Source of the DNA: Deltaproteobacteria bacterium
GTDB lineage: Bacteria > Myxococcota_A > Polyangia > JAAYKL01
Length of the DNA: 47,660 bases
Assembly (NCBI GenBank): GCA_016937015.1
Contig: JAFGWT010000059.1
Location: forward strand, 1 to 47,660
Direction of reading: 5' to 3'
Below the pieces are notes generated by a model, which searched no databases, was not told the origin of the DNA, and saw only the letters and a program-made list of their open reading frames with translations. Below are positions 1 to 47,660 of the stretch, piece after piece. Position 1 is the first letter of the stretch; each line of letters begins with the position of its first letter. A program made the position numbers and the translations under genes.

Positions 1-28
1 CAAATCTCGATGAGCAGGCTTCAATGAT

Positions 29-223
29 ATGACGAAAAGCAACCTTTGGGAGAACTCAATCATGATCCAGAATGCCGCCAACGAACCCCGGCACAAGGAG
101 CCAATGGGCATAGGGGTAAGGTTTTTTCGGAAAAAGGACCAAACCATACCTGCCATATATCGAATATCTGACAATTTGCACGATGCCCCGATTGCATTTG
201 ATAAATTTCAAATACAGGAGTGA
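29..223 (+). CDS. Possible small protein upstream of cheW (doubtful)
   Basis: A 64-codon open frame starts at an ATG that overlaps, as ATGA, a TGA closing another open frame at 30-32 (that frame reads NLDEQASMI before the stop). It ends 3 bp before the cheW start. The overlap and operon-like position are the only arguments for it. The translated sequence is basic and polar, with no signal peptide, membrane segment or family motif that I recognise. It could equally be a leader carrying the cheW ribosome binding site. If the upstream frame is real, the first 32 bases are the 3' end of another gene of the same operon, probably also chemotaxis-related, but too little is visible to name it. Confidence 0.25.
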   Translation: MTKSNLWENSIMIQNAANEPRHKEPMGIGVRFFRKKDQTIPAIYRISDNLHDAPIAFDKFQIQE

Positions 224-226
224 ACA

Positions 227-772
227 ATGGGAGACATAATCACTGACAACAACCAATATCTGACGCTTCAACTGGGTAAAGAATTCTTTGCCATCGAAAT
301 TACAAAAGTACGGGAAGTGCTCGACTATATCAATATAACCAAGGTTCCACGAACCCCGGATTTTATGTTGGGCGTAATAAATCTTCGCGGCAACGTCGTT
401 CCCGTTGTTGACCTGCATCTGACCCTCGGAATGCCCAAACAGGAGAGAACCGTTGACACGTGCATTATAATCGTCGAGGTACAGATTGGCGTTGAAACCA
501 TTCTCATCGGCGCGCTGGCGGATGCTGTGCAAGAGGTGGTAAATATACCTGATACAGACATCAGTCCACCTCCCAAAATAGGTGTAAAATTGAACACTGA
601 ATTTTTGCGAGGAATGGGAAAGCAAAATGACCAGTTTCTGATTATTCTGAATATTGACAAAGTACTTACCACTCAGGAAATCGAGGAGGTCGAACGTGCG
701 ACATCCATTGTACCATCTGCTGAAATGATCGAAAGCGGCGAAACAATTGAATCGCTGGAAACCCAGTCCTGA
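227..772 (+). CDS. cheW: CheW-like chemotaxis coupling protein
   Basis: This 181-residue cytoplasmic protein has the CheW fold, which couples chemoreceptors to the CheA kinase. The N-terminal strand pattern (QYLTLQLGKEFFAIEI) is followed by the hallmark NLRGNVVPVVDL near residues 53-64 and a C-terminal strand set (FLIILNIDKVL). Family proteins are usually about 150-180 residues, so it is full length, with an acidic, Ser/Thr/Glu-rich tail of about 25 residues. The start is well supported: AGGAG at 216-220 lies 6 nt before the ATG. It is the first clear gene of a cheW-smallORF-cheB-MCP-like run, so it probably works in the same signalling array. A PilI-type role in a pilus chemosensory system is possible and cannot be excluded. 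Confidence 0.93.
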   Translation: MGDIITDNNQYLTLQLGKEFFAIEITKVREVLDYINITKVPRTPDFMLGVINLRGNVVPVVDLHLTLGMPKQERTVDTCIIIVEVQIGVETILIGALADAVQEVVNIPDTDISPPPKIGVKLNTEFLRGMGKQNDQFLIILNIDKVLTTQEIEEVERATSIVPSAEMIESGETIESLETQS

Positions 773-792
773 TAACCGGCAAAAAGCGAATC

Positions 793-954
793 ATGAAACT
801 GGCCAAACAGGAACACAAGGCAAACTGTAAATTTTCCAATCTGATCTTTGATGTGTGGGAGACCTTGTATTCATGTGACCCACAAATCATGCAGCAGCTG
901 CCATTGCTTGCTATTGATACGTTACAGGAATTAACCCTCCTTAAAAGCACTTAG
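793..954 (+). CDS. Small hypothetical protein between cheW and cheB (53 aa)
   Basis: An ATG-initiated frame of 53 codons fills the gap between cheW (ends 772) and cheB (starts 964). The product starts MKLAKQEHKANCKFSN and ends LQELTLLKST. It looks like a small soluble, mostly helical protein with two cysteines, no signal peptide and no membrane segment. I do not recognise a family. In its favour are the co-directional position, the 20 bp and 9 bp gaps, and the lack of any other explanation for the space. Against it are its small size and the absence of a strong Shine-Dalgarno sequence. If real, it would be a candidate accessory factor of this chemotaxis operon. Confidence 0.45.
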   Translation: MKLAKQEHKANCKFSNLIFDVWETLYSCDPQIMQQLPLLAIDTLQELTLLKST

Positions 955-963
955 TGATCGCCC

Positions 964-2073
964 ATGAATACAAACAGGAAAATAAAAGTGCTTATCATTG
1001 ATGATTCTGCTGTGGTTCGCCAGACCATGAAGCATATCCTGGAGCAGGATCCTCAAATCAAAGTGATGGCCACCGCCAGCGACCCATATATTGCCGCCGA
1101 AAAGCTGAGACACGATATTCCCGATGTCATTACCCTCGATATTGAGATGCCAAGAATGGATGGTCTCACTTTCCTGCAAAAACTCATGCACCAGCATCCC
1201 ATCCCCGTTGTCATGTGCTCAAGCCTTACGGAAAGAGGCGCAGAAGCCGGAATACGCGCGCTTGAACTTGGCGCAGTTGAAATCATTACCAAACCCAAAA
1301 TCGGCGTGCAAAAGTTTTTGGAGGAAGCGCAAATTACAATCTGCGATGTGGTGAAGGCTGCTGCCGGCGTCACGACGACAAAACTGATACCCCCGTCCAG
1401 CTCCCGTCCCCCCGTATCGGGCATCACCGTCACGCCCAAACTCACTGCGGATGCGATTCTATCCGCACCGTCACCTGCCACGTCGATTCAGACAACAGAA
1501 AAAATTGTGGTGGTGGGCGCTTCGACGGGAGGCACTGAAGCGCTTCGAGCGTTTATTGAAGCATTGCCGAGACAGTGCCCCGGGGTCGTTGTCGTCCAGC
1601 ATATGCCCGAAAAATTCACCGCTTCGTTTGCACAGCGGTTAAATAGTCAGGCGGATGTAAGCGTATCCGAAGCCCGCGACAATGATCCCGTACTGGCTGG
1701 TCATGTATTGATTGCACCAGGAGGAGCGAGACATACCATGCTCAAACGAAACGGAGACAGTTATTTTATCAGCCTGAAGGAAGGTCCTCTGGTGACACGA
1801 CATCGCCCATCTGTTGACGTTCTGTTTCGTTCTGCGGCGCGTTATGCAGGCAAAAATGCAATCGGTGTGATTATGACGGGAATGGGAGATGATGGCGCCA
1901 GAGGGATGAAGGAGATGAAGGACGCAGGCGCATACAACATTGCGCAGGATGAACAAAGCTGCGTTGTTTTCGGTATGCCCAAGGAAGCCATTCGTCACGG
2001 TGGCGTCGACAGGGTTCTCAGTCTGAATCAGATTGCCCCGCATTTAATGAACAAAATTGAAGCAGCCCGCTAA
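964..2073 (+). CDS. cheB: CheB protein-glutamate methylesterase/glutamine deamidase
   Basis: CheB is a response regulator-methylesterase that removes methyl groups from chemoreceptor glutamates during adaptation. The receiver domain spans residues 8-125, with the acidic pair D13-D14, phosphoacceptor D59 in LDIEMP, and K110. A Pro/Ser/Thr-rich linker (about 135-175) leads to the C-terminal methylesterase domain. The catalytic triad is visible: S187 in GASTGG, H213 in [10 protein letters not shown], and D309/D310 in GMGDDG. At 369 residues it has the usual family length and no damage. No strong ribosome binding site precedes the ATG, so translation may depend on coupling with the preceding small ORF, which ends 9 bp upstream. 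CheR and CheA are not in the window. Confidence 0.96.
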
Positions 2074-2154
2074 AATGCCGTACCGGTTTTCCCGCTTTAA
2101 TTTTTGTAAATAGAGCCGTTAATCAAATGGATACCCGCACTGGTTATAAATGAA

Positions 2155-3927
2155 ATGACTGAAAAAAAAGAGCAATTGAACAATCATTCAGCGGAAGTGG
2201 CCATAGCCGAAGCGCTTGTGGATATTCATGAAATTGTGAGCGACTTGCAGTCAACCAACTCAACCACGGAACCTCACTTTTTATCCCTTGGTTCCGGACT
2301 TCAAAATTTGTTTTCCGAATCCAACGAAATGACCCGATCGGCGCAGCGGACAGTCAATACCGTATCTCAGGAGCACAATATCTCAGCCATCATAGATGAG
2401 ATATCCAGTCAAATTCTGACCCGTTTTAATGATGTCAGAACCAGCAATATGAAAATACTTGATCACGCCACCCGCGCATCATCGCTTTTAAGAAATCTCG
2501 CAAAAACAACTCCGGAGATTCGCAAAATCGATAAGGAGCTATGGATATTAGGCAGCAACATGGCCATACAGGCAGCATGGAGTCTCGAAACGGAACAACT
2601 TTTCGGGGAGTATTCTGAAGAGCTGAAGCAATTTTCAAAAAGCATTAAATCGGTGTTCCTGGAGTTTCAAAGGGACCTGAAAGGAATGCATGACAGCATG
2701 CAGGAACTGCAATCATCCATCCGCACTGAAACGCAAAGGCTGGAGGAGCTGATGGCGCAATCCAGACAGAACATTCAGGACGCAACCAATCAACTGGAGA
2801 AACTGCTCTCGGATTCAGTTCTAAAAATACGGTTTATCGAAGAAACTTCAATTAAAATGTCCAAAGGCGTTTCGGACGCTGTCACGGCAATTCAGTTCAA
2901 CGACATCACCAGGCAGCAGCTGGAGCACGTTATTGACGCACTTCGGGAAACAAATGAGACCACGGGGGTGTTTGAACTGTATCGATGCATGCGCGTGCAG
3001 GAAGCGCAAATGGACCAGGTCTCGCAGATTCTTGCTGAAGCGACCAATACCCTCGAAAAATCATTTAACGAAATCAGGGAATGCGGCGGAAGCATCGTGC
3101 GCCAGTATCAATCGGACAACAACGTTCGACTGGGTAATTCTCCCTTTGCTAAAATAAAAACCGCGCTTCGGGAGCTCGAGGACCTCATGGCACTTTCCAT
3201 GACGTTAAGAGAACGCACCATTCAATCCATGCAGATAGCGTCCATCGCATCAGATCGTCTTGCATCGCATCTGGACAAAATTGCGGAAATCACAGGTGAA
3301 CTCAATCTACAGGCCATCAATGCGCTGGTAATGTCCCGAAACATTGGCAAAGGCGGAAGCAGCCTGGTCGCTTTATCCAAAGAAGTCCACTCGTTGTCTA
3401 AAACATCTACCAGCACGGTGGCTCATGTGGTCGATATTTTAACAGAGGTTGGAACCCAGACATATGAACTGAGTTTACTCGCGAGCGAAGACACAGCGCT
3501 TGAAAACACGGCCCGGCTAAAACAGGGTTTTGACGAGATTGACGAAATCGGAGTTCTTTACGCCAGCGCCATTGATCAAACCACTGCGCTGTCGCAGGAA
3601 CTGCAAGCCCACGCCCATTCAATTGGCGACCAGTCCGGTTTTATCAGAGTGCTCGGTGACAATATCAGGCAAGCGAATTCGCGACTGAAGGACGCCGCCT
3701 CACGTCTGGCGGCACATGCGATACAGGAAGGACAGCTGGCATCCGACCTTGAGGCTCGGTACACAATGGAGAGTGAACGTGTGATTCACGATCGGGTGCA
3801 ACGGGAACTGAACGGTTCCTCATCTACCTTTAATGAGACAGATACACTCCGCAATTCCGCTGTTGAATCCACCGCTGGAAATGACGCAGTCAGCGACGAG
3901 GCGTTTGGCGACTTTGAGCTCTTCTAA
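2155..3927 (+). CDS. Soluble MCP-like coiled-coil protein with CheZ-like DxxxQ motif
   Basis: This 590-residue, almost wholly alpha-helical protein has no signal peptide or membrane segment. Residues about 372-416 resemble the hairpin tip of methyl-accepting chemotaxis proteins (LNLQAINALVMSRNIGKGG then LSKEVHSLSK), but many conserved tip residues are replaced. A weaker similar stretch lies at about 123-165, suggesting two degenerate receptor-like hairpins. Between them, at 247-257, is QFNDITRQQLE. Its D250-x3-Q254 spacing is that of the catalytic Asp/Gln of CheZ phosphatases (DLTGQ in the classical enzyme). It is the last gene of the chemotaxis run, 81 bp after cheB. It may be a cytoplasmic receptor or scaffold, a CheZ-type phosphatase, or both. 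The degenerate tip makes ordinary receptor function uncertain. Confidence 0.7.
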   Translation: MTEKKEQLNNHSAEVAIAEALVDIHEIVSDLQSTNSTTEPHFLSLGSGLQNLFSESNEMTRSAQRTVNTVSQEHNISAIIDEISSQILTRFNDVRTSNMKILDHATRASSLLRNLAKTTPEIRKIDKELWILGSNMAIQAAWSLETEQLFGEYSEELKQFSKSIKSVFLEFQRDLKGMHDSMQELQSSIRTETQRLEELMAQSRQNIQDATNQLEKLLSDSVLKIRFIEETSIKMSKGVSDAVTAIQFNDITRQQLEHVIDALRETNETTGVFELYRCMRVQEAQMDQVSQILAEATNTLEKSFNEIRECGGSIVRQYQSDNNVRLGNSPFAKIKTALRELEDLMALSMTLRERTIQSMQIASIASDRLASHLDKIAEITGELNLQAINALVMSRNIGKGGSSLVALSKEVHSLSKTSTSTVAHVVDILTEVGTQTYELSLLASEDTALENTARLKQGFDEIDEIGVLYASAIDQTTALSQELQAHAHSIGDQSGFIRVLGDNIRQANSRLKDAASRLAAHAIQEGQLASDLEARYTMESERVIHDRVQRELNGSSSTFNETDTLRNSAVESTAGNDAVSDEAFGDFELF

Positions 3928-3973
3928 AAGTCACGCCAAAACTGCAGCCGCCGCACCAGCCCACCCGCATAAG

Positions 3974-4375
3974 CTACACCACCTCTTCCCTGTACCCCAG
4001 CGCCACCAGGACACAGGCCCCGTCCGCAATAACGAGCGCCCCGGCCGCCCGCGCCAAATCGATCGCTTCGGCATTCTCCGCGCCAGGCTGCATCCAAATC
4101 CTTGTTATTTTTCGTTCCAATGCCGACTTTACCACCGCAAGGGTAACAGGGGCCGGTGTGACAATTGAGATGGCCGTCACCCCTTCTGGAAGCGAATCCA
4201 CATTCGGGTACGCATCAAGCCCCTCCACTGTAGAAGCGGATGGATTTATTGGAAACACCGTTTTTCCTTGCTGCAGATAAGCGCGTACCACTTTATTGCC
4301 GTATTTTTCCCGATTTGTGGATGCACCGGCAACGGCATACATGTCACTGCTCAAAAAAATATCAATATCAGACAT
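3974..4375 (-). CDS. CoA-binding domain protein (YccU-type)
   Basis: A 133-residue protein made of a single Rossmann-type CoA-binding domain (CoA_binding_2 family). Visible hallmarks are the N-terminal strand and loop YAVAGASTNREKYG, then PINPSASTVEG, a SIVTPAPVT segment, and IWMQPGAEN. The length is typical of free-standing members, whose biochemical role is poorly defined. They bind CoA or acyl-CoA in some structures. It is transcribed convergently with the chemotaxis genes (46 bp gap) and lies downstream of truD in the same direction, 66 bp away, so the two may be co-transcribed. A GAGGA sequence sits 8 nt before the ATG. Confidence 0.88.
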   Translation of the reverse strand: MSDIDIFLSSDMYAVAGASTNREKYGNKVVRAYLQQGKTVFPINPSASTVEGLDAYPNVDSLPEGVTAISIVTPAPVTLAVVKSALERKITRIWMQPGAENAEAIDLARAAGALVIADGACVLVALGYREEVV

Positions 4376-4441
4376 AAAAAGTCCTCCTCACCTGAAATTC
4401 GAACAATAACGCGACGAAAAATCACTGTCCACTCGTAATCG

Positions 4442-5713
4442 TCAAGCAGCGGTCATTCCCGTTTTGCAGATCTCGTTCATTAACACGGTTGCGTAGGCAC
4501 CAGAAGGAAGCGAAAAACAGAATTCAAGATAATCACCAAAGTCATCCGACCCGTTTTGAACGGAACAGTTCTGCGGAAACACCCGCATTGGTCTTCTCCC
4601 CCCCGGCGCTGTCCATGGGGCCTTTTTCTCAAATTGCGCCAATGAAACATCCTCCCCCGATAAAACTGACTGCTCATACTCACCGGCTTTTCCGGACGGC
4701 CATTTCATCTTCCTTCCATACAGTGGCCCGGATGGCGATATCTCCCCACGCAATGCTCGTTCGGTTTCCATTTCAGCTGACTCAACCACAAAACAGACCC
4801 CCTTGTCGTGTTTCCAGGCAACGTCCCCCACTTGCATCGTTTTAAGCGCACCCGCAGCCACCCGCTCCGCTAAAGTCTGGTTGAACAGATACGATTGATA
4901 TGCAGAGATGTAAAAAGTGAGTGATTTCTTTCCGACGGACAGCATTGTCCTTTTCCAGTGACCACCATTTTTTTCAAAGATTCGGCACAACCGCGCATTC
5001 TCCCCAAAACCGCGTGGCCAGGCATCGGCTGCCGCCTCCCAGCTTTCAGCCTCAAAAAGAGTGCGTGCCCGAGTAACCGACTCACCTTCCAGTCCAGGGG
5101 TGGGAATCCCCAGCACAAGTGACAGCGCGAGTCGGTAATCGCCTTTCAGCAAAGCGCGCCCCACCATCCAGTTGTCTCCCCTGGAACCAAATCGCTGATC
5201 GCCAAAATAATTCGGCATACCATTCGTTTCCAGCCAATTTAAAAGCTGAATAGCCACATCAAGCCGATCGGGCAATGTATTTCGCAACCGAATCGAAAAC
5301 CGGTTTCCCTGCAAATGGCCCATCTTCAATTTGTTGCGATGCCGTGACACCCTCAGAATCCGAATACCGGGTATATCGAGTTTATCTACCGCATCGGAAG
5401 GGACATGCTCGAGGCTCATCCACTGCGTGGTTACGGCAAGGGCATCCTTCTGACCCGCAACGCCAATATCTCCAGGATTCAGGTTCAGCGCCCGCGCAAT
5501 TTTTCCAACCGCAGCGCCGGTTGTCATGGCGCGTTTTTCAACTTCCAAAAACAAATGATCTCCTTCGCCGGAGGGCTGGTACAGAGGTATTTCCGAAACG
5601 GCAAAATCCTCATCCCGGGTCTTAATGTCACCAGGTACCGCAATAGACATATCCGACCAGCAGGGACGAATAGCGGCTTTCTTCAAATCAGCAACCAGTT
5701 CTTCAGCAGTCAT
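4442..5713 (-). CDS. truD: TruD tRNA pseudouridine(13) synthase
   Basis: TruD converts U13 of tRNA-Glu to pseudouridine. The family signature GQKDALAVTTQ, with the catalytic Asp (D90 from the chosen start), and the GMPNYFGDQRFG block are both present. So are the N-terminal KTRDEDFAVSEIPLY strand and a C-terminal insertion-type region. I chose the ATG at 5713 because AAGGTG lies just upstream. A longer frame from the ATG at 5809 adds 32 residues, mostly basic and polar, without a ribosome binding site and without TruD homology. The product from 5713 is 423 residues, longer than the E. coli enzyme (about 350) but within the family range. It is divergent from plsB. Confidence 0.93.
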   Translation of the reverse strand: MTAEELVADLKKAAIRPCWSDMSIAVPGDIKTRDEDFAVSEIPLYQPSGEGDHLFLEVEKRAMTTGAAVGKIARALNLNPGDIGVAGQKDALAVTTQWMSLEHVPSDAVDKLDIPGIRILRVSRHRNKLKMGHLQGNRFSIRLRNTLPDRLDVAIQLLNWLETNGMPNYFGDQRFGSRGDNWMVGRALLKGDYRLALSLVLGIPTPGLEGESVTRARTLFEAESWEAAADAWPRGFGENARLCRIFEKNGGHWKRTMLSVGKKSLTFYISAYQSYLFNQTLAERVAAGALKTMQVGDVAWKHDKGVCFVVESAEMETERALRGEISPSGPLYGRKMKWPSGKAGEYEQSVLSGEDVSLAQFEKKAPWTAPGGRRPMRVFPQNCSVQNGSDDFGDYLEFCFSLPSGAYATVLMNEICKTGMTAA

Positions 5714-5752
5714 TTTTTTCACCTTATTGTTCGTTTGCGTGCTATTTTTTTC

Positions 5753-5794
5753 GAAAGATATTTTTTTGTTACGAAAGCCACAAGCATATCTTTC
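5753..5794. repeat. 9-bp inverted repeat in truD leader
   Basis: GAAAGATAT at 5753-5761 is matched by ATATCTTTC at 5786-5794, with a 24-nt spacer. It lies in the truD-plsB divergent region, upstream of the preferred truD start. It could be an operator for a dimeric regulator or a chance palindrome in AT-rich DNA. There is no adjacent T-run that would make it a terminator. Confidence 0.3.
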
Positions 5795-5864
5795 AATTCT
5801 TTTCTTCATCGGTTAATAAGAACTGCCTTTTGTTGATAGCACGACAAAGCATCATGAAATCGCT

Positions 5865-8423
5865 ATGACAGGAATCAGAAAACCCAAAATTCTCATCAAC
5901 TGGTGGTTCGCGCTGCTGGAAGCCATCCTTGTTCGATATGTAAAAGTCTCAGATGACTGGATCGAAGAAGTGCGCGCTGCCAGCATCCAGGGAGCCGTGC
6001 TGTTTATTTTGCGAAATCGAAACATAATCGATTTTCTTTGTTTGCGAGGAATCTGCAAGCGATACAATTTACCCCCTGTTGGATTTGTATCCGGGCTCTC
6101 TCCACTTTCTTTCGTGCCGATTTGGAAATTGGTTTTTCTGCTGTTCTCCTCCCATGACCCGGAGCGTCAACGGGATCGGCTTGTCAGTACGCTGCAAAGA
6201 GGCGGAAGCGCCGTGGTGTTCCTTCGACGTCCTGCTCTCCGAAACGCACTTGGAAACAGACCGACGGAAATAAATGGAATCGAACTTGCCATTGCAGCGC
6301 AAAACCGTATTTCGCATCCCGTTATCGCACTGCCGACCGTTTTTTTATGGGGCGAAGCGCCAATGAAGCGAACCCGAAGCAACTGGTCGTATATTTTTGG
6401 TACATCCGAGTACCCCAGACTGCTCCGCTCCATCTGGCTTCTGTTACGACGCAGCTCTGTGCATGAGCTCATCTCCGAGGAGCCAATCAACATAGCGGAG
6501 CTGAAAAAATCACGCGGTGAGGATCCGGAACGACTCCAAGGCATTATCCGAGCCAAAATCGGCAGACAGATTGAAAAGATACGAACCCACAAACTGGGTT
6601 CGTTTAAAAAAGCGTCAGCCCGTGTCAAATACGAGGTTGCCAATTCAAAACGACTCCGTCGCGAACTCGAAAGAATTGCCGCGGATGAGCAGATTCCCTT
6701 TGCGGAAATCGACGTTCGCACCCGCGCCATCATCGAAAAACTGGCAACAGATTTTAGGCCCAGGGTATTGGCCGGATTCGCAGTTCTGATGATGTTTATC
6801 TGGAAGAAAATATACTCTGGTTTGGAAATCCCCAGAGAGGACATGGATAAAATCAGAGATGCGGTGGGCAAAGGCCCACTTTTGCTCATTCCATGTCACC
6901 GCAGCCATGTGGATTACCTGGCAATCTCGGAAACGATGAACGCCGCCAATATCATGTTGCCACATATCGCAGCCGGAGATAACCTGGCATTTTGGCCCAT
7001 GGAGTTTTTTTTCCGTTCCTGTGGTGCTTTTTTCATCCGGCGAAAATTTGTCGACGATAAATTCTACCGTGCTGTGGTGAACGCCTATATTAGAAAACTG
7101 ATTCAGGAAAAATACGCCATTGAGGTTTTTATAGAGGGCGGTCGTTCCCGTACAGGGAAAATGATGCGCCCCATGCTCGGCATGCTTGAAATGGCACTGA
7201 ATGCATCAGCAGATCTGCCGAGCAGAAATCCGGGTATTCTTCCGGTTTTCATCGGATACGACAAAGTTATTGAGGAAGAGGCTTATGTTCGCGAGGCAAT
7301 TGGGAAAAAAAAGAAATCCGAGAATATATTTGGTCTAATCAAATCCGCACGGGTGCTAACGCGAAATTATGGAAAGCTCTATGTCCGCGCAGGCCAGTTT
7401 TTCACGGTGAAAGACGTCCTTGATGAACTTGGCTTCAGCGTTGCAGATTTGGCGGAAAGCACCACCCGCAGAAAAATTGCGCAGGACATTGGCCGAAAAA
7501 CACTGCTGGATATAAATCGACATGCCGTCGTCACCTCAAATTCCGTTCTGGCAACCATGCTGCTGTGCTGCCCCGAAAAACGTATCCCACTGCACACCGC
7601 GTATACCCGAACCAGACGACTTATTGAAATCCTCAGAAATGCCAACGCGCACATATCTCACGACGCACTGCAACTCGCAACGGAGGACGCCGATAATCAT
7701 AGGTCGCCGTTCCGTAAAGCCCTTTTTAGATACTTGGCAGATAAGAGAATACAGGAATTCGTTACACCGGATGGATTGTATTTCGAAATTCGCCCGACTG
7801 CCAGAATGGGTCTCGATTACTATAGAAATAACGCCATACACTACTGGGTTCCCGCGGCCCTCGTCGCTCCAGCCATAGCTAAAAGCGGACAACGGGGTTG
7901 CACCTTTGGCGAACTGAAAGAGACGGTTTGTCTCCTGAGTCAGCTGTACAAATGGGAGTATCTCCTGCCCGACCCAAAAAACTGCGGTGACGCGGAATTT
8001 GAAGAAATCACTCATTCAGGAATCAAGACACTGCAAGAGTCTGGAATCATCTCACTGCAAAATGACCGATATGTCAGTTGCAATGTGGAGGACCTTCGTT
8101 TTGTTACAAGCACACTCAGAACCGTTCATGAAATTTATCATTGCGCTCTTTTTGTATCCCGTCAAAAAGTACTTTATAAAGATGTTTCCAATACAACAGT
8201 GGCTGCCCAGCAACGCTTCGAGTTCGAATTGAAGAACGGCATGTATTGCATGCCGGAAGGACAAAACCGAATCATATTCCAGTCGGCATTTGCGGCGCTG
8301 AAAGATATGAAACTGAACCGGCCAGGAAAGGACGAATATCCATACGCTGACGGCGGCGTCGGATTTCGCCTGCTGCAGTATCTGGAGAATGCAATCTTAT
8401 TTTGTTCACAAAGAATAGAATAA
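5865..8423 (+). CDS. plsB: Glycerol-3-phosphate 1-O-acyltransferase (PlsB)
   Basis: PlsB acylates sn-glycerol-3-phosphate at position 1, the first step of membrane phospholipid synthesis, at the inner membrane. The acyltransferase motifs are clear: HRSHVDYL (HX4D catalytic block, about residues 345-352), then PHIAAGDNLAFWP, FFIRRKF, the glycerol-phosphate-binding block EGGRSRTGK (about 424-432) and IPVFIGYD-like ILPVFIGYD. At 852 residues it matches the long proteobacterial PlsB (807 in E. coli) rather than PlsY/PlsC. The N-terminal third (1-250) and C-terminal third (560-852) have the usual lower conservation. No clear Shine-Dalgarno precedes the ATG. It stands alone, divergent from truD. 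Confidence 0.95.
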   Translation: MTGIRKPKILINWWFALLEAILVRYVKVSDDWIEEVRAASIQGAVLFILRNRNIIDFLCLRGICKRYNLPPVGFVSGLSPLSFVPIWKLVFLLFSSHDPERQRDRLVSTLQRGGSAVVFLRRPALRNALGNRPTEINGIELAIAAQNRISHPVIALPTVFLWGEAPMKRTRSNWSYIFGTSEYPRLLRSIWLLLRRSSVHELISEEPINIAELKKSRGEDPERLQGIIRAKIGRQIEKIRTHKLGSFKKASARVKYEVANSKRLRRELERIAADEQIPFAEIDVRTRAIIEKLATDFRPRVLAGFAVLMMFIWKKIYSGLEIPREDMDKIRDAVGKGPLLLIPCHRSHVDYLAISETMNAANIMLPHIAAGDNLAFWPMEFFFRSCGAFFIRRKFVDDKFYRAVVNAYIRKLIQEKYAIEVFIEGGRSRTGKMMRPMLGMLEMALNASADLPSRNPGILPVFIGYDKVIEEEAYVREAIGKKKKSENIFGLIKSARVLTRNYGKLYVRAGQFFTVKDVLDELGFSVADLAESTTRRKIAQDIGRKTLLDINRHAVVTSNSVLATMLLCCPEKRIPLHTAYTRTRRLIEILRNANAHISHDALQLATEDADNHRSPFRKALFRYLADKRIQEFVTPDGLYFEIRPTARMGLDYYRNNAIHYWVPAALVAPAIAKSGQRGCTFGELKETVCLLSQLYKWEYLLPDPKNCGDAEFEEITHSGIKTLQESGIISLQNDRYVSCNVEDLRFVTSTLRTVHEIYHCALFVSRQKVLYKDVSNTTVAAQQRFEFELKNGMYCMPEGQNRIIFQSAFAALKDMKLNRPGKDEYPYADGGVGFRLLQYLENAILFCSQRIE

Positions 8424-8973
8424 TCCAGTTACAATTACACTTCTACAATCAGACTACAAAAATCCCTTAAAATAAAACCGATGTGTCAGTAAAAATGTTG
8501 GCCTCTCTCCGTCCGCACAGGACACTTATATACCTTTATAGGTAGATTAAAGACAAATCTGACAATTACCGGAACTTAATTGTTGCAAAAAACACACACC
8601 AACTAGGTTTGTCGATGGCATAGTCCTGGCACAAAAACCTTGTCGTTCTTGCGTTTTGCAGGCCAATTCGCCCGCACACCCAACTTGGTCCAGAATTTGC
8701 TAAATGCGATAGCTGATTTGTTATGGCACGTACTATGACTCAATTTTATCAATTGATGTACTGAAGATTTGAAAATAAAAATGTGCAAAAGGATATTTGA
8801 GTTACAATATGATTGGCAAAATAACATTTTTATGGCAAGGACAATCCCTCAAAAGAGGAATTTTTATTGATGGCGAATCACGGTGAATATTTTTATGGGA
8901 CGCCGTCGAAACTAGCGTGCTTAACTTTGCTTTTCCCCAACTCGATTGGGACTTTTTAGGAGTTATTGGTATT
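8424..8973. other. Gene-free stretch upstream of the capsule export operon
   Basis: This is 550 bp of AT-rich DNA with no convincing gene. A 74-codon frame on the minus strand (8603-8827) shows no family features. Candidate promoter elements upstream of kpsF are a sigma-54-like box at 8686-8701 and a weak sigma-70-like pair (TTGAAA at 8769-8774, 17 nt, GATATT at 8792-8797). The kpsF ribosome binding site AGGAG is at 8958-8962. A long untranslated leader would fit the regulated promoters of group 2 capsule export operons, but no attenuator or ops element was seen. Confidence 0.5.
8686..8701 (+). promoter_or_regulatory. Sigma-54-like promoter element upstream of kpsF
   Basis: TGGTCCAGAATTTGCT has the invariant GG (-24) and GC (-12) at exact sigma-54 spacing, plus the TT before GC. 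Three other consensus positions differ. It lies about 270 bp upstream of kpsF and reads toward it. It was found by eye, and the match is moderate, so it may be chance. Confidence 0.3.
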
Positions 8974-9975
8974 ATGTCAGAAGATTTTGGAACCGGAAAC
9001 AATGTAATTTCTCTGGCAAGCAAAAGAAAACAGGCCCAGCAAATTGTTGAAGAGGCCAAGGAAGTCTTTCGCATGCAGGCAATGGCAATTGCCAGCCTTT
9101 CCAACAAAATTAATGGCGAATTCACCAAGGCAGTTAAACTAATTTTGAACACAACAGGACACCTGATAGTCTGCGGCATCGGCAAATCCGGACTTATTGG
9201 ACAAAAAATGGCGGCGACCTTTGCTTCAACCGGAACGCCCAGCTTTTTTGTTCATCCTGCTGAAGCCTATCATGGCGACTTGGGCATGATTACCGAAGAG
9301 GACGTCATTTTATTAATTTCCAACAGTGGCGAAACGGAAGAAGTCGTCCGTTTAATCCCCTATCTGAAGCAGCTGAGCGTTCCGATTATCGCGCTGGTAG
9401 GCAGACAGGACTCTCACCTCGCAACACATGCAGATGTTTGCATTGATATTTCGGTTGATAGAGAAGTATGTCCCAATAACCTCGCGCCGACCAATTCCAC
9501 CTTGGCCACACTCGCGATGGGAGATGCCATGGCTGTTTCCCTTATTAAAGAGAAAAATTTTCAGGCAAACGATTTTGCCAGGCTTCATCCCGGAGGCAGC
9601 CTGGGTCGAAAACTTCTTACCGAAGTCCGCGACGTTATGCACACTGGCGCTTTGCCCGTTGTATCGCCTGAACAAAGCGTGCAGGATTCCCTTTTGCCAA
9701 TGACACAGGGCCGGTTGGGTCTGGTTCTGGTGATGGAGCAGGACAAACTGCTGGGTATAGTGACTGATGGTGATTTAAGACGGGCTTTGCATAAATACAG
9801 CGACCTGTCCAAAGTCACTGTTGACTCAATCATGACTTCCACTCCCAAAACAATCTGTGAAACGGCGCGGCTAAGTGATGCCGAAGAGATTATGAAACAA
9901 AACAAAATAAAAGCACTTGTAGTTTTGGACAACGGGGGTAAAGTGTCTGGGATTTTGGAAATCTTTGATGACTAA
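8974..9975 (+). CDS. kpsF: D-arabinose-5-phosphate isomerase (KpsF/KdsD/GutQ family)
   Basis: This enzyme interconverts ribulose-5-phosphate and arabinose-5-phosphate, the precursor of Kdo. The SIS domain occupies about residues 20-180 (HLIVCGIGKSGLIGQKMAATF; THADV; LAPTNSTLATLAMGDA). Two CBS domains follow (about 200-330), with a DVMHTG start and IVTDGDLRR. I chose the ATG at 8974 because AGGAG lies 11 nt upstream and the resulting 333 residues match family length. A GTG at 8917 would add 19 hydrophobic residues without homology. As the first gene before kpsM-T-E-D, it corresponds to kpsF of group 2 capsule loci. It could be the cell's only KdsD or a capsule-dedicated paralog. Confidence 0.94.
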   Translation: MSEDFGTGNNVISLASKRKQAQQIVEEAKEVFRMQAMAIASLSNKINGEFTKAVKLILNTTGHLIVCGIGKSGLIGQKMAATFASTGTPSFFVHPAEAYHGDLGMITEEDVILLISNSGETEEVVRLIPYLKQLSVPIIALVGRQDSHLATHADVCIDISVDREVCPNNLAPTNSTLATLAMGDAMAVSLIKEKNFQANDFARLHPGGSLGRKLLTEVRDVMHTGALPVVSPEQSVQDSLLPMTQGRLGLVLVMEQDKLLGIVTDGDLRRALHKYSDLSKVTVDSIMTSTPKTICETARLSDAEEIMKQNKIKALVVLDNGGKVSGILEIFDD

Positions 9976-9988
9976 ACAAAGCTGATGA

Positions 9989-10357
9989 ATGATGAAAACT
10001 TACATATATTGTCTACTTATTTTGCTGAATATTTTATTCGCATCCTGTGCAGCAAGACACGGCGCATCTTCTCAATTGGATAATTCTCTGACAGCGGATG
10101 TCCCTGTGCTTCCGCAGAACAGTTCCGAAAAAGAATTGCTTCAAAAAATTCCATCTGCAAAAGCGGGCAAATCCTTCAAAATTGGCGGTGCAACGTTTCT
10201 GGTCACAAACGCGTATTTCGCCGCCAGCGGCAGAGAATGCAAATCAGTCCAAATTACGAATCCTGAAACCCCCGACTCGGTTTTAAAAATCGCATGCAAT
10301 TTCGATGGCACATGGGGATATGCCCCAGATGTGTTTCCCAAATCAACACTGCAATGA
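9989..10357 (+). CDS. Small lipoprotein in the capsule export operon
   Basis: A 122-residue predicted lipoprotein. A short positively charged start and hydrophobic stretch (YCLLILLNILFASC) end in a lipobox-like FASC, with the modified cysteine at C20. The mature part is small and globular-looking, with a beta-rich core (KIGGATFLVTNAYF) and the ending DGTWGYAPDVF. I do not recognise a named family with confidence. It starts 13 bp after kpsF, and its stop overlaps the kpsM start (ATGA), so it is translationally coupled to the transporter. A role in the envelope-spanning export complex or at the outer membrane is inferred from this position only. A second ATG three bases later is an equally good start. 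Confidence 0.75.
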   Translation: MMKTYIYCLLILLNILFASCAARHGASSQLDNSLTADVPVLPQNSSEKELLQKIPSAKAGKSFKIGGATFLVTNAYFAASGRECKSVQITNPETPDSVLKIACNFDGTWGYAPDVFPKSTLQ

Positions 10358-11148
10358 CTTCTGCATTCAGAGATTTTGCGCGTGGCCTATCTATTCAGGT
10401 ACACGTCATTCATGCATTAATTTTAAGAGAAACACGGACTGCATTCGGACAGCATAAACTTGGATATATCTGGGCGCTGGCCAGCCATGGCTTTTTTATT
10501 GGAATATTCGCTGCCATGTTCGTTTTCGCTAATCGCAGCGTGCCCTCTGGCATGGATGTTATTGGTTTTTTATGCACCGGGTTCCTTACCTACAACTTAT
10601 TTATGGGAACACAGGGAAAAGCCAAAACCGCCGTAAAGGCCAATGTCTCGCTGCTGTATTATCCACAAGTGCATCCGTTGGATTTGGTGGCCGCCCGTTG
10701 CCTGCTGGAAATCGCTACTGTCATGGTTGCGTTTTTCCTGTTCATGTTTGCCAACACAATTTATACGCAGCACTTCCCTCTTGACAGCGCGCTATTAACG
10801 CTCGCCGGACTGTTTCTCGCGGCGCTCCTTGGGTCTGCCCTCGGACTTTGCACCAACAGCCTTTGTGTTCTCTGGCCGACAATGGAGCAGTTGATTGGCC
10901 CCCTTCTCCGGCCGCTGTTTTGGATTTCAGGTCTGTTCTTCTCCATCGCTGAAATACCATTATTTGCGCGGGAGGCGCTGCTATGGAATCCGGTTTTGCA
11001 CGTAATTGAAATGACCCGAGATGGCTGGTTTAAAACATACAATTACAAGTTTTACAGCTTTTCCTATGTCATTTACTGGATTCTGGGTTTGACGGTTCTC
11101 GGACTCATTACGGAACGTTTGAATAGAAACAAAGTGTTGTCCAGCTGA
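10354..11148 (+). CDS. kpsM: Capsule polysaccharide ABC transporter permease (KpsM-like)
   Basis: This is the ABC-2 type inner-membrane permease for capsule export. The 264-residue product has about six hydrophobic segments. The N-terminal RETRTAFGQHKLGYIWAL block is typical of KpsM/BexB/CtrC, and the WNPVLHVIEMTRDGWF block near the C-terminus is characteristic of the family. I set the start at the ATG at 10354, which overlaps the lipoprotein stop as ATGA. An upstream in-frame ATG at 10294 would add 20 residues that overlap the lipoprotein gene and break the family alignment. The stop at 11146-11148 overlaps the kpsT ATG, so permease and ATPase are coupled. Confidence 0.95.
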   Translation: MTSAFRDFARGLSIQVHVIHALILRETRTAFGQHKLGYIWALASHGFFIGIFAAMFVFANRSVPSGMDVIGFLCTGFLTYNLFMGTQGKAKTAVKANVSLLYYPQVHPLDLVAARCLLEIATVMVAFFLFMFANTIYTQHFPLDSALLTLAGLFLAALLGSALGLCTNSLCVLWPTMEQLIGPLLRPLFWISGLFFSIAEIPLFAREALLWNPVLHVIEMTRDGWFKTYNYKFYSFSYVIYWILGLTVLGLITERLNRNKVLSS

Positions 11149-11795
11149 TGATTGAGCTAAGGAACATATATAAAAGTTATTTTGTAAACGGATTTCGGAA
11201 CCACGTGCTTAACAATATCAGCATTGTGTTTCCCGACAACGTGAACATTGGCATACTTGGTTTAAACGGGGCGGGAAAATCAACTCTGCTTCGCCTTATT
11301 GCCGGGGTTGAGTTGCCAGACGAAGGCTCAATCCATCGCACAGGTCGCATTTCCTGGCCCATCGGCTTCTCTGGCGGCTTCAACGGGTCGTTGTCCGGGG
11401 AGGAAAACTGCAGATTCGTTGCCCGGATTTATCATGAGGATGTCGATCGCATTATCGGATTTGCCCAGGAATTTGCAGAAATCGGCAGACATTTTTTTCA
11501 GCCAGTGCGCACCTATTCATCTGGAATGAAAGCAAGACTTGCGTTCGGACTCAGCATGGCCATTGATTTCAACGTGTATCTAATCGACGAAATTACAGCG
11601 GTAGGAGACAACGTATTTAGAAACAAATGTGCCAAAGTGTTCGATGAACGCCGGGAGCATACTTCAATAATTATGGTTTCCCATAACCTTGGCACCATCG
11701 CCAAGTTTTGTGACAAGGCAGCTATTTTGACCAGAGGCTCAATGCAAATTTTTGACTCGGTTGACGAAGCTGCGAAAATATATGAGGCATTATAA
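11148..11795 (+). CDS. kpsT: Capsule polysaccharide ABC transporter ATPase (KpsT-like)
   Basis: The 215-residue ATP-binding subunit energises KpsM. Walker A is GLNGAGKST (residues 38-46), the signature region is YSSGMKARLAFGLSM, Walker B is VYLIDEI, and the H-loop region is MVSHNLGTI. The size is typical of KpsT/BexA/CtrD (about 215-220). These lack the long C-terminal carbohydrate-binding domain of Wzt-type O-antigen ATPases, which suggests the substrate is recognised through a lipid-linked terminus rather than a capped chain end. Start and stop each overlap the neighbouring genes (TGATG with kpsM, TAATG with kpsE). Confidence 0.96.
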   Translation: MIELRNIYKSYFVNGFRNHVLNNISIVFPDNVNIGILGLNGAGKSTLLRLIAGVELPDEGSIHRTGRISWPIGFSGGFNGSLSGEENCRFVARIYHEDVDRIIGFAQEFAEIGRHFFQPVRTYSSGMKARLAFGLSMAIDFNVYLIDEITAVGDNVFRNKCAKVFDERREHTSIIMVSHNLGTIAKFCDKAAILTRGSMQIFDSVDEAAKIYEAL

Positions 11796-13054
11796 TGCAA
11801 AAAAATAAAGAAAAAGACTCTGCCGTTGACCGCTCTCCGTCACCGCTGTCTGCCGACGAGCAACGGAAACAGGACACGGCAGGCAAAATTCGTCAGCTGA
11901 AAGCCGATGCGCAGAATTCTCCGGCGGATTACGCTCAGTTGGCACGTAAAAGGCGACGCAAACGATCCATTCGACTGGTCCAGAAGCTGATTATATTTGT
12001 TCTGTTGCCAGTCATTATTGCAACTGTTTACTACTATAGGTTCGCGAGTGACCAATATATGTCCACTGCCGGGGTGACGCTTAAATCCGAGGGACCCATG
12101 CAATATGGCATCGATTCTCTCCTTGGATCTTTCGCGGGGAGCGGATCCTCCCAGGAGGCAGTTACAGCGAAGGAGTACATTTTGTCCCGTGACATGCTTC
12201 GTCTATTGGATGAGCAGGTCGGTTTTCTGAAACACTATAAAAATCCTAAAATTGATTATCTCGCCCGCCTGCCCAAAGACGCCAGTTTTGAAGACGCGTT
12301 CGAGTACTACCAGGATATGGTCAGCGCCGTTTTTGAAGCTGAGTCCGGCGTACTGATACTTGAAATCAAAGCATTCGATGCCAGAAACGCCAACCTGTTT
12401 GCGAAAACCATCATCAAGCTGGCTGAGGATAAAGTAAATTCCATATCCACCAAAATGCAGGCAGACAAAATTAATTTCACGCGAAAAGTAGTTAAAGAGG
12501 CGGAGGTGAGGCTCGCAAACGCACAGAAAAACGTCCTTGCCGTGCAGAAAAAAACCGCCGATTTCAGTCCGCAACATTCTGCCACTGCAGCGATGGGGCT
12601 TAAAACAAATCTTGAAAACGCATTGGTAATGGCCCAGGCCGAATTGAGTCAGGCGCGCGCCATTATGTCACCTCTCGCCCCCAAGGTACAGGCACTCAGC
12701 CGACGAGTCAGCGCCCTGAAAACACAAATCACAAAGGAAAACAATCGTCTGCTTGGCGATGATTCGGACGAGAGCGGCCTTGGAAAAAACATGGTCGAAT
12801 TTGAAATGGCAATGCTGGAGAAGGAACTGGCTCAGAAGGAATATCAATCTGCCCTTGTGTCTCTTGAGATGGCCAGGCTGGAAGCACTGAAACAAACTCG
12901 ATATTTGGTAGAAATCTCGTCTCCCTCGCTTCCAGATGAAGCCACATACCCGAAACGATGGTTAAAAATACTCACCGCCTTCCTCGTCTCGTTGAGTATT
13001 TTTGGTATTTTTTCATTAACCATTTCAGCAATCAAAGAACACGCGAGAATGTAG
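11795..13054 (+). CDS. kpsE: Capsule export inner-membrane polysaccharide co-polymerase (KpsE-like)
   Basis: A periplasmic adaptor of the KpsE/BexC/CtrB family that links the ABC transporter to the outer-membrane channel. It has a hydrophilic cytoplasmic N-terminus (1-60, ending in a very basic KRRRKRS), a first membrane segment at about 63-82, and a long periplasmic part with predicted coiled coil (about 225-355). The second membrane segment lies near the C-terminus (about 388-411), preceded by the PxxP-type motif SSPSLPDEATYPKRWLK. At 419 residues it is slightly longer than the E. coli protein because of the N-terminal extension. The ATG overlaps the kpsT stop. Confidence 0.93.
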   Translation: MQKNKEKDSAVDRSPSPLSADEQRKQDTAGKIRQLKADAQNSPADYAQLARKRRRKRSIRLVQKLIIFVLLPVIIATVYYYRFASDQYMSTAGVTLKSEGPMQYGIDSLLGSFAGSGSSQEAVTAKEYILSRDMLRLLDEQVGFLKHYKNPKIDYLARLPKDASFEDAFEYYQDMVSAVFEAESGVLILEIKAFDARNANLFAKTIIKLAEDKVNSISTKMQADKINFTRKVVKEAEVRLANAQKNVLAVQKKTADFSPQHSATAAMGLKTNLENALVMAQAELSQARAIMSPLAPKVQALSRRVSALKTQITKENNRLLGDDSDESGLGKNMVEFEMAMLEKELAQKEYQSALVSLEMARLEALKQTRYLVEISSPSLPDEATYPKRWLKILTAFLVSLSIFGIFSLTISAIKEHARM

Positions 13055-13130
13055 TGCTGAACACTTGAAAAAAAAAGTGTATCAGCTACCTTACGTGATT
13101 GAAATTTACTTATCCACAGGACAGACTATC

Positions 13131-14900
13131 ATGAGAAAATTTTCATTTTGCGCCATATTTTTACTTGCCGTACTGGTGGGATTGCTTCCCGAATCTGCCC
13201 ATGCAGCTGATGATGCGGCGACAAGCAACCAACAGCGCGCGGCCGCTGAAACACGCAAGGATATGATAGAGAAACTTGCGGGCGTCGATACCCAATCGGC
13301 TGCGCAGGGAGATTTTTCGGCGCAGATGATGCAACAGGGGTTGTCACTTGAAAATGAACTGATCATGGCGGAACCCTCATTGCCCCCCTCTCTCAACCGT
13401 GCGGCAACGCAGGCCGTTCTTCCCTTTGGGGCGAACCTCTTTTCGGGCAATTTTATTAAAACCAGACAAAATGGACTCAATCCCGGTTATCAAATTATGA
13501 CCGGTGACAAAATTGCCGTCTACACCTGGGGGGTTGTTAATATTCACAGCACTTTCACTGTGGATGGTCAGGGAAACATTTTTCTGCCCGAAATCGGTCC
13601 CATTCCCGTCGAAGGGGTGCGCTACGCAAGCCTGAACAAGGTTGTTACAGCTGCTGTTCGCAAAGTGTACTATCGCAATGTGCAGGTATATACCAATCTG
13701 CTTACAGCCAATCCCATTGCGGTGTTTGTCACAGGTGGGGTCATGAATCCTGGAAGATATGGGGGTCTGCCCTCTGACAGTGTGCTCTATTTTCTGGACC
13801 AGGCCGCTGGCATAGATCCTGCAATGGGCAGCTATAGAAAAATTTCGATATTGCGGGAAGGAAACGAAATCGCATCAATCGATCTTTACGAGTTCCTGCT
13901 TCACGGCAAAATCGAGGTTCCGCAACTTCAGGACAATGACACTATCCTCGTAGATCGTCGGGGGCCTGTTGTGGCACTGGCGGGAAACGTTGCCGCGCCC
14001 TGCTATCTGGAATTTAAAAGCGCCACCAGTACAGGCAGGGATGCGCTCGATGTCATCCCTAAGGCGGCATCCGCCACGGAGGTGACGATTAACGGAATAC
14101 GGGCTGGTCGTCCTTTCGTCAAAACGGTCACCATTCAGGAATTCGAAAAAGAAACACTGCTGGACGGGGATAATATTAATATCCGGACTGATGGGCGTTC
14201 ACAAACGATTTTAATAAGACTTCTGGGAGAGTTTGAGGGACCAACCATATTAAGCGTAAAGCGTGGTTCCCGACTCCTTGATGTTCTAAACACGGTCCCT
14301 ACATCCAGGCAGTTGGGCAATCTCAAGGCTGTTCACCTGCTCAGACAATCGGTGGCCGCTGCGCAGAAAGACACCATCAATGATACCCTCTTCCGGCTGG
14401 AAAGAAGTGCATTGCTGGCCCTGTCAAACTCTCGAGGCGAGGCGGATATTCGAGTTAAAGAAGCACAACTCACCGCTGAATTTGTGAAACGCGCCAAACA
14501 GATTCAGCCCCTGGGCCGCGTTGTCACCGCACAAAACGGGAAGCAGCTCAATGTTATTTTGGAGGACGGCGACACCATCGTGATTCCCCAGAAGACCAAT
14601 GTCGTGCGTATTGGGGGTGAAGTGATGATCTCTCAGGCAGTTATTTACCAGGAGGATATAACTGCTCTCGAATATATTCAAATGGCTGGTGGCTATTCAG
14701 AAAGGGGAGACGACGATTTGGTTATCATTCTGCATGCGGATGCATCCGTTTCGATGGCGGATCCGGATACAGAGATAAAACCTGGCGATGAAATACTGGT
14801 GCCGCCGAGAATTGATGTCAAAGTGCTCCAGAACGCCACAGATGTCATGCAGATCATTTACCAGGTTGCAATGTCGGCAGGGGTTGTTCTGAGAATCTGA
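13131..14900 (+). CDS. kpsD: Outer-membrane polysaccharide export protein (KpsD-like, OPX)
   Basis: A 589-residue polysaccharide export protein that would form the periplasmic or outer-membrane exit for capsule. It begins with a Sec signal peptide (MRKFSFCAIFLLAVLVGLL, cleavage after SAHA), with no lipobox cysteine, which fits KpsD rather than Wza. The Poly_export core follows at about 125-205 (PGYQIMTGDKIAVYTWG; VDGQGNIFLPEIGPIPVEG), then several SLBB-like repeats (VFVTGGVMNPGRYGG; LVDRRGPVVALAGNV). A late helical segment sits near the C-terminus. I chose the ATG at 13131 over a TTG at 13065 because only the former begins with a signal peptide. AGGA lies about 11 nt upstream. It is the last gene of the export operon. 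Confidence 0.93.
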   Translation: MRKFSFCAIFLLAVLVGLLPESAHAADDAATSNQQRAAAETRKDMIEKLAGVDTQSAAQGDFSAQMMQQGLSLENELIMAEPSLPPSLNRAATQAVLPFGANLFSGNFIKTRQNGLNPGYQIMTGDKIAVYTWGVVNIHSTFTVDGQGNIFLPEIGPIPVEGVRYASLNKVVTAAVRKVYYRNVQVYTNLLTANPIAVFVTGGVMNPGRYGGLPSDSVLYFLDQAAGIDPAMGSYRKISILREGNEIASIDLYEFLLHGKIEVPQLQDNDTILVDRRGPVVALAGNVAAPCYLEFKSATSTGRDALDVIPKAASATEVTINGIRAGRPFVKTVTIQEFEKETLLDGDNINIRTDGRSQTILIRLLGEFEGPTILSVKRGSRLLDVLNTVPTSRQLGNLKAVHLLRQSVAAAQKDTINDTLFRLERSALLALSNSRGEADIRVKEAQLTAEFVKRAKQIQPLGRVVTAQNGKQLNVILEDGDTIVIPQKTNVVRIGGEVMISQAVIYQEDITALEYIQMAGGYSERGDDDLVIILHADASVSMADPDTEIKPGDEILVPPRIDVKVLQNATDVMQIIYQVAMSAGVVLRI

Positions 14901-15034
14901 GACAAAACGGATTTGAATCATTTGCCCCCTTCAATCAGGCAAGACTGACTGTTTCCTTTCTGAATAAATCACCAGATTAGAATACAACGAAAGACTGAGA
15001 ATGATGACAAAAGCGGAAGAAAGAAGCGATCCGG

Positions 15035-16075
15035 TCAGTGGCGCTGCTGCAGGTACCAGTCATACATTTTTGATATGCCGTCATGAAGACTGGTCTTGTA
15101 GGCCCAGCCCAGCTTATTGAGTTTGGATACATCCAGAAGCTTTTTCGGTGTGCCGTCGGGTTTTGTGGCGTCAAACACCAGCTCTCCATCAAACCCCACC
15201 ACACCTCTTATCAGTTCGGCCAGCGCCGCAATGGTCAGATCCTGCCCCGTGCCAATATTGATATGCGTGTTGCGAATTTCGACGTCGCCTGCTGCCAAAT
15301 CCTCAAAATTCACGTGTTCCATAACAAATACGCATGCATCCGCCATATCTTCCGAATATAAAAACTCTCGATACGGAGTTCCTGTTCCCCATATTGTCAC
15401 GGCTGACTCCGACACCCCGTATTTTTCAAGCTCAACCTGCCATTCTGATGTCCCTAAATCATTAATGATGCCATCAATATCGCCAGCAGCCTTCAGTTTG
15501 GCCAGATGCATTTTTCGAATCAACGCCGGCAACACATGAGACTTTTCAAGATCAAAATTGTCATAGGGCCCGTACAGATTGGTTGGCATCACAGAGATAA
15601 AATTGGTGCCGTACTGCAAATTGTAGGCTTCACACATCTTTAGACCCGTGATTTTAGCGATTGCGTAAGGCTCATTGGTATATTCGAGCTCACTGGTAAG
15701 CAGATGAGATTCCTTCATGGGCTGAGGGCAGAGCCTGGGATATATGCAGCTGCTTCCCAAAAAGAGCAGTTTCCTGACTCCGTGTACATAGCTAAGATGA
15801 ATCACATTGTTTTGGATTTGCAAATTGGAATGAATGAATTCTGCCCGATATGTATTGTTGGCTACGATGCCACCAACTTTGGCAGCCGCCAATAGCACAT
15901 ATTCGGGCTTTTCTTCTCTGAAGAAGGCATCTGTCGCCTCGAAATTCTCCAAATCCAACTCATCAATTGTGCGTCCAACAATGTTCGTATAACCATGCGC
16001 CGCAAGAGAGCGACAAATCGCGCTCCCCACCAGCCCCGTGTGCCCTGCCACATATATTTTACTCGACTTATCCAT
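15035..16075 (-). CDS. fcl: GDP-L-fucose synthase
   Basis: The enzyme epimerises and reduces GDP-4-keto-6-deoxy-mannose to GDP-L-fucose with NADPH. It is an extended SDR fold of 346 residues: Rossmann motif [10 protein letters not shown] (about 11-20), the [10 protein letters not shown] block, [10 protein letters not shown], and the catalytic YAIAK (Tyr-x3-Lys). [11 protein letters not shown] and a [21 protein letters not shown]-type C-terminal domain complete the family pattern. A conspicuous insertion-like stretch around the [17 protein letters not shown] segment is typical of some family members. AGGAA lies 7 nt before the ATG. It starts 10 bp after gmd, so the two form a GDP-fucose cassette at the end of the minus-strand assembly operon. 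Confidence 0.95.
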
Positions 16076-16085
16076 ATGAATATTC

Positions 16086-17207
16086 CTATTCGAAGCGGTT
16101 TAAAATCTGATGGCCGCCCTCTTGCAAATATTTTTCCTTCTCCATTAATGTCACATCGCTGCTCATCATATCTTTGACCAATGCCGAGAGATCCTGTTGA
16201 GGCTTCCATCCCAGGGCTTCATGTGCATGCGTTGCATCGCCAATCAGCAAATCCACTTCGGTAGGGCGAAAATAGCGCGGATCCACAGAGAGAACGACCG
16301 TTTCCGGTGGCACTTGAAATGCATCACTGGCGCATGATTTAATGACGCCGATTTCATCAACACCTTCGCCCCGAAATTCAATTTCAATCCCAACTTCAGC
16401 AAAGGCCATGCGCACAAAGTCTCGAATCGAAGTGGTGACGCCGGTTGCCAAAACAAAATCCGATGGCTTATCGTGCTGCAGTATGCGCCACATCCCCTCA
16501 ACGTAATCCCTGGCGTGTCCCCAGTCTCTTTTAGAGCTCAGATTGCCCAGATACAGCTTATCCTGCAGCCCCAACGCAATTCTGGCCACAGCGCGCGTAA
16601 TTTTACGTGTCACAAAGGTTTCACCGCGAATTGGGCTTTCGTGATTAAACAAAATGCCATTTGACGCGAACATATTATATGCTTCGCGATAATTCACCGT
16701 AATCCAATACGCATACAGTTTGGCAACAGCATAGGGGCTTCGGGGATAAAAAGGGGTTTTCTCATTTTGGGGAACTGATTGAACCAGACCATATAATTCA
16801 CTGGTGGATGCCTGATAAATTTTGGTTTTTTCAACTAATCCCAAAATTCTAACCGCTTCGAGAATACGCAACGTTCCCAGTCCATCTGCATTTGCGGTAT
16901 ATTCCGGCGTATCAAAGCTCACATGGACATGACTCATTGCTGCAAGGTTATAGATTTCGTCTGGTTGAACCTGCTGAATAATTCGTATCAGATTCGTAGA
17001 ATCCGTCATATCACCATAATGCAGCACAAAATTCGAATCCTTTTCGTGCGGGTCCTGGTACAGATGATCTATGCGATCTGTGTTGAAAAGAGACGCGCGC
17101 CTTTTTATCCCATGAACTTCGTATCCTTTAGACAACAGAAGTTCTGACAGATACGCACCGTCCTGCCCTGTAATCCCGGTAACCAATGCTTTTTTCTTTG
17201 TCATCAT
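16086..17207 (-). CDS. gmd: GDP-mannose 4,6-dehydratase
   Basis: This enzyme converts GDP-mannose to GDP-4-keto-6-deoxymannose, the first committed step to GDP-fucose (or colitose/perosamine). Family motifs are [16 protein letters not shown] at the NAD(P)-binding N-terminus, the [17 protein letters not shown] block, STSELYG, and catalytic YAVAK. The [24 protein letters not shown] block is diagnostic for Gmd. A TTG-initiated frame starts at 17228, but AAGGGA sits immediately upstream of a double ATG (17207 and 17204), so I start at 17207, giving the family-standard 373 residues. It precedes fcl by 10 bp. Confidence 0.96.
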
Positions 17208-17339
17208 ATTTCCCTTAAAAAGATTCAATTATCATGTGCTCCATTTTCAGCACCTATTTCAATAAAAACATTACCCAAGTATTTTGTGTCTAACTGATTT
17301 CAAAAAAAAAGAAACCGATAAAATTTCCAAACCTTCCGG

Positions 17340-18116
17340 TTATACAGTCTGTTGCTGTGCCTGAAACCTGGCAATAATGTGATTGAGCAGCTTTATCCCC
17401 AATTCATACCATCGCGCATCCACATCAAAACGGTACCCAAGTATTTTTTTACACATTGGGGAGATAGGAGAGGTACTCTGCGACATTCCGGTGTCACTCA
17501 TCATATCGTAGCTCTTTTTCCAGCGAATATGCCCCAATGCCTCAATCTGCCGCAAATACTCCACAAAAACCGGAATTGTTGGATGATTCTGCGTTAAAAA
17601 AAGTCGTTCGTGCTGATAAGCGCTCCGAATATAATCCACCATTCGAATGTTGCAGGAGTCTTCTTTTTTTTCCATCTCCTGCATGCAGTGTTCGAACCGC
17701 TCAATCAAACCAAAATCGATTTCTCCCTCGCGATATTTGTCCCTGATTTGCTCGGGTGATTCACCGCTTTTAAGCAAATTCACAACGTATTCTTCACCAA
17801 AAACAAGTCCTTTGGATGGGACGAGAATCATTTCGGCATAACCGGAATTGAAAAAATAGGCGAAACTGATGATCTTTGAGGGATCAAACTGCGCCCGAAG
17901 CGCCTGTTCAGACAAATACGCGTGTTTAATGCCCAATGGCTGCAATACAAGCAGATCAGAAGACTGCAAAATTTTAGCTGCCTCCGCTTCGCTCGGCACA
18001 GGCGCCACCAACGGCGTCGCTGACATAAATTCACAAAGACAGTCGTCGTTCATCTCTGATATGTATTGCCCAATACGCTGTGCCTGACAATTTCCGACTA
18101 TAGCAATTCTTTTCAT
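17340..18116 (-). CDS. WcbI-like capsule polysaccharide modification protein
   Basis: A 258-residue cytoplasmic protein that opens with IAIVGNCQAQRIGQYI. The GNCQ loop is the hallmark of the WcbI family (polysaccharide biosynthesis enzymes with a CoA-binding fold, thought to acetylate capsule sugars). Later features also fit: SDLLVLQPL, a HPTIPVFVEYL motif, and a C-terminal helical end. It lies between the SGNH-GT fusion and gmd in the same operon. A second, diverged WcbI-like gene is at 33710-34591. Acetyl transfer is an inference from the family. The sugar acceptor is unknown. Confidence 0.8.
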   Translation of the reverse strand: MKRIAIVGNCQAQRIGQYISEMNDDCLCEFMSATPLVAPVPSEAEAAKILQSSDLLVLQPLGIKHAYLSEQALRAQFDPSKIISFAYFFNSGYAEMILVPSKGLVFGEEYVVNLLKSGESPEQIRDKYREGEIDFGLIERFEHCMQEMEKKEDSCNIRMVDYIRSAYQHERLFLTQNHPTIPVFVEYLRQIEALGHIRWKKSYDMMSDTGMSQSTSPISPMCKKILGYRFDVDARWYELGIKLLNHIIARFQAQQQTV

Positions 18117-18164
18117 ATCTTACGCTCATTTTCCAGCAAACAGATTCGCCTTTAACTTTGTGTT

Positions 18165-21100
18165 CTAAACTGCAATCTCCCGTTCATCAAGTCTCAGCAT
18201 CGCAACGCACTTTCTAAAAAAATCTTTTTGAACCGGATTCATATTTTTCATTAAAGCAAGCAAGTCTCGCAACAATTGCCCCTCAATTTTTGAATCATGC
18301 AAATCGAAATGCGTCGCAGTTCTGATTTTTTCGTACTCATGAATTGGGAGGTCAAGCACTTTGGCCGCTATCATCATTTTGATTTGCCTCAACTCGCCCC
18401 AATATCGATGTTCCGTGGCGCCTGATGTGGACAAACCACCGGAACGAAAGTATGCGATTGTTTCATCGCAATACGCATGGCGAAAACCGGCCAGATACAA
18501 CTCCATTGCATATCCCCAGGTTGTTATCCGAAGGGATTCTGGAAAAGTGATTTTATCAAAGGTTCGACGCGCAAACATGGCTGCCTGATGACAGAATGGC
18601 ATACCCAGATATATGCGATTTATATTGCCTCTATGAACGCCAATCGGGTTATCTTTTTCATCAATAGTAATCGAATTGCCAAAACAATAATCGGACTCGG
18701 ATTGCGTCACCGCATCCATCATTGCTTCAATCCCATGGGGGGACAGATGGTCGTGTGCATTTAAAAAAACAACATATTCGCCACTGGAATGTCTTATGCC
18801 TTTATTCATCGCATTGTACACCCCAGTATCGGGTTCAGAAATCAGCTTGTCAATTCGACCATCCCTCCGGCAATTCGCCACCAAATCCTGCGTCCCATCA
18901 GTGGATGCGCCATCTATCACAATATGTTCAATAACGTCCCGCCCGTACGACTGCTGCAGCACAGACTGAAGCATTTTTTCAAAATGTGACAGATTTTGCT
19001 TTCTTCCGATGGGATCTTCGCCAAGTATATTCCGAGTAATCGTTACTACGGATACATGGCGTCGCGTGTGAATCGCCGAAATATCGAGGGGCGGAGATGG
19101 AGATGGAGATGGCGGTCTATTCAAAGCCACATCAACAATTTTTTTTTGCTTAAACGCCTCCATTGCGGTGTCATACTCGCTAACCACCTCGTCACTCAAG
19201 ATGGACCTGTTCCAAACGAGCGTTTGATTGCTAATCCTATTCCAGATGTCATCATTCCTTCTAAAAACCGGATTGTCCTTCAATGCCTCAAAGGTGATGG
19301 CCATGGCATCAAAAACCGCAAGGCGCCTTCGGCACCGACTTGATGACAGAGACCCGGATGCAAATTTTCGATGCGTACACACAACACCATTCCAGTAGGA
19401 CAATCTATTCGAAACTGAAATGCTTTGCCAATGAAACAGCATGTCATTATGAACCATTGTATCGCAAAACCGCACTTCTTCCCTATGCAACAGGTCGGTC
19501 AGGATAATACGATTCCATGGAAATCCGGTCAGTCCAAATGCAAGACGCTGGCGCTGCCACTGTGTTTTTGCAATGGGGCTCTTTCGAAAATTCTCCAAAT
19601 CTGATGCATACATGCAATCAGATCTGCCGCTCTCTTCATAATGGACCCGATAGGGCAAAAATACCAGGTCATAGTCATGTGCCATGGCATCCAACACCGC
19701 CCGGGAGATTTCTGACAAGTCAAGAGTATCGTCAGCATCAAGGAAAAACGTATAGAGTCCTTTTATTTTGGGAATAGCGTGATTTCTGGCGCCTCCAGCA
19801 CCCGTATTGAGTTGTGATATAACACAGAAATTGTCGTAACCGACCGCCAACCCATTTAGCAGATCAAAGGAGCCATCTGTCGAACCGTCATCCACAACGA
19901 TAATCTCAAACGGAATCGACCGCGCCGTCAACATTTGTCTGATTGTTTCACTCAACATCAGTCCCGAATTGTAGCAGGGGATGACAATTGACAGCAATGG
20001 AAGCGTCGCGCCCAGCTGCCAGCGCAATGAGGTACACATCAAATCCTGTAGAGACGATGAGTCAAACGCGTCAATATGTGCCAGTGATTTGGTCAGCGCA
20101 TTTTTGTCATGCAGATGATTTCGAGCATACTCCGGACTCTCAGTCATCCTTTTCCTGGCCAGGGCGATATTGAAATCCAGGGTTGTGCTAAACGGTATCG
20201 TCTGTCTCAAGCGCATATAAATAGTCAACGCTTCAGCATATTTTCCCATGCGCAATAGCTCATTCGCCTTCTGCAGTTCATTTCCTGCTCCAGCAGGAGC
20301 TGGCGTTGGAAGAGTCCAAAGAATCCCAGTAAATTCCCGTCGCGCCATGGCAAACACAGAAGACAACGCGGACCCGCTTTTTTCATTTGGAATGGCGCCA
20401 AGGGGCGAATTGGGAACAGCATTTACATGAAGAGTCACCGACCCATTGGAAATCCAGAATATCTTTCCACGAGGCTTTAATTTTCGTTCAGATACATCCG
20501 GCCAGGACGCCACAGGATGTCGAACTGTATCATAGGCAGGCGCTTTGCCAGCCACCCTAATATCAATAGTGTATTCACTGCAGTCACTTAAATGGCCATC
20601 AAACAGCACCACATGGGACATTCGTTCATAATGACAATATCTATCCCAAACGCTCACTTGCACTGCCGTGGTGCGCCACTCCTGTCCATTCCAAACAGAC
20701 ACCGTCACATCCAAAACCGGAGAAAACGGGCCAATCCATTGCGGCTGGATGATGCGCAAATAACAGCTACTTTGATTTGGTTCTGTGTATTCGACACGTC
20801 CTCTCAAGCGCAGGCCGCCAATATCCTCTGTTCCATCGTAAACCGTGTTCGCGACGCGAACCGAAGTGGACGGCAACCTCAGTTTACTAAAGTAACTGTC
20901 AAGACTTTCGGGCGACAGGTCCAACGTCCGCCACTTTTTCACAATTCGCTCCGCGTACATTTCGGCGCCGGGTAACCATGTATGGACGCCGCGATATTTT
21001 TTGTCCAGGTCGTCCATTCCTTCAAGGTCGATTTCCACTGTCGGAATATTTAAAGCATCGCAGATCTCTCTGTGAAGGGCGTATTGTTCAAAATATTCAG

Positions 21101-21485
21101 GTTTGCGCTTCTCCGGATGAGCCACAAAAAACACGATAATATAAATTTTAGCCTGCAATAGCGTTCTATAAACCCAGATCACTTCTTCACGGCTTGCATG
21201 GACACCGCGTTTGAGCTCCTCAACCAATGGTTCAAAAATACAGACACTCGCCCCATTGGCCACCAGCTCTGCGGTCATTACAATTCCGCCATCAGACACC
21301 CGATTGCCAGGATAGCAGTATTGGACAATTTCCGCGGCGCCCATCTCCTCCATGTATTTTCGCCTAAGAACCTCTGCGTACCCAACCACTTCCCCAGTGC
21401 CGTGATTTACCGTTTGCGCGCTGACTGATGCGCCCAAAATAGCGACACGGTGTCGTGCAGGTTCTATTGTATTATTTTTCTTCAT
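18165..21485 (-). CDS. SGNH-like / GT2 / GT2 multidomain glycosyltransferase
   Basis: A very large (1106-residue) protein with at least four parts. Residues about 10-190 form an SGNH/GDSL-like domain (VAILGASVSAQT; GVHTWLPGAEMYAERI). Its His is kept, but the Asp expected three residues earlier is Arg. Residues about 205-350 form a beta-rich region with IGPFS and DRYCHYER, shared with the SGNH protein at 30344-31378. A TPR-like helix pair (about 405-445) precedes GT2 domain 1 (about 497-735; VVDDGSTDGS, FFLDADDTLD). A PSPSPSPP linker leads to GT2 domain 2 (about 810-1040; VIDGASTDGT, SEPDTGVYNAMNKG). I start at the ATG at 21485 because the longer frame begins with TTG. It probably adds two sugars and modifies the chain in capsule assembly; acceptors are unknown. 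Confidence 0.82.
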   Translation of the reverse strand: MKKNNTIEPARHRVAILGASVSAQTVNHGTGEVVGYAEVLRRKYMEEMGAAEIVQYCYPGNRVSDGGIVMTAELVANGASVCIFEPLVEELKRGVHASREEVIWVYRTLLQAKIYIIVFFVAHPEKRKPEYFEQYALHREICDALNIPTVEIDLEGMDDLDKKYRGVHTWLPGAEMYAERIVKKWRTLDLSPESLDSYFSKLRLPSTSVRVANTVYDGTEDIGGLRLRGRVEYTEPNQSSCYLRIIQPQWIGPFSPVLDVTVSVWNGQEWRTTAVQVSVWDRYCHYERMSHVVLFDGHLSDCSEYTIDIRVAGKAPAYDTVRHPVASWPDVSERKLKPRGKIFWISNGSVTLHVNAVPNSPLGAIPNEKSGSALSSVFAMARREFTGILWTLPTPAPAGAGNELQKANELLRMGKYAEALTIYMRLRQTIPFSTTLDFNIALARKRMTESPEYARNHLHDKNALTKSLAHIDAFDSSSLQDLMCTSLRWQLGATLPLLSIVIPCYNSGLMLSETIRQMLTARSIPFEIIVVDDGSTDGSFDLLNGLAVGYDNFCVISQLNTGAGGARNHAIPKIKGLYTFFLDADDTLDLSEISRAVLDAMAHDYDLVFLPYRVHYEESGRSDCMYASDLENFRKSPIAKTQWQRQRLAFGLTGFPWNRIILTDLLHREEVRFCDTMVHNDMLFHWQSISVSNRLSYWNGVVCTHRKFASGSLSSSRCRRRLAVFDAMAITFEALKDNPVFRRNDDIWNRISNQTLVWNRSILSDEVVSEYDTAMEAFKQKKIVDVALNRPPSPSPSPPLDISAIHTRRHVSVVTITRNILGEDPIGRKQNLSHFEKMLQSVLQQSYGRDVIEHIVIDGASTDGTQDLVANCRRDGRIDKLISEPDTGVYNAMNKGIRHSSGEYVVFLNAHDHLSPHGIEAMMDAVTQSESDYCFGNSITIDEKDNPIGVHRGNINRIYLGMPFCHQAAMFARRTFDKITFPESLRITTWGYAMELYLAGFRHAYCDETIAYFRSGGLSTSGATEHRYWGELRQIKMMIAAKVLDLPIHEYEKIRTATHFDLHDSKIEGQLLRDLLALMKNMNPVQKDFFRKCVAMLRLDEREIAV

Positions 21486-21552
21486 TCCGTTCTCGCGCAA
21501 ATATCACAAGTTTCCGAAACACACATACTGGTGGTGAAAAGGAATCAACACC

Positions 21553-23676
21553 TTACCGTGATAGTTGTGTTTCATCTGTTTTTACTGGGCAGCCACCTGC
21601 ATGTTCAGCACACATGGTTGCAACCGAACGCTCCACCTCAAGCGGTTCGTGACGCGCAGTTGATACCGCACATGCTGCGAATGTACGTTTAAATTCATCT
21701 TTCGACTGTGTCATATTCACAAGCTTCCTGTGCAGCTTCTTTTTATCCAGATTGTCGAATGCCTCCAGCTGCCAGTTTCGAAAAACATGATGCAAATACT
21801 CATACTCATCAAAATCAATATCCAACAATGGAACAAGATAATGGCGCTTGATTGCATCCTGCTCACGTTTAAAACGCCAACTGCTCTTCGCCCCGGTCGA
21901 CACACCACCAACACGAAAACTTGCCAGATGTTTATTAACATATACGGACTTTAACTGGCTCAAATACAAGTCAATGGCATACTTCCACATTGTAATGCGA
22001 AAAGATTCATCATAATCTACGATATTAAAACATTGTCTTTTGCACAGTAGCGTCTGATGGCAATAAGGTGCCCCCCAGAACATAGTATTCAAATCAGCAA
22101 TTTGCTGTCCCACACGTTGACCAGTGCCATCTATGAACCATGCATCAGCGAAGGCGTAATCCGCAGCATCTTTTTGAATGGAAGCCACCAGTATCGACAA
22201 CGCCTCAGGCATCAACAAATCATCGGAGTTAAGAAATAACACATATTCCCCCCAAGCCAGTTGTGCCCCCTTGTTCATTGCATTGTATATACCGGTATCC
22301 TGTTCGGATACCCAGTACTCAATGACGCCCTGTTCAGCCAAAACTCTCAAATATTCCACGGTACCGTCAGTTGAGGCACCGTCAACAATAATGTGTTCAA
22401 TGCGATCTCGTCCGTATGTTTGAGCTGCCACAGACGCCAGCATCGCTTCAAAATGATCATTTCGGCCACCTTGTAAAACATTTTTGACAACTGTGACAAT
22501 TGTCACCAAATCAGGTGCGCCAAAACCTGAGCGGTCGGCAAGCCGCCGCCCCCCTTCTTTTAGTTCAGAAATAACTACAAATTCGCTATTGAACACACCA
22601 TCGAGATGGGACCAGGAAGTGAGCAACGACAGTACATCACGGTCCGTCGATGCTCTCTCCGCCAGAAATTCCCGCCACTTCAATTTGCTTTTCTGATTAT
22701 CGTAAGGATGACACAGTATATCAGTTGCAGATGCAGAACCTTGTGATACACTCAACGCCTCTGGTGCTGAATTCTCACATTGATCCGCGTCATCAGCAGG
22801 GATCGTGTTGGCGCATGTCTGTGAGTGCTCTGGCTCGGCGCAGTGACTCGTCCAGTTCAGTAGCCGACGCCAGCAATACTGCATAAAATATGGTTGAACC
22901 CCCAAATGAAGGTTTCTGCGTTCAAGCCAATATTTCAGGTGATTAATCTCAGTCATTTTTTCTTCTGCAACGCGACTGAATTCGCTGACGGTTTCGTGCT
23001 CAGCCTTTCCGATGAGAGCTGCGGAGAGAACCCCTTCTCTGTCAACGATGCACACCTGTCTTGAAATCCCCAGCATAACCAGCGGCATGCTGTCATTAAA
23101 TTCTGTGATATCGGGAAAGGTAATTCCAAACAGCAATAACCGAGACCGACGAAACACTTTATTGGCATAACCAGCGCCTATACGCCAAGGCATCGGGCGC
23201 TCACTCAACGCATGATACATCGCTTCTTTTCCAGAACTTCGCATCCACCGCACAACCTCACCAAACGGCGCCCCCTCGCTTTGCGGCGTCTGTCGCATCT
23301 GTTTGATATCACCGACCACGACGGCATCACTGCGAGTGACTTCGACGAGCCGAATCATTGTATCGTATGTCTGAGGCAAAACCACGTCGCCGGGATACAG
23401 GTAAGTGATGTAATCGCCAGTGGCGCGGTCAAGGCCGCACCTTTTCATATCGGCAGCTTCGGCATACTCAAAGGAGATACCTCCTCCAAAGGCATCCAGA
23501 CGATGGCGCATTTCGACATCCAGGCGTTCATCCAACTGGTCTCCCAAAATAATCACTTCAATATCGGCCAACTGTTGTCTTTCAAGTGAAATCAAGGTGT
23601 GTTCCAGCTTTTGATGAAAAGAGCCGGCATCGCCATGAATGTATCCTGCAATAATGACTGAAAGTTTTACCGACAT
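21553..23676 (-). CDS. Double GT2-domain glycosyltransferase
   Basis: A 707-residue protein with two family-2 glycosyltransferase-like domains. The N-terminal one (about 4-260; KLSVIIAGYIHGD, GDYITYLYPGDVVLP) has a degenerate metal-binding region, LYPGD in place of a clear DxD. The C-terminal one (about 390-620) is canonical: VTIVTVVKNVLQGG, IIVDGASTDGT, SEQDTGIYNAMNKG and LFLNSDDLL. That C-terminal domain and the helical tail after it resemble GT2 domain 2 and the tail of the neighbouring 1106-residue protein, so the two genes probably arose partly by duplication. There is no membrane segment. It lies 85 bp after the sulfotransferase-like gene. Donor and acceptor are unknown. Confidence 0.85.
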   Translation of the reverse strand: MSVKLSVIIAGYIHGDAGSFHQKLEHTLISLERQQLADIEVIILGDQLDERLDVEMRHRLDAFGGGISFEYAEAADMKRCGLDRATGDYITYLYPGDVVLPQTYDTMIRLVEVTRSDAVVVGDIKQMRQTPQSEGAPFGEVVRWMRSSGKEAMYHALSERPMPWRIGAGYANKVFRRSRLLLFGITFPDITEFNDSMPLVMLGISRQVCIVDREGVLSAALIGKAEHETVSEFSRVAEEKMTEINHLKYWLERRNLHLGVQPYFMQYCWRRLLNWTSHCAEPEHSQTCANTIPADDADQCENSAPEALSVSQGSASATDILCHPYDNQKSKLKWREFLAERASTDRDVLSLLTSWSHLDGVFNSEFVVISELKEGGRRLADRSGFGAPDLVTIVTVVKNVLQGGRNDHFEAMLASVAAQTYGRDRIEHIIVDGASTDGTVEYLRVLAEQGVIEYWVSEQDTGIYNAMNKGAQLAWGEYVLFLNSDDLLMPEALSILVASIQKDAADYAFADAWFIDGTGQRVGQQIADLNTMFWGAPYCHQTLLCKRQCFNIVDYDESFRITMWKYAIDLYLSQLKSVYVNKHLASFRVGGVSTGAKSSWRFKREQDAIKRHYLVPLLDIDFDEYEYLHHVFRNWQLEAFDNLDKKKLHRKLVNMTQSKDEFKRTFAACAVSTARHEPLEVERSVATMCAEHAGGCPVKTDETQLSR

Positions 23677-23761
23677 GATGAAATTTTCGCCTCAAAGACA
23701 CCATAGCAGTTTGAGTGGATCTGAATCGGCAAAACCACACCGCTCGGACTGGATTCCAGTA

Positions 23762-25162
23762 TCATGAAGCACTTCCCTGACTGGCGGTGTTGGCTTTGCG
23801 ACCACTTCGATGCTGCACGTATGCACCTAAAAGTGCCCATGGGAGCACGATAAAGTTCCAAGGTTTATGAATATGTTTTAACCAGACGATGCCAAGTTTG
23901 TAGGATAAATGGGATTTTATCTTCAGTGCGTCCTCATAATCCGGATATGTCGTCAATGGTGGCATCTCAACTGGTAATTTCTTCTGATCCCGCCTATGGT
24001 GCCATGCCACCAGCCAGAGAATAACAGGTAGAAACAACAATTTCCAGACGGCCCGGCTACTGGACAAAATTTCGGCACCAAGGCAATATGGCAAGCTGTG
24101 TCTAATCTGACTTGCCGCGCTGTGCAACCAGGGACAATATACATTTTTCAGATGACGGTTTTCAGAGTAGTAACTTTCCACTTCTTCCTGGGCGGACAGC
24201 AGTTGCCCAAGAAGCAATTCATTTTCGGCGCCCAACTCAATATGCTTTCGTGCCTGACTCCCCAGTTTATCCTCCAACTGCGCAATTGACTCATTTCGCG
24301 CTGTTAGAATTTCTTCAGCGGTGCGCGCCTGCGTAATAATATCCTGCATCGCCCCCAATATTTTCATGGGTTCCATGCGCGCTGAAACGTCGTCTGGCAG
24401 CGCCATACTGGCTTCTTTTTGCAGTTCGCGGTAAAGTGTCAACTCCCGAGAAATGTCGATTTGAAGATTCGCGTAAAAATATTTTAGCACTTCAATAGTG
24501 GAAAGTGTCGACTGAATCCCCCGCTGCGCACTATCTTCCAAAGACACTGTTCCGAATTGCTGCGCCCCCCCCTTGTTCAAAAAATCATTCACACAGCTTA
24601 AAAACTGTTCTTTCAGATTGAGCACACCATTTGCTTCCACCAGCAAACACCGATTTCGGTGGATTCGGTAGAACGAAAGCAACACCCGGTTATACTCAAA
24701 CCATCCATTCGCAGTATTATTGCTTTCAGCAGAATAAGGCCCCTGCGTTTCGCATGCTTTGTCGACATCAGTGGTTGTGGGAATCGGGCTATAGCAGGGG
24801 TGATCAAAAACAAAAATGAAATACAGGTCAGGCACCGACTTGAGCCAAAAATCGAGCAGGTGCACCATTTGGGGATCCGACCAGCACCACACCGCGTTTT
24901 CACCACGTTTCGCAAAAAACGCCTCAATCAGATGACACCAGTCGTTCCCAGGAGAAATCCCGGTCTCAATATTATTCGGGGCAGAAATTGATTCAGAAAA
25001 AACGGGAACATTCAGAGAACGGCAGATTGCCCCGGTGATCTCCTGGGGGGTGAGCGACTCTGATGGCGCCGCAGACGGAGACATCATACCCCAGGTCAAC
25101 AACATCTGCTCAACCTGGCGAAATCCTGACGAGGGGTGCCCGACAACAACCGTTTTACTCAT
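23762..25162 (-). CDS. Divergent sulfotransferase-like protein with membrane tail (paralog 1)
   Basis: A 466-residue member of a three-paralog family in this window. The N-terminal domain (about 1-200) follows the layout of sulfotransferase-fold proteins: GHPSSGF loop at 8-14, WSDPQMVHLLDFW at 94-106, strand plus DHP at 115-122, and RCLLV at 171-175. The residues that normally bind PAPS (Arg and Thr in the RSGT loop, Arg before the HP/SP turn) are replaced. A coiled-coil stretch (about 270-340) leads to a conserved tail (357-450) with two copies of L-x-Y-x-L-G, ten residues, W, then LP. It is the first gene of the minus-strand assembly operon. Sulfation is possible but doubtful; a scaffold or a different donor is also possible. 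Confidence 0.65.
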   Translation of the reverse strand: MSKTVVVGHPSSGFRQVEQMLLTWGMMSPSAAPSESLTPQEITGAICRSLNVPVFSESISAPNNIETGISPGNDWCHLIEAFFAKRGENAVWCWSDPQMVHLLDFWLKSVPDLYFIFVFDHPCYSPIPTTTDVDKACETQGPYSAESNNTANGWFEYNRVLLSFYRIHRNRCLLVEANGVLNLKEQFLSCVNDFLNKGGAQQFGTVSLEDSAQRGIQSTLSTIEVLKYFYANLQIDISRELTLYRELQKEASMALPDDVSARMEPMKILGAMQDIITQARTAEEILTARNESIAQLEDKLGSQARKHIELGAENELLLGQLLSAQEEVESYYSENRHLKNVYCPWLHSAASQIRHSLPYCLGAEILSSSRAVWKLLFLPVILWLVAWHHRRDQKKLPVEMPPLTTYPDYEDALKIKSHLSYKLGIVWLKHIHKPWNFIVLPWALLGAYVQHRSGRKANTASQGSAS

Positions 25163-25558
25163 GAAATCAATATCTTTCTATCAAAAAAATCATGCTTTGA
25201 CTCATGCCATTATTCACAAATCCAGTCAATTGACTACCCCATTTTGAAAGGCCGCAACAGCGCGCACCACATTAAATCAAAACACGAATAAACATGGGAT
25301 TAGATACACATAATATCTTGAAAAATTTTCGTCGATATTACACACTGCCTCTCTTGAAATGCATGCGACATTTGTGTGAGACGGAATACACTACATCGCA
25401 CATAACTATTCGGACGTGAGCCGTCAGAGGGAAAATCGCTTCGGGTCTGTCAGCACGCAGGTGCAGCAGAAAAAGTCACTTAACAACAGCACTCCAATCT
25501 GAATAATCCAACAAATTTGAGACAGTTGCGAGAAAAATGCTGAACCTGAGGAAAAAGA
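25163..25558. other. Divergent intergenic region between the two assembly operons
   Basis: This 396-bp AT-rich stretch has no gene that I can support. It must contain the promoters of the minus-strand operon (starting at 25162) and of the plus-strand operon (starting at 25559). I see no strong consensus -35/-10 pair, no RfaH ops element and no obvious operator palindrome. The Shine-Dalgarno GAGGA for the 25559 gene lies near its right edge. Confidence 0.5.
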
Positions 25559-28500
25559 ATGCACTCAACACTTCATTCAACTCTTAATAACATCATCCAC
25601 ATTGCCCCCCCCCTGCAATCTGGCACCTATTGTGGAAAACACTTAAAATATCCAGAACTAAGCGGCACACGAAAAGCCGAAGGCGGCCTGCGGCTTAATG
25701 GAAAATACAAGCAGAACCAACCGACACTGCCATTAATTTCGGTCATCACGGTTGTATATAACGACGCCGATTCGATTGCAAAGACCATTGAATCCGTCCT
25801 TGCGCAAACGTACACCAATGTCGAATACATCATCGTCGACGGCGGTTCGACCGATGGGACTATTGAAGTCATTCAGCAATACCAAGACAGTATCGACTAT
25901 TTTGTCAGCGAGCCGGACACTGGTATCTACGACGCCATGAACAAAGGACTCTCCCTCGCACAGGGGGCGTATATTGGCCTGCTGAACAGCGCCGACTGGT
26001 ATGAACCGAACGCGCTCGAAGTCATTGCGGAGAATGCACTGGAGGCGCCAGGATGCATCATTGCCGCCAGGCAACGAACACTTGACGAAAATTTTCGCGA
26101 GATAAATACCAGAGGTCTTCGATTTTCAGATGAACGGGCGTTCCTGAGAATGCCCGTCAGTCACCCAGGTACGTTTGTGCCATTTGAGGTCTATGAAGCG
26201 ATCGGAAATTACCGCGGAGACAGGTTTTCAATAATCGCGGACTGGGATTTTTTTATTCGCTGCGTTGAGAAAAACATACTGTTCCACAGCGTAAACAGTG
26301 TCGTCGTCAATTATTGGAGAGTTGGTATTTCAGCAATGGGCGATTCTGCCGTTTATGATGAGCAGGTTCGCTTATTGCAATCCAGGTTTCCAACCCTTTC
26401 CCATTATAGTCTGTTGTTCATGCTGTCTTCACGTATGGACGAAAACACGGGGCGAGATATCCGCGGCACTATACAGCAATATCTAAACAAAGGCGTCATC
26501 ATCCCCGAAAAAATAATGAGCGCCGTCTATCTTTATCGATTTAAAAATCAGTATCCGTCGTATGAACACTGGCTTGAAAGTTTTGGTAAAGCCTGCAGTG
26601 CAAGAAATGGCGAATTTGGCATGTTGGAGGAACGGGATGAACTCCAAATGCTAATTGAGCAGGGCAATCAGTTGCGTCTTCGCGAGCAGGAAATCTGGCT
26701 TTTAGGAGACAGAGGATGGGACGCACAGGACAACGCGTTCGTATTTTATTGCTGGCTGAAAGAACACCATCCAGAGATCAACGCCTGGTTTGTCATTACC
26801 CAGGAGTCCCCTGATTTTGAAAAAGTGCACCAAATAGACCCTGAGACCGTTGTTGAGTATAATAGCACTGAACACAAGCTGTATTATCTGTTTTCCAGGC
26901 ATGTCATTTCCTCTCAGGGCGGGGACCATTGTCATCCGTTAAACTATGACTTGCTTAAAACCAGTTACACCGACGTATTTACAAGTCAATACACTTTTCT
27001 TCAGCATGGTGTGTTAAAGGACTACATTTCATACTTCCACAAAGGACAATTCTACAACTGTCTTTATGCGATTACGGGAGATATGGAGAAAAATCTGTTT
27101 GAACACAACTATCAGTACACCAGTTACGATCTGCTGTTATCTGAACTTTGCCGTTACGATATTCTTCACGATCACAAGCCGGACAACTCGGAAGAACACA
27201 AACCGTTTATTTTGTTTATGCCAACCTGGCGCAGTTGGATAAAAGACGAAGAGGGATTTTTAAATTCAGAATATTTCAAAATGCTGGACAAACTGCTGCA
27301 ATCCCCGCGCCTGATCGAAATGATTGATGGTTCCGGCTATATTTTTAAATTTCTCATTCACCCCAATTTTGCCAAATACGCTCATTTATTAACCACAGGT
27401 TCAGATACCATCGAAATATTGAGCAGTGACACTGATATTGGGAAAATGATTCGCGAATGTTCTGTGATGATTACGGACTACTCGAGTTCGATTATGGACG
27501 CCGGCTACATGGGAAAACCCGTGATATATTTTCAGCCCGACTACGAAAAATTTCGTTCAGGTCATTATCTCGAAACAGCAGCGTTTTCTTACACTGATAA
27601 TGGTCTGGGGCCAGTGACAACGGATACGGATGTATTGCTGGATAATCTATCGCATATTCTTGAAGCTGGCGCCCAAAGCGATGATATTTATATAAAGCGG
27701 TCTGACTATATATTCAAATATCGAGACGGTCGCGCCAGACAGCGGACATTCGATGGAATAAACCGATTTGGTGATGAAACTGCGCATATTGCTCAGTTTT
27801 ACGAATCTGAAGAACTTATCCCAATGGGGCCGCTGAGTATATTCATAAAAAAAGGCATTCTGCATCTATTCCACTCCCCAGAGGAAAAAGATGGTATTCT
27901 GGCTGATGAGTTCTCAATTCGCTACACGCAATACGGCGGCAAAAAAAAGACACAGAAAGTCAATCTGGTTCGTTCTTCGTTGTATCTCAATACAAAACGA
28001 GGCGGTGTCTACGCGTTTTATACCCTTCTCCCGGAATTAACCACTGAGGTGGAATGTCTTGGGAATACGTACACCATCCCTCCAAACGCCTTGAGAGAAA
28101 ACACGAAGCCTAAAAAAACGCTGACCGTCGCACAGCTTGGATTTACGATTCGTGGAGGGGCCGGCATTGCATCGGTTCGCCTTCATAACGGACTCAATCA
28201 AACCGGTGTTGAGAGTTACGTTTTTCAAAAGGAAAACCCGCGTATTGCGCCTTACCATATCCACACATTTGAAAATGACGCATCCGCGACTCTAAACGAG
28301 TGGACCAACGCCACAAATACGTATAAGGGAAACACATTCTTTTCGATGAGCATCCCCAATGAGCACGAATCTCTTGATTTTCTCTTTAACTTTGACGTTG
28401 TCAATCTGCACTGGACTGCCAAGTGTCTATCCGCAGAAAACATTGCCTACCTAAGCCATGGTGACAAACCTGTGGTGTGGACAATTCACGACATTAACGC

Positions 28501-30187
28501 TATCTCCGGCGGCTGCCATTATTTTCATGGGTGTACGCAATGGAAAACCGACTGCATGGATTGCCCCCAGCTCAAAGATCATTTTGACAACTATCCCGCC
28601 CAGCTGCTGGCAGCCAAGAAAAAGTATTTCAACACCAAAAATATGACAATAGTGGTCCTCAACCGTCATTTTAAACGACTGGTGGAGCAAAGTCCGATCT
28701 TTAAGGATTCCCGGATAGAGATCATTCCCAACAGCATTGATACAGAAAAATTTCGTCCGTTAGATGTTAATGTTTTTTATCGGCGGCTGAAACTTGAACG
28801 GGAAAAGCGCTACATTCTATATGTGGCCGCCTACGCAAGCACCATTAAGGGCTACAGCGAATTCGAGGAAACCATTCGGCTCCTAAGCCAAAAGGAATGC
28901 GCAGAGAATACAGAAATTCTACTTGCAGGCGACTTGCCGCCCAATCGAAATATTGAACTGCCGTATGTTGATCTGGGAAAAGTGTCTGAGCAGGTTCTTA
29001 TTGAGCTATACAACATTGCCGAACTGACAGTTGTTTCCTCCATTGAGGATAATCATCCCAATGTTATACTCGAATCCATTTCCTGTGGCACACCTGTGGT
29101 AGGTTTTAAGGTCGGCGGATTGCCGGATATTGTCACGGATGGCGAAACCGGTTACAGCGTTGAGATTGGTGACTGTGCGGCGCTTGCAGACAGAATTGAA
29201 AAGGTTTTGACCGGCCCAGACATGTCCGAAAATTGCAGAAACTATGCAGAGAAAAATCTGAAGCTCAGCGTTCAGGCAGAGCGATACAAAAAACTCTACC
29301 AGGAGCTGTGCCAAAAGCCTCGCTTCACTTCCCCCATTCGGAAAAAAATTCCATATGTATTTCCCGAAACAGCGGTTTCATGGGCGAAGATGAACGAACA
29401 GGCACTGCTATGGAATTTCAAACGAAACGCATCAAAGGCAAATGTTGATTTGACCGCTTTTTCGTCACGGGTTGGCGTGCCGGTGCCAACGCGATTCAAC
29501 AATGCCTGTTTTAAAGCTGGATGGTCATTTGGCGAACAGTGGGGGCGTTGGACATCAAGTGGTACCGCAGTTCTGAAACTCAAGCTTCAGGACTTTAGAG
29601 AAGGTCCGCTGACAGCAACGTTTTCCATAAAATACAGCCGCGTTAAACAGGTTCGACAAAATGTCAACGTCCATGTGAACGGGGGTCTTACCCCTTTTGC
29701 ATACAATGGCACGCGTCTCATATTTCCCGTAACTCCAACGTCAGAAAAAGAAGTGGAGATTAAGTTCCATATCAAAGGGGTTCTGTCGCCCTATGAGCTG
29801 GGCACGACTGGCGACAAGCGACAATTGGGACTGGGTATTGACTGGTTCAAAATCGATAGTGAACAGTTCGTTTCCGCCGGAGAGCGTGTCCGAAAAGAGC
29901 TGGAGTACCGTGTTGGACGCTCAATCGTCCGCTCATTCAAAAGCATCGTGGGAATACTTTTCCTTCCATGGATCATCTGGATGCAGGTTGCATTATATCG
30001 ACAGGATCGAAATTCAAATGACTGGCATAGGATACCACAGATTAAGGACTACTCAGATGCCAATGAAATCCGTCGTCACGCCAGACATTTGTCATACCGT
30101 CTCGGACGACTTTCAGTCGATGCATGGCGTCATAAGTGGAAGCTGACGATATTGCCATTTCAGATGGTGCGAGAATTATTCAAATAA
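25559..30187 (+). CDS. Giant GT2 / TagF-like / GT4 capsule polymerase-type protein
   Basis: A 1542-residue fusion. Residues 58-285 form a GT2 domain (IIVDGGSTDGT, SEPDTGIYDAMNKG). Residues about 380-745 match CDP-glycerol glycerophosphotransferases of the TagB/TagF type (FLQHGVLKD at 480-488, HPNF at 601, MITDYSSSIMD at 637-647). Residues about 853-1255 form a GT4 domain (VAQLGFTIRGGAG, TIHD, the EDNHPNVILES retaining-GT motif, CGTPVVGFKVGG). Residues 1310-1432 form a beta-sandwich-like region. The C-terminal 1448-1540 carries two copies of the YxxG-x10-LP tail found in the sulfotransferase-like paralogs. GAGGA sits a few bases before the ATG. It probably polymerises a repeat containing two sugars and a polyol phosphate at the inner membrane. 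Confidence 0.85.
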   Translation: MHSTLHSTLNNIIHIAPPLQSGTYCGKHLKYPELSGTRKAEGGLRLNGKYKQNQPTLPLISVITVVYNDADSIAKTIESVLAQTYTNVEYIIVDGGSTDGTIEVIQQYQDSIDYFVSEPDTGIYDAMNKGLSLAQGAYIGLLNSADWYEPNALEVIAENALEAPGCIIAARQRTLDENFREINTRGLRFSDERAFLRMPVSHPGTFVPFEVYEAIGNYRGDRFSIIADWDFFIRCVEKNILFHSVNSVVVNYWRVGISAMGDSAVYDEQVRLLQSRFPTLSHYSLLFMLSSRMDENTGRDIRGTIQQYLNKGVIIPEKIMSAVYLYRFKNQYPSYEHWLESFGKACSARNGEFGMLEERDELQMLIEQGNQLRLREQEIWLLGDRGWDAQDNAFVFYCWLKEHHPEINAWFVITQESPDFEKVHQIDPETVVEYNSTEHKLYYLFSRHVISSQGGDHCHPLNYDLLKTSYTDVFTSQYTFLQHGVLKDYISYFHKGQFYNCLYAITGDMEKNLFEHNYQYTSYDLLLSELCRYDILHDHKPDNSEEHKPFILFMPTWRSWIKDEEGFLNSEYFKMLDKLLQSPRLIEMIDGSGYIFKFLIHPNFAKYAHLLTTGSDTIEILSSDTDIGKMIRECSVMITDYSSSIMDAGYMGKPVIYFQPDYEKFRSGHYLETAAFSYTDNGLGPVTTDTDVLLDNLSHILEAGAQSDDIYIKRSDYIFKYRDGRARQRTFDGINRFGDETAHIAQFYESEELIPMGPLSIFIKKGILHLFHSPEEKDGILADEFSIRYTQYGGKKKTQKVNLVRSSLYLNTKRGGVYAFYTLLPELTTEVECLGNTYTIPPNALRENTKPKKTLTVAQLGFTIRGGAGIASVRLHNGLNQTGVESYVFQKENPRIAPYHIHTFENDASATLNEWTNATNTYKGNTFFSMSIPNEHESLDFLFNFDVVNLHWTAKCLSAENIAYLSHGDKPVVWTIHDINAISGGCHYFHGCTQWKTDCMDCPQLKDHFDNYPAQLLAAKKKYFNTKNMTIVVLNRHFKRLVEQSPIFKDSRIEIIPNSIDTEKFRPLDVNVFYRRLKLEREKRYILYVAAYASTIKGYSEFEETIRLLSQKECAENTEILLAGDLPPNRNIELPYVDLGKVSEQVLIELYNIAELTVVSSIEDNHPNVILESISCGTPVVGFKVGGLPDIVTDGETGYSVEIGDCAALADRIEKVLTGPDMSENCRNYAEKNLKLSVQAERYKKLYQELCQKPRFTSPIRKKIPYVFPETAVSWAKMNEQALLWNFKRNASKANVDLTAFSSRVGVPVPTRFNNACFKAGWSFGEQWGRWTSSGTAVLKLKLQDFREGPLTATFSIKYSRVKQVRQNVNVHVNGGLTPFAYNGTRLIFPVTPTSEKEVEIKFHIKGVLSPYELGTTGDKRQLGLGIDWFKIDSEQFVSAGERVRKELEYRVGRSIVRSFKSIVGILFLPWIIWMQVALYRQDRNSNDWHRIPQIKDYSDANEIRRHARHLSYRLGRLSVDAWRHKWKLTILPFQMVRELFK

Positions 30188-30190
30188 TCA

Positions 30191-30226
30191 AAAAGGTATT
30201 TACGACGTTTGAATTAAATACCTTTT
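30191..30226 (+). terminator. AT-rich hairpin after the giant GT gene
   Basis: AAAAGGTATTTA (30191-30202) and TAAATACCTTTT (30215-30226) form a perfect 12-bp stem around a 12-nt loop, 4 bp after the stop codon. The right arm ends in TTTT. The low G+C stem makes it a weak or bidirectional terminator or an mRNA-stability element. It would separate the 1542-residue gene from the downstream SGNH-galE genes, or only attenuate them. Confidence 0.45.
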
Positions 30227-30343
30227 AAATTATAGTTCAGGCTGAACATGGGGGATGATTAGGCAATGGTTTTCCCGTATCTTTGGTACGATGGCGAAAA
30301 GTACGTTGTAGGGAAATCGACCATTCAATCAAAAAGGAACGTC

Positions 30344-31378
30344 ATGCATATCTGTTTTTTTGGCGCATCTGTCACCAAGCAGGACAAAGATCATCAGACC
30401 CGAACCCTAATTACTGGTTATGTGACCCAGTTGGAAAAAATGTTGTCCGAGCAACAGGAGGGATACACCGTTTCGAGGCTTGCGTCCGGGTCCAATTACA
30501 TTGGTGATGCCGGCATCACTTATATCCACAAAGTTGTAGAAAAAAAACCGGACATTTGTGTTCTGGACTGGTCCACCTCTGGCAATACGGAATGCTCAGA
30601 CGAGACCATTTCATTTTTATACAGTGAACTTTTAAGCAACCGAATCTGGCCAATAACAGTTGTGTTTCCGCGCAGAGACAGAAACCAAAGTGAAACCGAA
30701 ATCGCCATCAAACAGCGTCAATTCTGTTCGACCCACAATCTGCCGTTTCTGGATTTAACACCTCGATTCGAGAAGGCCACTCTTGAACAATACGTGCGGG
30801 ATACCGTACACACAACCGAGGAAGGGGCAATCAAGTATGCGGAGTACCTCTTGCCGGAAATTATCTCGTCGTCGGCCAATGACCAATTGTTCGACCAATT
30901 CAAAACACAAAAGCGCGTGTTTCATGTTTCGGAATTTCCAATAGAGCTTCCCCATAACACACCTGTCGATGCCATTTCGATTTCAGTAAAAAAACCGTTT
31001 TGGAGAAAATTGCCTCGAAACGCAAAAATAAAAATATTGATGGACGTAAAAATTGGCCCATTTAGCGGATTTGTTGAAGTGAGAAAAAAAGCCGGCTCAA
31101 GCGATACTGCACAGCTATTGCAAACGAAGGCCATATATGACCGCTGGTGCTACTACGATCGGGACTGCCTAAAAGCGCTGACCGACTGGATCGAATTTCC
31201 GGTGGGTAAAGTCCTGATTGAACAGATTCAAAAGCAACCTGATTTCATCCAGCACGAAGACAAATGTAATTATAAGGCACGCGAAAAACAGCTCATTCCG
31301 AAGGGGAGTCTCTACACCATCACCAATGTGCCCAATCTAAGAGTGGAATACCAGCTCAACAAGTCATTGTTTGACTGA
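30344..31378 (+). CDS. SGNH/GDSL-like hydrolase or acyltransferase
   Basis: A 344-residue protein. The nucleophile loop is FFGASVTKQ (S9), and the C-terminal catalytic pair is intact as DTVHTTEEGAIKYAEYL (D-x-x-H). A beta-rich second half (about 195-320) contains IGPFSGFVEV and DRWCYYDRDC, also found after the SGNH domain of the 1106-residue fusion at 18165-21485. The two are therefore paralogs over both domains. Unlike the fused copy, this one keeps the catalytic Asp. I start at the ATG at 30344, where AAGGA lies 5 nt upstream; an earlier in-frame ATG at 30266 has no such site. It has no signal peptide, so a cytoplasmic esterase or O-acyl transfer role on capsule intermediates is likely but unproven. 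Confidence 0.75.
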   Translation: MHICFFGASVTKQDKDHQTRTLITGYVTQLEKMLSEQQEGYTVSRLASGSNYIGDAGITYIHKVVEKKPDICVLDWSTSGNTECSDETISFLYSELLSNRIWPITVVFPRRDRNQSETEIAIKQRQFCSTHNLPFLDLTPRFEKATLEQYVRDTVHTTEEGAIKYAEYLLPEIISSSANDQLFDQFKTQKRVFHVSEFPIELPHNTPVDAISISVKKPFWRKLPRNAKIKILMDVKIGPFSGFVEVRKKAGSSDTAQLLQTKAIYDRWCYYDRDCLKALTDWIEFPVGKVLIEQIQKQPDFIQHEDKCNYKAREKQLIPKGSLYTITNVPNLRVEYQLNKSLFD

Positions 31379-31439
31379 TACCTGCCACTGCAAAAAAAGT
31401 GCAATTACCGACACCTTGGATATAGTTGGAGAAAACATT

Positions 31440-32429
31440 ATGAACAAATCAATTTTGGTTACGGGGGGAGCGGGATACATTGGCTCCCATGTTTGCAAAG
31501 CCCTGGCAGATAAAGGTTACCGGCCCATAACATTCGACAATCTATCAAAAGGGCATGAGTGGGCGGTACAATGGGGGCCCCTCGTAAAAGGCGATATTCA
31601 CAATACTGATGTTTTAATGTCGGCATTCCAAGAATATCAGCCAGTGTCGGTCATGCATTTCGCGGCCAGCATCGAGGTTGGCGAATCTGTCGCAGATCCG
31701 GCATCGTACTATTACAACAATGTGAGCGGTTCGCTGAATCTCGTGCGTTGCATGCTGGCGGCAGGCATTGACAAACTAGTCTTCTCAAGCACAGCTGCCA
31801 CTTATGGTATTCCCCAGTCAAAATATATTGACGAAACCCACCCTCAACAGCCAATAAACCCCTATGGCATGTCAAAGTTAATGGTTGAGAGGATTATCAC
31901 TGATTGCGGCCACGCAAATGGACTGCAGCATATTTTTCTTCGGTATTTTAACGCCTGCGGCGCGGACGCCGAAAACACAATAGGAGAAAGTCATTCTCCG
32001 GAGAGTCATTTGATTCCGATTATCATGCAGGCAGCCGGGGGACAAAGAGACAAGCTGTTTATCTTTGGCGATGATTACGGCACCCCTGACGGCACCTGTT
32101 TACGGGATTATATTCATGTGACGGATCTCGCAAGTGCACATATTCTGGCGCTTGAGGCGCTATTAAACGGCGCTGGTTCCAATGTCTTCAATCTTGGAAA
32201 TGGCAAGGGATATTCGGTGCTGGAAATTCTCAATGCAGCGGAAGCCGTTACCGGTAAAAAAATCCCCAGAGAAATTCACGACAGACGCGAGGGAGATCCT
32301 CCCATTCTCGTTGCGTCATCGGAAAAGGCAAAGAAGACACTGGGGTGGAAACCCAAAAAAAATCTCGAAGATATTTTATCCAGTGCCTGGCGCTGGCATT
32401 GCAAACAAAATGGTATTACACAGCAATAA
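31440..32429 (+). CDS. galE: UDP-glucose 4-epimerase
   Basis: GalE interconverts UDP-glucose and UDP-galactose (or the N-acetylated forms) with tightly bound NAD. The 329-residue SDR protein shows ILVTGGAGYIGSHVCKAL at the N-terminus, the FDNLSKGHEWAVQWG block, HFAASIEVGESV, catalytic SSTAATYG and YGMSK (Tyr-x3-Lys), RYFNACGAD and the DYIHVTDLASAH block. I choose the ATG at 31440, preceded by GGAGA, over an upstream ATG at 31371 that overlaps the SGNH gene and adds 23 non-homologous residues. It supplies galactose-type donors for the capsule glycosyltransferases beside it. The nucleotide-sugar specificity cannot be read with certainty. Confidence 0.95.
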   Translation: MNKSILVTGGAGYIGSHVCKALADKGYRPITFDNLSKGHEWAVQWGPLVKGDIHNTDVLMSAFQEYQPVSVMHFAASIEVGESVADPASYYYNNVSGSLNLVRCMLAAGIDKLVFSSTAATYGIPQSKYIDETHPQQPINPYGMSKLMVERIITDCGHANGLQHIFLRYFNACGADAENTIGESHSPESHLIPIIMQAAGGQRDKLFIFGDDYGTPDGTCLRDYIHVTDLASAHILALEALLNGAGSNVFNLGNGKGYSVLEILNAAEAVTGKKIPREIHDRREGDPPILVASSEKAKKTLGWKPKKNLEDILSSAWRWHCKQNGITQQ

Positions 32430-33533
32430 ATGAAAGAATTTTTTTATTGCAGGATGCTTTGGTTTTTGATCGTATGCGCCAGCTGCTCCGCATCTCATAA
32501 TAAAACAGATGCGACTGCACCCAACCCAGGCTTTCACAATTCAGCAAATAATCCGATAGCAATTACCCGTGACGCAGATAAAAACGAGGTCAATGGGTCA
32601 TCAGCATCAGCAGACCCTTTTTCGGACGGTGCAAGCCAGATAGTTGATGGCATTTCGTATACAAAGCGCCAGTATGATCCGGACAATGACGCGTTTGTGA
32701 ACGAAATCGACATTCACCTGTTGGAGATTGCAGACGGTGTATCATTCGATGTGACTCGAAGTGAAGACAGAATGCAGACCACCTCAGAATTTGCACAGGC
32801 ATATGGCTGCATCGCCGCCGTAAACGGTGGGAATTTCTGGAATCTTGAAAATGCGGGTGACAAATATTGTGATGCCAAAGGTCATGTCTGGGGAGGTTCA
32901 AGCAGACAAAGCGAATATCATAAGGGAATAGAGTGGCAACCGCTTTCCCGCGATAGCCATAACCCAATTAATTCCCGTTATTACTTTGCCACGCACGGCG
33001 GAAAGCCATTTTTTGAGATGGACGAGGATTTCACCGTCGATACCGACCCCGATGCGCCAGACCTGGTACTGGGCGGCATCTGGTACCCGGTTGTCATCGA
33101 CGGCGAACAGGCATACAGTCATGAGTTTGGGATTAAAAAAGATATGCATGTAAACATCGCGGCCCAACGGACCATTATCGCAGAAACATATCATCAAACG
33201 GTTCTGCTTATTGTAGCGACATCAAAATTCGGTCGAGACCAATGCCTGACACGGGAACAAATGAGCTATTACATGGCCAATGTACTCATGGATGGACAGG
33301 AAGCGAACAAGGGCGTTAAAAATGCAATTGAGTTGGATGGCGGCGGCTCATCAACAATGTATATTCAAGACCGCGGCGTGGTGACGCCTCTCTATGATCC
33401 CCCATCAAAGACCTCCCCGGGAGGAGAGCGCATAGTGGCAAATCATATAGGGGTCGGCTGTACTCGAACTGGTCGTGCCCAAAAATTCGTTTCCCCTTTT
33501 AAAACTGTATTGTGTACACCTGCGGGTGAATAG
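32430..33533 (+). CDS. Phosphodiester glycosidase-family (NAGPA-like) lipoprotein
   Basis: A 367-residue protein of the phosphodiester glycosidase family (NAGPA domain, PF09992), named for the enzyme that uncovers mannose-6-phosphate by hydrolysing a GlcNAc-1-phosphodiester. Core motifs are CIAAVNGGNFW (about 127-137), ELDGGGSSTMYI (about 302-313) and the RIVANHIGV ending. The N-terminus is hydrophobic and ends in CASC, a near-lipobox with C19 as the likely lipidated residue, followed by a Ser/Asn/Asp-rich linker (20-70). The ATG abuts the galE stop with no gap, implying coupling. An envelope enzyme that trims a sugar-phosphodiester linkage would fit a phosphodiester-containing capsule, but the substrate is unknown. 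Confidence 0.78.
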   Translation: MKEFFYCRMLWFLIVCASCSASHNKTDATAPNPGFHNSANNPIAITRDADKNEVNGSSASADPFSDGASQIVDGISYTKRQYDPDNDAFVNEIDIHLLEIADGVSFDVTRSEDRMQTTSEFAQAYGCIAAVNGGNFWNLENAGDKYCDAKGHVWGGSSRQSEYHKGIEWQPLSRDSHNPINSRYYFATHGGKPFFEMDEDFTVDTDPDAPDLVLGGIWYPVVIDGEQAYSHEFGIKKDMHVNIAAQRTIIAETYHQTVLLIVATSKFGRDQCLTREQMSYYMANVLMDGQEANKGVKNAIELDGGGSSTMYIQDRGVVTPLYDPPSKTSPGGERIVANHIGVGCTRTGRAQKFVSPFKTVLCTPAGE

Positions 33534-33709
33534 TGTTGGCGCTGTACTGGATATGTCTGCGCCCAACAATCGCCCAATGTCATTTTTGATGCTCCCCTGG
33601 GCAAACGCCAGTTAAAAATTTTAATCGGCACTTGCACCGTTCATTCCAAAAGGGCTATTAAAGCGCGTGTTATATAATTTTGGACGCAAGTGATTTTTGG
33701 GAGAAGAAA

Positions 33710-34591
33710 ATGAAAAAAATCTGTTTCATTGGCAATTGTCAAATGCTGAGCCTGTGCATTTTTTTTGAAGAGCTTCTGGACAAATCCAAATACTCTGTTC
33801 AATGGTTGTGCCACCACGTGTCGTTTCATCAGCATTTGGGACCATGGTGCAGACGTCCGGATGACCCAACAACGTTTCGATGTCGCGTTATATTGGATGA
33901 AGAACAGGCACGCGAGGCGCTTTTAAATTGTGACATACTTGTATATCAATCCCTTTCAGTCAAAGCCTCGCCTGTATTCTCCCCATATCTGGACAACGAC
34001 GGCATTTTGAATTTGCACTGCACGAAAGTATCATTTCCCAGTATTCACTTCAAACTGGACGAAGTTGAACATAACTACAACTACATGAAGGAAAAAGAAC
34101 AGCTTCACAACATCTCAGTGCCTCTCGCTGATTATCTGCTTGAAAATTACCAAACCAGGTATTTGCTATTAAGAGAGCAGCACCCAACCACACTTTTTTT
34201 CAAGTATCTGATTGAACAGGTTGTTAAACAGGCAGAACTTGAAATGGATTTGGCCAAGCTCAATGACAAAAAATATGACCATGTAAACTATTTGGGCCTG
34301 CCGGGGGCAATCCTTTACGCACCGCCACCGGTAAGTACGCAGAGCACAGCAACCCCGAAGCATCCTGCAGTTAGTCCGGTTGCACCCGGAAACGTGATAG
34401 CCAAACCACAGCTTTCAAAACAGCAACAGCGTCTCTTAAAAATATATTTTAGATTGTTTGGGCGTCGCCTTTCGAAAAAGCAGCGACAGCTGCTCAGAAA
34501 CAGACCTCGAGCCTGTCTGAAGAGTTCTAAAAAAATCATGGATCGTGTTTTTTTCTTCATTCTGAAGCTGATGGAGCCAAAAGTTTCCTGA
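33710..34591 (+). CDS. WcbI-like protein, second copy, with basic C-terminal tail
   Basis: A 293-residue protein that opens ICFIGNCQMLSLCIFFEELL. The GNCQ loop, CDILVYQSLS and the later LREQHPTTLFFKYLIEQV match the layout of the WcbI-like protein at 17340-18116, but overall identity looks low. After about residue 205 comes a Pro/Ser/Thr-rich linker, then a strongly basic tail (KQQQRLLKIYFRLFGRR to LLRNRPR) with hydrophobic residues at the end, which could contact the membrane surface. A TTG-initiated longer frame exists, but GGGAG and GAAG lie just before the ATG at 33710. It is the last gene of the plus-strand assembly cluster and converges on the BspA-like lipoprotein gene, 6 bp away. Confidence 0.72.
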   Translation: MKKICFIGNCQMLSLCIFFEELLDKSKYSVQWLCHHVSFHQHLGPWCRRPDDPTTFRCRVILDEEQAREALLNCDILVYQSLSVKASPVFSPYLDNDGILNLHCTKVSFPSIHFKLDEVEHNYNYMKEKEQLHNISVPLADYLLENYQTRYLLLREQHPTTLFFKYLIEQVVKQAELEMDLAKLNDKKYDHVNYLGLPGAILYAPPPVSTQSTATPKHPAVSPVAPGNVIAKPQLSKQQQRLLKIYFRLFGRRLSKKQRQLLRNRPRACLKSSKKIMDRVFFFILKLMEPKVS

Positions 34592-34597
34592 CATCTC

Positions 34598-36556
34598 CTA
34601 AATTTGACCGCCATCCATAATGGTCCAACCATGATCGGCTATCAGTCTGGCTCTGGCGTCTGCCGGGGCGCCTTCATGATAGGTGCTGTTCCCTCCCGAA
34701 AAAATCACATCATCCTGCACAACCTGACTTTCCCATGCGATGAGCAGTTTATCGTAGTTCTCGCTGGACAATGTCAGATTGTAAAACATATCCGCCATGG
34801 AAGTGACCTTCGAAATATCCCATAATGCAACGTCCGGATTAAGTTCGGATAAATCGAACCATACCAGCAGCCACCAGGGCTTGCACGAAAACAATCCATC
34901 CAGCACAGCAACCCTTGACGTGTTCCAGTTTGAAATATCCTGACGAAAAAAAGGTGCGCACTGAAACATGTAGCTCATATCAGCCACATTGGATGTATCC
35001 CAACTGGAAATGTCCTGGTTAAAGGCAGATAGCATCGGTAGATATCCACACCCGGATTCACCACAGTCACCGTCATCCATTCCATTAAAGCCCGCGAACA
35101 TATGGCTCATATTGGTTACGCTGGATGTGTTCCATGTGGAGATGTCCTGGTTGAACAGAATCGCCCCATAAAACATGTAACTCATGTCGGTCACCCTGGA
35201 AGTATCCCAGCTGGAGATGTCCTGATTGAAAACATTGATTTGGGGCCGATGCTGGTAATATTCGTCCCGCCAATCGAGTATCCCTTCAAACATATGGCTC
35301 ATATCCGTTACATTGGCGGTATTCCACGACGACAAATCACCGTCAAAAGATGTTGCGCCTTCAAACATGTGGCTCATGTCCGTTACATTGGCGGTATTCC
35401 ACGATGACAAATCACCGGTGAAAGATGTCGCACCGTCAAACATGTGGCTCATGTCCGTTACATTGGCGGTATTCCACGATGACAAATCACCGTCAAAAGA
35501 TGTTGCGCCTTCAAACATATGACTCATATCGGTGATCCCTGACATGTCCCAACTGTTGACCGATGGAAACCACACCAATTTTGAACACCCTTTAAACGCA
35601 CCCTGAAGGCTGGTTGTATCAGAAAGTTCTGGCATATCCGTTGCCGTCACTCGAAGATCCAAACAGCCGGCAAACTGTTCTGAGGTGTTCCCCAATGAGA
35701 GCGTTCCCCATTGTTTAATCTCTCTAATTCGATGACTGTTTTGAGTACCCACCAGCGACGCTGAAGTGACTGTATTACCGGCAAATGCCCAGCCCTTGAT
35801 GGTACCGTTGATGACCACCTCATATTGGCCGGCACTGTATTGATGCGTTTTCGCTTCATCATCCCAGCCAGTAACAGTGTCTACGGTTCCATCGCCCCAG
35901 CTAACCGTAAAATCGTATTCTCCCGATGGAACAAGCGGAAGCGTAACCGATTCCGCCGAAGACACCTTCCAAAGAGAAATAAACGACCGGTCATCCTTAT
36001 AAGTTTCGCAACGATACCCCGACCAGCCACTGTCGCATTGCCAATCTGTGCAGATGCCGGGAGTGGTCCAACCGGCATTGGGGATAAGATAAATGCGTGT
36101 ATCTTCAATCACCGCAGTGGAGTGAATCGGTGCGGCAGGATCGGCGACGCATGGTACCAGTTTCGAAGTAATGCACCCACCGTCATATACGTATTCCGGT
36201 TTGCACTCGCATGTATACCCGCTGTCAGTATTGACGCAAATCTGTGTAAAATCACATTCACTGCCATTGGCCAAACAGTAATCCGTCATTGTTCCCGTGT
36301 CCGCTCCCGTGTCCGATGTTTCGGCGCCAGTGTCCGATGATGCGCCTGTATCGATGGTGTTCCCTGTGTTGCTATCGGCGGCGGATAATGTCTCCGTACC
36401 ACTCATTGATGACGTGTCTGGGTCGATGGCGGATGAGGTAGCCGTGTCAGCGCCTGGTTTGAGTGATGTATCAAATTCTGTTGTTGAATCTGTGACAGCG
36501 TTGCAGGCCGGAATAAATATGAAGAGCATAGAAAGGATAAGCGTATTAAATTTCAT
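34598..36556 (-). CDS. BspA/DUF285-repeat surface lipoprotein with EGF-like module
   Basis: A 652-residue outer-surface lipoprotein. The signal peptide [18 protein letters not shown] ends in a lipobox with C18. A Thr/Ser/Asp-rich linker of about 70 residues follows (many DTG and DT pairs), then a six-cysteine EGF-like module ([10 protein letters not shown] to YVYDGGC). Next is a WGDG-containing beta region, then a run of 25-residue repeats with core MSxMFxGAxxFxxDLSxWNTxxVTD, the DUF285/BspA-type leucine-rich repeat. Three central repeats are nearly identical at DNA level. GGAGG lies just before the chosen ATG at 36556; the longer frame to 36634 has no signal peptide at its start. Such repeat proteins usually mediate binding at the cell surface. 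No cell-wall anchor is needed. Confidence 0.85.
35300..35524. repeat. 75-bp in-frame tandem repeats in the BspA-like gene
   Basis: Three consecutive, almost identical 75-bp units start at 35300, 35375 and 35450. Each encodes one 25-residue repeat. Only a few bases differ among them, which points to recent duplication or gene conversion. The flanking repeats of the same protein are much more diverged. Confidence 0.9.
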
Positions 36557-36779
36557 GGTGCCTCCATTATGGTTAAGTAACAGCAAGTATAGTCTGATCA
36601 GACCAGCATCGCAATGGCAATAAATCGGATGCAATAAAAAATGATTGCAACAAAATTACCATGGCGTAAAATTGAATCAGGCTTCTGATTTTTTTATTGT
36701 GAAAATTGTTTCAATGTCGCCTCATCAGGCCGCATTTGAAATTCAATTAACATTATTGTAATAACCAACGGAGTTAATT

Positions 36780-38477
36780 ATGAAAACACTACTTTTTGCT
36801 TGCGTCTTTGTTTTTTTGGGACTGACAGCGTGTGACGATCCCACCGAAACAGAGGATAACCTTTACCCACCCAATGGCACTGACAGAGATACCGCTCCCG
36901 TCGGCACTGACGACAGCAGCACCACACAACCCATCGGCACAGACGACACCAACACAACTGCCACAGTCGGCACAGACGACAGCAACACAACTGCCACAGT
37001 CGGCACAGTCGACAGCAACACAACACAACCCGTCGCCACAGACGACAGCGACACCACCGCGCCAGTGGGGACAGATACACCGCCAGTGGACACAGACAGT
37101 GCGACTGTTGATACGGATACGACCCCGCCAGCGCCGACCCAGCATGCCAATTGCCCGGTGTACGTGTCCAAGAGCGGATCAGATGACAACAGCGGCGCAA
37201 GCTGGTCCGAGCCTTTGTTGACGCCGCACACCGCAATGGCGAAGGCAAAAGAATACGTCGCTGACAGTGATGGCAGCACCTATTGTGAAATATGGATTGC
37301 CAAAGGCACTTACACCCCGGGTCCGGCAAACTCTACCAATCAGACATTGTTTATCCCGTTGGAATCCCATGTTCATATGATGGGGGGCTTCGCAGGTGAC
37401 GAAACCCATCCGCTCCAGCGCAACATCTCTTTAAATGAAACAATATTGAGCCCTGACCTGTTTGGAGACGATGAGGGCGATATGGCCAATGGGTTTGAAA
37501 ACCGGGAAGAAAACAGCTTCAGAATTCTTTCAACACCTGAAGGTGAAGCGATTAATGATGCGATCATTGATGGATTTGTGTTGGAGGGGCATCAAACTTC
37601 TCCCAAAGCGCAATCGTCAGCGATTATAATCGGGAATAGCAGTGTCAGGTTTGTCAACTGCGCTTTCAGATCGAATATTGGCAGGATGATACATGTTTCA
37701 AACTCGAACCTGATCATTGAAAACGGTCTGTTCGCTGGGAATGACTACTCTGATACGACCCTGCTCCATATCAGTTCTGGCAGTGTAACGCTGACCAACA
37801 CCAGTTTTATTGAGAATCGCGGAACATCGGCAGCTCAAATTTATAGCACCGACGATGCGATTACCACCATTCAAAACTGCCGGTTTCTGTACAACCAATT
37901 TGATGAAGACAGCACTTTGCTGGCAACCCCCGGATATCCATGGTCTGGGGAAAAATTTTATATCTCGTCCTCTTTGTTTGCCAACAACAGCATGCGTATT
38001 GTTTCAGCAACTGGCTACACCGGGGTTTTCCACATATATAACTCAGTTTTCCGCGATACTGATCACATTCTGATAGTGATGCCAGACCAGCCGTTCGTCA
38101 ATAATACCGTTTATTCTTCAGACGCCAAAGTTGCGCTGACCGCTGACATAAAAAACAGCATTGTCGTTGCAGACAAAGAGGTTATCCTTGGCGTGGGTGG
38201 CGACGCCTCGGTCGAGTACTCCTTTATCCAGGGCGGTTGTTTTCAATCTGACGCCAAAGAATGTCTGGAAGGCACGTTGGGCCACGACGTGACGCATACA
38301 GTGGAATTTACCGATACTGAAAATGGCGACCTCTCAGTGTTACCCACCTCCTCCACCATCGATGCCGGAAACGCCAGCCTTCTTCCAGACGACATTTCCC
38401 TTGATTTTGCCGGACAGGCCCGCATCAGCGGCACCACCATCGACATGGGTGCATACGAATATCCTGTAACGCCCTGA
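36780..38477 (+). CDS. Lipoprotein with Thr/Asp repeat stalk and right-handed beta-helix domain
   Basis: A 565-residue predicted surface lipoprotein. The signal peptide MKTLLFACVFVFLGLTAC ends in a lipobox with C18. Residues about 25-118 are a Thr/Asp/Ser-rich stalk built largely of 11-residue repeats of the type GTDDSNTTATV. The rest begins CPVYVSKSGSDDNSG, then IWIAKGTYTP, and continues as short beta strands with recurring N and G turns (FVNCAFRSN, LTNTSFIENRG, IQNCRFLYNQ), typical of right-handed parallel beta-helix proteins of the pectate-lyase-like fold. It ends with STIDAGN and the DMGAYEY motif common in such proteins. GGAG is 7 nt before the ATG. It is divergent from the BspA-like lipoprotein gene. 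Ligand or enzymatic activity is unknown. Confidence 0.82.
   Translation: MKTLLFACVFVFLGLTACDDPTETEDNLYPPNGTDRDTAPVGTDDSSTTQPIGTDDTNTTATVGTDDSNTTATVGTVDSNTTQPVATDDSDTTAPVGTDTPPVDTDSATVDTDTTPPAPTQHANCPVYVSKSGSDDNSGASWSEPLLTPHTAMAKAKEYVADSDGSTYCEIWIAKGTYTPGPANSTNQTLFIPLESHVHMMGGFAGDETHPLQRNISLNETILSPDLFGDDEGDMANGFENREENSFRILSTPEGEAINDAIIDGFVLEGHQTSPKAQSSAIIIGNSSVRFVNCAFRSNIGRMIHVSNSNLIIENGLFAGNDYSDTTLLHISSGSVTLTNTSFIENRGTSAAQIYSTDDAITTIQNCRFLYNQFDEDSTLLATPGYPWSGEKFYISSSLFANNSMRIVSATGYTGVFHIYNSVFRDTDHILIVMPDQPFVNNTVYSSDAKVALTADIKNSIVVADKEVILGVGGDASVEYSFIQGGCFQSDAKECLEGTLGHDVTHTVEFTDTENGDLSVLPTSSTIDAGNASLLPDDISLDFAGQARISGTTIDMGAYEYPVTP
36903..37067. repeat. 33-bp tandem repeats encoding the lipoprotein stalk
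   Basis: Five head-to-tail 33-bp units begin at 36903, 36936, 36969, 37002 and 37035. Each encodes an 11-residue Thr/Asp/Ser/Asn-rich unit. The third is nearly identical to the second. The array is in frame, so copy-number change would lengthen or shorten the stalk without a frameshift. Confidence 0.85.
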
Positions 38478-38603
38478 TAAAATCTACACCTGCCCGTCGT
38501 CAAAGATTTCGCCATCGCATGTTCGTGAATGGAATGCTAACGAATTTAGGTCATTGGGATAATGAGTGTTCCTGTAACAACAGGATCATAGAAAAAGTGG
38601 GAA

Positions 38604-40280
38604 TCAATTCGTATGATTGCGAATTTTGAACAGGCAAGCGCCTTTCTCCATCTTTCGATAAATCAATTCATATTCCAGACCGAGTTTATCTAAATCTGAC
38701 TGCCATAATTCTGCAATTTCCTTTTCATCGGTACGCCTGTAGTCGTCGAGCACCAGATCAATTCCAGCGCCTGAAAATTCGTTCAAAACAACGGGCAAGG
38801 CGGGATAGCGAGCATGTTTTCCAGTCCCTCCCGGGGGCCCATCAACCAGCATCAGAATCTTCAAATCATTTGTAGCAAACTGCTTTTTCAATTCACTCAG
38901 TTTTTCCAGACAACTGTAATATTGATATTCGTTTCCAGTTGACGCACGATAAGGCTGCAACGGCACAAGCTCCAATTGCACCTGATTGCGGACGCCAAGC
39001 TGTTCAAGAATTCTAGCTGTTTTATCATGATACCGCTCAAGATGTTCAAACGCAACCTGCACACTCGCACGCTTCAGCAACCCCTTTTCCATTGCCACCT
39101 GGCGCGTCTCCGCCATCAATGCTGTTGAGGTGCCCGAACCAAACTCAAGAATCAAATCATAATCATTGTGCGCAACCAACTCCATTACCCAGAGCGCAAT
39201 ATCGGGGCTCACCGGCCACACATGCATATCAGGAAGAAAACGACCCTCTTTAAGGAAATACTGAATTCCCATGTACGACTCAAGCTGCTGCAACAGTGTC
39301 TCGGTTTGAGCCCGATTACTATCCAGAATCAATGTGCGCATTTTGGACAATTCACTGCCGAGTTGCATGGCGAGTGAAATCAACTTCATTTCGAGATGAG
39401 TATACCCGCCAACGACCGAACGCACATCTGGTTGTTCCATGGCAACCGCGTCTATACGGCCAGACTGTGCATTGGCAATTTTTTCATTCATCTGAAAGAG
39501 AACATCAACCGCTTCTTTTTGTTCTAAAACTGTCTTTTCGAGCGCTTGCAGATTGGGCGCCAATGCCCTGAATTCAGCATGTAGCCGTTCCTTCTCATCA
39601 ACGAGCGTTTCAATTCTTTTTTCAAGTCTACTTGCGTACCGACTGTAGTCCCGGACATAAACCCCATGCCCCAACCCAGGGTGCCGTTCAGCGGAACATC
39701 CGACACACATAAACCCCTTATCATTCATCAGCTGACCAACCTTTACTCTGGACAACTCCGTCAGTGAAGGCACCCTTTCATCCAGCACAACACGTAGTAT
39801 CACCACATCCAGCTGTTCCAATTCCGACTCTGATTCGGACATGAGCTCAATGCCTGGCAGGCAGTCCACCACAAGCCAGTTGGTGCCGTTGCAATGCTCT
39901 TTCATTAGCGATGCAACAGTTATAGCCTCAACTTCCGATTCAAATCGGAGTTGGATGTTGGGCCACAATCCCTTCAACCGTTTAGGCTCTATGAGGGCAC
40001 TTTCAGAACTGTTGGCCACATTGAAAAATCGCGCTTTCCCCGCTACAGGGGCCACAGTCGCCTGCATAAAAACCCGATTCTCGGCACTCCCAACAGTGCG
40101 CTCCAGGTGTTGTAGCCGCGACACTTCTGCATCGATAAAAAGCATCGGTACATCATCATATTTATTCAACACCCTGTACCAAGGCTCGGACCCGTTCCCC
40201 GCGCCCACAACGACTGCTGCTTTAATCGGGAATAGTTGCTCTATCCAACCCAAACCATCCACCGGGAATTCATAATACAT
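38604..40280 (-). CDS. Double methyltransferase-fold protein with central coiled coil
   Basis: A 558-residue protein with two Rossmann-like halves. The N-terminal half (about 15-210) resembles FkbM-type methyltransferases: AVVVGAGNGSEPW, FIDAEVSRLQHL, then LVVDCLPGIELM. The middle (about 215-340) is predicted coiled coil rich in Glu, Lys and Leu. The C-terminal half (about 370-558) carries a clear SAM-binding loop, LILEFGSGTSTALMAE, and LMLVDGPPGGTG, like small-molecule or sugar O-methyltransferases. I start at the ATG at 40280; the frame extends two codons further to a TTG. GAGGA is about 11 nt upstream. It begins 2 bp after the stop of the sulfotransferase-like paralog 2, so both are co-translated. 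It probably methylates capsule sugars or phosphates. Confidence 0.75.
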   Translation of the reverse strand: MYYEFPVDGLGWIEQLFPIKAAVVVGAGNGSEPWYRVLNKYDDVPMLFIDAEVSRLQHLERTVGSAENRVFMQATVAPVAGKARFFNVANSSESALIEPKRLKGLWPNIQLRFESEVEAITVASLMKEHCNGTNWLVVDCLPGIELMSESESELEQLDVVILRVVLDERVPSLTELSRVKVGQLMNDKGFMCVGCSAERHPGLGHGVYVRDYSRYASRLEKRIETLVDEKERLHAEFRALAPNLQALEKTVLEQKEAVDVLFQMNEKIANAQSGRIDAVAMEQPDVRSVVGGYTHLEMKLISLAMQLGSELSKMRTLILDSNRAQTETLLQQLESYMGIQYFLKEGRFLPDMHVWPVSPDIALWVMELVAHNDYDLILEFGSGTSTALMAETRQVAMEKGLLKRASVQVAFEHLERYHDKTARILEQLGVRNQVQLELVPLQPYRASTGNEYQYYSCLEKLSELKKQFATNDLKILMLVDGPPGGTGKHARYPALPVVLNEFSGAGIDLVLDDYRRTDEKEIAELWQSDLDKLGLEYELIYRKMEKGACLFKIRNHTN

Positions 40281-40282
40281 AG

Positions 40283-41884
40283 TCAATCCGTTCCTCGCAA
40301 TTTTACGTTCGCCTTACGATTGCGGCGGTATCCCATGTACGCGCCCAGCAGAGCAAAAGGCATTAGGATGAAATTCCACGGTTTGTGTATATGTTTCAGC
40401 CAGGCCTCTCCAAGCTTAAAAGAAAGATGACACTCAATTTTTTCCTTGGCTTCTTCGTAGTCGTCATAAGCCGCTATCGGTGGCAATGCCAGCTGCCGAC
40501 TTTTTTCTCTATGGCGTCTCGCCACAAACCACAGAGTGATAGGCAAAAACAGCAGCTTCCATACACTGCGCGCATGTCTGATCATGGTCGCGCCGATAAC
40601 ATAAGGCAGGTCTTCCTGAAGTCGCTTTGCAGCGCCCTCGGGATGCCTGAGACGGTGACGAGTGATAACCTGATTCAGCTGTCGGCGGATTTGCTTCAGA
40701 TGCGTATTGGCGATGCGCTCCGATTTTTCGAGATTGCCAGCAAGGGATTGATACTTCTGTTTTTCAGCCAAATTGGCCTCAAGGTGTTCCTGCGTTTCGA
40801 ACAACTGCGTCATCAGCAGCTGATAATCTTTTATTGCCTGCTCCTCTCGATGCTCGGTCACCTCCCTGTATTTTTCGAGAGATTCCAGCTGGGAGTTCAG
40901 CTGCTTTGCCTGCACCATCAGTTGATGCTTATCGCGCAATAAATCGCCAAGGCCCCGCCATGCTTTTAATATATCGACCTTTGAAAAATAAGATGTCCCC
41001 TGACCTGGCAATGTGGCAACTGCCTGAAGTTCCTCATACAATTCGATGTCCGCGGGAGACTGTTTCGCCATCGCATCAGCAAGCAAATTCATCAGTGGAT
41101 TGGCGCTAATAACATTGGGAGAAAAAGACGTCTGCCTCGCCAGCAAATCGCCAGGCATTTGCTGAGCTATTTCAGGCGCGCCAGTCTGTTCCAAACTCAT
41201 CAGAGCATCGTCAGGAGACTCTGACGATTTTGATGGCTCATGAGATTGATTGAAGTCACCAGTCAACTGCCCCACCGCAGAAGTTGTGGACAAATCATCG
41301 GACGATAGTCCTAGAAGCCCCTTTACTTCGTCCAGCCTGGACTTGTCGCCATTTGCAGCACATTCTGAATGAATCAGCAAACATCTATCCATATTGCGAT
41401 GATAAAACCGAAGCAACGCTTCGTTATAGCGCCGCCAGCTGCCTGTGGATTTTCCCACCAGCTCATCGTCGTCCCAATTGCTTGCATCACTGCTAAACAG
41501 TTCGGGCAATACATTGGTCGGATGATTATAAACCAGCACAAACATTAGATCGGGAATTGCATTCGCCCAGAAATCCAGTAAGTGGATGGCCGCCGGATCG
41601 GCCCACCCCCAAAGCGGCTGATCAAGATTGCCACGGACCAAATCCATCACAAGCCCATGCCATACTGGTGCAATATCGATCTGTTTCACCGGCCCACGTA
41701 AATCACTTTGGTTTCGGGCTACCGGAAAAAAACCATGCGCTTTGCACAGCGTGTGATCAATCTCTACAGCTGTCAGTTTTTCATGCAGTGCCGGCAATGC
41801 GGCACTCATACCAAAGTGCTGCAGCATTGATTCCACCCGCTCGTAGCCGGAATTGGGGTGCCCAACTATAATTATTTTGTTCAT
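40283..41884 (-). CDS. Divergent sulfotransferase-like protein with membrane tail (paralog 2)
   Basis: A 533-residue paralog of the proteins at 23762-25162 and 43096-45045. The N-terminal domain shows GHPNSGY (8-14), WGWADPAAIHLLDFW (92-106), VLVYNHP (116-122) and RCLLI (167-171). A Ser/Asp/Pro-rich linker (about 195-260) and a long coiled coil (about 315-405) lead to the tail with LPYVIG at 426-431 followed by W442, and LSFKLG at 487-492 followed by W503. The two hydrophobic stretches (KLLFLPITLWFV and FILMPFALLGAY) suggest membrane insertion or surface attachment. It starts a two-gene operon with the double methyltransferase. As in its paralogs, the usual PAPS-contacting Arg/Thr residues are missing, so the enzymatic role is uncertain. 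Confidence 0.65.
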   Translation of the reverse strand: MNKIIIVGHPNSGYERVESMLQHFGMSAALPALHEKLTAVEIDHTLCKAHGFFPVARNQSDLRGPVKQIDIAPVWHGLVMDLVRGNLDQPLWGWADPAAIHLLDFWANAIPDLMFVLVYNHPTNVLPELFSSDASNWDDDELVGKSTGSWRRYNEALLRFYHRNMDRCLLIHSECAANGDKSRLDEVKGLLGLSSDDLSTTSAVGQLTGDFNQSHEPSKSSESPDDALMSLEQTGAPEIAQQMPGDLLARQTSFSPNVISANPLMNLLADAMAKQSPADIELYEELQAVATLPGQGTSYFSKVDILKAWRGLGDLLRDKHQLMVQAKQLNSQLESLEKYREVTEHREEQAIKDYQLLMTQLFETQEHLEANLAEKQKYQSLAGNLEKSERIANTHLKQIRRQLNQVITRHRLRHPEGAAKRLQEDLPYVIGATMIRHARSVWKLLFLPITLWFVARRHREKSRQLALPPIAAYDDYEEAKEKIECHLSFKLGEAWLKHIHKPWNFILMPFALLGAYMGYRRNRKANVKLRGTD

Positions 41885-41979
41885 AAAATTCCAATTTCTT
41901 TTTTTCTTTTTCTTCTTAATGATAACTAAACGAAACTTTTATTTAGTTCGAAAATACATGCCATTTTTAAGCGAACGAG

Positions 41980-42282
41980 TCAACACGGACGAAAAATCAA
42001 CCATGGGGCAATCTGAAAAAGCGAGCATTTGAATATCCATCCCGCTAAGATGCCATAAAAATGTTTTCTCGTGCGTTTCAATGCGGGTTTCAGATTCTGT
42101 TTAACTCTCTCCTCCAGCTTTCCCCACAGCGCTTCAAGATATGTAAAAGACTTTCGATTGTCCGTCTGGCACTCCACGGACATGTATTTTCTCAGTTCCC
42201 GGTTTGAAAGTGCCGTCAACACCGATTTCGCAAAGCGTTCCAGTACCGTCATGCAATACAGACGTGCATGGTCGTTTTTCAT
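41980..42282 (-). pseudogene. Truncated DUF2264-like N-terminal fragment
   Basis: A 100-residue frame from the ATG at 42282 (AAGGA about 11 nt upstream) begins MKNDHARLYCMTVLERFAKS. The pattern VLxxL(S)xxxLRKxMxVE, then R and YLEA, matches from memory the start of DUF2264 proteins (a glycoside-hydrolase-like family several hundred residues long). After YLEALWGK the match fades into basic sequence and a hydrophobic end, so most of the family domain is absent. I read it as a remnant of a larger gene, cut by rearrangement. An intact small protein of unknown function is the alternative. It lies next to other decayed sequence and follows the start of the paralog 2 gene on the same strand. Confidence 0.4.
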
Positions 42283-43095
42283 AAATGCGAATTCCTTTTT
42301 GATTCGTTGTAAAAATGAAGATTTCAATCTGACTATGTATGTCGAGAAGTCATGGCAAAAATCTTTGTGGGATATATTGCCGATCCGGGGGAATCAAGTG
42401 AAGAAATTCCCAGCCGCAGGAAAAGCGGCGTTGATAATGTGGTCTGGCACCTCGGGTGCGACAGAATCTGGGGCTTGACATCATGGATGAGAACTTCTTT
42501 CGTTATGTTAATGCAGACGCATGTTGCGAAAGTTTGTTTTTCGATTGCACGGGGTTGTGCTTTTATTGACGAGTATGAAACCAAGACGTTTTCCCTCGCT
42601 ATGGAAAAATGCTGGTGAACCCCAAATATTGCTTCATTAAACAGTATGGTAACACAGATGTCTTCAAGTTCGATCCCTGATTCCAGCAGACAATTGAATG
42701 ACAGCCATGCCCATCCCCACAGCTGGAAAATCCAATGAAGGGTGCTCAAACGAAAAGTATGTTTCCCGGAAATTTGCTTGTATTTTTAAGCGGATATATA
42801 AACAGAATTAAAATTCAATTTTTCCTTCCCGCTGCTTCTTGAAAGTCTTTCCCAGCCTATTGCATCATCTGAAGCAAGTCCGCGAGGCGTATGTACTGCT
42901 TGCCTACAATTTCATGACAATCCGACAAAAAAGCGGCTTTCGACATTCCGACACAACAAAAATCGCATTAAAATAAGCAACTTACGACGAACATCTTTCG
43001 ATTGTGTCTTTTTTAGGTGAATGGCTCGACAGCGCAAAAAACGTGGGCTATATAAAAATTACGCATTGTAAATTGAAACTTATGGAGGCAAGCCA
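42283..43095. other. Decayed intergenic region with coding remnants
   Basis: No intact gene is visible in 813 bp. On the plus strand, pieces of protein-like sequence in shifting frames are readable: KKFPAAGKAALIMWSGTSG (about 42400-42456), LDIMDENFFRYVNADACCES (42474-42533) and VNPKYCFIKQYGNTDVFKFD up to a TGA at 42678-42680. They are interrupted by frameshifts and stops, as in a degraded gene. The identity of the ancestor is unknown. The last piece resembles a piece at 45190-45240. The right end (43026-43095) holds a likely promoter and ribosome binding site for the next gene. Confidence 0.4.
43026..43054 (+). promoter_or_regulatory. Sigma-70-like promoter for paralog 3
   Basis: TCGACA (43026-43031), a 17-nt spacer and TATATA (43049-43054) lie about 40 nt upstream of the ATG at 43096. 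The match is good at -35 (5 of 6) and fair at -10 (4 of 6). GGAGG at 43084-43088 is the ribosome binding site. Confidence 0.4.
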
Positions 43096-45045
43096 ATGGA
43101 CGCTCAGTTGCGTGGCTGTATCACAGTTCAGAAAAAAGAATACAAAACCAGTGATATCGATATTCGGACAACGACTAAGATTATCATCGTTGGCCATCCG
43201 GACAGCGGATATCAGCATGTAGAATCCACGTTGATAACCAATGGCATGCGCCCAGCGCAACCTTCCATGCGAGACGGGTTGTCGGCGCAACTGGTCACCA
43301 CTCAAATTTGCAGCGCCCATGGCGTAAACATAGATGCAGACAGCCTTAACATAACCGATTGGCAGGAGATCAAACAACTGGACGTAAGCCCGGTTTGGTA
43401 CGCATTGGTTCTCGATTTGCTTAGAGGAAATCTGAACCATTCGCTCTGGGGATGGGCCGACCCGATGGCGATACACCTTCTCGACTTTTGGAAGGAGGTT
43501 TTCCCTGACGCAACGTTTGTCCTCGTCTACAACCATCCTCAAACAGCTATCACCCATGGCGCGAACGCCGAAGCTGCCAGCGTCAAAGTGAACGATAATG
43601 CACCGTCGCCCGAGCAATCCATTCAAGGATGGCTCGCATACAACGCAGCCCTGCTGCATTTTTATCACAGAAACCAAAACCGATGCCTTCTAGTGCATGC
43701 CGATTGCACCGATAATAGAAACGGAGATATTTCCAGCCTGGCAAACGGGACATTATCCAGACTGAAATTCAGCGATAAAACAAACAGAGAACCCCTTGAT
43801 GCATTGAAAAGAAAAGAAGTGGACGACAATCTCAATTGCGACACTAAGGCCACAACAACAAGCACAAATGGGCAGAAAGCAAAAAAAAACACTTTTGAAC
43901 CGACTAGCCTTTTCAGATTCTCAAAAGAAATATCCTTGATACAAAATGAGGGGTATGGCACCACCGACAACCTTCTCGAACAGTATCTTGCCAACGCCAT
44001 TTTAAAACACTTTCCGGACGCCTCAGACATGTATGAGGAGCTTCAAGCTATCGCAAGTACAGAGTCGACAGAAAAAAATGTGGCCGAAATAGGTGCAAAC
44101 GTCGCATGGCATGCACTGCAAGACATATTGGCCGCCAATAATAAACTGATTCACGAGAAGTCCACTATTCAGCACCAGTTTGGCAGTCTGCGAAATGAAT
44201 TCCAACATGCGCAGGAGCAGCTCAAGCATTTACAGTCTATAGACGAACTGGCCGGTAAACAGAGCAAACAGCTGGAAAAGGCAGAGTTCCAGCTCAAAAA
44301 GTTGCAACAGCAAATTGAGCAAAAAGAAATCCAGTTAAGTTTTGAGAAAAGAGAAAAAGAAAGAACGGAGCAGGAACTCAGTCAGGAAAATCATCTTGTT
44401 ATTAAACAGCTGTTCACTGTTCAGGAGGCGCTGGAGAAAACTATCTTCGAATTTCGATCATTGGAAAAGCAACTGCAGGAAAGCAGAGCGATACTCTCAA
44501 ATCGCGAGACCGAACTGGCAAAGTATAAAAAAGAATCGTTACAGTCACAGCAGGACATCCTTCAGTTATCAAAACGTGAGAAAGAGCTTGCTGAAAAATA
44601 TAAAAATGAACTGACCCTCGCACAGCAGGAAATCCTTGAGCGCGATAGGGAAATACACTTACTCCGAGCCAACCAGAAACCCGTTTTTCTTGGTGCAAAA
44701 CAACGACAGCAAAATGAACTGATATACCAAATCGGATACACAATTGTGCAACTTGGCCAATCATTCTTTAAATGGAAGCTCCTCTTCTACCCTCTGTTTA
44801 TTCGAAAATTCCTAAAACAGTATATTTGTGAAACGGATCAGACAGCAATGTGGCTTCCGCCACTCTGCGAATACCAGGATTACGAAGAAGCCGTAAAAGC
44901 GCAAACGCACCTATCCTACCAGTTGGGGTTGACTTGGCAGAAGTATCATCTGAGATTTGCTTCATATTATTTAACGCCCTGGGCCTTACTGGGCGCTTAT
45001 CGAAAATGGAACAAAGCGAAACAGCCCCAAATTACTCAACGGTGA
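43096..45045 (+). CDS. Divergent sulfotransferase-like protein with long coiled coil and membrane tail (paralog 3)
   Basis: The longest member (649 residues) of the three-paralog family. After an N-terminal extension of about 26 residues come IIIVGHPDSGYQHVES, WGWADPMAIHLLDFW, VLVYNHP and RCLLVHADC, closest to paralog 2. A long Glu/Lys/Gln-rich coiled coil (about 350-530) separates this from the tail, where LIYQIG (542-547) and LSYQLG (606-611) repeat the module; the first copy has two extra residues before its Trp. GGAGG precedes the ATG at good spacing. It stands alone on the plus strand, opposite in orientation to paralog 2, between two stretches of decayed DNA. Sulfotransferase activity is uncertain for the same reasons as in its paralogs. 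Confidence 0.65.
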   Translation: MDAQLRGCITVQKKEYKTSDIDIRTTTKIIIVGHPDSGYQHVESTLITNGMRPAQPSMRDGLSAQLVTTQICSAHGVNIDADSLNITDWQEIKQLDVSPVWYALVLDLLRGNLNHSLWGWADPMAIHLLDFWKEVFPDATFVLVYNHPQTAITHGANAEAASVKVNDNAPSPEQSIQGWLAYNAALLHFYHRNQNRCLLVHADCTDNRNGDISSLANGTLSRLKFSDKTNREPLDALKRKEVDDNLNCDTKATTTSTNGQKAKKNTFEPTSLFRFSKEISLIQNEGYGTTDNLLEQYLANAILKHFPDASDMYEELQAIASTESTEKNVAEIGANVAWHALQDILAANNKLIHEKSTIQHQFGSLRNEFQHAQEQLKHLQSIDELAGKQSKQLEKAEFQLKKLQQQIEQKEIQLSFEKREKERTEQELSQENHLVIKQLFTVQEALEKTIFEFRSLEKQLQESRAILSNRETELAKYKKESLQSQQDILQLSKREKELAEKYKNELTLAQQEILERDREIHLLRANQKPVFLGAKQRQQNELIYQIGYTIVQLGQSFFKWKLLFYPLFIRKFLKQYICETDQTAMWLPPLCEYQDYEEAVKAQTHLSYQLGLTWQKYHLRFASYYLTPWALLGAYRKWNKAKQPQITQR

Positions 45046-45309
45046 CTAATTGCAAACAAGGGTTTTTCCAAAGGCAAAGTGAGTTTCCCTGATTATTATA
45101 ACAGTGGTCACCAGTTACTTTCTTCGGGGATTCGAACAGGAAATATCTGGGTCGGCTGATCACCGTTGTTATGTTTCAATTTTCAAACCCTGAGACCAAT
45201 TGCTTCGTCAAATATGGTAATTTAGATATTTTACCAGTTGCACTTTTTGGCGCAATAGCTCAATATATTCGCACTTTAGCTACAGATAAGGCGTCACAGG
45301 GAGAATCCA
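45046..45309. other. Short intergenic region with a possible coding remnant
   Basis: A plus-strand frame from about 45171 reads NPETNCFVKYGNLDILPVAL and runs into the start of the next gene. It has no ribosome binding site and may be the remnant of a lost neighbour. A good AGGGAGA lies at the right edge (45297-45303), serving the decayed sulfotransferase gene. Confidence 0.3.
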
Positions 45310-45867
45310 TTGAATATCTTTGTACTTTGCACTTGCAGATGCGGCTCGACAACATTTATCAGGGCATCTGAACATATTACCAATTACACCGCAGCACACG
45401 AATCCCGAACCAACAAGCTTGGTCTGGACAGATTTAATTACCCGATAAATCACATCGAAGCGGACAATCGACTTAGCTGGCTGCTAGGGAGATTGGACAG
45501 GCATTATGGTGACAACGCGTTTTATGTTCACTTGCGCCGGGAAGACACGGCGACGGCCCAAAGCTTTGTAAAACGTTATGACGGCGGCATCATCAAGGCA
45601 TACAGAGATATGGGAATATTAATGCGGCTGCATCCCAAAACGGATCCGCTGGCAGTATCCCTGGACTACTGCAATACGGTCAACAGCAATATCGAACACT
45701 AACTCAAAGACAAATCGAAAAAAATGACATTCCGGCTTGAAAACGCCAAACACGATTTTGAGCTTTTCTGCGATATAATTGATGCTCAGGTGGATATTGC
45801 CAATGCCCTCGGGGAATTTGAAAAACACCACAACGCTTCTCCACCATCACCAATGGCTGAAGAATAG
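45310..45867 (+). pseudogene. Sulfotransferase-family gene with in-frame stop
   Basis: The frame opens NIFVLCTCRCGSTTFIRA, with the PAPS-binding RCGSTTF loop of sulfotransferase-family proteins, and continues SHESR-like AAHESR, IEADNRLSWLLGRLD and HLRREDTATAQSF. A TAA at 45700-45702 stops it after 130 codons, yet the same frame continues without further stops for 54 more codons (LKDKSKKMTFRLENA to MAEE) to a TAG at 45865-45867. The continuation looks like the family's C-terminal helix (KHDFELFCDIIDAQVD). The start codon is TTG, with AGGGAGA just upstream, possibly a mutated ATG. One nonsense change in an otherwise intact gene suggests recent inactivation. A truncated but expressed product is possible. 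Confidence 0.72.
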
Positions 45868-45891
45868 ACACAACTGAAAGCTAAGTCTGTG

Positions 45892-46125
45892 TCATGTTTT
45901 CAATTCGCTTTGCCGCTTTATCGCTTCTTCATTTGCGGTTGGTTGATTTCCCTTCACGCCCAAAAGATAATCACCGTTTTTGTCGATAATTGTTTGAGCA
46001 ATCTCTATTTGACATCCCATGGCAGCGGCGCTGACCAGTACGCCATCCAGATGCAACCCGTTCAGAAGCCGGGCCATCGCGGTTGTTTCGTTTGATTTCC
46101 TCCGTACGAAGTTATCCCAGCACAA
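45892..46125 (-). mobile_element. ISAs1-family transposase remnant
   Basis: A 77-residue fragment matches the central part of ISAs1-family (H-repeat-associated) transposases: RRKSNETTAMARLLNGL, then AMGCQIEIAQTIIDKNGDYLLGVKGNQ. The usual TIDAMG, which carries a catalytic Asp, is SAAAMG here, and both the N- and C-terminal thirds are missing. No terminal inverted repeats were recognised. It is a dead relic, useful as evidence of past rearrangement at the edge of the capsule locus. Confidence 0.8.
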
Positions 46126-46442
46126 GTCTCTGTTCGCATGCTAGCGCAGCCACTTTTCAATGAACTTGTGGATTATTTTCGCGACAGCGCAATTAACTAT
46201 ACCTCTTTTCGTTGACGCTGGGAGTGTCACAGGATAATGTTACTTTTTGATTACGCAGTCGGTCTGAACATGGCACACATGTTGCCTATGTGGCAAACAT
46301 TGCAGTTTTCTGTAGGGTGTGACAACATTGCGAGTGGCCATTTAACAATACAGTTTTTTTTCTGGATTTTTTCCCGTAGAAAAATTTTTCAAATTCTCAG
46401 TGCAACCTTAGGTAATTCTGATATTAAAAATCTAAAGATACT
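46126..46442. other. Intergenic region upstream of the AlgX-like gene
   Basis: No gene is supported in these 317 bp. The notable content is a strong sigma-54-type box at 46271-46286, followed at 46291 by an imperfect copy of the same sequence with shorter spacing (TGGCAAACATTGC). The left part may include further decayed IS sequence, but I could not recognise it. Confidence 0.45.
46271..46286 (+). promoter_or_regulatory. Sigma-54-like promoter upstream of the AlgX-like gene
   Basis: TGGCACACATGTTGCC matches the sigma-54 consensus at TGGCAC and TTGC, with the exact GG-GC spacing. Only the position after the -24 box and the last base deviate. It reads toward the gene at 46443, leaving about 145 nt of leader. 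Confidence 0.45.
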
Positions 46443-47609
46443 ATGGAGAAAGCATTGATATTAGTTAAACAATATCCAACCCCAGATGACATTCCGCCAT
46501 TTCATTTGGATACACCGAAACACAAGGATTCTTCAACACAAACTACCGTTGCTGTCCGTGGCTGGATGAGCGCCCCACCGGACAGTATTCGACTCATTGT
46601 ACGGTCCGATGATAAAACCAGAGATATGCCGTTCAATGAAGAACGCCCCGAAATTGCGGCACAACTTCCCCCAAACACCAGCGACTTGCATGTATATGGG
46701 TTTAATTATGAACTCACAATTACCACTCCCATAATGATAGGGGCACGGCTTGCGGGCAAACCCTATTGGTGCTTTGCCGTTGCCAGGGAAACGAATCAAA
46801 CAAAGGCGCTTGTTGGATACTCTGGGTACCTCTTTCTCAATAACGATACCAATGACTCTGTTAGCCAATACACAGGCGAATTCAAAGCCGAAGAAAAAGT
46901 GTTTACAGACTGGGAAAAATATTTTTCTGAGAATAAAAATGAGAATATGCAGTTTCTGCTGGCGCCCGCTAAAGAGGAGCTGTTTCCAGACTTTTATCCA
47001 TATCCCAGAGGAACCAATACATTCATCGATCAGTATCTGAAAAAATTTGGGGAGCACATAAATTATCCACTTAAAGAACTTTTCGAATATCGCGAGATGG
47101 CATATCGAAGCACAGACACTCACTGGAGCGACTTTGGCGCGCTGATAGCCGCCAAAACCGTATTGCAACGATTTGGTATCCCACACTCCAACCAAACGCT
47201 TAATCCAACCTTTAGAGTGGCGATGACATATGGGGATTTGGGAAACAAAATGAAGCCAATGCAACAGGGGCCGGTTTTAAAAATGGTGAATACACCTAAC
47301 CCTGCATTTAACAATCAGATTCCAAACCACGGAAAAATTTGGGCATATATAAACAATGATGCGCCCGTGAATAAAACCCTTCACATTTACGGGGATTCAT
47401 TCGCCTCAAATCTTGCGCCGATTCTCAGTCTAATGTTCAAAAAAACGGTGCTTTTGCACACCGCTGGCCAGCCGGACCAATCGGTGATTGTTGTCGATAA
47501 GCCAGATTATGTGCTATGCCAGACAAATCAGCGATTTGTCGCAACTGTGCCCTCTCCCATCAGCATTTGGAATCTTCATGCGTGTTCGCTTAAGAAGCTC
47601 ACTTTCTGA
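46443..47609 (+). CDS. AlgX/AlgJ-like SGNH acetyltransferase-family protein
   Basis: A 388-residue protein whose C-terminal two thirds follow the AlgX/AlgJ acetyltransferase-like SGNH domain: GYSGYLFLNND (about 125-135), then YTGEF, the catalytic DTHWSDFGA (D-x-H, about 222-230) and the nucleophile loop IYGDSFAS (about 318-325). In alginate systems, relatives O-acetylate the polymer in the periplasm. Here no signal peptide is visible, and the first 100 residues form a beta-rich extra domain with a GYSG-preceding YWCFAVARE strand. The product may therefore act in the cytoplasm on intermediates. It is separated from the other capsule genes by decayed DNA. The start ATG has only a weak Shine-Dalgarno. 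Confidence 0.75.
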   Translation: MEKALILVKQYPTPDDIPPFHLDTPKHKDSSTQTTVAVRGWMSAPPDSIRLIVRSDDKTRDMPFNEERPEIAAQLPPNTSDLHVYGFNYELTITTPIMIGARLAGKPYWCFAVARETNQTKALVGYSGYLFLNNDTNDSVSQYTGEFKAEEKVFTDWEKYFSENKNENMQFLLAPAKEELFPDFYPYPRGTNTFIDQYLKKFGEHINYPLKELFEYREMAYRSTDTHWSDFGALIAAKTVLQRFGIPHSNQTLNPTFRVAMTYGDLGNKMKPMQQGPVLKMVNTPNPAFNNQIPNHGKIWAYINNDAPVNKTLHIYGDSFASNLAPILSLMFKKTVLLHTAGQPDQSVIVVDKPDYVLCQTNQRFVATVPSPISIWNLHACSLKKLTF

Positions 47610-47660
47610 AAATTAATTGAAAAAGGCCATCAGTTTTGCCAAAAAAGTTTTGCTACAAAC

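Follow-up and report, generated by a model that had tools for sequence, protein, structure and literature searches.

A portable helical module shared by KfiB-family proteins and capsule enzymes, and its probable role in docking at the capsule assembly site

Four proteins encoded in a 47,660-nucleotide stretch of deltaproteobacterial DNA (the window) end in the same module, which consists of two homologous helix-turn-helix repeats and lies at the C-terminus of three paralogs (P1, P2 and P3) and of a large glycosyltransferase (GT). None of the libraries that were searched has a family name for the module, which is carried by unrelated enzymes and occurs nearly always together with KpsC/KpsS. Our results argue that it probably docks enzymes at the site of capsule synthesis and export; that the module is the docking part, and to what it docks, is our inference.

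Results

Four tails in one capsule locus

The window contains an ABC-dependent capsule export cluster of kpsF-, kpsM-, kpsT-, kpsE- and kpsD-like genes (8917..14900, forward strand), identified by profile matches (KpsF TIGR00393 above cut-off; KpsM, 1.4e-30; BexC/CtrB/KpsE, 4e-84; Poly_export, 3.6e-15). Together with KpsC/KpsS, found elsewhere in the same assembly, these genes mark an ABC-transporter-dependent capsule locus. Three KfiB-family proteins are encoded further along. P1 (466 aa; 23762..25162, reverse strand) is homologous to P2 and P3 and belongs to a full-length alignment whose profile matches KfiB. P2 (533 aa; 40283..41884, reverse strand) combines a sulfotransferase-like alpha/beta domain, a coiled coil and the module, and P3 (649 aa; 43096..45045, forward strand) aligns with P1 and P2 and has same-genus homologs (L008 and L064). 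Directly downstream of P2 lies a partner gene (560 aa; 38604..40286, reverse strand) with a methyltransferase-like C-terminal half, whose homologs directly adjoin KfiB-like genes at about 20 loci of other bacteria; the homolog on an E. coli plasmid gives a weak Methyltransf_24 match. GT (1542 aa; 25559..30187, forward strand) is a multidomain enzyme with Pfam matches to GT2 (61-186, E 4e-27), CDP-glycerol glycerophosphotransferase/TagF-like (373-733, E 2.4e-28) and GT4 (1079-1232, E 2.8e-21). No sulfotransferase-fold domain or coiled coil appears beside these Pfam domains, and the module at its C-end is all that GT has in common with the KfiB family.

An earlier note on this DNA had described the shared tail as a segment of about 95 residues with a duplicated motif. 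Both motif copies were found where it had placed them, at aa 357 and 419 in P1, 426 and 487 in P2, 542 and 606 in P3, and 1448 and 1511 in GT. The copies are 62, 61, 64 and 63 residues apart, respectively, within the 61-64 that it gave, and the ten-residue gap holds exactly, as it stated, for each copy in P1, P2 and GT (12 and 10 in P3). The shared module thus stood, but its extent had to be corrected: the conserved unit starts some 15 residues earlier and spans about 110 aa. It covers aa 342-455 of P1, with two LxYxLG...P repeats (23798..24139, reverse strand; AF2 pLDDT 89.9, pTM 0.80), aa 411-524 of P2 (40313..40654, reverse strand), aa 525-642 of P3 (44668..45024, forward strand) and aa 1434-1540 of GT (29858..30184, forward strand), all delimited by HMM matches. 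In a motif scan of the window proteins the motif was absent from all others. When 933 stop-to-stop frames were searched with an HMM built solely from non-window modules, these four tails and no others matched (E 1e-25 to 3e-30; 97.5 bits for P1 and 84.6 bits for GT), so they are not a product of chance. The duplication is real as well, since the profiles of repeat 1 and repeat 2 match each other (probability 99.5%, E 1.7e-22). In a tree with modest support the GT module is not sister to those of P1-P3, which led us to reject the idea that GT recently gained its tail as a copy from these paralogs.

A discrete fold next to a sulfotransferase-like domain

AF2 models of the module and of P2 gave the two helical hairpins that had been envisaged, separate from the catalytic domains. 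The module is predicted to be a discrete all-helical unit (pLDDT 90), and in P2 a linker with pLDDT<50 at 408-415 sets it apart from a predicted single long helix or coiled coil of about 105 residues (aa 305-410, helical by AF2/DSSP; 40655..40972, reverse strand). We therefore rejected the idea that the tail is built into a catalytic domain. Searches of the PDB with the module found no match by fold (Foldseek, best E 5.5) and no significant stretch by sequence (best E 0.09), and Pfam holds no family for the tail.

The best Foldseek matches of the P2 N-domain are sulfotransferases (TPST2, E 1.6e-4, prob 1.00). A 5'-phosphosulfate loop and a 3'-phosphate-binding arginine are expected in PAPS-dependent sulfotransferases. 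Neither is kept in N-domains of the P1-P3 type, where GHPxSGY replaces the usual loop and the arginine position is tyrosine or phenylalanine in 36 of 37. The label 'sulfotransferase-like' given earlier to P1-P3 holds for the fold but not for the cofactor-binding motifs, and judging by these residues the domain probably has no PAPS activity.

Portability across enzymes

The module is found on GT2, GT8, CgtA, ATP-grasp, acyltransferase, MeOPN-transferase and sulfotransferase-fold proteins, on polymerases and side-group transferases alike, and at the C-terminus, in the middle or at the N-terminus of its hosts. A tail limited to one enzyme family is thereby rejected. These hosts bear out the proposal of a tail that moves between enzymes on its own, and HMM searches also confirmed the impression that HLSYKLG-like tails occur in capsule enzymes of other bacteria. 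The DNA pattern Y.D...A.....HLSYxLG yielded 72 stretches and 68 motif-bearing ORFs, a list biased towards modules with this second-repeat motif because the pattern encodes it. Back-translation searches of viral contigs with the P1 tail or one module alignment returned nothing real, no module was found in phage records, and a literature search for 'HLSYKLG' found none.

Co-occurrence with KpsC/KpsS

All 49 Campylobacter species-genomes searched contain the module, as against 1 of 284 for the phylum to which the window belongs, and its hosts include many unrelated enzymes of Campylobacter and Helicobacter. KpsC and KpsS, which make the poly-Kdo primer, are the hallmark of ABC-exported capsules. 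They are present in all 14 module-bearing records tested, including an 80-kb E. coli plasmid. In a sampled bacterial family (that of genome G044), the module occurs in 5 of 301 genomes, all of them within the 47 that have KpsC/KpsS (hypergeometric ~8e-5), and in 4 of the 5 a single contig holds both, at a distance of 6-24 kb. The expected linkage to capsule loci is thus upheld, but strict confinement to capsule/LPS loci is not: some Campylobacter genomes have many module copies far from kpsCS, and one (G092) has 10 modules and no KpsC/KpsS match. Outside Campylobacterota a minority of KpsC/KpsS genomes carry the module, which is therefore not a universal requirement. Weak, partial matches in another family (that of G049; E 5e-4 to 0.1, mostly ORFs of ~440 aa) were treated as noise.

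Homology to KfiB of E. coli K5

A profile of P1-P3 and their relatives matches KfiB of E. coli Nissle 1917 (562 aa, WP_001038329.1) over aa 1-558 (E 4e-136), and KfiB carries the module at 447-558 (E 9e-33). Assembly CP022686 was used because CP007799 lacks the kfi genes. P2 has the domain order of the family, namely sulfotransferase-fold domain, coiled coil and C-terminal module (AF2, Foldseek, HMM). According to PMC4366286, KfiB is needed for the membrane localisation of the polymerase KfiC, and without KfiC it loses its own, so that the KfiB module alone is not enough for membrane attachment. A review citing Hodson 2000 and Hu 2024 (PMC12834895) adds interactions of KfiB with KpsM and KpsT and a stabilising effect on KfiA-KfiC.

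Discussion

The module would be a portable, basic, all-helical docking unit of ABC-transporter-dependent (group 2/3-type) capsule systems, holding otherwise soluble capsule enzymes and KfiB-type scaffolds at the cytoplasmic face of the inner membrane. The docking site may be the constant machinery of synthesis and export, KpsC/KpsS/KpsM/KpsT together with the glycolipid primer. P1-P3, with their sulfotransferase-fold domain, coiled coil and module, would act as KfiB-family scaffolds, and the 1542-aa polymerase candidate would bring its own copy. We favor this reading because of the homology to KfiB with its reported membrane-complex role, the charge of the module and its co-occurrence with KpsC/KpsS, and because the module is portable over catalytic domains and positions and has a discrete fold, with the helix bundle of Bcs3 as a published analogue.

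The composition of the module could also suit a peripheral or monotopic membrane anchor, whose basic and hydrophobic helices and conserved proline would lodge in the inner leaflet without binding any particular protein. The module is more basic than the rest of its host in 102 of 102 proteins (median +10.8 vs -0.7 per 100 aa), its net charge is always positive (+4 to +21), and hydrophobic stretches flank the conserved proline (WKLLFLPVILWLVAW, WNFIVLPWALL); the authors of the Bcs3 study suggest that a similar bundle associates with the membrane (PMC10299916). However, only 15% of modules reach transmembrane-like hydropathy, by which we rejected a typical transmembrane segment, and the dependence of KfiB on KfiC described in PMC4366286 speaks against self-sufficient anchoring. 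The near-invariant LxYxLG and D/A/H positions exceed the needs of lipid binding, and a generic anchor is not expected to track KpsC/KpsS. We regard such an anchor as unlikely.

Binding of a shared substrate, be it the polyanionic poly-Kdo/phosphatidylglycerol primer or the nascent polymer, for acceptor handling or processivity, would fit a strongly basic module that co-occurs with the makers of that primer and sits on polymerases and side-group transferases alike. Yet chain structures vary widely among hosts, C. jejuni Cj1432 shows in vitro activity when its C-terminal 117 aa are missing (PMC12096443) and Bcs3 stays active without its helix bundle (PMC10299916), which makes this explanation improbable. 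Least probable of all is a role in dimerisation or in folding/solubility, unconnected with docking: the compact helical fold and the description of KfiB as a KfiA-KfiC stabiliser in the review (PMC12834895) would agree with it, but catalytic parts of Campylobacter enzymes work without the module-like bundle (PMC12096443), yield rose rather than fell when the bundle was removed from Bcs3 (PMC10299916), and the tie to KpsC/KpsS genomes would be left unexplained.

In Campylobacterota, phase-variable poly-G tracts fall at one fixed turn of the module, at model column 97 or the equivalent column 35 of repeat 1. If the module docks enzymes, slippage at column 97 would leave the enzyme itself intact but release it from the assembly site. 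We tentatively suggest, as a possibility that goes further than docking as such, that ABC-dependent capsule assembly lines of different phyla share this unnamed domain as their docking part, and that Campylobacterota phase-vary their capsules by clipping only its last helix. The module joins items that stand apart in the literature: KfiB, a K5 protein described as having 'no clearly defined role', the Cj1432 bundle, the MeOPN transferase N-terminus, and late C-terminal poly-G tracts, whose effect has been called unclear. A portable unit of about 110 residues makes the number of enzymes gathered at the capsule export site testable by truncations and fusions, would let annotators assign a named domain to proteins at present called hypothetical, and would offer a practical cutting rule for capsule enzymes in in vitro glycan synthesis.

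Comparison with known systems

PAPS-dependent sulfotransferases (TPST, CurM ST) resemble the P2 N-domain in fold but differ in the PAPS-binding motifs, and the likeness concerns the host domain, not the module. The four-helix bundles of Cj1432 (915-1031), whose function its authors call unknown, and of HS19.11 (385-511) resemble the module in size (117-127 aa) and in having four main helices (PMC12096443, PMC13276843). They are matched by architecture, through relatives that have their domains in the same order, with the module where the bundle lies: L160:4278-7193 (DUF4422 + ... + module) and L156:2912-5437 (GT2 + module + ATP-grasp), both with the four-helix unit of about 120 residues.

The first ~100 positions of the CJJ1420_fam O-methyl phosphoramidate transferase model (NF058596) are the module, which there is N-terminal and precedes a DUF2972 domain. 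The product of L070:5201-7042 is a full family member (680 bits) and carries the module at aa 5-121, whereas the window proteins match the module part alone (25 bits, model positions 5-96, below the 600-bit cut-off).

Bcs3, the H. influenzae type b capsule polymerase, is an analogue by description: it is TagF-like and ends in a C-terminal bundle of amphipathic helices. Its bundle is not needed for catalysis, removal raised the yield fourfold, and its authors propose docking to membrane or protein (PMC10299916). No Bcs3-sized ORF with a strong module match was found in 140 genomes of the G049 family.

K5 has a single KfiB copy and no partner-gene homolog annotated beside it, whereas the window has three paralogs, a module on the polymerase candidate and a partner gene downstream of P2. 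What KfiB and P1-P3 share is full-length homology, the same domain order and an ABC-dependent capsule locus.

A duplicated helical module shared by four capsule proteins

An earlier note had described a common tail on three sulfotransferase-like paralogs, here placed in the KfiB family (P1, 23762-25162, -; P2, 40283-41884, -; P3, 43096-45045, +), and on a 1542-aa multidomain glycosyltransferase (25559-30187, +). Tail inspection and a motif scan recovered all four as described, and across all six frames of the window the motif is restricted to these proteins. An HMM built without window sequences matched the four tails (E 1e-25 to 3e-30) and nothing further among 933 frames. The two LxYxLG...P repeats of this ~110-residue module are homologous to each other (hhalign 99.5%, E 1.7e-22). 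Across 136 aligned copies from all sources, columns Y21, G24, P41, Y69, D71, Y84, L86 and G87 of the module model are near-invariant, followed in conservation by A11, L19, H81, L82 and S83.

AlphaFold2, run on the P1 module with an alignment of 43 diverse modules, gave a model (pLDDT 89.9, pTM 0.80) with predicted helices at 11-16, 19-30, 34-38 and 40-56, then 71-77, 81-92 and 98-117, which form two similar hairpins with four main helices. Sequence and fold searches of solved structures found none resembling the module. The prediction for full-length P2 places the module (418-530) after a single long helix (305-410) and a low-confidence linker (408-415), and most of the N-terminal ~200 residues form a confident alpha/beta domain that is closest in fold to sulfotransferases. 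It is doubtful that this domain is catalytic, because the PAPS cofactor-binding positions of sulfotransferases are not conserved in the KfiB-family domain and K5 heparosan is described as the unsulfated heparin precursor (PMC6691538). A second recurrent motif, LLxQLHxVQEELExYYxENxxLK, lies in the coiled coil ahead of the module (P2 aa ~355-375, homologs in full-length alignment A6, KfiB and locus L012) and is present twice in some proteins.

In 102/102 proteins the module is more strongly positively charged than the remainder of the sequence (median charge per 100 residues +10.8 versus -0.7; Wilcoxon p 2e-18, which overstates independence since the sequences are related), and only 15% of modules reach transmembrane-like hydropathy. 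Both properties fit binding at an anionic surface, whether lipid, primer or partner.

Portability and taxonomic spread

That the tail moves independently of the enzyme is borne out by an initial HMM set of 88 module ORFs (including the window and loci L008 and L012). Outside the module, these proteins form a large KfiB-like cluster with 38 members and ~20 other small clusters. Pfam domains of module-bearing proteins are GT2, GT8, CgtA, Gly_transf_sug, hexapeptide transferase, ATPgrasp_TupA, DUF1919, DUF4422, DUF2972 and F5/8C; the first ~100 positions of NCBIfam CJJ1420_fam are the module itself. Most proteins carry it at the C-terminus; in others it is central (L049:3-2084; L156, L157, L159, L162) or at the N-terminus (L070:5201-7042; L158). 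A Campylobacter protein that spans at least 1185 aa (L161:2-3556) has two complete modules (332-451 and 1072-1185). Two proteins contain a single repeat only (L166:8239-11709, -, 1157 aa; L167:8570-12415, -, at least 1282 aa), so half-modules may exist.

Searching 84,980 species genomes with a DNA pattern based on the second repeat gave 72 stretches, from Campylobacter, Helicobacter, Moraxella, Acinetobacter, Psychrobacter, Burkholderiales, Actinobacillus, Glaesserella, Vreelandella, Leclercia, Escherichia, Desulfobulbus, Chlorobiaceae and one deltaproteobacterium. The protein of the latter matches that of G002, a further genome of the window's genus, which has one module. All 49 Campylobacter genomes carry the module, in 3 to 22 copies each. 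Given its presence in 1/284 genomes of the window's own phylum and in this one further genome of the genus, the module is patchy in the lineage and was probably acquired horizontally.

Association with capsule export genes

The window carries kpsF/M/T/E/D-like genes, and KpsC/KpsS, the hallmark of ABC-exported capsules, lie on another contig of the same assembly. KpsC/KpsS were present in 14/14 module-bearing records tested, including E. coli plasmid pAL.H8. In the family of genome G044, 47 of 301 genomes have KpsC/KpsS; all five module genomes fall among these, four with the module 6-24 kb from KpsC/KpsS on one contig. In Campylobacter, KpsC/KpsS occur in 48/49 genomes and module genes often flank kpsC and kpsS. 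Confinement of the module to capsule loci is not strict, since some Campylobacter genomes have additional, scattered copies. One Campylobacter genome with 10 modules (G092) had no KpsC/KpsS match, reflecting either an incomplete genome or capsule-independent use of the module.

Two genes interrupt the window's capsule locus, one for a DUF285 repeat protein that includes an EGF-like region (34598-36634, -) and one for a beta-helix lipoprotein-like protein (36780-38477, +). The window also encodes two WcbI-like polysaccharide biosynthesis proteins (17340-18116, -; 33680-34591, +, the latter weak and below cut-off) and a NAGPA-type phosphodiester glycosidase (32430-33533, +) that starts like a lipoprotein and is unusual in a capsule cluster.

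Poly-G tracts and possible phase variation in Campylobacterota module genes

In 82 unique Campylobacterota module ORFs, where the module makes up only 22% of residues, we found 34 tracts of at least 8 G/C, a survey that would under-count genes switched off through an upstream tract. By our count 28 lie at or just past the turn preceding the last helix, two at the corresponding turn in repeat 1 and four elsewhere. In the seven complete modules mapped, the tract is at model column 97, and in two N-terminal ones at column 35; the two columns are equivalent between the repeats. G8-G13 tracts at this fixed turn were seen in Campylobacter/Helicobacter loci L032:1818-3557, L164:2992-4683, L046, L051, L056, L157, L130, L070, L158 and others. 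A 2018 paper noted distal C-terminal poly-G in two sugar transferases, with an effect that was "not clear" (PMC5808241).

KfiB and a possible role for the module

E. coli K5 KfiB, taken as the 562-aa ORF between kfiA and kfiC of Nissle CP022686, is homologous to P1-P3 along its entire length and carries the module at aa 447-558. It is reported to be required for membrane localisation of the polymerase KfiC (PMC4366286). In E. coli group 3-type loci, homologs with full modules directly follow kpsMT or galE; some are DUF8374 in RefSeq, a name that the Pfam copy searched did not return. Two assemblies of Nissle 1917 differ between kpsS and kpsT: NZ_CP022686.1 has kfiA-D there and NZ_CP007799.1 no kfi genes. 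Homologs of the gene directly downstream of P2 (38604-40286, -), a family with a methyltransferase-like C-terminal half and a variable coiled coil, directly adjoin KfiB-like genes in ~20 loci from several proteobacterial groups.

The module is shared, duplicated, portable, basic and helical, strongly tied to genomes with KpsC/KpsS, and homologous to part of KfiB. We infer that it would tether enzymes at the membrane site of synthesis and export, with lipid, KpsC/S, KpsM/T or primer as candidate targets. In the family libraries and open-licence papers searched, the common module is neither named nor tied to KfiB, though it may have been described elsewhere. Single instances have been noted in the literature as helix bundles, the one in Cj1432 as a bundle of unknown function (PMC12096443, PMC13276843). 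The strongest functional evidence, which bears on the whole protein and not on the module alone, is that from KfiB, for which PMC12834895, citing Hu 2024, gives KpsM and KpsT as interaction partners.
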